From Paenibacillus lutimineralis (GTDB taxonomy: Bacteria; Bacillota; Bacilli; Paenibacillales; Paenibacillaceae), in NCBI RefSeq assembly GCF_003991425.1, contig NZ_CP034346.1, positions 4,873,501-4,937,500 on the forward strand: a stretch of DNA of 64,000 nucleotides, read 5' to 3'. The position numbers and the translations under genes were made by a program. The stretch's first letter is position 1; every line of letters begins with the position of its first letter. Of the stretch, positions 1-64,000 are shown piece by piece. The notes under the pieces were generated by a model. It saw only the letters and a list, made by a program, of their open reading frames with translations, ran no database searches and was not told where the DNA came from.

Positions 1-333
1 AACCCATTCGTACAAGGCATAATCCCTGTCGGTCAATTGATCCTCGACCGGGACGTTCAGCTCGGATTGTCTGGCAACGACATGAATCTCTTCTCCTGTC
101 ACAACCATTTGAACGTCGATATACTTGGCGTGATGCTCCGATTTACGTTCCTGCGGAACCACGGTGTTGGCTTGTTGAATCATAGCGAACATGTCATCCC
201 CAAGAAGGCTATACGTCCCAATGTCAGCATTCTCCAAATCTGTCGTGCGCAAGTAATCCACTGCTTTGTGCAGAATTGGGGCATATGCCCATTTCTCTTT
301 CTCCCATTTGCTCAAATCTCCAAGAATCATCAT
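1..333 (-). CDS. YhcH/YjgK/YiaL (DUF386) family protein, 3' end outside the window
   Basis: The reading frame runs leftwards from ATG at 333 and is still open at base 1, so the C-terminal part is missing. The visible 111 residues start MMILGDLSKW and include the stretch SEHHAKYIDVQMVVTGEE, which is the metal-site region typical of the YhcH/YjgK/YiaL cupin-like family (relatives of EbgC). Members are usually about 150 residues and are linked to sugar or sialic-acid catabolism, but their reactions are poorly defined. A strong ribosome site (GGAGGG, read on the minus strand) lies 5 bases upstream of the 333 start; an in-frame ATG at 330 is an alternative. Only 16 bases separate it from the stop of the RraA-like gene upstream, so the two are almost certainly co-transcribed. 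Confidence 0.8.
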   Translation of the reverse strand, partial: MMILGDLSKWEKEKWAYAPILHKAVDYLRTTDLENADIGTYSLLGDDMFAMIQQANTVVPQERKSEHHAKYIDVQMVVTGEEIHVVARQSELNVPVEDQLTDRDYALYEWV

Positions 334-349
334 GAATCCCTCCTTCCTC

Positions 350-1093
350 TTACCATTCTCCCGAAGTGCCGAACCTGTTCTTCACATTCACGCCAAATTG
401 TCTGCCTGACGCATCGATCCCCGCCAGCAGCTCCTCGATCGTCTTTCCTGATCCACTGCGTGCCGCCGGTATCACCGTGCTGCACTCATTTCCGTCCATA
501 AACACTGAAGCCTCCAATAATCGGACTTCATCTTCCTCCGGGATGACCATAAAACCATGCTTGTCAGCATGAATAAGCTGGCCAGGCTGAACTTTGCAGC
601 CAAATACCTCGACCTCGATCCCCCAGCGAACAGGTGTACTGAATGCATGACCGACGCATGTTCTCCGGGCTATGGCTTTGAAGCCAGCGTTGTTCATTTC
701 ATCGGTGTCTCGGATCGCTCCGTCCGTGATGGTGCCTACACAGCCCAATGCGTGATGGATGTTGCTGTTCACCTCGCCCCAGAACGCGCCGATCACACGT
801 GGTTTATCCAGATCCTGCACGACGACAATCTTTGGCCCGGGCACGCTGGCCACATACTTGCGATATTCGCTCCATGCATTCGGATGATTCTTGGGGTGAT
901 CCGGATTACTCGGTTCGAATTGCACCGTAACCGCATAGCCGACCATTGGCCCCATGTGCGGCATGAAGTCGTGGCTTTCCTCAAGATTGAAGCCCTGCGT
1001 AATATCATTCTGCGTGATCACCTCCCACCCGTTGTAGACCGTGGGCGTATTCCAACGCTTCAGCTTCAGCAGATCCGCATAAGATAATGTCAT
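350..1093 (-). CDS. RraA-like / HMG aldolase family protein
   Basis: A 247-residue protein of the RraA/demethylmenaquinone-methyltransferase-like fold, which includes 4-hydroxy-4-methyl-2-oxoglutarate aldolases and RNase E inhibitor RraA. The diagnostic block GCVGTITDGAIRDTDEM is present near residue 117-133, with the Arg-Asp pair that binds the divalent metal and the keto-acid in the aldolases. Length is somewhat above the 160 residues of RraA itself, matching the longer RraA-like enzymes of sugar-acid pathways. Start ATG 1093 has a GAGAGG ribosome site about 10 bases upstream. It leads a two-gene operon with the YhcH-family gene, suggesting a role in catabolism of a sugar acid; the substrate cannot be read from the sequence. 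RNA-degradation control is unlikely, because Bacillota lack a classical RNase E. Confidence 0.75.
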   Translation of the reverse strand: MTLSYADLLKLKRWNTPTVYNGWEVITQNDITQGFNLEESHDFMPHMGPMVGYAVTVQFEPSNPDHPKNHPNAWSEYRKYVASVPGPKIVVVQDLDKPRVIGAFWGEVNSNIHHALGCVGTITDGAIRDTDEMNNAGFKAIARRTCVGHAFSTPVRWGIEVEVFGCKVQPGQLIHADKHGFMVIPEEDEVRLLEASVFMDGNECSTVIPAARSGSGKTIEELLAGIDASGRQFGVNVKNRFGTSGEW

Positions 1094-1128
1094 CTCGAAT
1101 TCATCCTCTCTTGCTCGAATTGAATTCT

Positions 1129-1134
1129 ATTATA
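1129..1134 (-). promoter_or_regulatory. Probable -10 box (TATAAT) for the RraA-like operon
   Basis: Reading the minus strand, a perfect TATAAT lies about 35 bases upstream of the ATG at 1093. No convincing TTGACA-like -35 sits 17 bases further up, so activation or a different sigma factor is possible. Confidence 0.4.
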
Positions 1135-1241
1135 AGCGGTGCGTAGTAGAAAGAACTGGCACTTTTTCGTCGGAACCTCTCAGAATTTCGGTTGAACCTT
1201 CGGTTTTGATTTTAAATAAAATATACAGACACGAAATACGC

Positions 1242-1281
1242 AAAAAAAGCGCTTGAAATGGTCATTTGCATTTCAAGCGCT
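1242..1281 (-). terminator. Rho-independent terminator of the M20 peptidase gene
   Basis: A perfect 13-bp stem (AGCGCTTGAAATG pairing with CATTTCAAGCGCT) with an 8-base loop is followed on the minus strand by seven T residues. It begins 40 bases after the peptidase stop and separates that gene from the RraA-like operon. Confidence 0.9.
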
Positions 1282-1320
1282 AATAAAATTTTGCGAATAT
1301 TCAAAACGTTTTAAAAGGCA

Positions 1321-2694
1321 TCACGGCTGCGCTCCGTACCGCTCCAGCACCCGGTAAATCGCATCCGTGCCGAACCCGATCGCTTCTACGGGAATGCGTT
1401 CATCCGCCGCATGAATCAGTTTGGTAAACTGCATGTCCTTGGGAAGCGGCATTGGCAGGAAACCGTAGGTTTGGATACCGAGCCTCGCAAACAATCTTCC
1501 GTCCGTTCCTCCGGGCAGCAGCATCGGTACCGGGACAGCCTCCTTATCCGCTTCTTTCAGCACATCAGACAGCAAATCGAACATCCCCATGTCGGGAGCT
1601 GCGGCGCATGGGTCATGGCGCAGCACTTCCAGCCCGATCGAATCATGAATCGCGAATCGGCGCAGCTCGTCCATAAATTGCTGCGGAGTGACGCCCGGCA
1701 GCGTTCGGCCATCCAGCTCAACCGTAATTTCGCTTGGATGAACATTGATTTTCTCTCCGCCGCGTACGACGGTCGCGCTGACCGTATTACGCAGAAGCGG
1801 GGCGAACGTCCCACCCTTTTCCCCTAGCAGCTTCAGGATAAGGCCGCCCAGCCGGGGACGCAGCAACCCTCTCAGCAGCAGCGCCGGCAGCAGCGGCAGC
1901 GCGGCGGCCATGCCTTCAATCATCAACCGGGCCGCCGGTGCCGCATGTATCGGCAGCTTATTCCTGCTAAGCGATTGAAGCATGTTCCCCAATTGCACCA
2001 TACAGTCGGCTCCCGGTTTGTCCATGGAGCCGTGGCCTCCGTCTCCTCGAATCGTCGCTTTGAGCCAACATAGCTGCTTTTCCGCCACCATAATCGGATA
2101 AAAGGTTTTCCCCAGCGCATGAAACGCGAAGCCGCCAAATTCGCCGAGCGCATACTTTACGCCCGCAAAATAATCGGCATGCCGCTCTACCAGGAAGGAA
2201 GCACCGTACTCGCCCCCTGCTTCCTCGTCGCTGACAATCGCCAGAATGAGATCGCCTCGCAGCGGCAGCTTGTGGACATGAGCGCGGAGGAAAGCCGATA
2301 CGAGCATCGCCACGCCGCCTTTCATATCAAGAGCACCTCGCCCCCAGACGAAGCCGCCCTCGATGTCGCCCCCGAACGGGTCGCGGCTCCAGGCTTGCTT
2401 GCCTGTGCCAACGACGTCGACATGCCCGTACAGCAGTAGCGGCGGTGCCTCCCCGCTGCCCTTGATCCTGGCCAGCAGATTGGGCCGGGCCGGATCAAGC
2501 GCACAGGTCCGCGTCTCAATGCCCGCATCCTCAAGCAGTTGCCGGATATACATGATGCATGCGGCTTCCTCGCCCGGCGGATTGGTTGTATTGAAGCGGA
2601 TCAATGCCTGCAAAATCTCCACGGGAGACGGCAGCTCCGCAGGGCGCCGGGCTCCATCTTGTTCCAACTCGTCATTGTTCAGCCGGATCCCCAT
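1321..2694 (-). CDS. M20 family metallopeptidase (deacetylase/dipeptidase type)
   Basis: A zinc peptidase-like enzyme of the ArgE/DapE/PepV superfamily, 457 residues from the chosen start. Visible signatures are YGHVDVV (metal-binding His and Asp) around residue 90, GRGALDMKGG (bridging Asp) about 30 residues later, and SDEEAGGEYGA with the general-base and metal Glu pair; a dimerisation domain sits in the middle and a late His region (LIHAADERIPVEA) completes the metal site. The frame is open 25 codons further upstream, but that part lies inside the repeat element. ATG at 2694 has a GGAAGGAGC ribosome site with good spacing, so it is preferred. It stands alone between a terminator and the repeat; a link to the neighbouring lipopeptide locus (for example cleaving a precursor) is possible but unsupported. 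Confidence 0.85.
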   Translation of the reverse strand: MGIRLNNDELEQDGARRPAELPSPVEILQALIRFNTTNPPGEEAACIMYIRQLLEDAGIETRTCALDPARPNLLARIKGSGEAPPLLLYGHVDVVGTGKQAWSRDPFGGDIEGGFVWGRGALDMKGGVAMLVSAFLRAHVHKLPLRGDLILAIVSDEEAGGEYGASFLVERHADYFAGVKYALGEFGGFAFHALGKTFYPIMVAEKQLCWLKATIRGDGGHGSMDKPGADCMVQLGNMLQSLSRNKLPIHAAPAARLMIEGMAAALPLLPALLLRGLLRPRLGGLILKLLGEKGGTFAPLLRNTVSATVVRGGEKINVHPSEITVELDGRTLPGVTPQQFMDELRRFAIHDSIGLEVLRHDPCAAAPDMGMFDLLSDVLKEADKEAVPVPMLLPGGTDGRLFARLGIQTYGFLPMPLPKDMQFTKLIHAADERIPVEAIGFGTDAIYRVLERYGAQP

Positions 2695-2716
2695 GACCCC
2701 GCTCCTTCCTAATAAG

Positions 2717-3119
2717 AGGTTGTTCAAAAAGTCCGCTTTTGATAAGAAAACCAATCGAGGCAAATTCAAGGCTGAGCGACCGCGATTCAGAGGTAGGTTT
2801 TCTTGCGATATAGAATTTCATCAACTCCGTTGATAACAATCCTATATCTAACACGAAGTAACACTGAAAGCATATTCGACATCGAATCTTGAATTCAGCT
2901 GGGCCTAAGCAGATGCTTACGAAGTCATGTTTCCTGCGGAAACATCTCAGGTGCTCACGTGCTCATGTACCCACTACAAGCAAATGCTTACGAGGTCGTT
3001 TTCTACGAAAACGTGTAGCTCCGCTCCTCTGACCCTAGCTTCATCCAACTGAAGCGTTTTGAAAAAATGCACATCGGAATCATAAGCTTCGGTGCTGAAA
3101 ACCGACCTTTTTGAACACG
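2717..3119. repeat. Long intergenic repeat, copy A (about 400 bp)
   Basis: It begins with GTTCAAAAAGTCCGCTTTTGAT and ends with GACCTTTTTGAACACGC, so the tips form an inverted repeat. Inside are several perfect short hairpins (for example GTTTCC-TGC-GGAAAC, TTCGA-CA-TCGAA, GTTTTC-TAC-GAAAAC). It fills the space between the stop of the acyltransferase gene (3122) and the M20 peptidase start. Copy B at 18955-19288 has the same sequence blocks in the opposite orientation, and a short copy lies at 47110-47287. No open reading frame of note is present, so it is a MITE-like or structured-RNA repeat rather than an insertion sequence with its own transposase. Confidence 0.8.
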
Positions 3120-3121
3120 CA

Positions 3122-4402
3122 CTATAATAAACTGCCCGAGTATGGCCGATCGGCAGTAGAAATGCCTGGCAAGCCGCGCAGGCCGAACTCACCCTGCAGT
3201 CTGGCAAGTCGCCGCTCCTGCTCTTCGGCGGACGTGCCTTTGGTACGAAACACCGATTCCAGCATCGCCAGCGCTTGTCGAACATGCGCCTCCTCCACTT
3301 GCTCTCCCGTCTCCCGCAGCCGCTCGACCAACTGCTGCACACCGCGGTAAGGCAACACGACGCCTTGTTCATATTCGACCGCGTTCCAGTTGCGGTTGCG
3401 AACACAAGTGGCAATCGCCAGACAACGATACAACAGTTCAATCGAGTATGCTTCCGTTTGCCCGCTTGCGGCAACCAGATTCGCCTCATCCTCCTTGTCG
3501 TCAAAAGCGAATACGCGCAATCCATAGGGTGGAGCCAGACGTTTCAATACATTGCCCGGACCTAGTTCCACGGCAGTTGCAACGCCAATGCTCTTCTGAA
3601 ATGCAAGGACCGCCGGCCAATTGACGGGGTCCGTTAATCCCCTTGCCAGCATACCCGTGATCTCCGCCGTATTCCCGTAAGGCAGCCCCGTCAAGGAGGA
3701 AACTACGGGGAAATCCATTTCTCCAAACGAGACGCGGCTCAGCACTTCGGCAAATTGCGCCGCCGCCGGCGCCATCAACGGGCTATGGAACGGCGCGCTT
3801 ACCTGCAGCGGAATGACTGTGGCCCCATGGGCGGACAGTCTTTCGGACGCTTCATGGACGGCCTCTTTGTGGCCCGAAATCACTGTTTGCGACTCTGAAT
3901 TCATATTCGATACCACAACAATACGGCTTCTGTCTACGCAGGCTGCGCTAACTTCCATGCATACTTTGGCGACAACATCGGGACTCGGCCCATTCACAGC
4001 GGCCATCGCGCCGATCCCCGAAGCGGCGGCCTCTTGCATCAACTCGCCACGGCGGCGTACGAGCCTGAGTGCATCCGGAAACGCTATAGCCCCTGCACAG
4101 GTTAAAGCGGTAATCTCGCCCAGGCTGTGGCCGGCGGCCATCGCAGGTAGGTATCCCCATTCCCCGCTGTAGACGCGGTACATCGCTACGCCAAGCGCAA
4201 GAATAGCAGGCTGGGCATTGTCCGTCCTCGTCAGCTCCGTCATCGTTCCCTCGTACATCAGGCTGTCAAGGCGCATGCCCAGCGCTTCGTTCGCTTCCTC
4301 CATCGTCGCTTTAACAATCGCATGCCGCTCGCTCAGCGCCTTTCCCATCCCGACGCGCTGCGAGCCCTGACCGGGAAACCATATCGCATGTTTGTTCAGC
4401 AT
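3122..4402 (-). CDS. Discrete (trans-acting) malonyl-type acyltransferase
   Basis: A free-standing FabD-like acyltransferase of 426 residues. It carries the N-terminal GQGSQ motif (residues 11-15), the nucleophile motif GHSLGE with the active Ser at residue 93, and APFHSPLM with the catalytic His; a Phe before that His is the pattern of malonyl- rather than methylmalonyl-loading enzymes. The catalytic part covers roughly the first 290 residues and is followed by about 130 residues rich in Arg, Glu and Ala that are not needed for catalysis in FabD and may be a docking tail. The KS module of the hybrid protein at 6182-16423 lacks an integrated acyltransferase, so this protein probably loads its ACP in trans. 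It is the last gene of the biosynthetic operon, 15 bases after the thioesterase gene; its stop abuts repeat copy A. A GAGGAGC ribosome site lies 10 bases before the ATG. Confidence 0.88.
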   Translation of the reverse strand: MLNKHAIWFPGQGSQRVGMGKALSERHAIVKATMEEANEALGMRLDSLMYEGTMTELTRTDNAQPAILALGVAMYRVYSGEWGYLPAMAAGHSLGEITALTCAGAIAFPDALRLVRRRGELMQEAAASGIGAMAAVNGPSPDVVAKVCMEVSAACVDRSRIVVVSNMNSESQTVISGHKEAVHEASERLSAHGATVIPLQVSAPFHSPLMAPAAAQFAEVLSRVSFGEMDFPVVSSLTGLPYGNTAEITGMLARGLTDPVNWPAVLAFQKSIGVATAVELGPGNVLKRLAPPYGLRVFAFDDKEDEANLVAASGQTEAYSIELLYRCLAIATCVRNRNWNAVEYEQGVVLPYRGVQQLVERLRETGEQVEEAHVRQALAMLESVFRTKGTSAEEQERRLARLQGEFGLRGLPGISTADRPYSGSLL

Positions 4403-4417
4403 CTTCCATCACGCTCC

Positions 4418-5140
4418 TCAGGGGTAGATCGGGGCAGGCGCCTCGGTCAGCATTTTGTTTATCACCGCTACAACATCGCGTTCCCGCTCATGCAGGAAAA
4501 AATGTCCGCCTTCAAACAGCATCAGCTCGCATCCTTCCGTCGCATAACGCTCCCATTCACAAAGCGGACCTTTGACACAGTCGTCATCCTTGCCGTTTAA
4601 GACGGTGAGCCGGAGCGGCAGCGGCGGCCGCATCCGATGCTCGTATTCACCAACAAGCTTGAAGTCGGCTCTTAGGATCGGCATAAACATATCCAGCAGC
4701 TCCTGATGTTGGAACAGCTCGCTCGGCATACCCCCGAGCCGTTTCAGTTCCTCAAGAAACTCGCCGTCTGGAAGCATATGGGTTTGGCGAGTCTCCTCCT
4801 GCTCGCAATGTGGCGCGCCTCTGCCGGAGAGGAAGACTGTCGTAGGCAGTGGGAATCCTTCCTCCCGCAGCGCATGCAGGATCTCATACCCAAGTAGACT
4901 GCCCATGCTGTGGCCGAACAAAGCATATGAATCGGAGCCAAGCGCCGTCTCCAGCACCAGTGGCAGCAAATCCCGGACGGCTTCCGCCGCATCCGCATAG
5001 AACGGCTCGCCCATTCGGCTTCCTCTGCCCGCCAGTTCGGCCGGCACCAGGCGCACGGCAGGATGCAGTCGGTTCGTCCAGCGCTTGTACACTTGTGCGG
5101 AGCCTCCTGCATATGGCAAACAAATTAAAGATATCGTCAT
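4418..5140 (-). CDS. Type II thioesterase (GrsT/SrfD-like)
   Basis: A 240-residue alpha/beta hydrolase of the external thioesterase class that accompanies NRPS and PKS lines. The N-terminal ICLPYAGGSAQVYKRW is typical of the group, the nucleophile motif is GHSMGS (Ser near residue 78), and the C-terminal GGHFFLHE supplies the catalytic His. Family members hydrolyse wrong or stalled acyl groups from carrier domains and so keep the line moving. Neither giant synthetase carries a thioesterase domain, so this is the only classical thioesterase in the locus; it might help release product, but the family is normally a proofreader. GGGAGGCGGG upstream of ATG 5140 is a good ribosome site. Confidence 0.9.
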   Translation of the reverse strand: MTISLICLPYAGGSAQVYKRWTNRLHPAVRLVPAELAGRGSRMGEPFYADAAEAVRDLLPLVLETALGSDSYALFGHSMGSLLGYEILHALREEGFPLPTTVFLSGRGAPHCEQEETRQTHMLPDGEFLEELKRLGGMPSELFQHQELLDMFMPILRADFKLVGEYEHRMRPPLPLRLTVLNGKDDDCVKGPLCEWERYATEGCELMLFEGGHFFLHERERDVVAVINKMLTEAPAPIYP

Positions 5141-5176
5141 AATGCCCGCCTCCCGGGTAACAAGTTGACGCGGCCT

Positions 5177-6151
5177 CTACACGCCAGCAGCAAGCGTGGT
5201 CCAGAACGCTTTTTCCTTCGCGAACAAATCGTCCGCGAGTGCCAGCTCTCTGCCCCGTTCGAAGTCCCCTGTCACAAAGCGGTCCTTCAACAGATCCCAT
5301 CCGTCCCTCACTGCGCCAAGCTGGCCGGACAGCGACTCATGCAGCGCTTCACCGATCAACCTCTTCTCCTGCAGGGAGCGGAGCAGCGACGTGTTGGCGA
5401 TATGCCGGTTACAAATGATGTTGACGCCGACAAGGCCATAGGTCAAATGAGCCTGCTTCTTCTCCGGGTCGGAATCTACATTCCACATGCCCTCTATTGA
5501 GAACTCGCTAAGCTCCCTCGTCAGCCGCTCCGCGTTTTCCACCACTTCAGCCAGCTTCAACTCGTAGGGCTGAATCTTTTCTTGCAGATTGTATACGTAG
5601 AAGGCAGGCCCCAAATAGTCCGGGTTCACGTTGTATTCCGAATTGCCGTACGCCTTGAGAAGCCTTTCCTCCGGCACCTCGTGCTCCTCGTAGCCCGCAA
5701 GCGTATCGTCAATGACGTAGAAGACGCCGCGCTCCTTGTCGTATCCGTTAAACAGCGAATAATGATACCAATGGAACTTTTTCCAAGCCATACTGCCCGG
5801 CAGCCAGTCATACAGATCGACGTTTACGCTCAAGTTGCGTCCGCCCGTAAGCATCTCCCTGATTTCCTCCAGCACCGTCTCCTTGCTGCGGAAATGACCA
5901 GGCTCGATATATCGGATCACCTGTGCCAACGGAAATCTAGCCGGGTCGTCCATATAATACAGCGTGTCAATTGTCGGATAGCGGAAGTCCTTGTCCGTTG
6001 CGGCCTCCCACGGATAGTAACGGTAAATGTTCAAATACGCCGCATCACTGTAACTGGGTTCCTCCGACACCGCAATGGAAAACGCCTGGTTCAGCATGCA
6101 GTTCATCCAAAACTCGTTAAATGGTTTCCTCTCCATCGACAGCTTCATCAT
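5177..6151 (-). CDS. BtrH-like (butirosin biosynthesis protein H family) cysteine acyltransferase/peptidase fold
   Basis: A 324-residue protein that I assign to the BtrH N-terminal domain family, whose founder moves an acyl group from a carrier protein onto an aminoglycoside amine. The N-terminus has NCMLNQAF with a candidate catalytic Cys at residue 18. About 120 residues later comes WLPGSMAWKKFHWYHYSLF with candidate catalytic His, then GYDKERGVFYVIDDTLAG with an Asp: the Cys-His-Asp order of papain-like folds. The C-terminal third is helical and of unknown role. It lies directly after the gene for the synthetase that ends in a condensation domain and lacks a thioesterase, so off-loading or transfer of the finished acyl-peptide is a reasonable inference. 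Ribosome site AAGGAGG precedes ATG 6151. Confidence 0.75.
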   Translation of the reverse strand: MMKLSMERKPFNEFWMNCMLNQAFSIAVSEEPSYSDAAYLNIYRYYPWEAATDKDFRYPTIDTLYYMDDPARFPLAQVIRYIEPGHFRSKETVLEEIREMLTGGRNLSVNVDLYDWLPGSMAWKKFHWYHYSLFNGYDKERGVFYVIDDTLAGYEEHEVPEERLLKAYGNSEYNVNPDYLGPAFYVYNLQEKIQPYELKLAEVVENAERLTRELSEFSIEGMWNVDSDPEKKQAHLTYGLVGVNIICNRHIANTSLLRSLQEKRLIGEALHESLSGQLGAVRDGWDLLKDRFVTGDFERGRELALADDLFAKEKAFWTTLAAGV

Positions 6152-6181
6152 TCGCCGCCTCCTTAGGCTCTGAGTATTATT

Positions 6182-9100
6182 TCAATTAAGCTTGCTTGCC
6201 GCAAGCAGAGCACTGATTTTTTTCTTTGCCCCATCTTCAACCAGCGCGCGAATGATCGCCGTATAATCATCCGCCAGCGCACGGACGGTCTCTTTGCGGA
6301 AAAGACTTGTCGCATATTCCAGCGCAAAACTGATCCTGCCGTCTTGCTCACCCGCTTCAAGTGTCAAATCGAATTTACTGACGCCCGGATCGAACTCCTT
6401 AGGGTCGAATTCAATGCCGCCCGAACGATAAGCGACGCGATCGATATTTTGCAAAATAAACATCGTATCGAATAGCGGATTGCGGCTGCGATCCTGTTCG
6501 ATGCCCAGCTTTTGCACCAAATCCTCGAACGGATAATTTTGGTGCTCCAGCGCCCGCAAGACATCCTCATGCAGCTCGGACAAATAATCGCCAACGGTCC
6601 GGTATGATTCTGGGAAGCTGCGAATTGCGACCGTATTGACGAACATCCCGATCAGCCCTTCCAGCCCCGCATGATTGCGACCCGCAACCGGCGTGCCGAT
6701 AATAATATCCTCCTCACCGCTCCATTTGCTCAGCAGCATCGCATAAGCCCCGAGCAGCACCGTATACAACGTCGTCCCGCGCCCCTGCGCAAACGCCTTG
6801 ATCTTGAGCGTCAACTCCTCATCCAGTCTGAAAATGATCAGACCGCCCTCGAAGTTTTGCAGTTCTGGTCTTGGTAAGGCCCCCTTGAGTGCAAGCGTCG
6901 GTAGCTCCCCTTCAAACGCCTCCAGCCAGTAGCGCTCATGCCCCATATAGGCCTCGCTGCCGATTCGTTCTTCTTGCCATACCGTGTAATCCCGGTACTG
7001 GATATCCAGCTCTGGCAGCTCATCACCGCCATACAAAGTGGTCAGTTCCTGCAGCAGGACGCTGACGGAGACGCCGTCGGTAATAATATGATGAAAGTCC
7101 AGCAGCAGCAGATGGCGCTCCTCGCTAAGCGGAATCAATCCGGCCCGGAACAGCGGGAGACTGCCGAGATCAAACGGACGGATAAAGCGCTCCATCAGCT
7201 CGCTGATACCGCCGAACAATCCTTCGTCTCCGCCTTCCTGGAGCAGCTTGCCTGCCGCCATTCTCAGCCTGGCACCCCGTTCCAGCGTAAATATCGGCTC
7301 CGCATGTACACGCTGGCGGAACTCGTCCTCCTCGTGATGGAACGTCGTTCTGAGTGATTCATGGCGGCGCATCATCGCAAGGAAAGCTTCTTCCAGACGC
7401 TCCACATCGAGATTGCCTTGCATATGCACGGCGAACGGCACATGGTACATCGTTGCTTCGCCCGAGATCAGACCCATCATAAATTGGCGGCGCTGTGCCC
7501 TCGACATGGGGTAATGTTCGCGCTCCGGCTGCTTCGGAATGCACGCAGCAGCCACGGTACCGCTAGTGTCCAGATGAGCTGCTAAACCTTCAAGTGTAGG
7601 ATTCATAAAAATATCGCGCAGTGGCATTTGGACGCCAAAGCGTTCTGCAATGCGGCTGACCATGCCCGCCGCCTTCAGGGAATGGCCACCCAGCTCGAAA
7701 AAGCTGTCCTTGGCGCTGATCGCATCCGCACCGAGCAGTTCCTTCCAAATCTCCGCCAGCTTGCGCTCGGTATCCGTCGATAGCGGAACTAGCTCGCGCT
7801 TACCCGTGTCGGCTGGTCCCGGCTTCGGCAGTGCCCTTCTGTCGATTTTGCCCGTTGGCGTAAGCGGAATCGAATCCAGTACAACCATGAAGGCCGGAAC
7901 CATATAAGAAGGCAGCTTGTCCCCGAGATATTCGCGTAACTGCGCGGTCAACCGGTCTAATGGAGCGTCGCCGTCCGGCTCCGTATCCGCTGCCTCGGCG
8001 TTCTGCATGACGACATACGCGCAAAGCGCATATTCCCCATCCTCTTCCTGAAACGCGGTGACGACCGTTTCCTTCACCTGCTCATGGCGAAGCAGCAACT
8101 GCTCAATTTCACCGATTTCAATCCGGTGGCCCCTGATTTTTACCTGGAAATCGCGTCGTCCCGCATAGGCAAACTCGCCATTTTCAAGCCTGCGCCCAAG
8201 GTCACCCGTACGATACATTCGTTCGCCCGGCGCATACGGATTGGGCACAAAAGCGACATCCCATTCAGGATGGCTGAGATACCCTCGCCCGATGCCCAGC
8301 CCGCCGATGCAAATTTCCCCCATCACGCCTGTCGGTTGCATCTTCAGTCCTTCGTCAAGCACCATCATGACGGAACCTTCGATTGGCGTACCGATCGAAA
8401 TGTCTTCGCCTTCGGTCACTTCCCGGATTGAGGTCCACACCGTCGTCTCCGTCGGACCGTACAAATTAAACAATCTGGCTCCCGTAGCGGCGCGCAGCCT
8501 ACCGAGCACATCGGCCGTCAGCGGTTCTGCCCCGATCATCAATATGCTCAGCTTTTGCAAGCCGTCCGTTTCGCCTCGCTGATTCATCCACCATTTGAAG
8601 CGCGACGGTGTTATTTGCAGCACATCGACGCCGTATGAGTCGATCAGAGCTTGCAGCAAAGCGGCGTCGCCCCGTTCCTCTTCGCTCGCAAGTACAATCT
8701 TCATACCCAGCGTGAGCGGAAGCAGATTTTCAACGACAAAAATATCAAAGGAGACCGATGCCATCGCCAGGATGCTCTGGCCCTTCTCGAACGGAATCCG
8801 GTCTCGGAAGCCGCTGATGAAATTCGCCAGCCCGCGATGCTCGATCATCACTCCTTTGGGACGACCGGTCGAGCCCGACGTATACAGCACATACGCCAAA
8901 TGGTCCGGCTTATGGACAAACTCCAGATTACCTCGGTCCGCCGAATACAGCTCCGGATCATCCAGATACCACTCGGCAACGGCTCTCGTTACGACTCCTG
9001 CATTTGCTTTTTCCGTCAGCAGAAGCGCTTCGCCGCAATCCTCAAGCATCCAATCGATCCTCTCTTTCGGGTAAGCGGGATCAATGGCGACATAGGCACC

Positions 9101-12100
9101 TCCGGCTTTCAGAACACCCAAAATGCCGACAAGCAGAAGCGGGCTACGGGACGCCATGAGCGCGACAATGCGCTCGGGCCCCACGCCCTTCGCCCGTAAG
9201 GAATGTGCAAGTCGATTCGCACGTTCGTTCAGCTCGGCGTACGTCACCGTCTCCGCGCCGAATTGGATCGCCGCCGCATCCGGCGTGCGCGCCGCTTGGC
9301 GCTCTACTTCCTGCACAAACCCCGCCCATTCCGCCGTTGCTTGCCTGGAAGCCGCAGCCACGTCTCCTTGCCGGTCCAGCATGCCTTCCTCAGCTCGAAT
9401 TTCCATCCTACCATTGCTCCCTTCTCTACTCGCGGCCTGTACCGGCATGCCTCCTCCGGACAACAGTGCCAGCAATTGCTCCCGCTCACTTTCACCCATC
9501 AGATCAAGCTCGCCAACCTTGCAGTCGCGTGTTCTGCACATCTCCCGCACGAGTACGGTATAACTTTCCGCCATGCGTCGCGCGGTTTCCTCATGAAACA
9601 AATCCGTTGCGTATTCCAGTTGAAGCTCGATTTGCGTCTCCCGCTCCACCGCTTCCAGAGTCAGGTCGAACTTGCTTGTCCCCGCCTCGAACGGCATTTC
9701 ACTAAAGATGAGGCCGCCTGCTTCAGTCACCGCCCGATCCATATTTTGCAAGACAAACATGGCGTCAAACAAAGGATTTCGGCTTCTGTCCCTATCTGCC
9801 TTCAGCCCTTCAACCAGCTCCTCGAAAGGATACATCTGGTGCGAAAGCGCATCTACGACATGGTTATGCAGTTCCGCCAAATAGGCCCATACAGTCTTGT
9901 CTCTTTCTGGTCTGGTCCGCAGCGCCAGTGTGTTGACGAACATGCCGATCATGCCATGCGTATCGGCATGATCCCTGCCGGCTGCGGGGGTGCCCACAAT
10001 TACTTCGGCCTGTCCGCTGTATTTGGCCAGTATCGCGGCAAAAGCACCCAGAAGCACCGTATACAGCGTTGTCTTCGCTTCCCGCGCCAGCTTTCGCACC
10101 TCCGCTGTTGTCCACGCGTCCAGCTGGAACGAATGGCGGCGGCCCTTATAGCTCGGCAGAGATGTCCGCGGCCGATCCGTCGGCAGCTCCAGCACAGAAA
10201 GTTTGCCATCGAAGATTTCCATCCAGTACTGCTCATGCTCCGCATAAGCGGCATTTACAAATCCGGCTTCCTGCCACACCGCATAATCGCTGTATTGCAC
10301 GCGCAGTTCCGGCAGCGTTTGTCCGGCATACAGCTGCGACAGCTCATTCACCAGCAAACTGGAGGATACGCCGTCCATAATAATGTGATGAACATCTAGT
10401 AGGAGTAGATGATCTTCCTCATTCAGTCTAAGTAGGCCCGCCCGCATCAATGGCAGCTTGTCCAGATGGAACGGGCGCTGGAAGACTCCTATCAGCCTCG
10501 TCATCTCAGCGCCGTCCGGCAGCGCTCCCTGCATCGCTTCGTCTCCGGTGAACGGGTCCAACGCCTCCAGCTTGAACGCATACGGCGAATGAACCATTTG
10601 CCTGAACTCGTCCTTTATCATATGGAAGGTCGTACGCAAGCTTTCGTGTCGCTCGATCAAGGCCGTAAATGCGTCTTGCAGCCGCGCCGCATCCAGCCTG
10701 CCCTGCAAGCGGAGCGCGAACGGCACATGATACATGGTGGCGTCTCCGGCCAGCATCTGCATCATATATTGGCGGCGCTGAGCACGCGACATCGGATACC
10801 ACTCGCGGCGCTCCGCCTTCGAGATTGGCTCGATCGCGACAACGGCGCCACCACGCTCTTTCAGCCAGGCGGCCATTTCCGCAATGGAGGTAAGCTCGAA
10901 TATCAGGCTGAACGGAACCAGGGTGCCCGTCGCCTGCTGCAGCTTGCCCGCCAGCACAGCAGCCTTCAAGGAGTGGCCGCCAAGCTCGAAAAAGTCGTCG
11001 TGAATGCCGATTGGCCCGGCCGTATCGCCCAGCACTTCCGCCCAAATGGCGGCGACTCGCTCTTCCATCCCGTTTCGCGGCAGCTCCAGATCTTCCCGCT
11101 CCCGAAGCCCGAATTCCGGCTCTGGCAAGGCGCGCCGATCCACTTTCCCGTTCGGCGTCAGCGGTATCGCGTCAATTGCCGCGATATAGGTTGGAATCAT
11201 CGCCTCCGGCAGCTTGTCTTTCAGCTTTCTTCTCCATTCCCGCGAAGGGAGCTTGTCCGAAGCGACTACATACGCGCACAGTTCCTTGTCGCCGCTTGCC
11301 TGCTCGCGGACGACCACAACCGCATCCTCCACCTCGGAAAGGGAAATCAACTGCGAGCGAACCTCATTCATTTCAATCCGAACGCCTCTGATTTTTACCT
11401 GTTGGTCGACCCGGTCCACATACATTGCGTTGCCGTCTGGTAGCCACTTTGCGATATCGCCGGTGCGATACATGAAGCGGCCCTCATGATACGGGTGCGG
11501 CACAAAGCGCTCGGCCGTCATATCCGGCTTGTTCACATAACCGTCGGCAAGGCCACTGCCAGCAATGTGCAGCTCCCCGGCTGCACCGATAGGGGCAAGC
11601 TGGCCGCCATAGCCGAATATATAAATTTCGACATTGTGCATCGGCCCGCCAATCGGCACATAACCACCGCGATAAGCACCCGGCTTGTATGTGTACATAT
11701 TGGAGCACACCGTCGCCTCCGTCGGGCCATAGCCGTTAATAATCCGAATCTCGGGGTTAAGCTTCGTATACAGTTCCAGCGTTTCGTCTTTAATCGGCTC
11801 TACCCCAACGAGCATTTTGTCTAGCGTAATCTCGGAAGCCGATTGCTCCAGTAGCCGCGCAACCTCTTTCAGCAAAGACGGCGGCAAATAAGCAAATGTG
11901 ATCCGCTCTTCCGTAATCACCTCGGCAATTCGCCTTGGATCAAGCAATTTCGGCTCCGGGTAAAGAACCGTGCAAGCCCCGAACATAAGCGGCATAAACA
12001 ACTCCGCTACGCTGACGTCAAACGAAATATTCGTTAGACTGAGGCATCTATCTCCCTCGCCGTATTGTCCGTCGAGAAACGTCCGGAGCGAATGTCCGAA

Positions 12101-15100
12101 ATTATAAAAACTGCGATGCGGCACAATGACACCCTTCGGCTGACCCGTAGAACCAGAAGTATAAATGACATACATCGGATCGTCTGTGTCCTGCGGCCAT
12201 GCAGTGGCGGCATCGTCTCCGCCGGAGAACAGCGTCTCATCCGCAATGTCCAGCACCTGCAAGGTGGCTGGTACGACGGCCGCGGCTCTGGGACGCGAAC
12301 CGTCCGCGAATACCAGCTCCGCGCCGCTGTCCTCCAGCATGTAGCGGATGCGCTCCTCGGGGTAATGCGGATCTATAGGCATATAAGCGCCTCCGGCTTT
12401 CATAACGGCGAGCATAGCGGTTAGCATCGGGATGGAGCGCTCCGCCATGATGCCGACTACGCGGCTGCGTTCCACACCTTTGGCGCGCAAGGTTCGCGCC
12501 AGCGCATCGGTACGGCGATCCAGCTCCCGATAGGTCATGGATTCACCGCCACAAGAGACGGCCGGCAGGTCCGGAACGGCCGCCGCCTGTTCCTTGAAGC
12601 AATCATGCAGACAACGCGGCTGCGGAAAGTCCGCTGCGCGTCTCCCCAGCGCCAGCATGTGCAGGCGCTCCTCCTCCGTCAGCATCTCCGCTTCGCCGAG
12701 TACGGCGTCGGGGCGGAGCGTCACACTACGCAGCAGCTGCACATAATGTCGCATGAAGCGTTCGACTGTCGCGCGGCGAAACAAATCGGTATTATATTCC
12801 ACGACAAGCCGCAATTCCGTATCATTCTCTACAGCCTGGATCATCAAATCGTATTTGGCCGTGCCATGCTCAAAGCGCTGGTGGCGATACGACAATCCCT
12901 CTGACGAAGCGTCTGGAATACCCAGGTTTTGCATAATGAACATCGTGTCAAACAATGGACTCCGGCTCGCGTCCCTTCTGTCCAACCATTGCGCGATTTC
13001 CTCGAATGGATAATCGGCGTGGGTATAAGCCCCAGTTGCCATCTCTTTCACTTCGGACAAAAAGGCTCTGAACGGCTTGTCCGCCCGCGGATAAGCGCGC
13101 AGCGCCAGCGTGCCGGTAAACATGCCCGCAATCGCTTCCAGCTCGTACCTGTTCCGCCCCGCAATCGGCGTGCCGACGGCAATGTCCTCAGCCCCTGTAT
13201 AGTGGGCGAGGAAAGTGTAATATGCCGATAGCAGCACCATAAACGGAGTCGCGCCCGATTTGGCCGCAAGACCGCGCACAGCCGCTGTCAAACCGGCATC
13301 GACGTTCACCTCAAACGTTTCGCCGCGATTGCTTTTGACGGGCGGTCGCGGGGTATCGGTCGGAAGGGCAAGCGTCGGCCAATCCCCCCGGCATTGCTCG
13401 CGCCAATACCTTTCGGCGTTCCCGGAGAGCGGCCTGTTCTCCTGCCATACCGCATAATCCTTGTATTGCAGCGGCAGCAGTGGCAACGAACCACCCTGGT
13501 ACAAAGTCATCAGGTCGGACAAAAGAATACCCGCCGACATGCCGTCGGATGCAATATGATGCATATCAAGAAATAGCACATGGCGCTCTGGTCCCAGCGT
13601 CAACAAGGCTGCGCGGAGCAACGGGGCCGTATCGAGCCTAAACGGCCGAAATAAGCTTTGCAGTGCGCCGTTCGCTCCCGCTTCATCAGCCTCCATACGA
13701 ATCAGACGGAAAGGAATGGCGGCATGAATGCGCTGCCTGATCTCTCCGTCGATGACGTGGAAGGAGGTACGAAGCGTCTCGTGACGGTCCACGATGGCTT
13801 GCAGGACGGCCTCCAGCCGGTCTGCATCAATAGCCCCGTCCAAATGCAACAATTCAGGCAAGTTGTAGCTGCGATCATCCGGCATCGCCTGCTGTTGTAA
13901 ATACATGCGTTTCTGCGGCGATGAAATCGGATAATGCTCTTGCGGGGCCGCCTTTCGAATCGACTCCAGCCTATCGCCGAACAAATAGTCTGACATTTGG
14001 CTGGTCAACGGTCCGAAATGCCCGCTGGACACTCCTGCTCCGTCACGGCCGATGGCCACAGCTTGCCCATCATGAGCGCCGTTCCCAACGTCCACCCCTT
14101 GTTCACCGTGCCGAGCGTTCGTTCTTTGTGCTGTCGCCGCGCCGCTCTCCCTAAGCCGCCGCTCGATCTGAGCCGTGAACGAAGGCAGATCCGCATGCCC
14201 CAGCAAATCCGCTGCCTGAATGCGGACGCCCGCAAGCTCGCTTAGCTGATTTACTATTTTGAGCGCAATAATGGAATCTCCGCCCAGCTCATAAAACCCG
14301 GCATCCGCAGGCAATTCGTCATAACCAAGTAGCTCTCCCCAGACATCTGCGACATGCTGCTCCCATTTCAGGCCGGAGCGCTCCCCGGTTAACGCAACGC
14401 TTCGGCGGCGCCGACTCGCCATTCCGCCGCTCCGCTCTAGCGCGGCTTGCCATCTGGCAAACGTCGCGTTCATTTCTTGCCCAAGCTCCTCCGGAATATC
14501 TCCACCGAGCGAGTACCCGCTCCAGGCTGCAAATGGCGTATGAAGCGCCGTTCCAGTGCACGCCTCCTCTACCCAACAACGGTGAGAGTCGAACGGATAC
14601 GTCGGAATCGGAAGCCGATGGCGGCTTTGTCCTAGGTAAATCGCATTCCAGTCGATCTCGTATCCACCCACGTAACGTTCGCCCAGCTCCAGCGCTTCGA
14701 TATCCCGTTCGTTTGGAATGGGTTGCTGCCGCATATTCCCGGTAGCAGCCGAATCAGCTGTCCCGAAGCAGACGTTCGGCAGCGCAAAGCTGGTAAGGCC
14801 GCTTTCGGCGGCAACATGCAAGGTCTGAACAAGTTCTTCCCAGCTGCTTACAGCAATCGCTAGGCGATACCGATGGGCTCCCCGACCGACGACCAAGGTG
14901 TAGCACAGGTCGGCCAGGCTACGGCTCTCATCGTCGCGATACTGCATAGCCCAGTCCCGCATCAACAGCACGAGCCGCTCCAGAGCCGTCATGCTGTGCG
15001 CGGACAAGCAGAACAGCTCCGTTCTGTCCGAATGACCCGAAGGCATCCCGGCAGGAGCCTCCTCCAGCACAACATGGCAATTGGTCCCGCTCATGCCGAA

Positions 15101-16423
15101 CGCGCTTACTCCGCATCTTCTTGCTTCGCCGTCCGTCTCCCATGGCGTTAATTCGTCATTGACATAAACGGGCGAATCCACAAACGGAATGTTGCGGTTC
15201 GGCGAGCGGTAATGAAGTGTGGGCGGAAGCTGCTTGTGGACAAGCGAGAGGATCGCCTTGAGCAGCCCTGCAATACCGGCAGCATGGTCAAGATGGCCGA
15301 TGTTTGTTTTCAGCGAGCCGATGGCGCAAAATTGCCGTTTATCGGTATATCTCCGGAAGGCGCGTGTCAGCCCGTCAATTTCGATCGGGTCGCCCAGCGA
15401 GGTTCCCGTGCCGTGCGCCTCCATATACGTCACCGTTTCGGGATCAATGTCCGCATCCTGCCAGGTGCGCGCAATGACGTCCTCTTGCGCGAGGGCGTTC
15501 GGGGCTGTAATGCCAACCGAGCTGCCATCCTGATTCATCGCGCTCCCTTTGATGACGGCATAAATATGGTCGCCGTCCTCCTGCGCGCGGGACAGCGGCT
15601 TCAGTAGCAGCGCAATCACGCCGTCGCCAATACCCGTTCCGTCCGCCGAGTCGTCGAACGTTCTGGCCCGGTTGTCGCTCGACTCGATGCCAAGCCGTAT
15701 GCCAGTATCCAGCGGCAGCACGTTAATTTTTACGCTGCCGGCAATCGCCGCCTCGCATTCGCCGCTGCGGATCGATTGGCATGCCAGATGGACCGCTACC
15801 AATGAGGATGAGCATGCGGTATCCACGTTGATCGCCGGCCCGCGCAAATTAAGCAAATACGAAATCCGGCTCGGTATCATGGAGCTCAGATTGCCGGGCG
15901 CCGCCATGGACAAGGCGTCTGGGTCCAGTGCTTCGATGATTCGCTTGTAATCATGCAGTGCGTCCCCGTTATAGCCGATAAAGACGCCGGTGCGCGAACC
16001 ATGCAGCGCATTTCCGCCATAACCCGCATTCTCAAGTGCGCCCCAGGCCGTCTGCAAGAACAGGCGCTGCGCTGGACTCATCAGCGATGCTTCCTTGGGA
16101 GAAAGCCCGAAAAAAGAATAATCAAAACCTGAAATATCTTCGATATACGCCCCGTCAAAGAAGGAAACGGAGCCGTATTGTGCCTCCATGCGGCGCAGAT
16201 ACGGCTTTAATTCCTCCTTGCGGGAATCCGGAAACCGGCCTACTAGGTCCTTGCCGCCTCGAAGAAGCTCCCAGAAGGCTTCGTGCGATTCCGCGCGCGG
16301 CAGCTTGGCGGATATCCCGACAACCGCAATATCCTTGAGGGAAACATCGGAGACGGAGCCCCCGCTCCGCCCCTTCCGCCCGGATGTGTCTTTTTTGGTA
16401 TCTAGCAAATCCAGTTGAAACAT
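6182..16423 (-). CDS. Hybrid PKS/NRPS: KS-ACP-C-A-PCP-C-A-PCP-C, acyltransferase-less
   Basis: A 3413-residue multidomain enzyme. Order with approximate landmark residues: ketosynthase (DTACSSSL, Cys near 204; EAHGTGT; NIGHLDHAAG); a linker ending in LPIPTYPFDSHRCW with no acyltransferase; ACP (GGDSI, Ser near 716); condensation (HHIASDG near 958); adenylation 4 (YTSGSTG near 1422); PCP (GGHSL near 1814); condensation (HHIIMDG near 2013); adenylation 5 (YTSGSTG near 2518); PCP (GGHSL near 2910); final condensation (HHIITDG near 3113) running to the C-terminus. No KR, DH, E, MT or TE domain is seen. Pocket residues read by alignment with GrsA: adenylation 4 D-V-A-Y-L-G-G-V-C (unassigned, perhaps aromatic); adenylation 5 D-I-V-Q-M-G-L-V-W (glycine-like). 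The frame is open 131 codons further upstream but overlaps a membrane-protein gene; ATG 16423 has AGGAGGGAAGGGAG just before it. It follows the CPBP gene by 14 bases. Confidence 0.93.
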   Translation of the reverse strand: MFQLDLLDTKKDTSGRKGRSGGSVSDVSLKDIAVVGISAKLPRAESHEAFWELLRGGKDLVGRFPDSRKEELKPYLRRMEAQYGSVSFFDGAYIEDISGFDYSFFGLSPKEASLMSPAQRLFLQTAWGALENAGYGGNALHGSRTGVFIGYNGDALHDYKRIIEALDPDALSMAAPGNLSSMIPSRISYLLNLRGPAINVDTACSSSLVAVHLACQSIRSGECEAAIAGSVKINVLPLDTGIRLGIESSDNRARTFDDSADGTGIGDGVIALLLKPLSRAQEDGDHIYAVIKGSAMNQDGSSVGITAPNALAQEDVIARTWQDADIDPETVTYMEAHGTGTSLGDPIEIDGLTRAFRRYTDKRQFCAIGSLKTNIGHLDHAAGIAGLLKAILSLVHKQLPPTLHYRSPNRNIPFVDSPVYVNDELTPWETDGEARRCGVSAFGMSGTNCHVVLEEAPAGMPSGHSDRTELFCLSAHSMTALERLVLLMRDWAMQYRDDESRSLADLCYTLVVGRGAHRYRLAIAVSSWEELVQTLHVAAESGLTSFALPNVCFGTADSAATGNMRQQPIPNERDIEALELGERYVGGYEIDWNAIYLGQSRHRLPIPTYPFDSHRCWVEEACTGTALHTPFAAWSGYSLGGDIPEELGQEMNATFARWQAALERSGGMASRRRRSVALTGERSGLKWEQHVADVWGELLGYDELPADAGFYELGGDSIIALKIVNQLSELAGVRIQAADLLGHADLPSFTAQIERRLRESGAATAQRTNARHGEQGVDVGNGAHDGQAVAIGRDGAGVSSGHFGPLTSQMSDYLFGDRLESIRKAAPQEHYPISSPQKRMYLQQQAMPDDRSYNLPELLHLDGAIDADRLEAVLQAIVDRHETLRTSFHVIDGEIRQRIHAAIPFRLIRMEADEAGANGALQSLFRPFRLDTAPLLRAALLTLGPERHVLFLDMHHIASDGMSAGILLSDLMTLYQGGSLPLLPLQYKDYAVWQENRPLSGNAERYWREQCRGDWPTLALPTDTPRPPVKSNRGETFEVNVDAGLTAAVRGLAAKSGATPFMVLLSAYYTFLAHYTGAEDIAVGTPIAGRNRYELEAIAGMFTGTLALRAYPRADKPFRAFLSEVKEMATGAYTHADYPFEEIAQWLDRRDASRSPLFDTMFIMQNLGIPDASSEGLSYRHQRFEHGTAKYDLMIQAVENDTELRLVVEYNTDLFRRATVERFMRHYVQLLRSVTLRPDAVLGEAEMLTEEERLHMLALGRRAADFPQPRCLHDCFKEQAAAVPDLPAVSCGGESMTYRELDRRTDALARTLRAKGVERSRVVGIMAERSIPMLTAMLAVMKAGGAYMPIDPHYPEERIRYMLEDSGAELVFADGSRPRAAAVVPATLQVLDIADETLFSGGDDAATAWPQDTDDPMYVIYTSGSTGQPKGVIVPHRSFYNFGHSLRTFLDGQYGEGDRCLSLTNISFDVSVAELFMPLMFGACTVLYPEPKLLDPRRIAEVITEERITFAYLPPSLLKEVARLLEQSASEITLDKMLVGVEPIKDETLELYTKLNPEIRIINGYGPTEATVCSNMYTYKPGAYRGGYVPIGGPMHNVEIYIFGYGGQLAPIGAAGELHIAGSGLADGYVNKPDMTAERFVPHPYHEGRFMYRTGDIAKWLPDGNAMYVDRVDQQVKIRGVRIEMNEVRSQLISLSEVEDAVVVVREQASGDKELCAYVVASDKLPSREWRRKLKDKLPEAMIPTYIAAIDAIPLTPNGKVDRRALPEPEFGLREREDLELPRNGMEERVAAIWAEVLGDTAGPIGIHDDFFELGGHSLKAAVLAGKLQQATGTLVPFSLIFELTSIAEMAAWLKERGGAVVAIEPISKAERREWYPMSRAQRRQYMMQMLAGDATMYHVPFALRLQGRLDAARLQDAFTALIERHESLRTTFHMIKDEFRQMVHSPYAFKLEALDPFTGDEAMQGALPDGAEMTRLIGVFQRPFHLDKLPLMRAGLLRLNEEDHLLLLDVHHIIMDGVSSSLLVNELSQLYAGQTLPELRVQYSDYAVWQEAGFVNAAYAEHEQYWMEIFDGKLSVLELPTDRPRTSLPSYKGRRHSFQLDAWTTAEVRKLAREAKTTLYTVLLGAFAAILAKYSGQAEVIVGTPAAGRDHADTHGMIGMFVNTLALRTRPERDKTVWAYLAELHNHVVDALSHQMYPFEELVEGLKADRDRSRNPLFDAMFVLQNMDRAVTEAGGLIFSEMPFEAGTSKFDLTLEAVERETQIELQLEYATDLFHEETARRMAESYTVLVREMCRTRDCKVGELDLMGESEREQLLALLSGGGMPVQAASREGSNGRMEIRAEEGMLDRQGDVAAASRQATAEWAGFVQEVERQAARTPDAAAIQFGAETVTYAELNERANRLAHSLRAKGVGPERIVALMASRSPLLLVGILGVLKAGGAYVAIDPAYPKERIDWMLEDCGEALLLTEKANAGVVTRAVAEWYLDDPELYSADRGNLEFVHKPDHLAYVLYTSGSTGRPKGVMIEHRGLANFISGFRDRIPFEKGQSILAMASVSFDIFVVENLLPLTLGMKIVLASEEERGDAALLQALIDSYGVDVLQITPSRFKWWMNQRGETDGLQKLSILMIGAEPLTADVLGRLRAATGARLFNLYGPTETTVWTSIREVTEGEDISIGTPIEGSVMMVLDEGLKMQPTGVMGEICIGGLGIGRGYLSHPEWDVAFVPNPYAPGERMYRTGDLGRRLENGEFAYAGRRDFQVKIRGHRIEIGEIEQLLLRHEQVKETVVTAFQEEDGEYALCAYVVMQNAEAADTEPDGDAPLDRLTAQLREYLGDKLPSYMVPAFMVVLDSIPLTPTGKIDRRALPKPGPADTGKRELVPLSTDTERKLAEIWKELLGADAISAKDSFFELGGHSLKAAGMVSRIAERFGVQMPLRDIFMNPTLEGLAAHLDTSGTVAAACIPKQPEREHYPMSRAQRRQFMMGLISGEATMYHVPFAVHMQGNLDVERLEEAFLAMMRRHESLRTTFHHEEDEFRQRVHAEPIFTLERGARLRMAAGKLLQEGGDEGLFGGISELMERFIRPFDLGSLPLFRAGLIPLSEERHLLLLDFHHIITDGVSVSVLLQELTTLYGGDELPELDIQYRDYTVWQEERIGSEAYMGHERYWLEAFEGELPTLALKGALPRPELQNFEGGLIIFRLDEELTLKIKAFAQGRGTTLYTVLLGAYAMLLSKWSGEEDIIIGTPVAGRNHAGLEGLIGMFVNTVAIRSFPESYRTVGDYLSELHEDVLRALEHQNYPFEDLVQKLGIEQDRSRNPLFDTMFILQNIDRVAYRSGGIEFDPKEFDPGVSKFDLTLEAGEQDGRISFALEYATSLFRKETVRALADDYTAIIRALVEDGAKKKISALLAASKLN

Positions 16424-16437
16424 GGCTCCCTTCCCTC

Positions 16438-17241
16438 CTAGTAAGTAATGGAATCGCTGACGGCCTGTTCTTTTTCCGCCCTTTCGCCACTCCTGTACAG
16501 CAGCAACAACACATGTGCCGCAATGCCGAGTCCACTGATTAGAGCTAATAATCCAAGCGTTCCGGACTGCCAATCGCCCGCCCATTGCAGCACGATATAC
16601 AAGGTGCCTGTGCTGCACACATGGGCCGCAAGCGATCCCCAAAGCGAATGCGAGCCGGCGCGAACAGCACCGTATACGATCGCGCCCAGCGCCGCAAATG
16701 CGCCAACCATCACATTCATAAATACCGCGCCGAACAATACAGCCTGGAGTAGTACCGTCCACAGAACCGAAAGACTTTGACTGAGCGTATGGAACAGCAT
16801 TCCTCTGAACAGCCATTCCTCCAGCAAAGACCCGAGCAACAAGCTACCGAGCACAAAAATGATCAGGCTTCCGCCGGCGACAAAAGCGACCAGATCCGAA
16901 ATGGGCGGAAATGTCGCTTTTATCCACGGAAGACGGGTAAACGCGGCGATAAACAAGCCTAGCCAGACGCCCGTCCCTGCGGACAGCAGCAACGATCCCC
17001 TGCGCACAAGAACAAACCCCAAATCCTTCAGCGAAATTTTTTGCCAGTGCAGCAGCGGAAGATAGATGGCGAGCACGATGATATTGGATACAATCAGCAC
17101 AATGCCGGAATTGTCTTTGATCCAGTCTTTCAGCCCGGAATCTCCGATCCAGTTGTAGAGCGCTTGATTGACAAGCATCACAATCGCCGCATAAATGACC
17201 AAATATAAGACGGTATTTCCCGCTATTCGCAATCCCTTCAC
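16438..17241 (-). CDS. CPBP-family membrane protein 1 (degenerate protease motifs)
   Basis: A 267-residue polytopic membrane protein of the CPBP/Abi family (Rce1-like intramembrane proteases and bacteriocin-immunity proteins). Motif 1 is intact (SLLEEWLFRGML, Glu 141-142 and Arg 146) and motif 3 keeps a His (LAAHVCSTG, residue 207), but the His expected in motif 2 is absent: the place reads LFGAVFMN. Catalysis is therefore doubtful. The frame is open much further upstream, but GTG at 17241 overlaps the upstream stop as GTGA, a usual coupling signal, and gives a length like its two paralogues. It precedes the hybrid synthetase by 14 bases. Self-protection, export or a membrane-scaffold role are all possible; the sequence does not decide. 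Confidence 0.8.
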   Translation of the reverse strand: MKGLRIAGNTVLYLVIYAAIVMLVNQALYNWIGDSGLKDWIKDNSGIVLIVSNIIVLAIYLPLLHWQKISLKDLGFVLVRRGSLLLSAGTGVWLGLFIAAFTRLPWIKATFPPISDLVAFVAGGSLIIFVLGSLLLGSLLEEWLFRGMLFHTLSQSLSVLWTVLLQAVLFGAVFMNVMVGAFAALGAIVYGAVRAGSHSLWGSLAAHVCSTGTLYIVLQWAGDWQSGTLGLLALISGLGIAAHVLLLLYRSGERAEKEQAVSDSITY

Positions 17242-18047
17242 AAAGGCTTCACCGCCTCGGAAGACAGCGACACGGAGATCGAGGAGCGATGCTTCGCCGC
17301 AAGGAATATGCCAACCGCAATCATCAGGGCCGCCACAGCCATCACGACGGACATGACGGTGACGTCCGTCGTCTCTGGCCCGTAATGCCAAAGCAGGTAC
17401 TGGCTGCCCTGACAGGCGACTTGCGCGGCGATCGGCGCCCAGATGGATTTAAACCAGACATACAAGAGTGCAAAAATAACCGCGCCGAGAAAACCGTACA
17501 GCGACAGCGGAATGTCTCCGAAAAAGAACAACGCCCCGTATAACACGCCCTGAATCACAATTGCAATCCAAACTGGGAGCACACGTCTGAACTCATTCAT
17601 CAAAATACCTCTGAACAATGTCTCCTTGTAAATATTTCCGAGAATCAGGAAAACCAGAAATACATACCATTCCGCGCGGTTCAGGTAATCAAACAATTCG
17701 CGGAACTGGTACTTATCCGATGCAATGGCAGGAAGCCGGGAGAAAGCGACCGTAAACAAGCCGGCTCCAAGTCCGATCCATAAAGCGATCGCCACCGATT
17801 TACCGCCCATCACGCGGAACTTAGCCGCCTTGAACAGACTTTCTTTGAATATAAATCTCCAGGCCAGCAGCATGAGCGGCAACCCCACCATATCGTTCAA
17901 AATAATGACGGTTACCGTGTTTTGTTCAAACCACGTGCTTCTTGGGTACACATAATCAAAAAATAATGTCGTCACGGTAAAGAACCATGCAAAATACAGG
18001 CCGATAACAACAGCCACGCGAGCCAGCATCATTCCCCACGCCTTCAT
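17238..18047 (-). CDS. CPBP-family membrane protein 2 (inactive-looking paralogue)
   Basis: A 269-residue paralogue with about seven hydrophobic segments. Motif 1 reads NIYKETLFRGIL, so the first of the two conserved Glu residues is Lys (141) while Glu 142 and Arg 146 remain. The motif 2 region LYGALFFFGD has no His, and motif 3 reads SIWAPIAAQVACQG, where Gln replaces His. With three catalytic positions lost it is very probably not a protease. The fold positions match those of paralogue 1 exactly (141, 142, 146), which supports origin by tandem duplication. Four bases separate its ATG from the stop of paralogue 3, and its stop overlaps the next start, so the three are translationally linked. 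Confidence 0.82.
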   Translation of the reverse strand: MKAWGMMLARVAVVIGLYFAWFFTVTTLFFDYVYPRSTWFEQNTVTVIILNDMVGLPLMLLAWRFIFKESLFKAAKFRVMGGKSVAIALWIGLGAGLFTVAFSRLPAIASDKYQFRELFDYLNRAEWYVFLVFLILGNIYKETLFRGILMNEFRRVLPVWIAIVIQGVLYGALFFFGDIPLSLYGFLGAVIFALLYVWFKSIWAPIAAQVACQGSQYLLWHYGPETTDVTVMSVVMAVAALMIAVGIFLAAKHRSSISVSLSSEAVKPL

Positions 18048-18051
18048 GCGT

Positions 18052-18924
18052 TCAGCCCCCCTTTTGTGCTGCCGACGGCGCGTCAGCCGTCAGCGCTTGA
18101 CCGGCGCGTGCGCCGATACCACCGTTGCCTGAGGTCCGCCAGACATAGACGGAACCTCCAATCAACGCAGCCAGACAAAGCGTTGTAATGATATACAGCG
18201 AAACATCGCCCAGCTTGTCAAACCATTCGTAGAACCCGATGTATTTAAATAAAAAGATGGTGCCCATGGCTGTATTCTGTACCAGAATAGGCGCCCACAG
18301 CGAACCGGTGCGCAAATACAGTGCCCCATAAATCAGGCCCGAACCAATGCTAATGACCGAAAGCGCCGCGCTCGGCTGAAAGTACGCGTAAGCTGCGGCT
18401 TGCAGCACCAAGGCCACATATACAGGCATAACCCTGCGAAGCTCGCTGAAAATAAGGCCCCTGAACAATATTTCTTCAAATGCCGGGCCGATCAAACCGG
18501 CGCCCAGAATGACGTACCAGATCGAATCCCCCTTGATCAGATCGTCGACCAGCGCGGGAATGGACGGAAATTGCCGCGCAATATCGTTAATGACGATAAG
18601 GCCGATGCTGAACAAGCTTCCCGCAAGACCCAGGCCAATCATCAGCAAGACGCGCGAGACGCTTAGCCGTTTGAAGCCCGACGCACGGAACAGATTTTTT
18701 TCCGCATGTGGCCAGATCCATCCTTTGATTCGAAAGATGAGCATATACACAAGCGTAATCAGCGTGAACAGAACGACCATAAACATGGCCGGGTTGCGAT
18801 CCAGAAACTTGGCGAACGACAGCGTTACTTCGTAATTGTAAGTAGAGCGAAGTAGATAGAGCAGCGCATAAAAGACCCCGAGATAAAGCGCGATATTCAC
18901 TATCATGGTCAACACTTTTTTCAC
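18052..18924 (-). CDS. CPBP-family membrane protein 3 (inactive-looking paralogue)
   Basis: A 290-residue paralogue, first of the three to be transcribed. Motif 1 is intact (PAFEEILFRGLIF, Glu 150-151, Arg 155). The motif 2 position reads AYAYFQPSA without His, and motif 3 reads SLWAPILVQNTAMG with Gln-Asn in place of His. The C-terminus is a short Gly/Ala-rich tail. It begins the second half of the biosynthetic locus, separated from the large NRPS by repeat copy B. A GAAAGGAGC-like ribosome site lies before ATG 18924. In other systems CPBP proteins serve in immunity to peptides (for example plantaricin loci); here resistance to the lipopeptide is an inference. Confidence 0.82.
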   Translation of the reverse strand: MKKVLTMIVNIALYLGVFYALLYLLRSTYNYEVTLSFAKFLDRNPAMFMVVLFTLITLVYMLIFRIKGWIWPHAEKNLFRASGFKRLSVSRVLLMIGLGLAGSLFSIGLIVINDIARQFPSIPALVDDLIKGDSIWYVILGAGLIGPAFEEILFRGLIFSELRRVMPVYVALVLQAAAYAYFQPSAALSVISIGSGLIYGALYLRTGSLWAPILVQNTAMGTIFLFKYIGFYEWFDKLGDVSLYIITTLCLAALIGGSVYVWRTSGNGGIGARAGQALTADAPSAAQKGG

Positions 18925-18954
18925 AGGAAAGCTCCTTTCTTCCTTCTATCAGTT

Positions 18955-19288
18955 CGTGTTTAAAAAGTCAGACTTTCAGCACCGAGAAGGTTGGATGAAA
19001 CCAGGGACTGAGGAGCGGAGCGTACGTTTTGGGTACGTGAGCACCTGAGATGTTTCCGCAGGAAACATGACTTCGTGAGCATCTGCTTAGGCCCGGCAGA
19101 GTTCAAGATTCGATGTCGAATAGGCTTTCAGTGTTACTTCGTGTTAGATATAGGATTTATAAGTTATCAACGGAGTTGATGAAATTCTATATCGCAAGAA
19201 AACCTACCTCTGAATCGCGGTCGCTCAGCCTTGAATTGGCCTCGATTGGTTTTCTTATCAAAGGGGGACTTTTAAACAACCTCTAGCA
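18955..19288. repeat. Long intergenic repeat, copy B, inverted relative to copy A (about 330 bp)
   Basis: It starts GTTCGTGTTTAAAAAGTC and ends GGGGGACTTTTAAACAACCTC on the plus strand. The blocks seen in copy A (2717-3119) appear here in reverse order and complement, including the GTTTCCGCAGGAAAC hairpin, the TTCGATGTCGAA hairpin and a 108-112 bp block (19145-19256 here, 2744-2851 in copy A). It separates the stop of the large NRPS gene from the CPBP genes, and may interrupt or modulate read-through between the two halves of the locus. Confidence 0.8.
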
Positions 19289-19330
19289 GATGTATTCTCA
19301 GGATCAGGCGCAATCCGGCTTGGCCTTTTG

Positions 19331-22300
19331 CTACGCCCCCGAGTCGGCGCTGCCTTGTACGGCGCGATATTGCTCGACCACACTCGACAGCAACTCCAGA
19401 TAAGCGGAAGCCCAATCGAGCACTGCCTCCTTGCCGAGGCGCCGGGCGTCATACGTCCATACCCCGCCAAGCACTGGCCCTTCCGCCCCGCTTGGTGGGG
19501 CAGCGTCATCCATATACAGCACAACATCAAATCGCTCCAATAGCGCCTCCCGCTCCTTGAACCCGTGCTGCGCTGCTCCTGCAAATAACGGGAACAAGGC
19601 AAATCCGGCTTCGGCTTGCGGCTGCTTTCTGACTTGCCGCGCAGTATAACATTCTCCCACACTCACCCGTTTGGCGGCATGCCGCAGCAGCGTATCGAAA
19701 TCGCGTACCTCCGTAAAGTCGATTTCCTTCGGTGCTATCAGCCCGTTGTCCGTCATAGCCGGAAGCACCAGCCGGCCCATGCCTGACTCGCCGCGCCAGA
19801 AGTACAGATAGACGGCGTACGCCGCGGCTTCAACCGCTACCGAACGGGATGCCGCGAGTTCCACAAGCCCTTCCGCGACCACCCGGTCCAGTTGGAACTG
19901 AACGCTGCCGATACGCTCCGCGGCATAACCCTTACTGACGCAGTCGTCCCCCACCGGCAGACCGCTCCAGCTCCAGTTCGCTAGCTCGCGATTTCTCGAC
20001 TGCAGATAAGCCGCAAGAGATGCAATCGTCGGATAAGTGAACAAATCCGTTACGCCGAGAACGCCGGGATACAACTCCTCCAGCCGTTGATGCGTCTGCA
20101 CCAGCAGCAGCGATTCTCCCCCAACATCGAAAAAACGATGATGGATGCCGAAGTCGTCCCTTTGCAGGATTTCACGCCATACAGCGGCAATCGCCAGTTC
20201 GATATCGCTTGCCGCTTCGACAAACGGAGTGCCGCTATCCGCCGTTAGCTCCGGCTCTGGCAGCGCCTTCCGGTCGATTTTTCCGTTTGGAGACAGGGGC
20301 ATGGCCGGAAGTTCCACCATGGCCTGCGGAACCATATAATCTGGCAGGCTCAGCGCTGCAAAGTCCCGCAGTTCCTGATGGTCCGCAGGATCGGAGCAAA
20401 TGATGTACGCGCATAAATATTCGCTTCCGTTTGCGGCGTCCCGCTTCATGACCACCGCTTCTGAAACTGTCGGATGACTGAGCAGCACATGCTCGATTTC
20501 CGCGCATTCGATGCGCTGGCCCCTTATTTTTACTTGGTGGTCAATTCGGCCCAAATATTCGATCGTTCCGTCAGGCAGCCATCTGGCCAGGTCTCCTGTC
20601 CGATACATCAGACTACCCGCCGCAAACGGATTATCGACGAACTTTTCATCCGTTAAATCGGGCCGACCGATATAACCCCGCGCCAGACCCGCGCCTGATA
20701 TGCACAGTTCCCCGGCAATGCCGACAGGCTGGAGCTTCATCGCTTCGCTCACGATATAAAGCGAGATGTTGTCGATCGGCTTGCCAATCGGCACCTGAAT
20801 CGGAATATCGCCTTCAGAGCAATCGTAATAGGAAACGTCAACCGTCGCCTCGGTCGGGCCGTACAAGTTCACAAGCCTGGCATTGAACGGAACTCCGATC
20901 CGTTCGCGGAACCGCTGCACCTGATCCGCAGTCAGCGCTTCGCCGCTGGCGAACACATGCCTCAGGCTCTCCAGCCTGGCCTCGCTGCGGAGCAAACCGG
21001 GATGCTCCAGGAACAGGTGTAGCATGGACGGAACAAAATGCATCGTCGTTACGCCATGCCGCGCTATCGTATCCATCATAAGAGCGGGATCCTTTTCGCC
21101 GCCCGGAGGTAAGAGGACCAGCTTTGCTCCCGCAAAGCTCCACCAGAACAGTTCCCAGACGGATACGTCGAAGGTAATCGGCGTTTTCTGCATAATGACT
21201 CCGCTTGCGTCCAGTTCGTATTGCTTCTGCATCCAGCCGATCCGGTTGACGACGGAATGATGCTCGATCATGACGCCTTTCGGCTGCCCGGTCGATCCCG
21301 AGGTATACAGCACATAAGCCAGCGAACGTGAATCATGCAGCTTCTCCACAGGGAAGTCGTCCCGCTCCTGCGTCAGTGCCTCATGAACGTCTATAAATGG
21401 CAGGAACATCTCCAGCCCTTCCGGGGCTTTGCCCTTCGTCAAGACAAGCTTGGCGCCGGAATTGTCCAGCATGTAGCGGATTCGCTCCGACGGCAAGCCC
21501 GGCGCAACAGGCACATAAGCTCCGCCCGCCTTCAGCACGCCAAAGATTGCAATTATCATCTCCAGGCTGCGATCCATCACAATAGCCACGCGCTCCTCGC
21601 GCTTGACACCTTGCTTTCTGAGCACCTGCGCCAGCCGGTTCGATCTCCGGTTCAATTCCGCATACGTCAATACTCCGTCCTCCGCCGCAACCGCAACGGC
21701 CTGCGGCGTCGCCCCCGCTTGTCTTTCAAGGTAAACCTCTACCGTATCGCCACTTGCATACGGCGTAGTAGTGCGATTGAACGTTTCGCTTAGCCTCTCC
21801 GCCGCCACGGCGTCAAGCAGCCCGATCCCTCCGAGCGTCCGCTCCGGCTCGGCCAGTGCCAAGCCGACAATACGGGAATACCATTCTGCCATTCTGCGTA
21901 TGCTATCTTCTTTAAACAGCACCGTCGCATATTCGATCGTCAAGGCTGCGCCTTTTGCGCCCTGATCCGCAATCTCAAACGTCAAGTCGAGCTTCGATAC
22001 GCGAGTGTCAGGCACTTGTACCTCAAATTGCAAGGCATCCGCCGCCGCTTGTCCGGCCTCCATATGCTGCATGACAAACATCGTGTCAAACAGCGGATTA
22101 CGGCTCAGGTCGCGCGGCACATCCAGCATCGTCACCATATGCTCAAACGGGAGCAAGCCGTTGTCCAGCGCCCCAAGCGTAGTTTCCTTAAGCTGCTCAG
22201 CGAACGCTCTGAACGACAGTTCGCCGAATAGCATGCTGCGAATCGGCAGCGTATTGACAAACATGCCGACCAGAGACTCGGTTGCGGGATGGAAGCGACC

Positions 22301-25300
22301 GGCGATCGGCGTGCCGACAATAAGATCGTCTTGCCCCGTCATCAGATGCAATAACGTATGGTAGGCGGCAAGCCAGATATGAAATGGCGTAACGCCCCAT
22401 TGCTCCGCCGCCATTCCAATCCCCTCGGCAAGCTCCGGCGGAATCGACAGTGCAAGCTTGGCGCCCTCAAAGCTTTGTTCAGGTGGACGCGGATAATCGG
22501 TCGGCAGTTGCACTACAGGAAGCGTACCCGCTAGCCGGAACGCCCAATATTGTTCTTGCTGCTCTCTCTCCTCCGAAGCCATCCACTCCTGTTGCCAAAC
22601 GGCGGCATCCTTATAGTGAATTGGCAGCGGCTGTAAGGAGCTGCCGCGATACAGTTGCTCGAAATCGCGCGCCATCACATTCATGGACACGCCGTCGGCA
22701 ACGATGTGGTGAATGTCCAGCAGCAGCGTATGCCGACTTTCGCCGTCCGTCGCGAGAAACGCCCGAATTAACGGAGCTTTTCGCAAATCGAACGGCCGGA
22801 CAACCGCACGCGCAAATGTATTCAAGTCCGCCGCATCCATCAAGGCATGCACAAAGAGTTCAAACGAAACCCGCTTATGGATACTCTGCACCGGCTTGCC
22901 GTCTGACCAGTCAAAGCTGGTGCGCAGCGGTTCATGGCGGTCAATTAGCCCTTGAATCGCCTCGCGAAGCCTGTCCTGATCAACCTTGCCCGTCAGGTTT
23001 AGAACGAGCGGAAGATTATAGGCCGTGCTGTCGGGATAAAGCTGTTGCAGTACAAACAGCCTGTTCTGCGCGAGCGATAACGGGTAGAACGGACGGCTTT
23101 CCGCCCGGGCGATAACTGTAGCCCGCTTGGGGGCCGCGTTGTCGATACGGGCCGCCATTTCCCGTAACAGGGGAGCGGTGAACACATCCTTCATCGCAAA
23201 ATCCGCTCCATAACGCTGCTCAATCAAGCCTGCAAGCTGCGCTGCGCGTAAGGAATGGCCGCCCAATTGAAAGAAATGGGCTTCTCTCCCGATCGCCGCC
23301 GGGTCGTCCTGCCCGCTTGCGGCCAGACCGAGCACCTCCTGCCAAAGCTCTGCCAGTCTCTGCTCCGTCGGCGTAGCCGGCGCCTCACCGCAAGCCAACG
23401 GTTCAGCGAACCGGTGCTGCGGCAGGCGACCTCGGTCGGTTTTGCCGCTCGGACTCAGCGGAAACGCTTCCATTGCAATAAAATTCGAAGGAATCATATA
23501 GTCCGGCAGAAGTTCCTTAAGTGTGGCCCGAATGCTCGCTTCCTCCGGCGCCTTCCCCTCCACAGTCACGAGATATGCGCAAAGCGCCGGCTCTCCCGCA
23601 TGGTCCGTCACCGTCATCACGATGGCATCGCGAACCTCCGCCTGCAAGAGCAGCGCATGCTCGATCTCGCCGCATTCGATGCGAAGACCGCGCAGCTTGA
23701 CCTGATGGTCAAAGCGTCCCAAATATTCAATATTACCGTCCGGTAGCCACCTTGCGCGATCGCCGGTACGGTACAGCTTATCTCCTGCGGCAAACGGATT
23801 CGTAACAAAGCTTTGCTCCGTCAAATCCGGTCTGTTATGATACCCGCGCGCAAGACCGGCACCCGCGATGCACAGCTCACCGGACACGCCGATCGGCTGC
23901 AGTCTCATCCGCTCGTCCACAATGTAGAGCCGAATGTTATGGATTGGCTTGCCGATCGGAATCGTACCTGCCCCAGCATTCGGGCAATCGTAGTAGCTCA
24001 CATCAACTGTCGCTTCCGTCGGGCCGTACAGATTAATGAGCCAACATTGGCCGCCGCGCTCCATCAGGCTGTAAAAACCTGCGACATGCGCGGGCTTGAG
24101 CGCTTCGCCGCTCGTAAATACGTATCGCAGGGAATAAAGCTCGCTGCCTCTGCCACTGTCCGCTGCATAGGGCAAAAAGACACCCAGCATAGACGGTACA
24201 AAATGCATAACCGTAATCGCCTGCTCCTTAATCGTGCGTAGCATAACCGACGGCTCTTTCTCCCCACCGGGCTCGAGCAAATAAAGCGAAGCGCCAGCAA
24301 AGCTCCACCAGAACAGCTCCCATACGGAAACGTCGAACGTAATTGGCGTTTTTTGCAAAATAACGTCGTGCTCATTCAGCGGATAAGCCGTCTGCATCCA
24401 GTTCAGCCGATTGATCGCCGCGCGGTGCTCCACCATAACGCCTTTGGGTTTGCCGGTGGAGCCTGACGTATATATGACATACGCCAAATTCTCGGGGCCC
24501 GCTTGAGGAGACAGGTCCGTTTCTTCCTCGCCCTTCGGAAGCTCCGATGCGGCAGCAGCCGCAAGCGTGTCCAGATCGAGCATTTCTCCCTGGAAGGCCG
24601 GGAGCGTATGAATCCACTTGGTCCCCGCCAGAAGCAGCCTAGCCCCACTATCCTCCAGAATGCCGCGGATCCGCTCGGGCGGATGCTCCGGGTCGATCGG
24701 CAAATATGCCCCTCCCGCCTTGAGCACCGCCATGATCGCAATCATCATGGATAACGAGCGCTGAGCGGCAACTGGTACAATCGTTTCGACTGCAACCCCC
24801 TTGCCTCTTAGTACTGTAGCCATGCGTTCGGCGCGGTCGTTCAGCTCCCCGTACGTCAGTGATCCTTCAGCTGACCGCACCGCCGGGAAGTCCGGCCACC
24901 GCCTGGCGGACTCGGCGAACCATCCGTGAATCGTCTTCTCCGTCGGGTACAGATGCCCCGTATCATTCCATGCCGCAAAGCCGGCTTCTTCAGCAGGTGT
25001 CACCATTGCAACGTCTCCACAGATCAGGTCGGGGCTGGCGACCGTTTGCTCCAAAATGTAAAGCAGCCGCGCCGCCAACCGCTCCATCGTGCCTTTATAG
25101 AATAATTCCGTATTGTACTCCAGTTCCGCCCGCAGACCGCCTTCGCCATCGTTGTACAGATCAAGCTTGAAGTCCAGCTTGGATGTTCCGTGGCTGACAG
25201 GCAAAGGCTCCATGCTCCAACCGTCGCCGCGTTCCTTCAGCTTCTCGTCTTCAAACTGGTTGTGAACGATCAACATCGTATCGAACAGCGGGTTGCGCGA

Positions 25301-28300
25301 CGGATCATGCGGGTACCGAGCCGCTTCCATCATATGCTCGAAGCTGACATCGCCATGCTCGTATGCGGCAAGCAAACGCCCATGGGTCTCGCCAACAAAC
25401 TCTATGATCGGCAGCTCGTCCGCCACCCGCATCCGAATCGGCAGAAACTGGTTGAACATGCCGATCATACGGGCCGTATCCGGATGCGTTCGCCCTGCCG
25501 CCAAAGAACCGATTGCAAATTCCGACTGATGTGTCGTTCCTTTGAGCAACAGCGCATAAGCCGCAAAAAGCAGGCTGTTCATGCTCGCGCCGGCGCTTGC
25601 GGACTTCTCTTTCAGCCGTGCGGTGAGCGCTGCTGGAATGTGGAAGGTATACGTATCACCCGCAAATGTCTGACGGTCGCCGCGCGGTCGATCCAGCGGC
25701 ATATCGAGCGGCGTCGGTGGCTCTGCAAGCTGCTCCGTCCAAAACGCTCGGCTTGCCCTGGCCCGCTCCGAGCCGGACTGTTGCTCCTGCCAAACGGCAT
25801 AATCCTTGTAATGCAGAGACGGCAATGCAAGTTCAGCGCCGTCGATCAAAGCGGTCAACTCCTCCAGCAGCAGCTTGACGGATATGCCATCCGCCGCGAT
25901 GTGGTGGATATTGAGCAATAGATAAGCCTGCGCTCCTTCCGATTCGGGCCGGCAATAACATGCGGCGAGCAGCGGCGCTGTGGCAAGCTCGAGTGGCCGG
26001 AAAAACTCACTCAAGCATTCCGGTAGCGGGATCCCCGCGAGCTCCAGCGTTTGAAGAGCAAAATCGGCCGAATCGTGCACAATCTGGGCCGGAACGCCGT
26101 CAATCCAATGATAGGAGGTCCGCAGCGGCTCATGCCGATCGATCAACTTCCGAAGCGCTGACGCGATTCTCACCTCACCCACCGCACCTGACAGTTTAAG
26201 TGCAAGTGGAATATGGTAGGTTAGTCCGATATCAGCCATGCTTTCCGCCAAAAACATGCGCCGCTGCGGAGGGCTGAGAGGATAGGATGCGGCTTTTGGC
26301 GCGTCTGCAACAGGTTCGTATGCTTCCTTGGCAGCCCTGTCGATCCAGGCTGCCTGCTCTCTGACCGTCGGTAGCTTGAAAATTTCCTGAAGTGGCATGC
26401 GCACTCGGCATTGCTTGTAGATTGCCGAGGTCAATGCGGTCGCCTTCAGGGAATGGCCGCCATGCTCAAAGAAGTGGTCAAGCGCTCCAACCTGCCCCGC
26501 ATGAAGCACTTCTTGCCACAATCCTGCGACAATGATCTCCGTATCTGTGGCAGGCGCTTCATATGGGACTGCGCGCTCCGGCGCAGGCAGACGTTTTTTG
26601 TCCACCTTGCCGCTCCCGTTCAGCGGCAGCTTCTCCAACTGCACAAACGAGGCCGGAATCATAAATGCCGGCAGCTTACCTGTCAGTTGGCTCCGAACGC
26701 TTGCCTGCCCTTCGGTTTGCACTGCAACGATATAAGCGCATAAATACGGCGCTCCATCATTCTCAATCAGCGCCACAAACGCTTCCTTGACGCCAGCGCA
26801 ATCCAGCAGCCTACTTTCAATTTCGCCCAATTCAATTCGGTAACCCCGCAGCTTGACCTGACTATCTATCCGGTCCAGAAACTCCAAATTTCCGTCAGGC
26901 AAACGGCGCACCAGGTCGCCGGTTCCGTACACGGTTTCGCCTTCCCGAAACGGATGCGACCGGAACTTCGAAGCGGTCTGCTCCGGCAAATTCACATAGC
27001 CAGATGCGACACCGTCTCCTGCAATCCATAGCTCGCCAGGTACAAAGTCCGGCTGCAATCGACCCAGCTCATCCAACACTAGCGTTTCTGAACGCGCGAT
27101 CGGCTTGCCGATCGGCACGGTGGCCGTTCCTTGTCCGTCCCATGTCTCCGTGATCGGATAGCAGGTAGCGAACACCGTCGTTTCCGTAGGGCCGTAAACA
27201 TGCAGCAACACGCTCGAACCAAGCGCGCGGAGCGCTTTGCGGATATGCGGTACGGAAGCACGCTCTCCGCCAAATAAAATATGGCGCAGGCCGCGTAGCG
27301 ACTCCAGTCCGTGATCGACCAGGGTATTGAATAGCGCCGTCGTCACAAAGAATACGGTAATGCCTCTTCCCTCAATCAGCTCGGTCAGCCGCATAACGTC
27401 AGCAACCTCTTCTTCGCCGACCAGCGTCAGCTTCGCGCCGTTCAACAGCGCTCCGTACAAGTCGAACGTTGAACCGTCAAAGGCGTAGTTGGAAAGCTGC
27501 AACAGCGCATCGTTTTCCGAAATGCTTACATAATCGGTATGAACGGCAATCCGGGACACATTGCGATGCATGGTCATGATCCCTTTCGGCTTGCCCGTCG
27601 ATCCGGATGTGTACATGATATAAGCGAGATCGTCTGCCGAGCCGTCGAAGTCCAGATTATGGCCGGACTCGCCGTCCCAACTTGTATCGATTCCATCCAT
27701 GTCGATGACACCTATGCTGTCTCCGGCAAGCCGGGTGACCATCTCCATCATCGCAGCCGCAGCCACGATCACCCGCGCTTCTGTATCCTGCAGCATAAAC
27801 AAAATCCGCTCTTCGGGATATTGCGGGTCAATCGGCACATAGACGGCTCCCACTTTCAGCACAGCCAATATCGCGGTAATCATATCGGGCGATCGCCGCA
27901 ATAGCAGCGCCACCTTCGCCCCCGGCGTGACACCGCGCCGTGCAAGCACGCGTGCAAACCGGTTGGCACGTTCGTTCAGCTCGCTGTAGGTATACGCCTG
28001 CTCCCCCATTTCAACGGCAATCTGCTGCGGTGTCTTCACCGCTTGCCGTTCAAACAGTCTGTGCAACGACAACTCCTGCGGCTGGGTGGCGTATGAATGG
28101 CCTAGCTGGAGCAGCCGTTCCCGCTCCCCTGCATCGACGGGATCAAGTTCGCCAAGTGTCGCATGCGGCTGCGCGGCGACTGCCCGAGCCAGTGCTACAT
28201 AATGCTGGGCCATTTGCGCGGCGGCCAGCTGATCGTACAAATCCAGCGCATACTCCAGCGTAAATGCGATACTATCGCCGTTATCCGCGCACTCCCAAGT

Positions 28301-31300
28301 CAGGTCGAACTTGGCCGAGCCACTGTCCATCGCTTGGGGCGTATAAACGACATCCTTGCTCCGCCATTCGGGCAACTCCATATTTTGTAGCGTAAACACT
28401 GAATCAAATAGCGGATTCCGCCCGTATTCCCGTTTCACATTTGCTAGCTCGGCTATTTCTTCATAAGGCACATCCCCGTTGCCGATAGCCGCCAGCGCCT
28501 CCCCATTGACCTGCTTCAACCATTGATCGAAGGGCAAATCGTTTTGTCCGCGCAGGCGGATCGGAACCATGTTGACAAACATCCCGACTATATTTTGCAG
28601 CTCCGGCCGCACACGTCGCGCGGCTGCCGTCCCGACTACGATGTCGGATTCGCCCGTATATTTCGCAAGCAGCGCATAATAAATCGAAAGCAGGACGGTG
28701 TATAATGTTACGCCCTCGCGTCTAGCCAATGCCCGCAGCGATCCGGCAAGCTCCGGCTCCAGCTCGAAGCGTTCAATTGCCCCGCGATAACTTGGCGTCT
28801 GCGGCCTTGGACGGGGGGACGGAAGCGCCGGAGACGGCACGCCATCCCGAAAGATTTCGCACCAATAAAGCTTCTGTCGCTCCAGCCAGCCGCCGCTTCG
28901 GCTCGCTTCCTCCCACAGCGCCAGATCCCCGCCATGAATGGACAACGGCTCCGGCTCGTTCCCCTCGTAAAACCTCGAAAGATCGGACATCAAAATGCCC
29001 ATCGACGTTCCGTCCGTAATGATATGATGCATATCCAGCAGTAGCACACTTGACTCACGCTCCAGCAGCACAAGCTCCATGCGCAACAGCGGCGCTTGCT
29101 CCAGACGAAACGGCTGCAGGAAGCTACGCTGTCGCAACGTCAGCTCAGTCGCCGGCCAGCCGCTTCCGTCAACGACGGCAAGCGGCGGCTCGACCGCTTG
29201 TTCGATGCGCTGCATCACATTGCCTTCTTCCATATAAAAGGACGTCCGTAGCACCGGATGCCGCTCTATCAGCGCCCGCCACGCTGCGCGGAATCGTTCG
29301 ATATCGAGCGGGCCCTTCACCTGGACCACAAACGGTAGATGATAGTTGAGCAGCCCCGGATTCAGCTCTTCCAAAATGAACAGCCGCTTTTGCGCCGAGG
29401 TCGCCGGATAAACCGTCCGCTCCTCCGCTTTGGCCACCGACGGCGCAACGGCAGCAGTTTCATCTCCCTCCTGCGCCTTTTGCTCCAGCAAAGCGGCCAG
29501 CAAACTCACCGTATCATGCAAAAATAGCTCGGTAAGCGTTAGCTCGACGCCAAACACCTCTTGCAGCCTGGCTGCGGCATAAGCCGCCTTGAGCGAATTG
29601 CCTCCTTGCTCAAGAAAGCCGTCCTTCCGGCCTATATAATCCTTTTTCAACACCTCGCACCAGATAGACATGATCCGTTGCTCCGTATCCGAGGCCGTCT
29701 CCAAGTCGATATCCCCGAGCAAGGCATCGCCGCCTTCCACATCACGTTGCTTAAGCGTGGCCGCCGCTTCTAGCTCCGCCAGCTCGGCAAGCGCTTCGGC
29801 AAACTCACCTTCGTGCAGCGCTTCTGCCAATACGTAGCGTTGAATTTTACCAGAGGTTGTTTTCGGAATTCGCCGAACGGGGACAACAAAAGCAACGTCC
29901 AGACCGGCCGATCCGTTCAGCAGCTTTTTCACCTCGGCCATCAGCGGTATAAATCCGTCGATCTTGCCGCGATGCTGAATAAAAACTGCGATCGCATCCC
30001 GTTTGGTCGTTGCATCCTGAACGGCGGCAACCGCCGTTTTCCCGATTTCGGCTCCTTTCAGGCCGCTGATCAACGTCTCCAGGTCATGTGGATACACATT
30101 TTGCCCGTTGACGAAAATGACGTCCTTCATGCGGCCGGTCACATATAAACGCCCTTCCAGTAAGAAACCTAAATCTCCCGTATCTAACCAGCCGTCCGGG
30201 GAAATCGTTTGCTTGTTTACATCGGGCCGCTTATAGTAGCCGCTTGTAACATTGCGGCCTTTAATATGAATCAAGCCTATGCTGCCTGCTGCCGAAGGGT
30301 TACCCGCTTCGTCGCAAATGCGCACCTCGCACTCTTGTACCGGAAAACCTAGCTCGACGATCTCGATCGCGGCATGATCCCCGAGCTCGGCCATTCGTAC
30401 AGGCTGTCCGACAGCAAGCGATTGGCGCTCAAGCTTAATGGTATTCAGATGATCTTCCGTCCCCGGGAACGTCACGGCCAGACTCGCTTCCGCAAGCCCG
30501 TATACCGGGAAAATGCAATTTCCCTTTAACCCGTACGGCTTCATCGCCTCCAGAAAATCGCGGCAATGGGCGGCTGATATGGGTTCGGCCCCGTTAAAAA
30601 TCAACCTGACGCAAGACAAATCCCATGCCGCCGCTCCTTCCGGTTTCCAATGCTGCAGAAAATGCACATAACCGAAATTCGGCGAAGAGAGGCATGTCAC
30701 CCGATGCTTATGCGTAAGTTCCAGCCATTTCATCGGATGAAGCACAAACGTCGAGGTCGGCAAGTGCAACTGATTCATGCCGCAAAACAGCGGCGAAAGA
30801 TGAAAACCGATGAGCCCCATATCATGCGTCAGCGGAAGCCAGCTTAGCGAAGAATCCCGCTCCGTCGACTGCGCCCCATGGATAATGGCGCATATGTTCG
30901 ACAGAAGATTGCCATGCGTCAGCACAACCCCCTTCGGGTCTCCGGTAGAGCCAGATGTGAACTGGATGAATGCGATGTCTGTTTCGGCAGCGTCATACGG
31001 CTCAGCCTCGGGCCGGCCGGCATTCGCAGCCGCCGCAAGTACTTCCACAATCGGCACGCTACCGGACTCAAGCTGGGCCAGCGCCTCCGCCTCCCCGTGC
31101 TTTAAAGCGTAGCCTTGAATTCCTGGCAAAAGTTCTTCATCACAGAGCAATCTCGGCGCTTCCAACTGCTTGCATATCTGGATCAGCTTTTTGCGCCCTT
31201 CGTCCGTACGCGCCGCCGTCACAGGTACGGGAACAATGCCGCCGAGCACGCAGGCCCAGAACAGAAGGATGAACTGTTCGTTATCTTCCGTCTGCATGAC

Positions 31301-31477
31301 GGCAAAGTCACCAGGCCCAAGCCCCCGCTCGCGTAGCAGATGGAGCGCCCTTCCGGCCAATGCAAGTAATTGGCCGTACGACAAGTAACGCTCCTGACCG
31401 CTTTCGCAAAATAAAATTCCCGCATCGTTTTCCTTGCGCGCCAGCAATACGCCAGACAAATTACGAATGGTTCTCAT
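19331..31477 (-). CDS. Lipopeptide NRPS: FAAL-ACP-C-A-PCP-C-A-PCP-C-A-PCP with C-terminal extension
   Basis: A 4048-residue synthetase. Approximate landmarks: fatty acyl-AMP ligase (FTSGSTG near 175) that activates a free fatty acid; ACP (GGNSL near 626); lipo-initiating condensation (HHIITDG near 818); adenylation 1 (YTSGSTG near 1292); PCP (1672); condensation (HHIAADG near 1860); adenylation 2 (2340); PCP (2740); condensation (HHIVADG near 2923); adenylation 3 (3395); PCP (GGESLLLVQ near 3787); then about 210 residues of unassigned sequence. Pockets: adenylation 1 D-G-F-F-L-G-V-V-F (Ile-like, Val possible); adenylation 2 and 3 both D-V-W-H-F-S-L-V-D (Ser). No epimerisation or thioesterase domain was found. 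The last PCP has the GGESLLLVQ form often seen before a ketosynthase, so the chain probably passes to the KS of the hybrid protein. GGAGG lies 10 bases before ATG 31477, 28 bases after panD. Confidence 0.93.
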   Translation of the reverse strand: MRTIRNLSGVLLARKENDAGILFCESGQERYLSYGQLLALAGRALHLLRERGLGPGDFAVMQTEDNEQFILLFWACVLGGIVPVPVTAARTDEGRKKLIQICKQLEAPRLLCDEELLPGIQGYALKHGEAEALAQLESGSVPIVEVLAAAANAGRPEAEPYDAAETDIAFIQFTSGSTGDPKGVVLTHGNLLSNICAIIHGAQSTERDSSLSWLPLTHDMGLIGFHLSPLFCGMNQLHLPTSTFVLHPMKWLELTHKHRVTCLSSPNFGYVHFLQHWKPEGAAAWDLSCVRLIFNGAEPISAAHCRDFLEAMKPYGLKGNCIFPVYGLAEASLAVTFPGTEDHLNTIKLERQSLAVGQPVRMAELGDHAAIEIVELGFPVQECEVRICDEAGNPSAAGSIGLIHIKGRNVTSGYYKRPDVNKQTISPDGWLDTGDLGFLLEGRLYVTGRMKDVIFVNGQNVYPHDLETLISGLKGAEIGKTAVAAVQDATTKRDAIAVFIQHRGKIDGFIPLMAEVKKLLNGSAGLDVAFVVPVRRIPKTTSGKIQRYVLAEALHEGEFAEALAELAELEAAATLKQRDVEGGDALLGDIDLETASDTEQRIMSIWCEVLKKDYIGRKDGFLEQGGNSLKAAYAAARLQEVFGVELTLTELFLHDTVSLLAALLEQKAQEGDETAAVAPSVAKAEERTVYPATSAQKRLFILEELNPGLLNYHLPFVVQVKGPLDIERFRAAWRALIERHPVLRTSFYMEEGNVMQRIEQAVEPPLAVVDGSGWPATELTLRQRSFLQPFRLEQAPLLRMELVLLERESSVLLLDMHHIITDGTSMGILMSDLSRFYEGNEPEPLSIHGGDLALWEEASRSGGWLERQKLYWCEIFRDGVPSPALPSPRPRPQTPSYRGAIERFELEPELAGSLRALARREGVTLYTVLLSIYYALLAKYTGESDIVVGTAAARRVRPELQNIVGMFVNMVPIRLRGQNDLPFDQWLKQVNGEALAAIGNGDVPYEEIAELANVKREYGRNPLFDSVFTLQNMELPEWRSKDVVYTPQAMDSGSAKFDLTWECADNGDSIAFTLEYALDLYDQLAAAQMAQHYVALARAVAAQPHATLGELDPVDAGERERLLQLGHSYATQPQELSLHRLFERQAVKTPQQIAVEMGEQAYTYSELNERANRFARVLARRGVTPGAKVALLLRRSPDMITAILAVLKVGAVYVPIDPQYPEERILFMLQDTEARVIVAAAAMMEMVTRLAGDSIGVIDMDGIDTSWDGESGHNLDFDGSADDLAYIMYTSGSTGKPKGIMTMHRNVSRIAVHTDYVSISENDALLQLSNYAFDGSTFDLYGALLNGAKLTLVGEEEVADVMRLTELIEGRGITVFFVTTALFNTLVDHGLESLRGLRHILFGGERASVPHIRKALRALGSSVLLHVYGPTETTVFATCYPITETWDGQGTATVPIGKPIARSETLVLDELGRLQPDFVPGELWIAGDGVASGYVNLPEQTASKFRSHPFREGETVYGTGDLVRRLPDGNLEFLDRIDSQVKLRGYRIELGEIESRLLDCAGVKEAFVALIENDGAPYLCAYIVAVQTEGQASVRSQLTGKLPAFMIPASFVQLEKLPLNGSGKVDKKRLPAPERAVPYEAPATDTEIIVAGLWQEVLHAGQVGALDHFFEHGGHSLKATALTSAIYKQCRVRMPLQEIFKLPTVREQAAWIDRAAKEAYEPVADAPKAASYPLSPPQRRMFLAESMADIGLTYHIPLALKLSGAVGEVRIASALRKLIDRHEPLRTSYHWIDGVPAQIVHDSADFALQTLELAGIPLPECLSEFFRPLELATAPLLAACYCRPESEGAQAYLLLNIHHIAADGISVKLLLEELTALIDGAELALPSLHYKDYAVWQEQQSGSERARASRAFWTEQLAEPPTPLDMPLDRPRGDRQTFAGDTYTFHIPAALTARLKEKSASAGASMNSLLFAAYALLLKGTTHQSEFAIGSLAAGRTHPDTARMIGMFNQFLPIRMRVADELPIIEFVGETHGRLLAAYEHGDVSFEHMMEAARYPHDPSRNPLFDTMLIVHNQFEDEKLKERGDGWSMEPLPVSHGTSKLDFKLDLYNDGEGGLRAELEYNTELFYKGTMERLAARLLYILEQTVASPDLICGDVAMVTPAEEAGFAAWNDTGHLYPTEKTIHGWFAESARRWPDFPAVRSAEGSLTYGELNDRAERMATVLRGKGVAVETIVPVAAQRSLSMMIAIMAVLKAGGAYLPIDPEHPPERIRGILEDSGARLLLAGTKWIHTLPAFQGEMLDLDTLAAAAASELPKGEEETDLSPQAGPENLAYVIYTSGSTGKPKGVMVEHRAAINRLNWMQTAYPLNEHDVILQKTPITFDVSVWELFWWSFAGASLYLLEPGGEKEPSVMLRTIKEQAITVMHFVPSMLGVFLPYAADSGRGSELYSLRYVFTSGEALKPAHVAGFYSLMERGGQCWLINLYGPTEATVDVSYYDCPNAGAGTIPIGKPIHNIRLYIVDERMRLQPIGVSGELCIAGAGLARGYHNRPDLTEQSFVTNPFAAGDKLYRTGDRARWLPDGNIEYLGRFDHQVKLRGLRIECGEIEHALLLQAEVRDAIVMTVTDHAGEPALCAYLVTVEGKAPEEASIRATLKELLPDYMIPSNFIAMEAFPLSPSGKTDRGRLPQHRFAEPLACGEAPATPTEQRLAELWQEVLGLAASGQDDPAAIGREAHFFQLGGHSLRAAQLAGLIEQRYGADFAMKDVFTAPLLREMAARIDNAAPKRATVIARAESRPFYPLSLAQNRLFVLQQLYPDSTAYNLPLVLNLTGKVDQDRLREAIQGLIDRHEPLRTSFDWSDGKPVQSIHKRVSFELFVHALMDAADLNTFARAVVRPFDLRKAPLIRAFLATDGESRHTLLLDIHHIVADGVSMNVMARDFEQLYRGSSLQPLPIHYKDAAVWQQEWMASEEREQQEQYWAFRLAGTLPVVQLPTDYPRPPEQSFEGAKLALSIPPELAEGIGMAAEQWGVTPFHIWLAAYHTLLHLMTGQDDLIVGTPIAGRFHPATESLVGMFVNTLPIRSMLFGELSFRAFAEQLKETTLGALDNGLLPFEHMVTMLDVPRDLSRNPLFDTMFVMQHMEAGQAAADALQFEVQVPDTRVSKLDLTFEIADQGAKGAALTIEYATVLFKEDSIRRMAEWYSRIVGLALAEPERTLGGIGLLDAVAAERLSETFNRTTTPYASGDTVEVYLERQAGATPQAVAVAAEDGVLTYAELNRRSNRLAQVLRKQGVKREERVAIVMDRSLEMIIAIFGVLKAGGAYVPVAPGLPSERIRYMLDNSGAKLVLTKGKAPEGLEMFLPFIDVHEALTQERDDFPVEKLHDSRSLAYVLYTSGSTGQPKGVMIEHHSVVNRIGWMQKQYELDASGVIMQKTPITFDVSVWELFWWSFAGAKLVLLPPGGEKDPALMMDTIARHGVTTMHFVPSMLHLFLEHPGLLRSEARLESLRHVFASGEALTADQVQRFRERIGVPFNARLVNLYGPTEATVDVSYYDCSEGDIPIQVPIGKPIDNISLYIVSEAMKLQPVGIAGELCISGAGLARGYIGRPDLTDEKFVDNPFAAGSLMYRTGDLARWLPDGTIEYLGRIDHQVKIRGQRIECAEIEHVLLSHPTVSEAVVMKRDAANGSEYLCAYIICSDPADHQELRDFAALSLPDYMVPQAMVELPAMPLSPNGKIDRKALPEPELTADSGTPFVEAASDIELAIAAVWREILQRDDFGIHHRFFDVGGESLLLVQTHQRLEELYPGVLGVTDLFTYPTIASLAAYLQSRNRELANWSWSGLPVGDDCVSKGYAAERIGSVQFQLDRVVAEGLVELAASRSVAVEAAAYAVYLYFWRGESGMGRLVLPAMTDNGLIAPKEIDFTEVRDFDTLLRHAAKRVSVGECYTARQVRKQPQAEAGFALFPLFAGAAQHGFKEREALLERFDVVLYMDDAAPPSGAEGPVLGGVWTYDARRLGKEAVLDWASAYLELLSSVVEQYRAVQGSADSGA

Positions 31478-31505
31478 AATCGGCAGGCCTCCGTTCTGTT
31501 CTTTA

Positions 31506-31889
31506 TCACAGCGTTGTGGAATGCAGTTCTTGATAATCCTCCGTTACGATGCGATTATGCTCGTCCATAATGACGACATGCGGACGATACGTGCGGGCTA
31601 CCGATTCCTCCATCATCGCGTAAGAAATAATAATGACGCGGTCACCTGGCTGCACCAGCCTGGCAGCAGCGCCGTTCAGGCAAACCATACCCGAGCCTCT
31701 TGGACCGGTAATGACATACGTCTCCAGCCTTGCTCCGTTATTTATATTGACAACTTGCACTTTTTCGTTCTCCAGAATGTTTGATGCATCCAAAATATCC
31801 TGATCGATGGTTATGCTTCCTACGTAATTCAAATTGGCCTCCGTCACGACTGCACGGTGAATTTTGGACTTATGCATCTCTCTAAACAT
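31506..31889 (-). CDS. panD: Aspartate 1-decarboxylase precursor
   Basis: A 127-residue pyruvoyl enzyme that makes beta-alanine from L-aspartate. The N-terminus matches Bacillus-type PanD ([20 protein letters not shown]), with the self-cleavage Gly24-Ser25 pair that yields the pyruvoyl group; [10 protein letters not shown] and CLNGAAARL are further family signatures. Start ATG 31889 gives the usual length. A GTG 12 bases upstream is in frame, but it almost touches the AAGGAGA ribosome site; with ATG 31889 the spacing is a rather long 13 bases. panB and panC are not adjacent, as they are in most Bacillota. Instead the gene is first in line before the large NRPS (28-base gap), which suggests that beta-alanine, either as a building block or for phosphopantetheine supply, is needed for this pathway. 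Confidence 0.93.
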
Positions 31890-31927
31890 GAATACACTCA
31901 CTCTCCTTGTGGGGTGATCTTTGGAAA

Positions 31928-31956
31928 AATAAAACTCAGCTAATTTCTTTTAACAA
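31928..31956 (-). promoter_or_regulatory. Candidate sigma-A promoter of the panD-NRPS operon
   Basis: On the minus strand TTGTTA (31951-31956) and TTTATT (31928-31933) are 17 bases apart and about 40 bases upstream of the panD start. Each matches 4 of 6 consensus bases, so this is only the best candidate by eye. Confidence 0.35.
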
Positions 31957-32116
31957 ACGTTATTTCCCAAATATTCTTTTTAAGGAACATTCAGAGTGCA
32001 AACAAACCTACATTGTTTCTCAGTCTTAACGAAAAAGAACAAGTAGGAGCAATCAAGACGTTCAAAAAGGAATTCTGCGGCAAATTCGTGCCAATGTGGC
32101 TGTTCATACGGAATAA

Positions 32117-32288
32117 GCAAGTTCATGCTTATGTGTGGGATCAAGCTGAATGGAAATTTCATGCGATTGTGAGGAGGGCATGTTGACTGGCAAGCTAATG
32201 CTTTTTTTGTGGAATCTTGCTGGTTGGGCAAGCTCATGCTATTGGACGAGGTCATGCTAATTAGGCAGGTTTATGCTATTGTGCGGGT
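32117..32288. repeat. Degenerate direct-repeat array, unit about GGCAAGCTCATGCTATTGTG
   Basis: Within the 676-base gap between panD and the glycosyltransferase gene, imperfect copies of a 20-30 base unit follow one another: GCAAGTTCATGCTTATGTG, TTTCATGCGATTGTG, GGCAAGCTAATGC, GGCAAGCTCATGCTATTGG, GGTCATGCTAATTAGG, CAGGTTTATGCTATTGTG. Spacing is irregular and the units have drifted, unlike a CRISPR. An open frame across it (31980-32255, minus) has no ribosome site or recognisable product. Nothing else was recognised in the rest of the gap (31957-32116 and 32289-32565), apart from A/T-rich sequence. Confidence 0.6.
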
Positions 32289-32565
32289 TTCAGTTAATTG
32301 AAATTGTGACAGTAGAAACAAAAAACATGGCTTGTACACCGTTGCAGTTCATCATACATGCGATTCAGTAATGCGCAGGGGGAAAACAACACCGTATAAG
32401 CCAGGTGTAGCGGTAACGAATTAAAGTATTGTAGCGCAATAAACACTTTTCTCATGAATAGGAAATTTCTTGCAACCTACCCTTATAGTAGTGCTAAACC
32501 TTCACTTGCGGTAGGGAGATAATCTTACAATAAAGGGGGAAATTCTTTTACTTTTTTGAGCAGTC

Positions 32566-33627
32566 CTACCAGAAATTAAGAGCCCTATGCAAAAAAGCAT
32601 TTCCGCTCTTGCTTGAAAACAGCAGTTTGATAAACAAAAACAGATTAAAAATCGAAACTTTGTAACGAAGGGATTGGCGGCAATAGTGGAGCGCTTTTTT
32701 ACGGTCGTAACGGTTCAAATAGCTGAGGGTATAATATTTGCTTGCAATGCCGTTATCAATGTAGGAGAACTGTTTCGCTTTATTACTGACGGAATCGGAC
32801 TGCGCCACCAAATCCCGGACATGCTCGCGCACTTTGATAGATTTGAAGCTAAGCCCCTCAATTTTTTTATAGATTTCCTCGTTGAGATGAATCGTATCGG
32901 GATCAAGCTGCCAGCGGTCGCAGAAAAAGTAGAGGCTGTCGGGAGACTCCCGGTAGACGGAATGAGGTTTGGTTTGCAGCGCAATTCTGTAATTGTCGAA
33001 AAAACGGATTAGATAGGTTGTATCTTCCCCTAGATAAAAATGTTCGTTGATCAAGCCGACTTCGTCCAGCAGCTCCCGGCGGAATACCATCGTGTTCAGT
33101 TGAAAAAAATTGCGCGTATGCGACAAAAACGCCTCGAACAATCCCTTTTCGAATACAATCGTTTCTCCATCATTCCATGTTTCGAACCTTTTTCGCATCG
33201 AATGCAGCAAATACTGCTCAACTTTATTCTCGAAGTTGTAGGAGGTAATATCCCAGTGCCGTTCCATCCATAATGCAAAGCTGATATCCGCTTTCGTCAA
33301 CGCATGCGTTCTCATGCTGTCGGTCAAATGGCAAGGATACCATTCGTCATCGGAATCAAGAAATGCCAAATATTCGCCTTGCGCCGCCAGCATCCCCGTG
33401 TTTCGCGCGCCACCCGGTCCTTTTTCCCGTTCATTGCGCACATAGCGGATTCGCGCATCTTTGCGCGTCCACTCGCGGATCGCCTCTTCCGTATGATCCG
33501 TGCTTCGGTCATCAACAACGATCAGCTCCCAGTTGGCGTAAGACTGCCGCAAGATGGACTCGATTGCGCCGGAAATGATCTGTGCCCGATTGTACGTTGG
33601 CATCACAATGCTTATCAGCTGCTCCAT
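32566..33627 (-). CDS. Family 2 glycosyltransferase
   Basis: A 353-residue GT-A fold enzyme. The N-terminus ISIVMPTYNRAQII is the usual nucleotide-binding start of GT2 proteins, followed by VVDDRSTDHTEE, GGARNTGM and the DxD-like metal motif LDSDDEW near residue 95. About 250 further residues form the acceptor part; no transmembrane segment is obvious, although the Phe/Leu-rich end (SIFNLFLFIKLLF) could touch the membrane. The frame allows an earlier GTG, but ATG 33627 has GGAG 8 bases upstream and is preferred. It is on the same strand as the lipopeptide operon but 676 bases upstream of panD, so it may be separately transcribed; glycosylation of the lipopeptide is possible, and cell-envelope glycan work is equally likely. 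Confidence 0.85.
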   Translation of the reverse strand: MEQLISIVMPTYNRAQIISGAIESILRQSYANWELIVVDDRSTDHTEEAIREWTRKDARIRYVRNEREKGPGGARNTGMLAAQGEYLAFLDSDDEWYPCHLTDSMRTHALTKADISFALWMERHWDITSYNFENKVEQYLLHSMRKRFETWNDGETIVFEKGLFEAFLSHTRNFFQLNTMVFRRELLDEVGLINEHFYLGEDTTYLIRFFDNYRIALQTKPHSVYRESPDSLYFFCDRWQLDPDTIHLNEEIYKKIEGLSFKSIKVREHVRDLVAQSDSVSNKAKQFSYIDNGIASKYYTLSYLNRYDRKKALHYCRQSLRYKVSIFNLFLFIKLLFSSKSGNAFLHRALNFW

Positions 33628-34034
33628 TCGCTTCACTCCAATCGTTACAAAATAAATGGCCTAAACCATCGTCAGTGTAAATGTGGAAGCGGGAAGCCGT
33701 CAAGTCCAAAACTCACGCGACGGATTAAGTGCACCCTGCTTATTAGTTAAAAAGTCCCTGATTATCTTAAAGACATGCAGCCAGCTAGCTTACCTCAACC
33801 TTCCCAACGCAAAAGCAAAAGACCTCAGCTTCACTTAAGCAGAGCGCCACAGTTCGCATTGGAAGCCATTTTGTTGTTAATTTCCCAGGCTCCCATTCAT
33901 GATCTCCTTTAGTCTGGATAACTCGTTAATTCCATGGGTCCAAAAAATAATACCTTTTGAATCGAATACGACGTATAGACGTATATAGGCAACTTCTAAA
34001 CTTCCAACGAATAGCTCACGCTTGTTCCCAAGAC

Positions 34035-34099
34035 AAAAACACCTCCAAAGTTGTCCTCCACATCTTACGACATGGAAGCTTTCTCACGAAGGTGTTTTT
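34035..34099. terminator. Possible terminator downstream of ppnP
   Basis: AAAAACACCT and AGGTGTTTTT form a 10-bp inverted repeat with a loop of about 45 bases. It lies about 50 bases after the ppnP stop, and T residues follow the stem on either strand. The long loop lowers confidence. The remainder of 33628-34147 holds no gene I can support; a frame of some 60 codons on the minus strand (about 33893-34085) has no start or known motif. Confidence 0.4.
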
Positions 34100-34147
34100 A
34101 TTTATCTCAGGCTATAGAGTCAGTTCCTATTCCTGTCTTTCATCTAT

Positions 34148-34483
34148 TTACTTGTTCTCACAAGCTGCCGATCCATAAGAGCAGCAATAGTCGGTTACAC
34201 TATGAATTTTCACCTTGAACGAGGAATGGGCAGGAACAGAAAACGTTCCCCGGCCGCTAATTTCTCGCCACAAAGTCTCTCCAGAGAGAAGGAACTCCAT
34301 CTCACCGGAAATGACATCGATGACCTCCATAGAATTCGTATGGAATTCATATTCCCCGGGAAGCATGATGCCAAGCGTGATTTTACTGCCGTCATGAAGC
34401 CATGCGGTACGACTCGTTACCCGGCCGTCAAAGTAAATGTTGGCTGCCTTCTCAACTGTTACATTTCTCCACTCCTGCGTCAC
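34148..34483 (-). CDS. ppnP: Pyrimidine/purine nucleoside phosphorylase (DUF1255)
   Basis: A small cupin of 111 residues similar to E. coli PpnP (YaiE), which splits nucleosides with phosphate into base and ribose 1-phosphate. The shared pattern is NIYFDGRVTSR, then LGIMLPGEYEFHT, VISGEMEFLL, the Trp in ETLWREI, FSVPAHSSFKVKI and DYCCSYG at the end. The family is usually about 94 residues; here the N-terminus is some 15 residues longer. GTG 34483 is chosen because GAGGAG stands 8 bases before it; an upstream in-frame start is less well placed. It follows transketolase by 37 bases and is probably in the same transcript, which links nucleoside breakdown to the pentose phosphate pathway. Confidence 0.85.
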   Translation of the reverse strand: MTQEWRNVTVEKAANIYFDGRVTSRTAWLHDGSKITLGIMLPGEYEFHTNSMEVIDVISGEMEFLLSGETLWREISGRGTFSVPAHSSFKVKIHSVTDYCCSYGSAACENK

Positions 34484-34520
34484 ACTTCCCGCTCCTCTCA
34501 CAGAACCTGCTGCTTGCTCT

Positions 34521-36548
34521 TTATTTCAATTGTTCCTTCACATGCTTCACTACGTTCTCTACCGTGTAGCCATACTCAGCCATAACCTTGTCGCCAGGCG
34601 CAGATGCACCAAAGGTATCAATGCCGATGATCGAGCCTTGCTCGCCTACATAACGTTCCCAACCGAATGGATGCGCCATTTCCACAGCGACGCGAGCCTT
34701 GACATCAGGCAGGATAACCGAGTCTTTATAAGCCTTGTCTTGCTTATCGAACAGATCCCAGCTTGGCAAGCTGATGACACGTACATGAATGCCTTCTTCC
34801 GCAAGTGCGGCTTGAGCTTTCACAGCCAGCTGTACTTCCGATCCTGTCGCGATAATTTGTGCTACTGGTTTGCCGTCCTTCGCATCGGATACGACATAAC
34901 CACCGCGTTTGATGCCTTCACGAGCAAGCTCAGCACTCTTCTCCAGAATAGGCAGGTTCTGACGAGTCAGGACAAGTGCCACAGGGTTTTCTTTGTTCTC
35001 CAAAGCGTATGCCCAAGCAGCGGAGGTCTCATTACCGTCAGCCGGACGGATCACAGTTAGACCTGGAATGATACGCAAGGAAGCCAGTTGTTCAATCGGT
35101 TCATGCGTTGGTCCGTCTTCCCCAACCGCGATACTGTCATGAGTCAGTACGTATGTTACTGGCAATTTCATCAAGGCTGCTAGACGCACAGCTGGACGGA
35201 GATAATCCGTAAATACGAAGAAAGTACCGCCAAATACTTTCAATCCGCTATGCAGCATAATTCCGTTCATCGCTGCTGCCATACCGAACTCGCGTACGCC
35301 GAAATACAAATTGCGCCCGGCACGAGTGTCCGGTGTATACATATCAATGCCGTCCAAGTGAGTCATCGTCGAGCTCTCAAGGTCAGCAGAACCGCCAAGC
35401 AGTTGCGGTACACGATTTACAAGTCCATTCAGGGCTTTACCGGAAGCAACACGTGTAGAAATCGCTTTGTCCTCAGCACTATATTTAGGAAGGTCAGCAT
35501 CCCAGTCCTCAGGCAAGTCTCCAGCTACAGCCTTTTCAAATTGGGCCGCCAATTCAGGATATTGCGCCTTGTATTTAGCAAAAGCTGCATCCCATGCTTT
35601 ATTAACTTCAATTCCGTGCTCCTTCACTTTAGCGAAATGCTCGCGCACCTCTTCAGGAACATAGAAGTCCTCTTCATATACCCATTTATAGAATTCCTTA
35701 GTCAGTTTTGCTTCTTCAGTACCAAGCGGGGAACCATGTGTACCGCCGTGGCCGCCTTTACCTTGCTTGTTCGGGCTGCCGTAGCCGATGACCGTCTTCA
35801 CTTCGATCAGGGTAGGACGCTCGGTATCTGCCTTTGCTTCTTCGATAGCTGCCGCCAGCGCATCAAGATCGTTGCCGTCTTTAACGAGCAGCGTCTGCCA
35901 GCCATAAGCTTCAAAGCGCTGTCTTACATTCTCAGAGAAGCTAAGGTTCAATTTGCCGTCCAGCGAAATATCGTTGGAATCGTACAGGAAGATCAGTTTG
36001 CCCAGCTTCAAATGACCTGCCAGGGAAGCAGCCTCACTAGCTACGCCTTCCATTAAGTCTCCATCGCCGCAGATGCCGTAAGTATAGTGATCGATAACTT
36101 TGAAGTCATCCTTGTTGTAGGTTCCAGCCAATTGAGTCTCAGCCATTGCCATGCCGACAGCCATCGAGATCCCTTGACCAAGCGGACCAGTTGTAGCATC
36201 AACACCAGCTGTATGTCCCCATTCCGGGTGACCAGGCGTCTTACTTCCCCATTGACGGAATTGCTTAAGATCCTCAAGTGAAAGATCGTATCCACTCAAA
36301 TGAAGCAAGCTATAAAGCAGCATGGAGCCGTGACCTGCGGACAGCACAAAGCGGTCGCGGTTCACCCAAGTCGGGTTCTCCGGGTTATGATTCATCGTCT
36401 TCGCGAACAATTGATACCCCATTGGCGCGGAGCCCATTGGCATCCCCGGATGACCGGATTTTGCTTTTTCGATCGAATCGATCGCAAGCGTACGGATCGT
36501 CGTAATTGACAGATTTTCAATCGTATTGTTGTTGTCTGACACTGGCAT
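34521..36548 (-). CDS. tkt: Transketolase
   Basis: A 675-residue thiamine-diphosphate enzyme of the pentose phosphate pathway, full length for the family. Seen are [17 protein letters not shown] at the N-terminus, [13 protein letters not shown], the [15 protein letters not shown] cofactor-domain block, the ThDP motif starting at [12 protein letters not shown] and ending in Asn ([10 protein letters not shown]), the pyrimidine-domain region [11 protein letters not shown], and [16 protein letters not shown] with substrate-binding His. ATG 36548 has an ideal TAAGGAGG ribosome site. It is the first gene of a short operon with ppnP and is preceded by a long gene-free region with an extended -10 promoter. 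Confidence 0.97.
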
Positions 36549-36646
36549 TTTGTTTCCTCCTTAGTTAATGAAGAGATATAACTGACAGTTGGATGTACCT
36601 TTTCTCACAAAACATTCAATTTGAAAAAATCATTTTGACTTTATTC

Positions 36647-36675
36647 ATTATATCACTTCCAGCACACCTTTTCCA
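36647..36675 (-). promoter_or_regulatory. Probable promoter of tkt with extended -10
   Basis: Minus strand: TGATATAAT (extended TGn plus perfect TATAAT, 36647-36655) with TGGAAA 17 bases upstream (36670-36675). The 5' untranslated region would be about 90 bases. Confidence 0.55.
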
Positions 36676-36990
36676 TACCATTATTGCCATTCCTTGTCCT
36701 AGGAATTACGCAAATTGCACAAGTACAAAAACCTGTGTTTTGCAAAACTTCCCGTGCACAAATCAAACTTTGCTTCGTATGTACTCAGCTATTATTAAGC
36801 AAGCTCCCACTAATCATGTCACTTCAAAGAAAAATAGCATCCGTATCAATACGAGGGGTAACTGCAACACAACGACACGGGTCAACGCTTCCTCGAGTTC
36901 CCGGATGTTTGTATCGATCTGGTTGGCGATATATACTTCATCTTGAAATAGTGGATATCCCTCTCTGCTCAATGAAACTGCTTCGGCATT

Positions 36991-37174
36991 CAGTAGCTAA
37001 CGAAACTGCCAATCGTTATTTTAGGCAAAAAGCGTCCCTGCTAATTTTAACGAAACTGGGTATCGCTATTCGATCAGAAATAAGGCCAAACCGTTGATTT
37101 TTGCTCCAATAGCGATATGATGTTTCGTTAGAGTTATATTGCCCCCATTTTAAGCAATATAACGTTCCACAGTT
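36991..37174. repeat. Degenerate repeat cluster, unit TAACGAAACTG...ATCGCTATT
   Basis: Direct and inverted copies of one unit alternate: TAACGAAACTGCCAATCGTTATT, TAACGAAACTGGGTATCGCTATT (37049-37071), then the complement AATAGCGATATGATGTTTCGTTA (37108-37130) and CAGTTTCGTTAGCGG. The second and third copies can pair as a long imperfect hairpin. It lies in the 1.4-kb gene-free interval upstream of tkt. Short frames crossing it (for example 36684-37097 plus and 37178-37399 minus) lack ribosome sites and known motifs. Confidence 0.6.
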
Positions 37175-37609
37175 TCGTTAGCGGACTTGGTCAGACAATA
37201 CAAATTGTACCCAGTACTTCTTACCCAACATTACTTTCGTATTGTCTTGCTGTTTCTTAGTAGACTCTGAACAGTAGGGACCAGGATCTCTATTTGCTCC
37301 TATTTTTGCAGCAATAATCCCTCGCAACTTCTTTTTCAGAGGCTTTATGTACTTACGGTGACTAAAGATTGGTTCAATTAATCCTGCAAGGTTGTCCATG
37401 CGATAGTTTAATGGTTACGAATGATGTGCAACGGTATCTAAGGGTAATGGTAATCTCGGCGGTATGAAGCTAACGTTGTGTTAGTGTCCTATGAAGGAAC
37501 GCAAAGGGTGTTCAAAAAAGGCAAACCGTAGGATTACAGAAACTGAAATAGGCATTTTTGTGATACCAGAACCAGTGGAGCTCGCAAAGCGCACGAGAAA
37601 AAACGGTCA

Positions 37610-37866
37610 GGATTGACCCCTAGCATAAGAATTTCAGCAAATGGGGGCGCAGACATCTGAAACTATTGTGATCGGACTTATCAAGCGGTCAAGAATGACC
37701 GTTAGAGCAAGAAAGAGGACAACTTCGCTCTTCCAACGGACACTTTTGACCATTAGAAGCAAAATTGCGGGTTTCCGCAACATATTCTCCTTGTAATGGA
37801 CATCCTTGTCCGTTACAGGGGCAGAGTAACAAACAATCAACGCTAACGGTCAATAATGTCCGAGTG
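37610..37866. repeat. Degenerate palindromic repeat cluster, unit TAACGGACA...TGTCCGTTA
   Basis: Five or so drifted units: CGGTCAGGATTGACC, GCGGTCAAGAATGACCGTTAG, CAACGGACACTTTTGACCATTAG, TAATGGACATCCTTGTCCGTTAC and GCTAACGGTCAATAATGTCCG. Each unit is itself nearly palindromic. Just upstream, GGTGTTCAAAAAAGGC near 37507 resembles a tip of the long intergenic repeat. No gene is seen between 36549 and 37975. Confidence 0.6.
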
Positions 37867-37891
37867 ATTAGTCCAAACGCAAGTCAAACGC

Positions 37892-37940
37892 AAAAAGGGG
37901 CCTCTCCAAGTCGGAACATCGACTATTGAGACGGCCCCTT
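37892..37940 (-). terminator. Rho-independent terminator of the von Willebrand/MoxR operon
   Basis: Minus strand: AAGGGGCCGTCTC pairs with GAGAGGCCCCTT (one bulge), followed by TTTTT. It starts about 36 bases after the last stop of the eight-gene operon. Confidence 0.88.
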
Positions 37941-37975
37941 CTGTTGCCTGCTACGACTGTATACTCGCCGCAGCG

Positions 37976-40888
37976 CTAGCGCTTGCCGCGCTGCTTGGCT
38001 GCAAGCAGCCGGCCAAGCGCGTCCCCCGCTGGCGCGGCTTCGCCTGCGCCAGCCTGCGGCCTCCCGGCCTCCTCCTGCGGAGGAGAGGCCGGGACCTCCG
38101 CCCGCGGCGCCGGGCGCGCGGGCTCTTGCCCGCCCCGCTTCGCTTGGGGCGGGGCCGCGGGCGCGGCGGCGGGGCGATCCTGGCGATCGCCGCCGTCCGC
38201 GCCATAAAAGGCGGCTGCGCGCGACTTGCGCGCCGCCAGCCGGGCAAGCCCGGCATCCGGCACCGCCGCAGGCGGGCCGGACTGTGCCGCAGCCGCACTC
38301 GTTCCAGTGCGGCGCCTCCATGGCCGCAGGCGCTCCGCGATGCGGCCCCAGGGCAGCGACATCCGCCGCACGGCGATGTCGGCCAGCCAGAGCAGGAGCG
38401 CCGCAATCAGCAGCGGGCGCTCCCAATCATGCGGCTCGGCGTAGCCCGCCGCACGATAGTTCAGCGCTTCGCCAGGCTTATCCCAGCTCAGCACCCGCCC
38501 GCCGGACAACTCGGCCAGAGCGGCGAGCTTGTCCGGCGGGTTCCCTGATGCAAGCGAATATTCGGGAGAATACGGGACAACGAAGCCGCTCCCTGAACCA
38601 TAGTTTGGCCGGAGCCCGTCCCCGTCCTCTTCCCCCTGTAGCTGCACTAGAAAAGAACCCGGATCGCTCACCTCTAACGAGCCTGTGTAAATCCCTGGAG
38701 AAGTCTGAAGGAGCGGCACCCGCTGTTCCGGTACGGTTTCCGAACTGATTACTGCATCGAGCTTCCCAGGCAGAGCTTCGTCGTCTGCATGAACTTCGAA
38801 ACGGACCTCATTGCCTTCAACCGTTGTCTGCACAGCATAATCCGAAGCCGTGAACTGCGGTAACGTCCACTTCACCATCTCCGCAAAAATCTCGGCAAAC
38901 CTCGACCAACCTACCCAATCTCGCGACCATTTGCCGGTCATATCGCTAGTCCAGGCTACAGTACGCCCTGAACCGTACTGCCAGCGCGCTAGCAATGGAT
39001 CAGGTTCAGGGCTGGACAGAACCGTCTGCGCTGTTATTTTTGGTGTAGCGGCCACATAACCATAAATCTGCGGAAGCCCGTCAGCGAACAAAGACTGCCA
39101 ATCACCAGGCTGTACTAACGCAGGAACGAACGGTTTGTTCACCACATACGTTCTGGATATCATCGCTGCCTCACGGCTAAAGATGGCCGGCAGTGTCGTT
39201 GCATCCTGAACATAATAGTAGCGCCCCTTGGCCCCCTCTGCCAGCGACTCCAGCAGCCGCACATCCGCGTCTTCGCCGACAGCCACGGTGGACATCGTAA
39301 TTTTCTCCTCTAGCATCGTGTTCAGCAGATCGTTGTAACCGGAACTACCTGCCGATTGGCCGTCTGTTAGAAGAATAATATGCTTACGCTGTGCCTCGAC
39401 ATCAAGCATCTTCTTCGTCGCATCAGCAACCGCAGGATAAATATCCGTACCACCAGCGCTCGGAATGCTATTGATCTGAGACAGAACATATTCTTTATCG
39501 CTGAGAACCTGTGGCTCAACTACCCACCAGGGATGATCATCAAATGCCACTACGCCCACGGTATCCTTCGCCCTGAGCAGCTCAACCGTGCGCATCGCCG
39601 ATTCCTTGGCCAGCTTGAGCTTATCTCCTTCCATGCTTCCGGAACGGTCAATCACCAGAATCAGACCGAGCGATGGAACCTCCCGCTTGCCCTCCAGCTC
39701 CATCGATACTGGCAGCAGCTTCTCAATCGGCGTCTTAAAATAACCGCCCATTCCAAAACTGTCTTCTCCGCCGATCATCACGAATCCGATGCCGTAAGAA
39801 CGTACCGCTTGTTCAATCAGCTCCATCTGCTTGCCACCAACCTGCTCACCGGATACATTATTGAAAATTATACTGTCATATCCAGCATACTTCGCTAGCT
39901 CCAGCGGCAGCATCCCGGGGGCAGTGACCTCATAGTTGATCAAGCTGGATTTCAGCGAATTTTCCAAATTGGTGCTCGTACTCGCTTCTCCTTCTACGAT
40001 CAGCACCTTAGGGCTCCCTGTTACTCTCGTAAAAGCGTAGGACACATTGTTCGCCGCCTGCTCGTCACCAGAGGCGAACACCTCGGCCCGATAGCGATGC
40101 ATCCCGGTTTTTCGAGCCAGGCCCTGCAAAGCCACACGGTTCTCTCCGCGCTCCAGCGTCAGCTTAGTACGGCCAATCTCCTCATTATCTTCATAGAGCC
40201 TCAGCTCCCCTTCTCCGGCAAAAGTGCTCTGCACTGTAACCTCGAAGCTGAACGACTCAGCCTGATACAGCTTGTCCGGCATCTTGAGGGACTCTATCGC
40301 CACATCCTGAACCGGCTTACGCTCACTCGGCAGTACATCAAGCGTAACTCCACGTTCCCGCAACAACAGAGCAGCGGAGTGTACATCGCCTACATTCTCT
40401 TCCCCATCTGAAATGAGAACGATCCGTCCGCCCCCATGCCCACTGAACAAGCTGCCTGCTAATTGAAGCCCCTTTTCGAGATTTGTAAATTGCGGGTTTA
40501 TCGCCGCTTTCGAGCCAGGATTTGCCGACCAGGAAGTATCAAGACTCTTCTCCACGACGGCATCAAGCCCCGACCCGACGATGCCCAGGTTGTCACGGGG
40601 ATTTTTGTCCTGAACCGCTTCATTCATCCACCCCAATGCTGGCTCACCCTCCGGCATACTTGCCGAACGGTCGACGACAAACACCATTTCCTTGTCGTAC
40701 ACCATTCTGAATGTATGGAAGCCTGACATCACTAGGACAAGCAGTATCGCTATCGTGATTCTGAGGCCGATCGCCCACTTTCTCCTCGCTCCGCTTAAGC
40801 GGAAGTCACTGCGGAAGGCATAAACAGCAAAGACAGCAACCGCGATTAATAACAATAAGAACAAGGGATGCTCAAATTGAACGCCCAC
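37976..40888 (-). CDS. Membrane protein with two von Willebrand factor A domains
   Basis: A 970-residue protein that starts with two membrane segments (PLFLLLLIAVAVFAVYAF and IAILLVLVMS). Two MIDAS-type metal sites mark the VWA domains: VVDRSASMPEG near residue 80 and VIDRSGSMEGDK near residue 420. Between them is a glutamine-amidotransferase-like segment, and a late membrane helix (LLIAALLLWLADIAV) precedes a very Ala/Pro/Arg-rich, probably disordered tail of about 120 residues. GTG 40888 is chosen, with GGGGGGTG 8 bases before it; the frame overlaps the preceding gene by 17 bases. In other bacteria such proteins work with MoxR ATPases in assembling or checking envelope proteins; the partner here is unknown. 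Confidence 0.85.
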   Translation of the reverse strand: MGVQFEHPLFLLLLIAVAVFAVYAFRSDFRLSGARRKWAIGLRITIAILLVLVMSGFHTFRMVYDKEMVFVVDRSASMPEGEPALGWMNEAVQDKNPRDNLGIVGSGLDAVVEKSLDTSWSANPGSKAAINPQFTNLEKGLQLAGSLFSGHGGGRIVLISDGEENVGDVHSAALLLRERGVTLDVLPSERKPVQDVAIESLKMPDKLYQAESFSFEVTVQSTFAGEGELRLYEDNEEIGRTKLTLERGENRVALQGLARKTGMHRYRAEVFASGDEQAANNVSYAFTRVTGSPKVLIVEGEASTSTNLENSLKSSLINYEVTAPGMLPLELAKYAGYDSIIFNNVSGEQVGGKQMELIEQAVRSYGIGFVMIGGEDSFGMGGYFKTPIEKLLPVSMELEGKREVPSLGLILVIDRSGSMEGDKLKLAKESAMRTVELLRAKDTVGVVAFDDHPWWVVEPQVLSDKEYVLSQINSIPSAGGTDIYPAVADATKKMLDVEAQRKHIILLTDGQSAGSSGYNDLLNTMLEEKITMSTVAVGEDADVRLLESLAEGAKGRYYYVQDATTLPAIFSREAAMISRTYVVNKPFVPALVQPGDWQSLFADGLPQIYGYVAATPKITAQTVLSSPEPDPLLARWQYGSGRTVAWTSDMTGKWSRDWVGWSRFAEIFAEMVKWTLPQFTASDYAVQTTVEGNEVRFEVHADDEALPGKLDAVISSETVPEQRVPLLQTSPGIYTGSLEVSDPGSFLVQLQGEEDGDGLRPNYGSGSGFVVPYSPEYSLASGNPPDKLAALAELSGGRVLSWDKPGEALNYRAAGYAEPHDWERPLLIAALLLWLADIAVRRMSLPWGRIAERLRPWRRRTGTSAAAAQSGPPAAVPDAGLARLAARKSRAAAFYGADGGDRQDRPAAAPAAPPQAKRGGQEPARPAPRAEVPASPPQEEAGRPQAGAGEAAPAGDALGRLLAAKQRGKR

Positions 40889-43043
40889 GCTGATACACCC
40901 CCCATTCGGCAAAAATAACGATAAAAGCGAGCAGCGCGATCAGGAAAGCAAGCGAGTGCCTGCTCGAAAAATCTCCGTGCCCTTCTCCCGCCCTAGCTGT
41001 CTGCCCGGACTCGCTTTCCTGTACTGCTGTGCTATTCCCTGCACCGTCAGCTACTTCAGTTCCAGACTGTTCCATCTGCTCGCCGCCCTGCGCTGCAGCA
41101 GCCGGCTGCAATGGCCACACTATTTGAGTGGACGATTCCAGCGGACTGGCCGTCGTCTGTAAATAGTAACTGGCCAACTCATTCCCATCCACATCTCGCT
41201 GCATGAACCGCCACAACCCAGGAATCGCCGGTGCTGTCTGCTCAGCCAATATGCTTCCGTCCTGTACTTCTGCTAGAATATCAGCAGCTTTGCTTAACAG
41301 CGCATACCCGCTGACCGGAGTCCATCCCCCCTGCTTGGCATCGGCACTCACTGGAATGGCGACCTTAGCTTCAACCATAGCCCTACCAAGGCCAGTCGCC
41401 CTTCCAGATTGCAGCCACTCCACCGCATTATGCACCAGTATCGGAAATTCGGGACGCAAAGGTAGATCACTATCCTCAAGTGCAAACAGAAATCCGAGTC
41501 TAGCCGTACCAGCTTCGCTTCCTGCATAGATCGCCGGCAATCCGTCGATTTTCATAATTGTCTTGGCCCATTCAGGTACCTGCGCTTGATGAAGGAAGCC
41601 TGTTGGTGAATCCTTTAACGAAAAATAACGGGTCAGAGGATGATCCTCTAATTTCAGTTCTCCGCTTGATAATTGGAGCTTGTCGCCCGTTCCTCCGATG
41701 GTCCAAAGCGGAGTACGGGATACCAGTTCCGCCCAAGCTCCTTGCTGCATGTAATTCGGCATAATGCCATCAGCAACAATGATATCCGGCGTTTGCTCCG
41801 GAAGCTTGGGCTCTGTCACCGCTCCATCTCCGTCCTCTTCAGCAGGAGTCATACGGATTACGCTCGCTCCGGCGAGCTGCAGCGCTTTTTCCAGGAATAG
41901 ATTGCCACGAGAGACTAACAGCACATTAGGAGCGGCATGCTGTTCCTGAAATGCATAGGCCTCATTATCCAATAGATAAGGATCTCCTGGACTCAGCGCA
42001 AGCCGATAAACCTGCGCCGCAGGTAGCTCGGCAAATGATTCCGTGACAGCTTGTCCCGCGCTAATCACAACTTGTCGTGAAGCCAATAGCCTGTCGTCCC
42101 CGTATAGATCCAATTTGGCCTCAAGGTCATCGCTTCCATCATTGCGAACGATGCCAACCCCATCTACCGTCCCTGAAGTCTCCTTACTTCGTACCCCGAA
42201 CTGTTCAATGGCAGCATTACCGGACTTCGCATCTCCAATCGTCATAATACTGACAGGAACATCGAATAGAATATCGTCAGACCGCTCCATCCAACGCCCA
42301 TCGGTAAAAATAACGACCTGCGCCTCCGGATCATCCTTCGTCATGGCCGCAGCCAGGGACAGCGTCTCACGATACGCGGATACCCCATAGTCCACAGCTA
42401 ACGCCGATATCGCTTGCTTCCATTTGCCGCGATCACTCTCCCGCGACAGAAGCACCTCCGGCTTACTGCCTAATTTAAGCAGCGTCAACTCGCTCTTCTT
42501 GCTCAGAGAAGCGGTAAACTCGCTTAGCTCACCTTTTAGCCGCTCCATTCGGCTAATCGTTCCGATCTGCCTTACGTCTTTTCCAGCCAAGCCGGTCGTC
42601 ATGGTCTTTCCAGCTTGCTGTTGAACGAGTTCACTCCCGGTCTGCGTGCCCGGACTCCCTGCTTCCCGACCAAGCTTACCACTCTCGGCACCCGTATCGC
42701 CGGCCCGATCGGCCCCCTGCTCCGCATGCTCGTCCCAGATCGTACTCATGCTCGCCGAGGCATCAATAATCACTATCGTATGTTTACTGCCGCCCTGGAC
42801 CCATAAATATGGTGCCATAAGCGCAAATACGAGCAGTGCAGCCGCAAGCAACTGCAGCCACAGCAGCAGACGGTTCTGCAGCTTCTGCCAAGGACGGTTC
42901 GCCTCAATGTTGCGGAGAACATGATTCCATAGCAGGTGGCTCGATACCGTCGTATCTATGTATTTTCGCTTGAACAGATACATGAGCAGAATGACCGGAA
43001 TGGCCAAACCGAACCATAGGCCGGACCACAGCGCTATCCCCAT
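40872..43043 (-). CDS. BatA/VWA-type membrane protein
   Basis: A 723-residue protein with the usual N-terminal BatA arrangement: a hydrophobic segment (GLAIPVILLMYLF), a basic stretch, and a second one (WLQLLAAALLVFALMAPYL). A VWA-like domain with IIDASASMS follows near residue 95; it is interrupted by a Gly/Glu/Gln-rich low-complexity insert of about 50 residues. One more membrane helix stands at the very end (SLAFLIALLAFIVIFAEWGVY). ATG 43043 has AGGAGGGG upstream; the longer frame reads into a repeat tip. It is seventh of eight genes in the MoxR operon. Confidence 0.85.
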   Translation of the reverse strand: MGIALWSGLWFGLAIPVILLMYLFKRKYIDTTVSSHLLWNHVLRNIEANRPWQKLQNRLLLWLQLLAAALLVFALMAPYLWVQGGSKHTIVIIDASASMSTIWDEHAEQGADRAGDTGAESGKLGREAGSPGTQTGSELVQQQAGKTMTTGLAGKDVRQIGTISRMERLKGELSEFTASLSKKSELTLLKLGSKPEVLLSRESDRGKWKQAISALAVDYGVSAYRETLSLAAAMTKDDPEAQVVIFTDGRWMERSDDILFDVPVSIMTIGDAKSGNAAIEQFGVRSKETSGTVDGVGIVRNDGSDDLEAKLDLYGDDRLLASRQVVISAGQAVTESFAELPAAQVYRLALSPGDPYLLDNEAYAFQEQHAAPNVLLVSRGNLFLEKALQLAGASVIRMTPAEEDGDGAVTEPKLPEQTPDIIVADGIMPNYMQQGAWAELVSRTPLWTIGGTGDKLQLSSGELKLEDHPLTRYFSLKDSPTGFLHQAQVPEWAKTIMKIDGLPAIYAGSEAGTARLGFLFALEDSDLPLRPEFPILVHNAVEWLQSGRATGLGRAMVEAKVAIPVSADAKQGGWTPVSGYALLSKAADILAEVQDGSILAEQTAPAIPGLWRFMQRDVDGNELASYYLQTTASPLESSTQIVWPLQPAAAAQGGEQMEQSGTEVADGAGNSTAVQESESGQTARAGEGHGDFSSRHSLAFLIALLAFIVIFAEWGVYQRGRSI

Positions 43044-43062
43044 GCTTCTCCCCTCCTTAAGG

Positions 43063-43090
43063 TAGTTCAACAAGTCCGCTTTTTTCACCC
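43063..43090. repeat. Tip of the long intergenic repeat
   Basis: AAGGTAGTTCAACAAGTCCG followed by CTTTTTTC matches the left tip of copies A and the short copy, but the body of the element is missing. Confidence 0.45.
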
Positions 43091-43109
43091 ACAAAGCTAA
43101 CTTGACGGA

Positions 43110-43300
43110 TTAAAAAAACTGCAAATCTGCATCTTTTCATCCGCCAAATCCACTCTTTTTAAGAAAAAGAGGCAAAACTGCAAGCTTTTGTCCTCGTTTT
43201 CCGAGAATCAGGTCAAATCGTAAAGAAAAGCTGCACTTTTGCAGGTATTTTTCTCTTCAAGGGGATCTCACCGCAAAAAAGATGTATTTTTGCATGTATT
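43110..43300. repeat. Degenerate repeat cluster, unit CTGCAxxTTTGCAxxTATTTTT
   Basis: In the 282-base gap before the DUF58 gene, drifted units recur: AAAACTGCAAATCTGCATCTTTT, AAAACTGCAAGCTTTTG, AGCTGCACTTTTGCAGGTATTTTT and GATGTATTTTTGCATGTATTT. They are short near-palindromes around TGCA, with T-rich ends, in the middle of an operon, so they could act as weak attenuators on the minus strand. Confidence 0.5.
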
Positions 43301-43325
43301 TCCGCTCCACAGCAAACGAACACTC

Positions 43326-44342
43326 CTAGACCCCAATAGCCCCCGTCTTGCGCAGCGTTTCAAAAATTCCCGTCTCCAAAGGCTCGTCGCATGGGGCCAT
43401 GACATAACGGATTCCACGTTCATAGCAGTAACGGGAGATTCCTTCTGTATACCGCTCCAGGGCCGCCATATATTTCTCGAGTACCTTGCCGGTGATAGCA
43501 ACTTCTTTGCCTGTCCCTAGCTCAATATCGATCAGGCGCAGGTCCCCGCTGAGTCGTGGATTAAGTTCTTCTCTGGAAAGGATATGAACCAGTATGATCT
43601 CTTGTCTTGCCGCCTGCAACATTTCCAAGCTCTGCCTCAGCTCCTCAAGTCCACCCTCCAGCCATAGATCCGAGAAAATCCAGGCCATTCCTGGCTGCCG
43701 GGGCATGAACTGCGCGCTGCCCAGCGCCGAAGCCATATTTCCCGCCCCGCCTGCATTCACCGACTGTATAAATGAAAACAACTTCACCGCTGCTGCCTTG
43801 CTGCGCAACGGAGGAAGCGAGGCTTCCACCTTGGAGTTGAATAGATAGGCCTGCACCCGGTCTGAGCCAGCCAAGGCAATATAACCGACAGCGGCTGCCA
43901 ACTGCTTGGCATAGTACAGCTTCGAATCTCCACTAACGCCTCGTTCTTGCGAGACGATCCCGCCGAGCGAACTCCCATTCGTCGAACCCTCAGCTGTCGA
44001 CGTTTCACGATGCAATCCCGCAGCCTGTCCAGATGTCGTAGCTCCTCCTGCTCCGCGGTAATCCATTGAGGCGGACACGTCTAGATACAGGCTGATGGGA
44101 AGCTCCTGCTCATCCCAATATTGCCTTACGAATGGACGTCCCGTCCGGGAGTAGACGCTCCAATCGAAGCGGCGGATATCGTCGCCGGGAGAATATTGCC
44201 TATAATCGGCGAACTCCAGCGACGCCCCGAAGCTGCCGGAACGGCGTTTGCCCTGTGCTGTCCCCCGGACTCGTCTACCGGACATCAGCGACAGCCTTTC
44301 CAGTCGCGGCAATAGAGCCGGAGGTAGTAAAGGGGCTGTCAT
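43326..44342 (-). CDS. DUF58 domain protein
   Basis: A 338-residue soluble protein with the DUF58 signature SPGDDIRRFDWSVYSRTGRP near residue 51, followed by a VWA-like region that begins LYLDVSASMDY. A Gly/Ser-rich insert of about 40 residues lies after it. DUF58 proteins are almost always encoded beside MoxR ATPases, as here: the ATG overlaps the MoxR stop (ATGA). Binding of a client by the MoxR-DUF58 pair is the common model, without a defined reaction. Confidence 0.9.
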   Translation of the reverse strand: MTAPLLPPALLPRLERLSLMSGRRVRGTAQGKRRSGSFGASLEFADYRQYSPGDDIRRFDWSVYSRTGRPFVRQYWDEQELPISLYLDVSASMDYRGAGGATTSGQAAGLHRETSTAEGSTNGSSLGGIVSQERGVSGDSKLYYAKQLAAAVGYIALAGSDRVQAYLFNSKVEASLPPLRSKAAAVKLFSFIQSVNAGGAGNMASALGSAQFMPRQPGMAWIFSDLWLEGGLEELRQSLEMLQAARQEIILVHILSREELNPRLSGDLRLIDIELGTGKEVAITGKVLEKYMAALERYTEGISRYCYERGIRYVMAPCDEPLETGIFETLRKTGAIGV

Positions 44343-45328
44343 CGTGAACTCTCCAGCTTCGCGATAATCTCTTCAATCAGTGTATCGGTCGATATGCCCA
44401 TCGCCTGGCCTTCGAAATTCAAGAATAAGCGATGGCGCAGGGTTGGAACAGCAACTGCAGCCAGATCTCCCGTCGAGACATGCCAGCGTCCCTTGCAGAG
44501 CGCTCTTACCTTAGCGATCGCGACCATGGACTGAATTCCGCGTGGACCCGAACCGAAGCTAACGTATTTACGGACCGACTCCGGAGCTGATGCTTCCTGG
44601 GGATGGGTCATCATCAATAGAGAGATTCCATAGTCCAGCACTTCATCGGCTAACAGAATTTCTTTGGTGGCCTGCCGGATCTCCAGCAATTGCTCCGCGG
44701 TCGCCTGACGAACCACATGCGGCTGCTCCGCCGCTGTCGTTCTGTGCACAATCTGCTTCAACTCATCCGGCGTAGGATAATTGACATTGATCTTCAACAT
44801 GAAGCGATCAAGCTGAGCCTCAGGCAACGGATACGTCCCTTCGTTCTCCAACGGATTTTGCGTTGCCAGCACGAAGAAGGGCTGCGGCAGACGCCGGGTC
44901 TCTCCGCTGACGGTAACCGTCTGCTCCTGCATCGCCTCAAGCATGGCGCTCTGCGTCTTTGGAGTAGCCCGGTTAATCTCATCCGCGAGCACAATCTGGC
45001 TGAACACCGGCCCCGACTGGAACACCATCTCATTCGTCCCCTGCGGGCCGAAGCGAATGACATTCGTTCCGGTAATATCGCTCGGCATTAAATCCGGCGT
45101 AAATTGGATTCGTGAGAAGGACAATTCTAGCGTATCCGCGATCGTACGGACGAGCATCGTCTTTCCAAGCCCAGGAATCCCCTCCAGCAGGGCATGTCCC
45201 CCGGCAAAAATACACCACAGCAGTTGTTCGACGACCTCCTCCTGACCGACAATCACCTTGCCGATTTCCTCCCTTATAGTAGAGATCGTCTCTCTCCAGA
45301 CCGTAGCCTGCTCCTTCGTATCCGGCAT
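44339..45328 (-). CDS. MoxR family AAA+ ATPase
   Basis: A 329-residue AAA+ ATPase. Walker A is GIPGLGKT near residue 44, Walker B is VLADEINRATPKTQ, and sensor 1 is in FFVLATQNPLENEGTYPLPEAQLDRF, a hallmark string of MoxR proteins. MoxR ATPases act as chaperones that mature protein complexes, often with metal cofactors or at the envelope, together with the VWA and DUF58 proteins encoded next to them. It follows the coiled-coil membrane protein gene by 24 bases and overlaps the DUF58 gene. Confidence 0.93.
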   Translation of the reverse strand: MPDTKEQATVWRETISTIREEIGKVIVGQEEVVEQLLWCIFAGGHALLEGIPGLGKTMLVRTIADTLELSFSRIQFTPDLMPSDITGTNVIRFGPQGTNEMVFQSGPVFSQIVLADEINRATPKTQSAMLEAMQEQTVTVSGETRRLPQPFFVLATQNPLENEGTYPLPEAQLDRFMLKINVNYPTPDELKQIVHRTTAAEQPHVVRQATAEQLLEIRQATKEILLADEVLDYGISLLMMTHPQEASAPESVRKYVSFGSGPRGIQSMVAIAKVRALCKGRWHVSTGDLAAVAVPTLRHRLFLNFEGQAMGISTDTLIEEIIAKLESSR

Positions 45329-45352
45329 GATTTATTCCTCCCTCTCACTCAT

Positions 45353-47089
45353 TTAACTGCCCGGATCTATCTCCATGAAATAACGCTCTACAAGTCCCTG
45401 CATGCTCTGCGGCAATTCACTCCGCTCCAGCGAGCGCTTGGCCTCAGAGGCGTAATCACTATATACCTCATCATATGGGCGGCTAGTTCCGTCAAAAACG
45501 GGCGATTTCCCACCTTTTTGCACCTGACCGCCTGTAGTCGGACCTCCATCGTTCTGAACATTTCCACTGCCTTTATAATCGCGGGGCACGGTGATCAGAT
45601 TGCGACCTCCACTACCTAGCCCTGCTCCAGAGCCTCCACTACCAGCTCCGTTTCCACCGCTGCCAGTCCCGCTTCCGCTTCCTGCACCATTGCCATTCCC
45701 GCTCCCAGTCCCCGCACCGCTTGAACCACTGCCTGCGGAGGAACCATTCCCTTGAGCGGGGCCAGTTCCGCCAGATCCACTTCCCGATTGGGAACCGGAG
45801 GAGCCAGCCGAAGCTGAATCACTGCCAGCAGAACCGTCTGAACCAGTCTCTCCACCAGCACTGCCAGTTCCTGCAGAAGCTAACTGCTCAGCAAGGCCAC
45901 CCATACTCCAGCTATCAGCGACCGCCATCCCAGAGGCAGACATATCCTGAGCCAGACCGAGTCCTTGCTGGGCCAAGGCCGAAGCTAGCTCGGAGGCCTC
46001 CGCAAGCTGCTGGGCACGGGATGCAGCAGCCCCAGCATTCTCTTGAACTAGCTGCTTTAATTGCTCCATCGCCAGCTCCACCTCTTGCGCATTGCCCTCG
46101 CCTAGCGCCGCAGCCGCTTTGCTTAGTGCTTCAGCCAGCCGTTTCGCTTCCTCATCATGCTGCGGTGCTTCCGCGGATAGCCCCCGCAACTCGTCCGCCA
46201 GCTTCTTCTGCTCCGCTGGTGACAGCTTAGGCAGATCTGACTTTAGCTTGTCCATCTCTTTCCCTGCTTGCTCTTGGTCATTCTGCTGCAATCCGTTAGC
46301 AAGCTCTCCTGTAGATGGATTTGCCTTCCATTTATCTAACCATATGCTTCTCTCCTGCTGTTGAAGCTCGAGCCGATCAGACATCTCCTGCAATTTCTTC
46401 ATCGTATTCTCAAGTGCTTCAAGAGACTGCTCCCCAGCACGGCTCTCCTTCAGTGACTGCCGCAATGTCTGCAACTCTTCATCAAGGGCCTGCTTGACCA
46501 ATGGGTCCAATGACTTACTCTCAAGCTGCTCGATCATTTGATCCGCCTCTTTCACCTGCGCTTTGACCCATTGCCGCTCCTGTTTATGCTTATCGATCAC
46601 GTCATTCATCGGATTCGGCATTATAATAAACGCAGCAGCTACGGCAAACCCTAACCCTACAAATATCCACCATTTTGGTTTACGTGTGAGAGGAAGATTG
46701 CTCTTCAGCCTGGAAATAAACGCTGCGCCATATTCCTCGGCCTGCAATCGCTGCTGCCTAGCCAGCTGGCTATCTGATTCCGCAAACGCTAGTGCTGTAA
46801 CCATTAAGTCCTCGGCTTCACCGCGTTGGTTCAAGCGATCCATCGTCTTGGCAGACAATTTGTTGGGTACATGAGCAAACCAGCCCCAGAGTCCACCTAC
46901 AATTGGTACAAGCAGCAGGCAGGCCGCAGCATACGCCCATATCGCTTCAATCGGCCACAGCCGCCCGGCAATGAGACAGACCAAGGCACAGGCAATGCCG
47001 ATCAATAGACCCATCCTTGCTTGATCTAATGCGCGCAGCCATTTCAGGCGCTGGCGTACGATCTCCAGCTGGTGGTATATCGTCTCCAA
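45353..47089 (-). CDS. Membrane protein with coiled-coil and Gly/Ser-rich region (DUF4175-like)
   Basis: A 578-residue protein not recognised with certainty. Two membrane segments near the N-terminus (MGLLIGIACALVCLIAG and IWAYAAACLLLVPIVG) are followed by another (WIFVGLGFAVAAAFIIM), then a long Glu/Gln/Leu-rich coiled-coil region (about residues 180-390) and roughly 90 residues made almost only of Gly, Ser, Ala and Asn, before a short conserved end (RPYDEVYSDYASEAKRSLER). Such proteins are common beside MoxR/DUF58 genes. TTG 47089 has GAGGGGG upstream; ATG 47107 has no ribosome site and lies almost at the border of the intergenic repeat. Confidence 0.75.
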   Translation of the reverse strand: METIYHQLEIVRQRLKWLRALDQARMGLLIGIACALVCLIAGRLWPIEAIWAYAAACLLLVPIVGGLWGWFAHVPNKLSAKTMDRLNQRGEAEDLMVTALAFAESDSQLARQQRLQAEEYGAAFISRLKSNLPLTRKPKWWIFVGLGFAVAAAFIIMPNPMNDVIDKHKQERQWVKAQVKEADQMIEQLESKSLDPLVKQALDEELQTLRQSLKESRAGEQSLEALENTMKKLQEMSDRLELQQQERSIWLDKWKANPSTGELANGLQQNDQEQAGKEMDKLKSDLPKLSPAEQKKLADELRGLSAEAPQHDEEAKRLAEALSKAAAALGEGNAQEVELAMEQLKQLVQENAGAAASRAQQLAEASELASALAQQGLGLAQDMSASGMAVADSWSMGGLAEQLASAGTGSAGGETGSDGSAGSDSASAGSSGSQSGSGSGGTGPAQGNGSSAGSGSSGAGTGSGNGNGAGSGSGTGSGGNGAGSGGSGAGLGSGGRNLITVPRDYKGSGNVQNDGGPTTGGQVQKGGKSPVFDGTSRPYDEVYSDYASEAKRSLERSELPQSMQGLVERYFMEIDPGS

Positions 47090-47109
47090 GCCAATCCCCC
47101 TCTCCATTT

Positions 47110-47287
47110 GAGGTAATTCAAAAAGTCCCCCTTTGATCACGAAGGAACATTGAAAGTCGATTCGACATCGAATCTTGAATTCACCCGGGCCCTCCGGTGC
47201 TCACGTACAAACTACGTACGCTCCGCTCCTCAGGCCCTAGCTTCATCCAACCTTCTCGGTGCTGAAATTTGAACTTTTTGAATACGC
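47110..47287. repeat. Short copy of the intergenic repeat (about 178 bp)
   Basis: GAGGTAATTCAAAAAGTCCC at one end and GAACTTTTTGAATACGC at the other, with the TTCGACATCGAA hairpin inside. Compared with copies A and B it lacks the 108-112 bp block: GAT (47135-47137) is directly joined to CACGAAGGAAC. It sits inside the operon, between the ABC permease gene and the coiled-coil protein gene. Confidence 0.75.
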
Positions 47288-47343
47288 AATATTATGAATC
47301 TGAACAATGCTATTTTTTTATCCAATACTCTTCAAGACTTCTC

Positions 47344-48294
47344 CTATTGTTGAGGCTCTATTTTCCCTTCATTGCCACTATCTTCACTCGGGAAGTTTTG
47401 TTCCATCATATCGAAGTCCTTGCTGCGCCGTCTAACTGGACGGATATAGCGGATGGCTAGCCACAACATCAACACGATAACTACGCTGTAGACGATTATA
47501 AATTCCAGCCACAGCTCAATCGGTGCACTCGTCCCCATATTACCTCCGCGGGAAATGAAGGCTGTCTTGGAGAAAGAGGGTTCAAAAATACTGATCAGCG
47601 CTCCACCTGGATTTAATCCAAGAATATAACCGATCCAGGAAAACTCCGGTGGGTTTATAGAATTATAATTCACTTGCGTCATGGCCATGGCGAACAGATA
47701 GATGAGTCCGGTACCCAGAAAAATCACTAAGCCAACACCGTAGGTCACAATGACTGCAATGATTGTCCGTTTGAACAAGGTAGAGAAGAAAATACCGATG
47801 GAGCCTAGCAGCAGCATAATGAACAAATAGAATAGAAAAACAACTACAAGCTGCTTTGGCGATACTCCACCATATATGAAAACAATGCAATATACCGGCA
47901 TAGTCGCCACAATTAACAGGGTCATGAAGCTGAGCGATGACAGCAATTTGCTCAGTATAATCGTTGCTGAGCTCTGCTGTGTCGTTAGCAGCATACTAAG
48001 CGTCTGCTTCTCACGCTCTCCACTAATTACGCCTGCCGTTAACGCCGGTGTCATGAACGCAATCATGATCAACTGAGCGAAGCTCAGCGCATAGAAGATG
48101 ATCCGGCTAACCATAGGATCAAAGCTGCCTGACCTGCCCATTCCGCCGGATGTTGACACATAGATGATGCCCATCGCAATCAGCCCCATCACCAGCACAT
48201 AAGCAAGCAATGAAATCGCCGAGCGAGGAGTCCTCATTCTGAGCCGAAATTCTTTGTCCAGCACGGGATTAATCAATATGCTTCGCCAATTCAT
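47344..48294 (-). CDS. ABC-2 type permease
   Basis: A 316-residue membrane protein with six hydrophobic segments typical of ABC-2 permeases (for example ISLLAYVLVMGLIAMGIIYV and LVVVFLFYLFIMLLLGSIGI). The cytoplasmic stretch GVISGEREKQTLSMLLTT is the classical coupling-helix region that follows the second segment. ATG 48294 overlaps the ATPase stop, so the two are translated as a pair. The substrate is unknown; the setting (exported protein, MoxR, VWA) points to an envelope function like that of gliding or export complexes. Confidence 0.9.
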   Translation of the reverse strand: MNWRSILINPVLDKEFRLRMRTPRSAISLLAYVLVMGLIAMGIIYVSTSGGMGRSGSFDPMVSRIIFYALSFAQLIMIAFMTPALTAGVISGEREKQTLSMLLTTQQSSATIILSKLLSSLSFMTLLIVATMPVYCIVFIYGGVSPKQLVVVFLFYLFIMLLLGSIGIFFSTLFKRTIIAVIVTYGVGLVIFLGTGLIYLFAMAMTQVNYNSINPPEFSWIGYILGLNPGGALISIFEPSFSKTAFISRGGNMGTSAPIELWLEFIIVYSVVIVLMLWLAIRYIRPVRRRSKDFDMMEQNFPSEDSGNEGKIEPQQ

Positions 48295-49220
48295 TCGCCG
48301 CTTCCCCCTTTCGTAATCTCCAAGAATACATCTTCAAGATTCGTCTGCGCCTCATTGAAGGAGATAAGCTTGAAGCCGGCTGAGACCATTCTGGCTAGCA
48401 GCTCGGACTGCTCCAGATCACCGCCATTGAAATGGATATGAACACCAGTCGCATCAACGAACACCTGACTGACATAAGCCTCATCCCGCAGCCAACTGCC
48501 TAGATTGTCCGCTTGACCCAGCGTGCGGATATGAAGAACTCTTTTGACTCTTAAGCGATTCTGGATCTCGGCGACCTTCCCTTGGGCAACCATCCTGCCA
48601 TGCTCGATCACACCAATCTCATCGACCATCTCCGCCAGTTCCGGCAAAATATGTGAAGAAATGATGATCGTCTTGCCCATCAGCTTCAATTCCTTAATGA
48701 TCTCCCGCATCTCGATGCGCGCCCGAGGATCAAGCCCAGAGGCCGGTTCATCGAGAATCAGCACCTCGGGATCATGCACGAGACAGCGTGCCAGGCAGAG
48801 GCGTTGCTTCATCCCCCGGGACAAGCTGTCCACATAGCTATCCTTCTTATCGCTCAGATTCACCAGTTCCAGAAGCTGCGGAATGAGCTTATCCCGCTCC
48901 CCTCTCGGAATACCATAACTGGCACCATAAAAATGCAGATACTCTGTCGTTTTAAACTGGTCATATACACCGAAGAAATCTGGCATATACCCAATTCTTT
49001 TACGTACTTCATGCGGATGCTGGACAACGTCATAGCCGCCTACCTTGGCTGTCCCTGAAGTGGGGAGCAGCAGCGTAGCCAGAATGGACATCGTGGTCGT
49101 CTTGCCAGCCCCGTTAGGGCCAACAAAACCGAATACAGTCCCCTTATCAATATTTATATTGACAGATTCCAAAGCATGGAAGCTTCCATATTCCTTCGTC
49201 AAATTATTAATTTCGATCAT
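48291..49220 (-). CDS. ABC transporter ATP-binding protein
   Basis: A 309-residue ATPase with Walker A GPNGAGKTT near residue 35, signature LSRGMKQRL, Walker B VLILDEPASGLD and the switch His in IIISSHI. The C-terminal 90 residues (after position 215) are the extra domain found in many ABC-2 ATPases. It is translationally coupled both to the exported protein gene upstream (ATGA overlap) and to the permease downstream. Confidence 0.95.
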   Translation of the reverse strand: MIEINNLTKEYGSFHALESVNINIDKGTVFGFVGPNGAGKTTTMSILATLLLPTSGTAKVGGYDVVQHPHEVRKRIGYMPDFFGVYDQFKTTEYLHFYGASYGIPRGERDKLIPQLLELVNLSDKKDSYVDSLSRGMKQRLCLARCLVHDPEVLILDEPASGLDPRARIEMREIIKELKLMGKTIIISSHILPELAEMVDEIGVIEHGRMVAQGKVAEIQNRLRVKRVLHIRTLGQADNLGSWLRDEAYVSQVFVDATGVHIHFNGGDLEQSELLARMVSAGFKLISFNEAQTNLEDVFLEITKGGSGE

Positions 49221-51583
49221 GGGCTCACCTGGCCTTTCAACGAGATCTTCGGAATGTCAAAGCTGGCCCACTCATCAGCATTCACAGCGATCCTAACCAC
49301 TGCGCCGTTCAGTACATAATTGGAGACGGGCTCGGATACTTGTGCTTCTCCATTGTTCCAAGTCAGATCTTCCCACTTGGCTTCAGTGAAATTCCAGATC
49401 ATTGTCTTCGTTCGCTGGCCAGGATCATTTTGCTGCAGCTTCAGTGAAGTGTAATCGATCTTGTCCGACATCGGCAGAGCAAATTCGAACTGCATTTCAC
49501 CCTTATCCATATTCACTCTGTCTGAGCCGTAGTCCGTCCCCCAGCCCGTCGTGGATACACTTGTGATTTGAGCAGGGATATAGCCATATGGCACATCGAT
49601 TTCATTCGCCTTGGATGGCTTGAACTGCACTGTCACAGGCTGCACCCACATGTTAAGCTGGTCTGCAGCGGGGTTTTTCCCATTCACGGTATATCCGCCA
49701 AATGAATCCTTGCTCCACGCGATCAAAATATTGCTCATTAAGCCGATGTTCTGCTCAAATAAGCTGTTCATCATGCCACGTTCTCTATTCTTCTCATCCG
49801 ATGGACCGCTAGGGTAAGGGAACAATATCGAACTGTAGCTGCCATATGTGCTAGAGGTATAATTCGCCGGAATCTGCACCGTTTGATCCTTTGCAAGCTC
49901 CCCTAAGACGAAAATATTTCCGCCCAAAATTAACGCCGCATCACTAAGATTACGATTCAAGCGGTTGGTTACAGTCCCTTGCGGGACTCCTTTTGCATCC
50001 AGTGCAACCTCAATCTCCAGCGAGCCAAAGCTTCCTGTCTGCTGCTCAATCCACAGCTTTGCCATCGAGCGGTGGGTCATATCCTTGAGATGGACTGACG
50101 TGTTGCCATCCTGTTCACGGATCATTTGACGGCTGATTCCTTCCTCTCCTCCTCCAGAAATATAACCGTCCTCTCTTTTACTCGTTACGTGAGTTGCCCC
50201 TGGAATTTCAAACTCGTAATTCCCGCCGCGGGGAACGAACAAAGCCGAGGCTGTCAATTGCGTGCCTTGCCCTTGACCATCCAGCTCCACGACATTCAGC
50301 GTATGAGCCTGCAGAGAGGATTTCCCAGAAGTACCTGTCACATAGATGCTTATGCTAGTAATAATAGCAATCAGTGGAATCAGGAACCAAGCCCACTCGC
50401 GCCGATCAAATCTTTTAAGTACATAATAGAGCACCGGGGCAACGAGCACAGCATAACCGATCAACAACCAGAAGAAGAGAGAGAAAGGCGGTAGAGCAAG
50501 CGATGGAAAATAGTTCAGATAATTATCCAGACTAATTTTCATTCCTTGGGTACCGTTGTTCCTATCCATAATTGAACCGGACACTTTGCTCTGGAGCAGA
50601 CTATTCCAAAAATCAGCATGACCGCTCCAGCTGTGAACTGGCTCAGCTGCCAGATCATAAGCGGCATAGATCACCTTTCCTTTGCCCAGCGGCCAGGAAG
50701 CAATTAACGGCTGGTCCTGAACGTTAACGACACTGTCCGCTCCATCCTTCAACTGCGCCGTTGATATAGAAATTGCGTGATCCAGCTTCAACTCCTTGTT
50801 CGCAAGCTTCTCCATCCCAGGCAGTGAGCTGGCTTCCTTGGTTCCTGTATATTCAACTGGCGACAAAGCTTCTAGACCTTTGACCGTCTTCGGATAGCTT
50901 GGCCCGCCCGCTAATACAAGGGTTCCGCCCTGATGCACCCAGGTTGAAATAGCCTGCTTCTTCCCTTCCTCCATCGTATCGGAGGCAAAATTGTTAAGAA
51001 ACAGAACATCAAAAGAAGACAGCATAGCTGCATCCTCAGATATTTGCTCCGAAGCTAATACGAGAACGTTAATCGGGCTATTTTGATTGTTCAACAATTT
51101 CATGAAATTCAGGCTGTCCGGATCGGTAGCAAGTTGCCCAATAAATGCTCCGTTTCTCTGATTCGATTGCAGATAGGCTTGTCCAGAGGTAAAAGCTATA
51201 TTTTTTCCTGATTCTGCCGAATCCTTATAGAAGCGAATAGAACTGTTATTCTTGTTAAATGTGTTGCCTATAATGCCAAAAGTGATCTGCTTGGCAGTTC
51301 CTGCTGGTAGATCAACCTTCTTCACATAAGACTGGCTGCTGCCTGAATAGGGAACCTCGACCTGGACGACAACTTCCCCGCTAATATCTTCATCACTTTT
51401 TAAAGTAATCGTCAAAGGCGCCCATTTGTTCATTTTATAGCTTCCGTGATAGCCAACTTCACTCTCTACGCTAATACTCGGACCTGCTGCATAAACTGGC
51501 TGCGTACTCCCCCCGACAACAGCGGCAATGACGAGCAGACATATGATTAGCGCGTACATTCCACGCTTCACCGAAATATACAA
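49217..51583 (-). CDS. Exported membrane protein, glutamine-amidotransferase-like segment
   Basis: A 788-residue protein, first of the eight-gene operon. A signal peptide or anchor is plain (MYALIICLLVIAAVVGGSTQPVYAA). The exterior part contains a beta-rich domain and then a Rossmann-like, GATase1-related stretch (NVLVLASEQ, FLNNFASDT, WVHQGGTLVLAGGPSY); there are two central membrane segments (LFFWLLIGYAVLVAPVLYYVL and WFLIPLIAIITSISIYVTG) and a further beta-rich region of about 300 residues. I do not recognise a named family. TTG 51583 has AGGGGAG 6 bases before it and is preferred to the TTG 18 bases upstream. It may be the sensory or substrate-facing part of the ABC system. Confidence 0.75.
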   Translation of the reverse strand: MYISVKRGMYALIICLLVIAAVVGGSTQPVYAAGPSISVESEVGYHGSYKMNKWAPLTITLKSDEDISGEVVVQVEVPYSGSSQSYVKKVDLPAGTAKQITFGIIGNTFNKNNSSIRFYKDSAESGKNIAFTSGQAYLQSNQRNGAFIGQLATDPDSLNFMKLLNNQNSPINVLVLASEQISEDAAMLSSFDVLFLNNFASDTMEEGKKQAISTWVHQGGTLVLAGGPSYPKTVKGLEALSPVEYTGTKEASSLPGMEKLANKELKLDHAISISTAQLKDGADSVVNVQDQPLIASWPLGKGKVIYAAYDLAAEPVHSWSGHADFWNSLLQSKVSGSIMDRNNGTQGMKISLDNYLNYFPSLALPPFSLFFWLLIGYAVLVAPVLYYVLKRFDRREWAWFLIPLIAIITSISIYVTGTSGKSSLQAHTLNVVELDGQGQGTQLTASALFVPRGGNYEFEIPGATHVTSKREDGYISGGGEEGISRQMIREQDGNTSVHLKDMTHRSMAKLWIEQQTGSFGSLEIEVALDAKGVPQGTVTNRLNRNLSDAALILGGNIFVLGELAKDQTVQIPANYTSSTYGSYSSILFPYPSGPSDEKNRERGMMNSLFEQNIGLMSNILIAWSKDSFGGYTVNGKNPAADQLNMWVQPVTVQFKPSKANEIDVPYGYIPAQITSVSTTGWGTDYGSDRVNMDKGEMQFEFALPMSDKIDYTSLKLQQNDPGQRTKTMIWNFTEAKWEDLTWNNGEAQVSEPVSNYVLNGAVVRIAVNADEWASFDIPKISLKGQVSP

Positions 51584-51707
51584 ATGATTCTCCCCTCTCA
51601 ACCTTCAAATCATCTTTCTATCCATGACCATTCAATATATTAACGCGATGCCAAAACATAAAGTTACTTAACAACCTTAGCAGGAAATATAAACCTCTCT
51701 TCTTCTC

Positions 51708-51755
51708 AAAAAAACAACCGCCATGCAAGTCGATAAGGTTGCCATGGCGATTGTT
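51708..51755 (-). terminator. Rho-independent terminator of purU
   Basis: Minus strand: AACAATCGCCATGGCAA pairs with TTGCATGGCGGTTGTT (two irregularities) and a run of T follows. It lies 12 bases after the purU stop. Confidence 0.88.
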
Positions 51756-51766
51756 ATAGAAAAAAA

Positions 51767-52663
51767 TTAATTGAATACAACTGTTTTGTTCTGATGAACC
51801 AGAATACGATCCTCGATATGCCATTTTACAGCTCTAGCCAGTACGACACGTTCGATGGTGCGTCCGATTCGCTTCAGTTCCGCCACATCATCGCGGTGGC
51901 TGACGCGCTGTACGTCCTGCTCAATGATAGGTCCACCGTCCAATTCTTCGGTCACATAGTGAGCCGTCGCCCCGATGATCTTAACGCCACGATCATAAGC
52001 CTGGGCATAAGGCTTCCCACCCACGAAGGCTGGAAGGAAGGAGTGATGGATATTGATAATCCGGTTACGGTAAGGCTGAATCAGGGCCGGCGATACGATC
52101 TGCATATATCTGGCCAAGACGATTAAGTCCACCTTCCCGTTCACAATCTCTAACTGCTTCTGCTCCGCTTCGCGCTTCGTATCCGGGGTAACCGGAATGT
52201 GATAATAAGGGATTCCGAAGGATTCCACATATTCTTTCATATCCGGATGGTTGCTAACGACCATAGAGATATCCGCATCCAGATCACCGGCTTGCCACTG
52301 CCACAGCAATTCCACAAGGCAATGATCTTCCTTGGATACGAAGATAGCCAGCTTCTTCTTATGGCTCAGTTGGAAAATATTCCACTCCATCTGGAACTTA
52401 TCAGCAATCTCGGCAAAATCCCGCTTCAAGCTGTCTATGCGGTCCTCAAGCTGATCCAGATCGAACTCGATCCGCATGAAGAACATTCCGCCTTCTGGAT
52501 CCATCGTATACTGGTCTGATTGCACGATATTCGCTCCATGCTCATACAGAAAGCGGGATACTGTTGCCACAATCCCAGGGCCATCCGGGCAAGAGATCAG
52601 CATTCGAGCCCGATGGTGCTCATACGGTTTGACTTGTCCACTTATTTTTGCATGTTTATCCAT
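51767..52663 (-). CDS. purU: Formyltetrahydrofolate deformylase
   Basis: A 298-residue enzyme that hydrolyses 10-formyl-tetrahydrofolate to formate and tetrahydrofolate, balancing one-carbon pools and feeding PurT. The N-terminal ACT domain (RMLISCPDGPGIVATVSRFL, residues 20-39) precedes a formyltransferase-like domain with VSNHPDMKEYVESFGIPYYHIPVT, the catalytic run IINIHHSFLPAFVGGKPY (Asn and His) and GATAHYVTEELDGGPIIEQ with the essential Asp. Length is normal for the family. The ribosome site AGGGGGA is 13 bases from the ATG, rather far. Confidence 0.95.
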   Translation of the reverse strand: MDKHAKISGQVKPYEHHRARMLISCPDGPGIVATVSRFLYEHGANIVQSDQYTMDPEGGMFFMRIEFDLDQLEDRIDSLKRDFAEIADKFQMEWNIFQLSHKKKLAIFVSKEDHCLVELLWQWQAGDLDADISMVVSNHPDMKEYVESFGIPYYHIPVTPDTKREAEQKQLEIVNGKVDLIVLARYMQIVSPALIQPYRNRIINIHHSFLPAFVGGKPYAQAYDRGVKIIGATAHYVTEELDGGPIIEQDVQRVSHRDDVAELKRIGRTIERVVLARAVKWHIEDRILVHQNKTVVFN

Positions 52664-52716
52664 TGATTTCTCATATCCCCCTGGCGCACTAGTATTCTAT
52701 GTTGAAACCTAATAGA

Positions 52717-52745
52717 GGTCGTTCAAAAATATCCGCTTTTGATCG
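52717..52745. repeat. Tip of the long intergenic repeat
   Basis: GAGGTCGTTCAAAAATATCC followed by GCTTTTGAT corresponds to the left tip of copy A. It lies 4 bases beyond the nfo stop, with no body. Confidence 0.5.
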
Positions 52746-52748
52746 CGT

Positions 52749-53861
52749 TTAGTTTCTTCCCGCGAGCCAAGCGATCAAGCGATGATTGATTTGCTCTTCC
52801 GAATAATCCGGGAACACATTCGCGGCAATCACCATATCGTACAAACGCTCCAGCGGTTCGCGAGGATCCGCCTTCTTCGCCTTCGCATCATTCTTCAACA
52901 AATTCCAAGTGTCGAGAACGAAGGAACGATAATGAACATCCTGCTTGTTGAAGAAGTCATGCAGCCCTGCCACATCGGCAAGGAAATCCGCACCGAAGCG
53001 CTGCTCCACGTCCCCGCGCAGCAAGGCGATTTCCACTTCATACATTGGACGCTGAGTCTTGGCATCCTTACCTACCCAAGGCGTCTCCAGAATGAAAGGC
53101 CTGCCCTGCAGTGCCTCATGATGAACAACACGATGGATCGCTTCAAAGCCGATCCAGCCTGTACCGATAGGCGTATGACGGTCCTTGCCGGCGCCAACCG
53201 GATTTTTGCTATCGTTAATGTGTACAATTGCGATACGATCAAGACCAATTGTCTGATCGAATTTCTGTAGTACACCATCAAGGTCATTGACAATGTCATA
53301 GCCTGCATCGTGAATATGGCAAGTATCGAGGCAGATGGTCAGCCGTTCATTATGCTCGACCTTATCGATAATCGCTGCAATCTCTTCGAAGCTGCGTCCA
53401 ACCTCGGTTCCCTTGCCAGCCATGGTCTCCAGAGCGATATTCACTTCAGTCTCGTCCGTTCCATTTAACACTTCATTCAAGCCTTCCGCGATCCGCGCTA
53501 CACCGTATTCGGCATCCTTGTCCGTAAACGCGCCGGGATGAAGTACGATATTACGCACCCCGATCGCATGAGTACGGCGAATTTCTTCCTGTAAGAAATC
53601 GACAGCCAACTGATACGTATTGGATTTATAGGAACCTAGATTAATAATGTATGGCGCATGTACGACGATCTCCTCAATCCCTGCCGCCTTCATCGCTTCT
53701 TTGCCTTCCGGCAAATACATCGCATCCATCGGTTTGCGCCGCGTATTCTGTGGAGCACCGGTATATATCATGAATGAGCTTGAGCCATAGGACACAGCTT
53801 CCCCTGTTGCACTTAATAGACCTTTATCTGAGAACGACACATGTGAACCTATTTTCAGCAT
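52749..53861 (-). CDS. nfo: Endonuclease IV (deoxyribonuclease IV) with C-terminal extension
   Basis: A 370-residue AP endonuclease that incises DNA at abasic sites, using three zinc ions. Metal-binding segments are visible: [71 protein letters not shown] and ILETP. The catalytic domain ends near residue 280, the normal full length; another 90 residues follow (from about [15 protein letters not shown]), predicted mostly helical, with no known motif. AAAAGGGGG precedes ATG 53861. Confidence 0.92.
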
Positions 53862-53961
53862 TAAAATTCCCCCTTTTAGGCAGTAAACCGCTAAACTTCC
53901 CTTATTTTAGCTTGATTGCGCAAATAAATAAAGTCGTACGGACAAAATACAGAAATAATCA

Positions 53962-54272
53962 CTATAATGTCACCTTCTTCGACAACGTCAATTCGAATCG
54001 GGTGATCCCCTCCCCCTCGCCCGTCTCCAACGTGAGCCGTCCATCGTGTATTTCTGTAATATGCCTGGCAATCGTCAGACCAAGTCCTGATAGCCGTCGA
54101 GCTCCGTCATCATAATATCAATAACGGCTAAATCTATCGAATGTATCGAGAAATGCTAGGTAGCTTCTATACCGTTATTTGCTTCGAGTACGTCGTAATC
54201 TTTTTCTTAAAAGAGCTTGAGCAGTTCTATAATATCTGGATCATCGTCCATGAGCAGTATCGTTTTACGCAT
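53962..54272 (-). pseudogene. Remnant of a two-component system: response-regulator start joined to a histidine-kinase end
   Basis: Read on the minus strand from ATG 54272, which still has a GGAGGGGG ribosome site, the translation gives MRKTILLMDDDPDIIELLKLF, a receiver-domain start with the acidic pocket, then a stop. Further in the same frame come YDVLEANNGIEA and LAVIDIMMTELDGYQ, the phosphorylation-site region, interrupted by more stops. It then runs into GLGLTIARHITEIHDGRLTL and EGITRFELTLS, the G2 box and end of a histidine-kinase ATPase domain. The middle (rest of the regulator and most of the kinase) has been deleted. Clearly dead, and not merely an assembly error, since several separate stops occur. 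Confidence 0.85.
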
Positions 54273-54435
54273 CGAAATTCCCCCTCCGCACGTCATTGTT
54301 CTTGCTTCCCGTCCAATATCCTGCCTTGTAAGGTTAATTTAAGAATCGTGCAAATTCAGAGACAGAATGATAATTTATACTTAACCCCGTAACATCTTCC
54401 AACCATTTATAGATCAAAAAGAAAGAGGAGTTTCT

Positions 54436-56721
54436 ATGGCAAATCCAGTAATTCAAGAAAAGAAAAAGCCCAGATCCAGATTAACGCATGTCGCCCGTTT
54501 CCTGAAACGACCGGCACCGCTTTCCCCCGGATGGAAAGGGGCATCACTTGCGCTGGGGGCTACAGCTCTGGGCCTCTATCTTGCGCAAGGTTACACCATG
54601 ATTGGAGCACGGGGAGCCATCCCTTACCTCGCCGGGATTATCTTGTTCCTGCTCGCGATTATATTGCTGACTGGCATCATTGCCCTGCTGCTTCATTGGA
54701 CAAAGAAAATGCCCACCCGTTACATTTGGCTTGTACTCGCTTCATTCTGCCTATTGGTTATCAGCTTTATCGGCCCTTTGCAGTTAATGTTTATTATTAC
54801 CTCTTTATCCATCATCATGTCCTTCTCCTTACTGGGGATGTGGATGTACCGCTGGATCACCGGCAGATATCGCGAGGCAAAAAAGATATCCAAGCTTCTC
54901 ACCGGCATAGCGGCGGGGGCTGTACTTGCCTATATTCTCTTGGGCGGCTATTGGCTGCTGGACCGCGGAAATAGCGATTTGCCGAAGCCATACCGGCTGC
55001 AAGCCATCAAGACCGCCGAACGTTATCCCGCGTTAATGGCAAACCCGGGCGAACCAGGTTCTTATCACGTCAAAACATTGACATACGGGAGTGCAGACAG
55101 CTACCGCAAGGAATTTAATGCCGAGGATTCATTAATAACCAATCAGGTGGACGGATCGGCATTTGTGGAAAGTTGGTCCACAATCCGCACGAAAACTTTC
55201 AGATTCGGGCCAGATAAGATGGCGCTTAACGGGCTGGTCTGGTACCCCGAGGGCGATGGCCCATTTCCATTAGTCATCGCTGTTCATGGCAACCATCTCG
55301 CTACCGATTATTCCGATCCGGGGTATGCTTATTTGGGCAATCTGCTTGCCAGCAAAGGCTATATTTTTGTTTCCATCGATGAGAACTTCCTAAATACTTC
55401 ACCCTATAACGACTTGTTCATGCTGAGTGCACTGAAAAATGAAAATCCAGCTCGCGGCTGGCTCATCCTGGAGCATCTAAAGGTATGGGAAGAATGGAAC
55501 AGCACGAAGGGAAATCCGTTCTTCAACAAAGCGGATATGAGCCGAATATCGCTGATTGGCCACTCCCGAGGTGGTGAGGCAGTAGCTGTAGCAGCAGCCT
55601 ATAACAAGCTGCCGGCAGCTCCCGAGCATGGCAATATAACATTCGATTATAACTTTGGCATTCGCTCCATTATTTCCATTGCCGGTACCGACGGCCAATA
55701 CAAGCCATCCGGTCAGCCGATCCCCTTAAAGGATGTCAGCTACCTGGCGATTCATGGCTCACACGATATGGACGTCATCTCATTTGCTGGCGCAAGCCAA
55801 TACAGCCGAATCGGCTTTTCAGATAAAAATCATCACTATAAGGCATCAGTCTATGTTTATGGAGCAAATCATGGACAGTTTAATACCGAATGGGGAAGAG
55901 TGGACAGTATCGGTTTTGGCAACAAGTTCTATAATACAGCCCAGCTTCTGCCCCAGGAGGATCAATTGCGGGTGGCAAAGGTACTCATCTCTTCCTTTCT
56001 GGATGCCACGCTGCAAGAGCAAGAGCAGTACCGCAGCGTCTTTAAAGACCTTGGTTATGCCAAGGAATGGCTTCCAGACACGATGTACATCAGCAACTAT
56101 TGGGATGCCGACACAACGCTTATCAGCAGCTTTGATGAGGATATCGATCTATCTACGACGACAATTAACGGCGGACGACTCATTGGAAAAGCATTGAAGG
56201 AATGGAAGGAAGAAAAAGTCAAGACGAAATATGCTACTGACTTGTACAGCGCAGTTCAACTTGGCTGGGATCGCAGAGCGGCCGTCGATCTCCCTAGCTA
56301 TACGGTGGTTTTACCTGACACCGGGATTACCGCTAAACCGGGCAGTTCCATCGTCTTCGCCATGGCCGACTGCGACGATAAGAAACTGACGGACATGCAG
56401 GGAGCACTTATCGATTTGACCGTCCAGGTGGCAGATAAGAACGGCAATATCGCTTCGATACCGCTCAGCAGCGTTGCCAGTTTGCTGCCGATGCTCGAAG
56501 GCGACATCGTAAAATGGCCGTTTACAACACTGTTGCCAACAAAAGAGCCCGTGTTCCAAAACTTTGCCTTCCAGCTTGCCGACTTCCAACAAGCGAATCC
56601 GGCCTTCCAGCCCGAACAGCTCAGCCGAATCAGCTTCATATTCGATAAGACAGACAAAGGCGCGATCTATTTGCGCGATATCGGCATTCGCAACGATGCT
56701 GCCATCAGCAGTCATGAATGA
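54436..56721 (+). CDS. Membrane-anchored alpha/beta hydrolase
   Basis: A 761-residue protein. The first 190 residues hold five hydrophobic segments (for example IPYLAGIILFLLAIILLTGIIALLL and LMFIITSLSIIMSFSLL). Then comes an alpha/beta hydrolase domain: oxyanion region VIAVHGNHLAT, nucleophile motif GHSRGGEA, candidate acid GSHDMDV and His in YGANHGQF. A C-terminal beta-rich part of about 190 residues follows. The hydrolase part resembles platelet-activating-factor acetylhydrolase or dienelactone-type enzymes, but the substrate is unknown. GAGGAG precedes ATG 54436. It stands alone on the plus strand, beside the wreck of a two-component system that may once have controlled it. Confidence 0.85.
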   Translation: MANPVIQEKKKPRSRLTHVARFLKRPAPLSPGWKGASLALGATALGLYLAQGYTMIGARGAIPYLAGIILFLLAIILLTGIIALLLHWTKKMPTRYIWLVLASFCLLVISFIGPLQLMFIITSLSIIMSFSLLGMWMYRWITGRYREAKKISKLLTGIAAGAVLAYILLGGYWLLDRGNSDLPKPYRLQAIKTAERYPALMANPGEPGSYHVKTLTYGSADSYRKEFNAEDSLITNQVDGSAFVESWSTIRTKTFRFGPDKMALNGLVWYPEGDGPFPLVIAVHGNHLATDYSDPGYAYLGNLLASKGYIFVSIDENFLNTSPYNDLFMLSALKNENPARGWLILEHLKVWEEWNSTKGNPFFNKADMSRISLIGHSRGGEAVAVAAAYNKLPAAPEHGNITFDYNFGIRSIISIAGTDGQYKPSGQPIPLKDVSYLAIHGSHDMDVISFAGASQYSRIGFSDKNHHYKASVYVYGANHGQFNTEWGRVDSIGFGNKFYNTAQLLPQEDQLRVAKVLISSFLDATLQEQEQYRSVFKDLGYAKEWLPDTMYISNYWDADTTLISSFDEDIDLSTTTINGGRLIGKALKEWKEEKVKTKYATDLYSAVQLGWDRRAAVDLPSYTVVLPDTGITAKPGSSIVFAMADCDDKKLTDMQGALIDLTVQVADKNGNIASIPLSSVASLLPMLEGDIVKWPFTTLLPTKEPVFQNFAFQLADFQQANPAFQPEQLSRISFIFDKTDKGAIYLRDIGIRNDAAISSHE

Positions 56722-57000
56722 TCGTTTCTGCGGACAGCACTGTTTGAGGCATTTATGGATCGGTATTTCGGGAAAGTAACCGTGAAGGCTCGGCATTCTG
56801 TCAATCTCTAGTTAACGGATTGAAGAAAAATGTTCTTGTATAATACACTACGAAAAAGGAGCTACGCTCTCGAAAAAAATTGGAAAATAAGTTATACTTC
56901 ATGTCAAGACAAACATAAATTGGTGACAAAATAGACAATTCTTCAGCGAAATTTATTAGTTTTATCATATCAAGTCGTTTGTATAGCAAGGAGCTTACCT

Positions 57001-57450
57001 ATGAACATACGTAAAGCGACGATCGATGAAGCAGGTTATTTAAGCGAGCTTTCATTTCGTTCAAAGGCCTACTGGGGTTACAGCGAAGCCTTTATGGAAG
57101 CCTGTCGCGAGGATTTAACCATCTTGCCTGAGGATATCTTAGCTTCTATTATTTTTGTTCTGGAGGATGAGAAGGTCATCAAGGGTTTTGTAGGGCTGGA
57201 GATCGAAGACGATTCCTGTTTGTTAAGTAATTTATTTATTGATCCAAATGAGATAGGAAAAGGATACGGAAGACAGCTATGGCAGCATATGCTCGAGGTC
57301 GCAAAAGGACTAAACGCGCACTCCATTTTAATCCATAGCGATCCATATGCGGAGGATTTTTATCTGGCGATGGGAGCAAGACGAATTGGAGAAATCGAAT
57401 CAACTGTTTTTGAAGGAAGAAAGCTCCCGCTGTTGGAGATACCTATCTGA
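57001..57450 (+). CDS. GNAT family N-acetyltransferase
   Basis: A 149-residue acyl-CoA-dependent acetyltransferase. The N-terminus MNIRKATIDEAGYLSELSFR and the acetyl-CoA-binding loop FIDPNEIGKGYGRQLWQHML (R/QxxGxG/A type) are clear, and the end YLAMGARRIGEIES is typical. The substrate cannot be inferred. AAGGAG is 7 bases before the ATG. It is on the same strand as the next two genes, but with gaps of 60-95 bases. Confidence 0.9.
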   Translation: MNIRKATIDEAGYLSELSFRSKAYWGYSEAFMEACREDLTILPEDILASIIFVLEDEKVIKGFVGLEIEDDSCLLSNLFIDPNEIGKGYGRQLWQHMLEVAKGLNAHSILIHSDPYAEDFYLAMGARRIGEIESTVFEGRKLPLLEIPI

Positions 57451-57509
57451 AAGTAATGCAATAATATGCTAAATGAAAGAATATATTGCAAAATGAGGTG
57501 ATCATTCAA

Positions 57510-57977
57510 ATGGTACATACATCGTTTCTATTTCTCGCAGCAACCCAGCCCAATCGCTGGTTCATGAATTCTATCGCGCTATGGGGATTCATATTGCTAG
57601 GAATGATGTGCATCGGCGGATTTTTCATGTTCCGCAAGTTCCTGAAAGTACTGCCTAAGGCAGACGGCAAGTCCAAGCTGGACTGGCAGAACCATTGGGT
57701 GGAGACGAGCCGCCATCTATGGAATGAAGACAGCAAGGCCTTCCTGGATATGCTGGTTCAACCAGTTCCAGGCCCGTTCCGCGACATCGCCAAGCATTCC
57801 ATCGCTGCGGAAATCGGTAGAATTGCCTTGGAAGAGCATGCCAATGCCGTTACGCAGGAGCATTGCATCAAAGGCTATATTTCTGCGACGCCGAAGCGAG
57901 ACAATAAGTTTCTCATTACTTTTCTGGAGAAGAATCAAATTGATTATAAGCCCTATCAACATTTAATGAATAAATAA
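57510..57977 (+). CDS. DUF2621-like small membrane protein
   Basis: A 155-residue protein with one N-terminal membrane helix (SIALWGFILLGMMCIGGFFMF) and a cytoplasmic domain that begins LDWQNHWVETSRHLWNEDS. It resembles the uncharacterised DUF2621 family found in Bacillus and relatives; a protochlorophyllide-reductase-like fold has been suggested for such domains. No catalytic motif is evident. The track-length frame could start 8 codons earlier, but ATG 57510 has GAGGTGATC just upstream. Confidence 0.7.
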   Translation: MVHTSFLFLAATQPNRWFMNSIALWGFILLGMMCIGGFFMFRKFLKVLPKADGKSKLDWQNHWVETSRHLWNEDSKAFLDMLVQPVPGPFRDIAKHSIAAEIGRIALEEHANAVTQEHCIKGYISATPKRDNKFLITFLEKNQIDYKPYQHLMNK

Positions 57978-57998
57978 TGTCTATAGAGAATTCAAATT

Positions 57999-58044
57999 AC
58001 AGCACCCCTTAGCTATGCATCGAGCTTACCGGGATGCTGTTTTC
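57999..58044 (+). terminator. Likely terminator after the DUF2621-like gene
   Basis: ACAGCACCCC pairs with GGGATGCTGT (one mismatch) across a 22-base loop, followed by TTTTC. Confidence 0.6.
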
Positions 58045-58071
58045 ATTATTTATAGAAAAGGAGGAAGTTAG

Positions 58072-59055
58072 TTGAGATATGCAATCCTTGGCGGAAGTGG
58101 ATTTATTGGCAGCGCTCTGACCGAATATTGGCTTAGCAAAGGGCATGAGATCATAATCGTCACCCGTCGTAATTCGCATCAACAAGCTCCTCGCAACGAA
58201 TCCACTTCGCGGCAGTTATCCTACTATACGTGGAACGATATAAATCAGGACCCGCTCCTGCTTCGGGGGCTAGATGGCCTCGTTAATCTGGCTGGCGCGA
58301 CAATTAGTCAGCGCTGGACCCGGAGAGCGAAGCAGCAGATCATGGATTCACGCTTGCAAACAACCCAGGCTCTGGGGCGCTGGATCAATATGCTAGGAAA
58401 TGAGGCTCCGAGAGTCATTGTACAAGGCTCTGCAGTCGGTATATACGGCACTTCGCTTACCGAGGAATTCACGGAGCATTCTCCTAACTCTGCTAGGGAT
58501 TTCCTTGCCAGAGTTACAACCTCCTGGGAAGAGACGGCCCTACAAGGCATTCTGCAATCTTTCAGCGACCAATATGCAGAACTCGGTCATGAGGGGAAGT
58601 TAGCGAATGTTACAGGGCCTCGTCTTGTTCTACTACGCACCGGTGTAGTGCTGGGAAATCAGGGCGGTGCATACCCGATGATGCGGCTCCCTTTCCTGCT
58701 TGGAGCAGGAGGCCGAATCGGCACAGGCAAGCAATGGGTTCCTTGGATTCATATCGATGACCTTGTCTCGCTTATCGATTACTGTGTAACCTGTTCAGAA
58801 ATATTGGGTCCCGTTAATGCGGTCAGTCCAAATCCGGTGACGAATGAACAATTCGGACGCGCTATCGCCCGTGTCCATCATCGCCCTTTCTGGCTCCCAC
58901 TCCCCACCTTTGCACTTAGATCAGTACTCGGAGAAATGTCCCTACTGCTGCTCGAAGGACAACGAGTCATACCACAGGCAGCTTCTTCGTCCGGCTTCAT
59001 ATTTACTTTCCCTCATTTGGAAGCGGCCCTTACTGATCTCAAACAGAGGAACTAG
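58072..59055 (+). CDS. TIGR01777 family NAD-dependent epimerase-like protein (YfcH type)
   Basis: A 327-residue short-chain dehydrogenase-like protein with the Rossmann motif GGSGFIGSALTEYW at the N-terminus, LVNLAGATISQRWTRRAKQQI (family signature), VQGSAVGIYG with the Ser-Tyr pair, and the C-terminal DUF1731-like segment (PFWLPLPTFALRSVLGEMS) carrying EGQRVIPQ. The biochemical role of this family is unknown. The start is TTG, chosen because AAAGGAGGAAG lies directly upstream and no better start exists. Confidence 0.9.
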   Translation: MRYAILGGSGFIGSALTEYWLSKGHEIIIVTRRNSHQQAPRNESTSRQLSYYTWNDINQDPLLLRGLDGLVNLAGATISQRWTRRAKQQIMDSRLQTTQALGRWINMLGNEAPRVIVQGSAVGIYGTSLTEEFTEHSPNSARDFLARVTTSWEETALQGILQSFSDQYAELGHEGKLANVTGPRLVLLRTGVVLGNQGGAYPMMRLPFLLGAGGRIGTGKQWVPWIHIDDLVSLIDYCVTCSEILGPVNAVSPNPVTNEQFGRAIARVHHRPFWLPLPTFALRSVLGEMSLLLLEGQRVIPQAASSSGFIFTFPHLEAALTDLKQRN

Positions 59056-59102
59056 AGTTGCGAAGTCGAAATCTACACAACGCAAAGACCTGCTCGCTAC
59101 AA

Positions 59103-59148
59103 AATTCATCCCCGGTTGATCCTGATCGGATCAGACCGGGGATGAATT
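59103..59148. terminator. Bidirectional terminator-like palindrome between convergent genes
   Basis: AATTCATCCCCGGT pairs perfectly with ACCGGGGATGAATT, and inside it GATCC pairs with GGATC, giving a stem of about 19 bp. It lies between the ends of the epimerase gene (plus) and the FHA gene (minus). T tracts are poor on both sides. Confidence 0.65.
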
Positions 59149-59214
59149 CAAGATTTTGTGCCAAACCCGCTTCCCGATCTACTTCGTAATTATCAGCGGA
59201 CATTTGAGAGGTTC

Positions 59215-60996
59215 TTACGTTGCGTTTCCCATGCATAACTTGTAGGTGCTATCAGCAATCAGAAAGATATCCCCCGGTTCCAATGGGTATTCCTTATACG
59301 GGGCAATAAGCTCTCCCTTAAGCAATGTGCCGTTGCGGGAGCCAAGATCCTTAATACTACAGCCCTCTTTGCGCAACATCAGTTCGACATGCGCTCGCGA
59401 TACACCTACCGCCCGCTCGATATACCCGGCGACCTCCTCAGAACGGCCAATCACGAGGCTACCTAGCTTCAAAGTGATAATTTCTGGCCTATACGCCTGC
59501 TCTCCCTCCGCGCCATATCTCTCGAGACGATAAGATTCTGTTGGAGATGGTATTTTGGGTGGAGCATCCATACGACTTAGCAGCACTGTTGCAGGCTGGG
59601 GTATCGGTTCTTCTGTTACAGGAGGCGAGTTAGATGCGCCCGTAGTCATTCCACTTTGTTCCATGGATCGACTCTGGACCTGTGCTAAGGATCTTGAATT
59701 CGGTATGACCAAAGAAGATTCCGACTCATCCCTTTGTTGCCCAAGGTTCATAACCTCCGGCCATACAGGCATCTGTCTATATGTATCCTGATTAGTATCT
59801 TGCTTCCGCGTGCTGCCTCCAACTGCTCTGTCCTGCCTCCCCCATCCTCCGTTCCAAGGCTCCTTCCAGTTTTCAGGTTCATCCTCATCTGCTGCTTCGT
59901 CTCCGGAAGAACGCCGGCTTAAGCGACTAATGACTTCAGATACACTTCCAGTCATCGGATCGAACCGACCCTTGCGTAAGAGCAGCAATATGACAATTAG
60001 AATAAGCGTAATGCCAATACAAGTATAGAGTCCCCATGAGCTTGGAGCATCTAGATAGATAAATTTCCAACAGAACGCTACAGACAGCAAGGTACCCAGC
60101 AAATAATATGTAAATTTGCTGCTTTTTTTAATCGGCTCACTCTCGTCATCATCCGTATCCATTGTAGGAGTACTCCACATTCCTGCGAATGACGGCTTTA
60201 GATCGAGATCCGTCCGATCTTTATCATTCCCCCTGCGGTTCATCCCCCCAGCCTTTGCAGGCTCATGTTGCTGTACAGGATTTTGTCTGTCATGAGGCTT
60301 CATCTGCGCGGAACGTTCCGGTGACTGAACGTATTCTTTAATCATGAACGACGAATCTGTGCGCCCCCGTCTGGTGTCATCCCCACTGATCATGTCTACA
60401 TCCATAGCCTCTGATCTATGTCCGCCCAACAGATCAAGCAGCATCGTTTTCAGCGATGATGTAGAGAATAGTTCATCCCCGCAGAAGCTGACAATTCTCT
60501 GAATTCCGCTGCCTTCAACAGCGGTTACGCTGCTCAAAATACGGGTAATCAAGGTTAGCAGTGAAAGTCCTAGCCGCTCCTGACCAGCCGTCGATTCATA
60601 TCTTGGAACATAGGTTAGGTACAACATCGCCGAAGCGAGTGGCTCTTCAACGAATATATAATCCTCATCTATGATGAAATTGGAGGGAGACAGCATATAT
60701 TGATGGCTATCGTCCAAGATCGCGACAATTTGCAGCAGTAGACTATAGAACTCCTGTGCGCTCAGCTTGTCATTCTTCAAGCATTGGGACAGCATACGCT
60801 TACCGGTAATCTCATAATGAAGATTAACCTCAAAATCAATCTCACGAAGGTCAACCGGAAGCAAGCCAGGAATCTCCACTGAGGCCAGCATTGTATGCTG
60901 AACTCGATTAATATCCTTGGATTTCAGCCCGCCCTCTGCCTTCAAAATCATGTAGGTACCGCCATTCCTCATAAAATCAACTTTATACGCCGGCAT
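59215..60996 (-). CDS. FHA-domain membrane protein with DUF6382-like N-terminus
   Basis: A 593-residue protein. The N-terminal 200 residues (MPAYKVDFMRNGGTYMILKA...) resemble the DUF6382 domain found in FHA proteins of Bacillota. Two membrane helices stand in the middle (FTYYLLGTLLSVAFCWKFIYL and YTCIGITLILIVILLLL), then a low-complexity linker, and a C-terminal FHA domain (LVIGRSEEVAGYI, VSRAHVELML, DLGSRNGTLLKG) that reads as phosphothreonine-binding. The FHA would be cytoplasmic. It is 18 bases downstream of the prepilin peptidase gene, so a role in phosphorylation-dependent control of the Tad apparatus is likely. GGAGGGAGG precedes the ATG. Confidence 0.88.
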   Translation of the reverse strand: MPAYKVDFMRNGGTYMILKAEGGLKSKDINRVQHTMLASVEIPGLLPVDLREIDFEVNLHYEITGKRMLSQCLKNDKLSAQEFYSLLLQIVAILDDSHQYMLSPSNFIIDEDYIFVEEPLASAMLYLTYVPRYESTAGQERLGLSLLTLITRILSSVTAVEGSGIQRIVSFCGDELFSTSSLKTMLLDLLGGHRSEAMDVDMISGDDTRRGRTDSSFMIKEYVQSPERSAQMKPHDRQNPVQQHEPAKAGGMNRRGNDKDRTDLDLKPSFAGMWSTPTMDTDDDESEPIKKSSKFTYYLLGTLLSVAFCWKFIYLDAPSSWGLYTCIGITLILIVILLLLRKGRFDPMTGSVSEVISRLSRRSSGDEAADEDEPENWKEPWNGGWGRQDRAVGGSTRKQDTNQDTYRQMPVWPEVMNLGQQRDESESSLVIPNSRSLAQVQSRSMEQSGMTTGASNSPPVTEEPIPQPATVLLSRMDAPPKIPSPTESYRLERYGAEGEQAYRPEIITLKLGSLVIGRSEEVAGYIERAVGVSRAHVELMLRKEGCSIKDLGSRNGTLLKGELIAPYKEYPLEPGDIFLIADSTYKLCMGNAT

Positions 60997-61014
60997 CCAA
61001 GCCTCCCTCCTTCC

Positions 61015-61524
61015 CTAAGAAAAAGTCAAAATCGCATACACAGCCCCCGGGAGAACCGCTAGCATAAACGGCATCTGCAATTGCTTCTTAGCCCCAGCTT
61101 GGACTGGACCTAAGCTGTGCAGAATCAGAATTCCGAACAAGCTATGCATGACATTGCGAATTCGCATAATTAACTCCCTCCGGAGGAGCAATATGACCAT
61201 CCCGAGCACACCCGCAGCTAGAATAGAATACATAAGGATGGATAAAGTCAAGCTAACACCGAGCCACGCCCCAATTGCACCAAATAACTTGACATCGCCT
61301 CCTCCTACAGCCCTGAACAAATACATGATGAACATCAGTCCAAAGCCAGCTGCAGCCCCTTTCATCGCAAATAGAATTCCTTCAATTCCCCCGGTTACAG
61401 CATGATACGCCAGACCGATAATGAACCCGCTAAGCGTGATCTTATTGGGTATCTTCATCGACCTAACATCTGTAATGAATGCCGTAATCAACATAGCCAT
61501 ACAACCCCAATACTCCAATGTCAT
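61015..61524 (-). CDS. A24 prepilin peptidase (CpaA/TadV-like)
   Basis: A 169-residue integral membrane aspartic protease that processes Flp/Tad prepilins. Both catalytic Asp regions are present: TDVRSMKIPN near residue 19-28 and GGGDVKLFGAIGAW near residue 75-88. About five or six membrane segments; no methyltransferase domain, as usual for TadV/CpaA. Start ATG 61524 is preceded by GAGGGGGAC. Operon with the TadE-like gene (73 bases upstream). Confidence 0.92.
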   Translation of the reverse strand: MTLEYWGCMAMLITAFITDVRSMKIPNKITLSGFIIGLAYHAVTGGIEGILFAMKGAAAGFGLMFIMYLFRAVGGGDVKLFGAIGAWLGVSLTLSILMYSILAAGVLGMVILLLRRELIMRIRNVMHSLFGILILHSLGPVQAGAKKQLQMPFMLAVLPGAVYAILTFS

Positions 61525-61597
61525 AGCCGTATGTCCCCCTCGTTCAAATCTTGATTATCAGTCCGCATTCCAGCCAGCATATGGCCTGGTTTACGTA

Positions 61598-62599
61598 TTA
61601 TTTGCGTGGGCTCTCAACATCGAACTGAGCTGTTGTCTTCAGCCCGTCCTCAGTCTCGATGATAAAAGTCCATGTGCCGGGTGTTGTGTTCCCACCTACC
61701 AACCAACTCCATTCCACTCTGCCGTTCTCATCCGCAGTCGCATCCCCTAAATATTTGGCCTGACTTACACCGCTCTTGTAGTACACAGTGAGTTTAGCTG
61801 TTGTTCCCGGTTTAATCAGGGCTGCAACGAGGGCTCGATGCCCGGCGTAGGCTGGCTCCGGCTTGGACAGAATTACTGCAGGCTGGCCTTCACCGTCCTC
61901 TCCATCCCCACCTCCCTGATCAAGCTCATTCGTATCTCCGATCCATAAGCGCTCCATAGCCTTCGCTTGTAGCCTGATCGGTTTCTGGGTGAATGGCATT
62001 CGGATCGGTAATTCATAGCTGATCTCCAGGCCGAAATAAGGTGTTCGTCCGCTTTTGAAATCAGGAACTATTACACGATTCACGTGTAGCCTGTCCTCAT
62101 TTAGTTTCGTATCTGCCACAAAAGGATGAAGCAGAGGCTTGATCACGGGATCCAGAACAGCTTCCAGAACATTATTTTTCAGATTTTGCAAAGGCTCGTC
62201 CCCTTTTCGGGCTGCGGCCCTGATCCAATCTGAGAGTGGTTCTGGTAGAGCATCGGCATACTGACCCGCCCATTCCTCCAGCGACAGGCTCGGCATCCTC
62301 CAGCCCGATCCCGACTCGCTTTTCGCTGCGTCGCCCTCTTCATCGCTCGAAATAGCAGAGACCGCCAATGCAACCGGATATATATGAGAGGACACCTGTT
62401 TCACTGCATTTGATGCTACTATCTGCATCTGACTAGAGATCACTGTCATCTGAATCATGTAAATAAAGAAAAATATAACGATAATAAATACCGGCATGAC
62501 CATAGCAGCTTCAAGGACAATGCTGCCTTGAGAATCCCTGCGCCGAATCGGAGGAGGTTCTATCGAATCAATAGGAGAAGTCCGTTTGTTTATCGACAT
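61598..62599 (-). CDS. TadE-like pseudopilin family protein with C-terminal extension
   Basis: A 333-residue protein with an N-terminal basic leader (IRRRDSQGSIVLEAAMVMPVFIIVIFFF), the GSxxLExA motif and single hydrophobic helix typical of TadE-like pseudopilins. Glu after the helix start is the usual fifth residue of the mature form, so the nearby prepilin peptidase may cut between Gly and Ser. The remaining 270 residues are extracellular, ending with a beta-sandwich-like part (LTVYYKSGVSQAKYLGDATADENG) that looks like an Ig-type domain. Most TadE proteins are about half this length. It overlaps the upstream gene by 32 bases. Confidence 0.8.
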   Translation of the reverse strand: MSINKRTSPIDSIEPPPIRRRDSQGSIVLEAAMVMPVFIIVIFFFIYMIQMTVISSQMQIVASNAVKQVSSHIYPVALAVSAISSDEEGDAAKSESGSGWRMPSLSLEEWAGQYADALPEPLSDWIRAAARKGDEPLQNLKNNVLEAVLDPVIKPLLHPFVADTKLNEDRLHVNRVIVPDFKSGRTPYFGLEISYELPIRMPFTQKPIRLQAKAMERLWIGDTNELDQGGGDGEDGEGQPAVILSKPEPAYAGHRALVAALIKPGTTAKLTVYYKSGVSQAKYLGDATADENGRVEWSWLVGGNTTPGTWTFIIETEDGLKTTAQFDVESPRK

Positions 62600-64000
62600 A
62601 ATATCGACTTCCTTCCACTCTTCCTTTCAAGGCCCCGGAAGCTCCCAATGTCCTCGCTACTCCTGGCAGGAACCATAGTGGCATCGAGATACTTACTCCT
62701 CCTTTTAAATAAGTTGCGCGCTGTTCTACTGGAACTCCGGTATTCATCCGAATCAACCCCAGCATCCGTGACAGCCTCCGCTCACTCGGGCCATGCATCA
62801 GCAGAAAGATTCGCAAATGATCCCTATAGGTCAGCTTCACCTTCATAAAATCACTAAGCTGAATACTCCCTTCTTTGGTTAGCATCAGCATATCTTTTAC
62901 AGCATGTTCGATCCCATACAGTAAGGCAGCCGCAAGAATTAATAGCGGATTACCTTTGTTCAAATTTTTCAGCAATCCTTCCATCGTCCGAATTGCCAGT
63001 CGTAGCGCGAAGATCTCCCCATAGGCAGCGGCGATATTCCCCGTCGGATTATGGAATCCGTACAATATGTATTCAACCTCCTGCTTCCCGGGCATGAACG
63101 AATCTCCTATAGTGTCAATCGCCCCTGACCCTTCACTACCTATCAATTCGTCTAACGTGCTGATATCGAGTAGCGGAAAGTAATGTACAACATACTCTCC
63201 CTGAAAAGCTGCATCGGTCATGGATTGAAGTACGAGAGATAATCCGCCAAAGAAGACATCCATACCGCCCATCGCTTCAGCACCGGCATCGGCCGGGTCG
63301 TCCCCTGGACCCATCAACGCTTCCTCTCCCGATGAGAGAGATTGATTAAACTCTAGATTGTCGTTATAGAAGGTCTGCAGCTCATCAAATTGCTTCTGTG
63401 CATCTTTGAATTTATCCTTGAGTGCGGAAATTTTGCCGATCAATCCCTTGGCATCCTGTAGTGCTGTCTCAGCTTGATGCTCGATCGTCTTACGTTCCTG
63501 ATCAGAAGAACGGTGCTGCTCGAGCCGTCTTTTGTTATCCTCAAGAACATTGCTGCTGCCTGAGTCCACATATTTACGTAAATAAGCGCCTGTCGAGCGG
63601 TCAAGGCTATCTACGGCTGAGTACAATGACGAATCTGAGATTGAAGCTGACAGGACCGAGCTTTCTATGCCTAGAAAGGAACCTACCCCGGCATAAAACG
63701 AAGTAAAGTCAGCCTCTTGTTGACCGATATCCCCCTCCAGATCTGCCAGCAGTTCAGCAGATAGAAGAAGCGAACCGCTCTGTTTGCGAATAGCGGCGAT
63801 CTCATCATCGGCTGCTACTGTCTCGTTATTGCCGAGACCTTCATGCGCTGCCACCTCATTGTAGCCATCAAGCACGGGACGTTGTTCCGCCTCTTCAATT
63901 GTCCTCTTCATCTGATCATTTATTACGATAACTTCTTGGAGCAGCTTCTTCGCTTCAGGAAGCAGCACTGCATGCCGCTCTGAAGATTTCTGTCCACTGC
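62568..64000 (-). CDS. Large Tad-locus protein, 5' end outside the window
   Basis: The frame is open to base 64000, so the N-terminus is missing; about 477 residues are seen. There is a long Glu/Gln/Asp-rich coiled-coil part (KRRLEQHRSSDQERKTIEHQ and ALKDKFKDAQKQFDELQTFY), then a more globular region with a hydrophobic stretch (NPLLILAAALLYGIEHAVKDML) and a C-terminal end FLPGVARTLGASGALKGRVEGSRYYV. No named family is recognised. Position next to TadE and a prepilin peptidase, and the mixed coiled-coil layout, suggest a pilus-assembly or surface protein of the Tad system (a TadG-like role). Confidence 0.65.
   Translation of the reverse strand, partial: SGQKSSERHAVLLPEAKKLLQEVIVINDQMKRTIEEAEQRPVLDGYNEVAAHEGLGNNETVAADDEIAAIRKQSGSLLLSAELLADLEGDIGQQEADFTSFYAGVGSFLGIESSVLSASISDSSLYSAVDSLDRSTGAYLRKYVDSGSSNVLEDNKRRLEQHRSSDQERKTIEHQAETALQDAKGLIGKISALKDKFKDAQKQFDELQTFYNDNLEFNQSLSSGEEALMGPGDDPADAGAEAMGGMDVFFGGLSLVLQSMTDAAFQGEYVVHYFPLLDISTLDELIGSEGSGAIDTIGDSFMPGKQEVEYILYGFHNPTGNIAAAYGEIFALRLAIRTMEGLLKNLNKGNPLLILAAALLYGIEHAVKDMLMLTKEGSIQLSDFMKVKLTYRDHLRIFLLMHGPSERRLSRMLGLIRMNTGVPVEQRATYLKGGVSISMPLWFLPGVARTLGASGALKGRVEGSRYYVDKQTDFSY

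Follow-up and report, generated by a model that had tools for sequence, protein, structure and literature searches.

A trans-AT NRPS-PKS gene cluster conserved in Paenibacillus and Cohnella, with a predicted linear lipopeptide product

Which molecule is made by an assembly line that appears to start with a fatty acid, add three amino acids and only then pass through a single ketosynthase (KS)? The question is raised by an NRPS/trans-AT-PKS gene cluster in the genome of Paenibacillus lutimineralis, common to other Paenibacillus and Cohnella species, which we analyzed in a 64-kb window (the whole stretch of 64,000 nucleotides, numbered from its first letter). An initial annotation, made from the letters alone, had called the pathway probably new, and the literature searched is consistent with this: the available portions of PMC7459860, PMC8788784, PMC12943608, PMC11837247, PMC4397504 and PMC6772006 describe no product of such a cluster. 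PMC11837247, a review of fatty acyl-AMP ligases (FAALs), in its available text enters mycosubtilin, bacillomycin D, iturin A and one mycobactin entry for Firmicutes and does not mention Paenibacillus. Two genomes that we found to encode the BtrH-like protein described below, HGH0039 and P. pini, were mined in PMC4397504, the available text of which reports an iturin-like heptapeptide variant for HGH0039 and, in a table, "Incomplete NRPS predicted" for P. pini.

RESULTS

Two synthetases with one KS between peptide modules

All genes of the window described here lie on the minus strand. Protein A (19331-31477; 4048 aa) has the domain order FAAL-ACP-C-A(Ile)-PCP-C-A(Ser)-PCP-C-A(Ser)-PCP-half C. 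Pfam recovered from it four AMP-binding stretches (the FAAL and three A domains), three condensation and four carrier stretches, as the initial annotation had proposed up to the last PCP; the half C domain at the end had been overlooked. The FAAL domain (29798-31477) was assigned from its PDB relatives, the 12 listed including 3pbk ("Fatty Acyl-Adenylate Ligase") and FadD32, and from NCBIfam, where the whole protein scored 522.5 bits against the fatty acyl-AMP ligase model PRK09192, below its cut-off of 600. An N-terminal FAAL domain, then an ACP and then a condensation domain make A a FAAL-initiated lipopeptide synthetase. Its tail (19331-19996), at the NRPS/PKS junction, corresponds to the C-terminal half of C domains (hhalign probability 98.0%, E 3e-13) and has no HHxxxDG lobe.

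Protein B (6182-16423; 3413 aa) reads KS-linker-ACP-C-A(X)-PCP-C-A(Gly or beta-Ala)-PCP-C. This order, too, had been proposed, and Pfam found one KS, three condensation, two AMP-binding and three carrier stretches in 6182-16816; the start, however, is the ATG at 16423, with a good ribosome site 5' of it, and not 16816, which falls within the third CPBP gene. The KS with its KS-AT linker remnant (14567-16336) contains a Cys-His-His active site (DTACSS, HGTGT, NIGH), and PksL, PksJ and "AT-less" KSs are among its 51 listed PDB relatives. Separate genes encode a free, FabD-like malonyl-type acyltransferase (3122-4402; GHSLG, APFHS; TIGR00128, 275.9 bits, cut-off 260.9) and a type II thioesterase (4418-5140; PF00975, 127.6 bits), both as first annotated. 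A KS without an in-cis AT, accompanied by a separate acyltransferase gene, constitutes a trans-AT module. Pfam detected no KR, DH, MT, cis-AT or terminal TE domain in A or B at E 0.001, which bears out the earlier statement that KR and integrated AT are missing, and the synthetase domain search showed no epimerization or aminotransferase domain. The terminal C domain of B (6239-7510) has an intact FHHIITDG motif.

Reading the adenylation pockets gave the codes DGFFLGVVFK in A1 (26558-28072), DVWHFSLVDK in A2 (23399-24931) and A3 (20258-21730), DVAYLGGVCK in A4 (11111-12610), and DIVQMGLVWK in A5 (7826-9316). We take these to specify Ile, Ser and Ser before the KS and, after it, a residue X and, by canonical reading, Gly, in line with the residues named in the initial annotation. 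For X, Gly had been considered on the strength of a 718-bit match of A4 to linear gramicidin synthase A; it was rejected because this score is a two-domain sum, the best single domain reaching only 379 bits, near the scores of other A domains.

A conserved family with variable tails

Among 295 Paenibacillaceae genomes searched we found 21 clusters in five layouts, one cluster being split by a contig end. What had looked like the oddity of a single genome is thus a conserved family, although the layout itself was correctly described. All 21 have the acyl-Ile-Ser-Ser-KS-X head, the half C domain and a trio of CPBP genes, and vary in the tail; the half-C tails measure 216 to 226 aa in 18 clusters, with matching tails in the 3 others. 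Because the order A, CPBP trio, B was found again in 20 other genomes, chance is excluded as its origin. Nineteen clusters were found with the BtrH-like gene as bait, so its presence in them is by construction, while independent searches with CPBP protein 2 and the half-C tail added two more (genomes G079 and G089). The BtrH-like protein is also encoded by P. chitinolyticus NBRC 15660. Three BtrH-like loci (G111, G024 and G161) without synthetase matches in the 40 kb read were left out of the cluster count, and pieces shorter than 350 aa, G079, G089 and the second contig of G284 were left out of the C-domain count. At E 1e-20, a profile of the BtrH-like protein run on 398 genomes sampled from the class retrieved a single one, that of the window itself; BtrH-less clusters would escape such a search.

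The interval 3122-31889 first assigned to the pathway holds the core, and its inventory of synthetases, acyltransferase, thioesterase and BtrH-like protein stood; the cluster is wider. A second copy of panD (31506-31901), the CPBP trio (16438-18924) and an M20 peptidase/deacylase gene (1321-2769; PF01546, 92.9 bits), all overlooked, belong to it, and a likewise overlooked GT2 glycosyltransferase gene (32566-33636) probably does. The M20 gene is present in 17 of the 21 clusters, and its start is probably 2694, because the TTG start is overlapped by a repeat copy. Synteny and distribution mark GT2 as a probable border gene: it lies directly upstream of the cluster in 10 of 11 type-1 clusters, and copies at least 79% identical occur within the genus (40 genomes searched) only in the 4 cluster genomes. 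Free acyltransferase genes accompany 19 of the 21 clusters; in the 80 to 92 kb read around the clusters of G079 and G089 we found none, nor any BtrH-like, thioesterase or M20 gene. An inserted MITE-like repeat element (18935-19329, no strand assigned) separates A from the first CPBP gene; it does not belong to the pathway and, counting itself, has at least 46 matches in the genome. The 64-kb window contained no RNA families or tRNAs, and a promoter scan 5' of panD gave an uninformative 7 matches versus 5.4 in shuffles.

The CPBP trio, a tandem row encoding CAAX-protease-like membrane proteins, sits between the two synthetase genes in every cluster, and the 21 best of the 295 genomes in a search with CPBP protein 2 were exactly the cluster genomes. 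Protein 1 (18052-18924), protein 2 (17238-18047) and protein 3 (16438-17241) all pass the Pfam Rce1-like cut-off (PF02517; 53.4, 49.3 and 43.6 bits, respectively), proteins 2 and 3 being 27% and 25% identical to protein 1. Proteases of the CPBP/Rce1 type have an EExxxR motif and two catalytic His motifs. None of the three proteins has the full set: as read from an alignment of 18, protein 1 keeps EE with both expected His replaced, protein 2 has Lys for the first Glu (KE) and its His replaced, and protein 3 keeps EE and the last His with the middle His replaced. A role in phage defense was considered and dropped, there being no PADLOC match.

A second panD accompanies one adenylation module

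The aspartate 1-decarboxylase encoded by the in-cluster panD scores 178.7 bits against the equivalog model TIGR00223 (cut-off 106) and contains the Gly-Ser self-cleavage site (VGS). The window genome (G000) carries panD twice, whereas 11 genomes of the genus that lack the cluster carry it once each. Within the clusters, panD is present in 18 of the 21, the same 18 that have a DIVQMGLVWK-type module (17 by pocket reading, 1 by similarity; three A-domain pieces shorter than 250 aa were left out, and G240 had no pocket read). Both are absent from the remaining three clusters, which are a single type, type 4; the co-occurrence spans few independent lineages. Of the three type-4 genomes, two have a single panD and the third has a second copy far from the cluster; the X pocket is kept in this type, where panD is absent nearby, and beta-alanine is accordingly not supported as the identity of X.

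This distribution suggests that beta-alanine for the end of the chain is most likely supplied by PanD, and because its module co-occurs with a dedicated PanD, the DIVQMGLVWK pocket may take beta-alanine despite reading as Gly. PanD could instead raise pantothenate and CoA for the 4'-phosphopantetheine arms, with A5 taking Gly and the product containing no beta-alanine. DIVQMGLVWK is indeed near the canonical Gly code, and the amino-binding Asp, which beta-alanine pockets usually lack, is kept in all pockets read; moreover, a phosphopantetheinyl transferase gene lies directly upstream of A in Cohnella phaseoli (G265), at the place of panD in types 1 to 3, and such genes adjoin other clusters too. 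We see this cofactor role as a real, if lesser, possibility. Against it speaks the shift of panD to a place beside the terminal DIVQ module in G079 and G089, and so does the joint pattern, panD accompanying all 18 of 18 DIVQ-type modules and both being absent in 3 of 3 clusters. So do decarboxylase precedents, as given in the portions of the sources available: CrpG is a dedicated decarboxylase that makes a building block in the cryptophycin pathway (PMC7459860), and CtaF is an aspartate decarboxylase whose proposed role is to supply beta-alanine for closthioamide.

A candidate release enzyme

The label BtrH-like, given initially to the protein encoded at 5177-6151, is not secured by Pfam (BtrH_N, 17.1 bits, below the curated cut-off of 29.7) but is supported by the predicted fold. 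We compared the protein by structure because a sequence search of the PDB gave one nonsignificant row (E 0.79) and a profile search no PDB relative. Its AF2 model (pLDDT 92.4) matched AziU3, CtaG and CcbD in Foldseek and VIA-align and has their two-part fold across most of the chain, at only 8 to 12% identity to CtaG and CcbD in structural alignment. The catalytic residues, assigned by order and conservation as Cys18, His127/His130 and Asp148/149, are kept in 33, 34 and 34 of 34 aligned rows, respectively.

In the window layout the chain probably leaves as an amide, through the BtrH-like transferase and/or the terminal C domain. Alternatively, the terminal C domain, with its motif intact, might close a macrolactone on one of the two Ser hydroxyls on offer in the predicted chain, or the thioesterase might hydrolyze the chain, leaving the BtrH-like enzyme to do something else. 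The enzyme was rejected as a family constant, being absent from the stretches read of G079 and G089, and is therefore not needed family-wide; because of these two clusters we raised our estimate for such release and lowered our confidence in the overall pathway. We still regard cyclization or hydrolysis as rather unlikely: in the three clusters of type 4 the terminal C domain is missing and a bare PCP comes last, yet they have the BtrH-like gene (the bait in their discovery), and the relatives of this enzyme with known structures are AziU3, CtaG and CcbD, the last also solved with a PCP domain, according to the structure titles.

DISCUSSION

We consider it probable that the cluster encodes an orphan trans-AT NRPS-PKS line that makes a linear lipopeptide. 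Its FAAL would activate a fatty acid and load it onto the first ACP, and Ile, Ser and Ser would be added by the three modules of A. The half-C tail is positioned where the chain would pass from A to the KS of B. The free acyltransferase would charge this KS with malonyl and the KS add one C2 unit, which is predicted to stay a ketone, giving acyl-Ile-Ser-Ser-CO-CH2-CO-. B would then attach X and one small residue, PanD providing beta-alanine for that end, perhaps as the residue of the DIVQMGLVWK pocket. The thioesterase would free stalled carriers, and moving the chain from carrier to amine would probably fall to the BtrH-like enzyme with its Cys, His and Asp residues, perhaps together with the terminal C domain. 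The product proposed initially, acyl-Ile-Ser-Ser-(keto C2)-X-Gly, keeps its assembly order; its end was incomplete, given the probable amide and possible beta-alanine.

A bolder reading makes the degenerate CPBP trio a working part of the pathway, a membrane-seated pseudoprotease set, and the product a peptidyl beta-ketoamide lipopeptide with beta-alanine via the Gly-like pocket and CtaG-type release in the window layout. We found no precedent for this combination and offer it as speculative, its standing having risen because the trio is constant in 21 clusters. If true, the CPBP set would hold the synthetase at the membrane, move the common lipopeptide head or protect the producer.

The family offers a testable structure prediction for a conserved Paenibacillus/Cohnella lipopeptide for which we found no product description, and a natural series with one fixed head and five different tails. 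It also allows direct tests of beta-alanine as the substrate of a Gly-like adenylation pocket and of the role of pseudoprotease-like CPBP proteins in a peptide pathway.

Iturin synthesis starts with a FAAL and uses a free malonyl transacylase. As with the iturin, mycosubtilin and bacillomycin synthetases, the line described here is a FAAL-loaded NRPS/PKS hybrid of Bacillota with a free malonyl transacylase; for the FAAL start and the transacylase, compare also the mycosubtilin/iturin layout in the legend available from PMC4397504. It might therefore be an iturin-type cluster with reshuffled modules. We think this highly improbable. In iturins the fatty acid is first extended and aminated, seven residues follow and the chain is cyclized, whereas the window cluster lacks the iturin arrangement of FAAL-ACP-KS and aminotransferase before the peptide modules, places its KS after three amino acids, shows no aminotransferase or epimerization domain and has a CtaG-fold enzyme.

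The closthioamide pathway resembles ours in its CtaG-fold peptidyl transferase and in the proposed aspartate decarboxylase, but the task proposed for CtaG is the joining of two acyl groups that are both bound to carriers, and to our knowledge that pathway has no modular NRPS, FAAL or KS. Celesticetin CcbD and azinomycin AziU3 have the fold of our candidate release enzyme, as structural comparison showed, and butirosin BtrH is a weak BtrH_N sequence match; the window enzyme differs from them in its low identity and its lipopeptide context. With the Bacillus trans-AT PKS-NRPS hybrids (PksJ/PksL) the cluster shares a KS without its own AT, a free AT and a linker remnant after the KS, but unlike them it has a single KS, no reductive domains and a FAAL start. 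Cryptophycin's CrpG likewise places a PanD-like decarboxylase within a comparable biosynthetic pathway, but makes 3-amino-2-methylpropionate for an unrelated assembly line.

Results

The window (G000:C1:4873501-4937500) lies in a 6.50-Mb genome of a single contig, and the cluster genes are all on its minus strand. In transcription order these are a GT2 glycosyltransferase gene, the probable border (32566-33636), panD (31506-31901), synthetase A (19331-31477), three tandem CPBP membrane proteins (protein 1, 18052-18924; protein 2, 17238-18047; protein 3, 16438-17241), synthetase B (6182-16423), a BtrH-like gene proposed to encode an amide-forming release enzyme (5177-6151), a type II thioesterase (TE; 4418-5140), a free acyltransferase (AT; 3122-4402) and an M20 peptidase (1321-2769). 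Across the whole genome, condensation-domain matches comprised six strong ones, all in the cluster, and two weak ones elsewhere. Two copies of a MITE-like repeat with inverted ends lie inside the cluster or on its border (18935-19329 and about 2715-2960); 46 matches to the repeat, itself included, were listed for this genome, where scoring covered 40 of 303 first-look candidates. In the M20 frame the TTG start (2694-2769) sits within a repeat copy, and the real start is probably an ATG at about 2694.

To collect related clusters, 295 Paenibacillaceae genomes were searched with the BtrH-like protein, which matched 57 at E 0.001, mostly weakly. The surroundings of 20 loci among the best, and subsequently of G240, were fetched. 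Counting the window, they hold 18 complete clusters and one, in G284, that is interrupted by a contig end; a second contig of G284 has panD, A, the CPBP trio and the beginning of B. At three fetched loci no synthetase was seen. Because this first set had been gathered with the BtrH-like protein, we re-searched the same genomes using CPBP protein 2 and the C-terminal tail of A as queries. The 21 best genomes for CPBP protein 2 (at least 42% identity) were the first 19 plus G079 and G089, both whole clusters when further stretches were read, and the tail recovered 18 genomes, namely this set minus type 4 (described below), for a total of 21 clusters. CPBP protein 2 also matched 18 further genomes at 27 to 35% identity; these relatives outside clusters are for the most part encoded in open frames of roughly 540 to 660 aa (e.g., G160:C1:585046-585783). 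Among the named records, the closest BtrH-like genes belong to Paenibacillus, P. chitinolyticus included, and several genomes carry a second BtrH-like gene elsewhere, 37 to 42% identical (L099, L101, L105, L106). The BtrH-like protein is 91 to 92% identical across genus labels but 78% identical to that of one same-genus genome, which suggests horizontal transfer.

The clusters have five layouts. Type 1 (n = 11, including the window) is arranged as in the window. Type 2 (n = 3; G237, G288, and G284) adds one A-PCP protein (L052:12772-16008) that opens with a weak match to half a condensation domain (Pfam E = 6e-4, below cut-off), a second such half, before an A domain (pocket DVHVMGVVWK) and a PCP; in G237 and G288, B is longer by two modules with the DIVQMGLVWK type of pocket (DIVQ modules; Gly by the canonical code). 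Type 3 (n = 2; G068, P. pasadenensis, and G078) resembles type 1, except that the stretch read shows no M20. Type 4 (n = 3; G265, Cohnella phaseoli, G240, and G186) has its acyltransferase among the CPBP genes, and no panD nearby, no terminal C and, in any of the three, no DIVQ module. The C. phaseoli cluster ends (L063:8711-18360) with an SDR, an AMP ligase, the BtrH-like protein, a KAS III-like protein, a 325-aa protein, M20 and an MFS transporter: the same head with another tail. Type 5 (n = 2; G079 in L118, L119, and L124; G089 in L120, L121, and L127) has the same acyl-Ile-Ser-Ser-KS-X head, X being the residue of B's first module, and the CPBP trio. Here B is extended by a module with an Asn-like pocket (DLTKIGEVGK), and there follow two PKS proteins (the first with KS and KR in G079), panD, and a final C-A(DIVQMGLVWK)-PCP protein with an additional tail; no BtrH-like, AT, TE or M20 match was found in the 92 kb of G079 and 80 kb of G089 read.

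All 21 clusters share the FAAL, the half-condensation tail of A, the CPBP trio and KS-ACP-C-A(X). The AT, TE and BtrH-like genes occur in 19 (the TE match being weak in type 4, at 79 to 86 bits), panD in 18, M20 in 17, and GT2 in 10, which are 10 of the 11 of type 1. Pockets were read in 20 clusters, G240 being left out, and their substrates are predicted from the pocket codes. At the first position 19 clusters have DGFFLGVVFK and G284 has DGFFLGMVFK; the second is DVWHFSLVDK throughout; the third is DVWHFSLVDK in 18 clusters, with DVWHFSLIDK in G079 and G089; and the X pocket is DV[ACS]YLGG[VI]CK in all 20. In a comparison of 15 flanks (types 1 and 3, G237, and G288; a few kb each), no gene besides GT2 and M20 recurs in more than four, ORFs antiparallel to GT2 excepted. 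Within the genus, GT2 copies of at least 79% identity were confined to the 4 cluster genomes among the 40 searched, the next best being about 32%. A 407-aa protein with no Pfam match lies near three type 1 clusters, on differing sides (L033:1911-3131, L038:15813-17033).

Synthetase A reads FAAL-ACP-C-A-PCP-C-A-PCP-C-A-PCP followed by about 220 residues, and B reads KS-linker-ACP-C-A-PCP-C-A-PCP-C; no KR, DH, methyltransferase, epimerisation, in-cis acyltransferase or terminal thioesterase domain was found in either. PDB relatives include fatty acyl-AMP ligases for the FAAL and PksL, PksJ and "AT-less" KSs for the KS, which has DTACSS, HGTGT and NIGH. Alignment of the tails of 18 clusters by hhalign identifies the tail of A as the C-terminal half of a condensation domain, the HHxxxDG half being absent (98.0%, E = 3e-13). 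Type 4 tails, missed by phmmer with the window's tail as query, matched this half on their own (hhalign, 94.9%, E = 4e-8), and those of the three remaining clusters matched the window's tail by phmmer.

The CPBP proteins, encoded in tandem, are paralogues of one another, protein 1 sharing 27% identity with protein 2 and 25% with protein 3. In the 18 clusters aligned, and set against the protease motifs, protein 1 keeps EE but has Gln where the last His would be and lacks the middle His; protein 2 shows Lys-Glu and neither His; and protein 3 keeps EE and, of the two His, just the last. The trio is unlikely to act as ordinary proteases. Since it is retained while accessory genes beyond the two synthetases vary, its role should concern the common head, the hand-over from A to B, or self-protection.

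A 30-genome search (G079 and G089 left out) found two panD copies in the window's genome and a single copy in each of 11 same-genus genomes that lack the cluster. Two copies were present in 17 of 19 cluster genomes, G265 and G240 having one; the second lies within the cluster in 16 (in G284 by its second contig) and far from it in G186. The 18 clusters with panD, G079 and G089 included, are the same 18 that have a DIVQ[ML]GLVWK module (pocket read in 17; G284 by domain similarity alone), and panD stands at the operon start in types 1 to 3 and directly ahead of the last DIVQ-module gene in type 5. From this co-occurrence and placement we propose that beta-alanine joins the chain at the DIVQ end, possibly through the DIVQ pocket, which has smaller side chains at two places than the Gly code. 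However, the pocket retains the Asp that binds the amino group, and few lineages are involved. Alternatively, panD may serve the cofactor, because phosphopantetheinyl transferases are found near clusters: one occupies the place of panD in G265, and others lie beside G040 and G237 and, by similarity, G068 and G288.

Discussion

With either Gly or beta-alanine at the DIVQ end, the window's chain is predicted to be acyl-Ile-Ser-Ser-CO-CH2-CO-X-(Gly or beta-Ala)-amine, with L-residues expected because no epimerisation domain was seen. The ketone may be modified after release, and M20 may trim, and GT2 glycosylate, the product. A literature search returned no described product for the cluster. The kinds of parts are already known; new are their order, the half-condensation domain at the A-B junction, the CPBP trio, the link between panD and the DIVQ module, and an enzyme of the CtaG fold, that of the BtrH-like protein, in a FAAL lipopeptide line.
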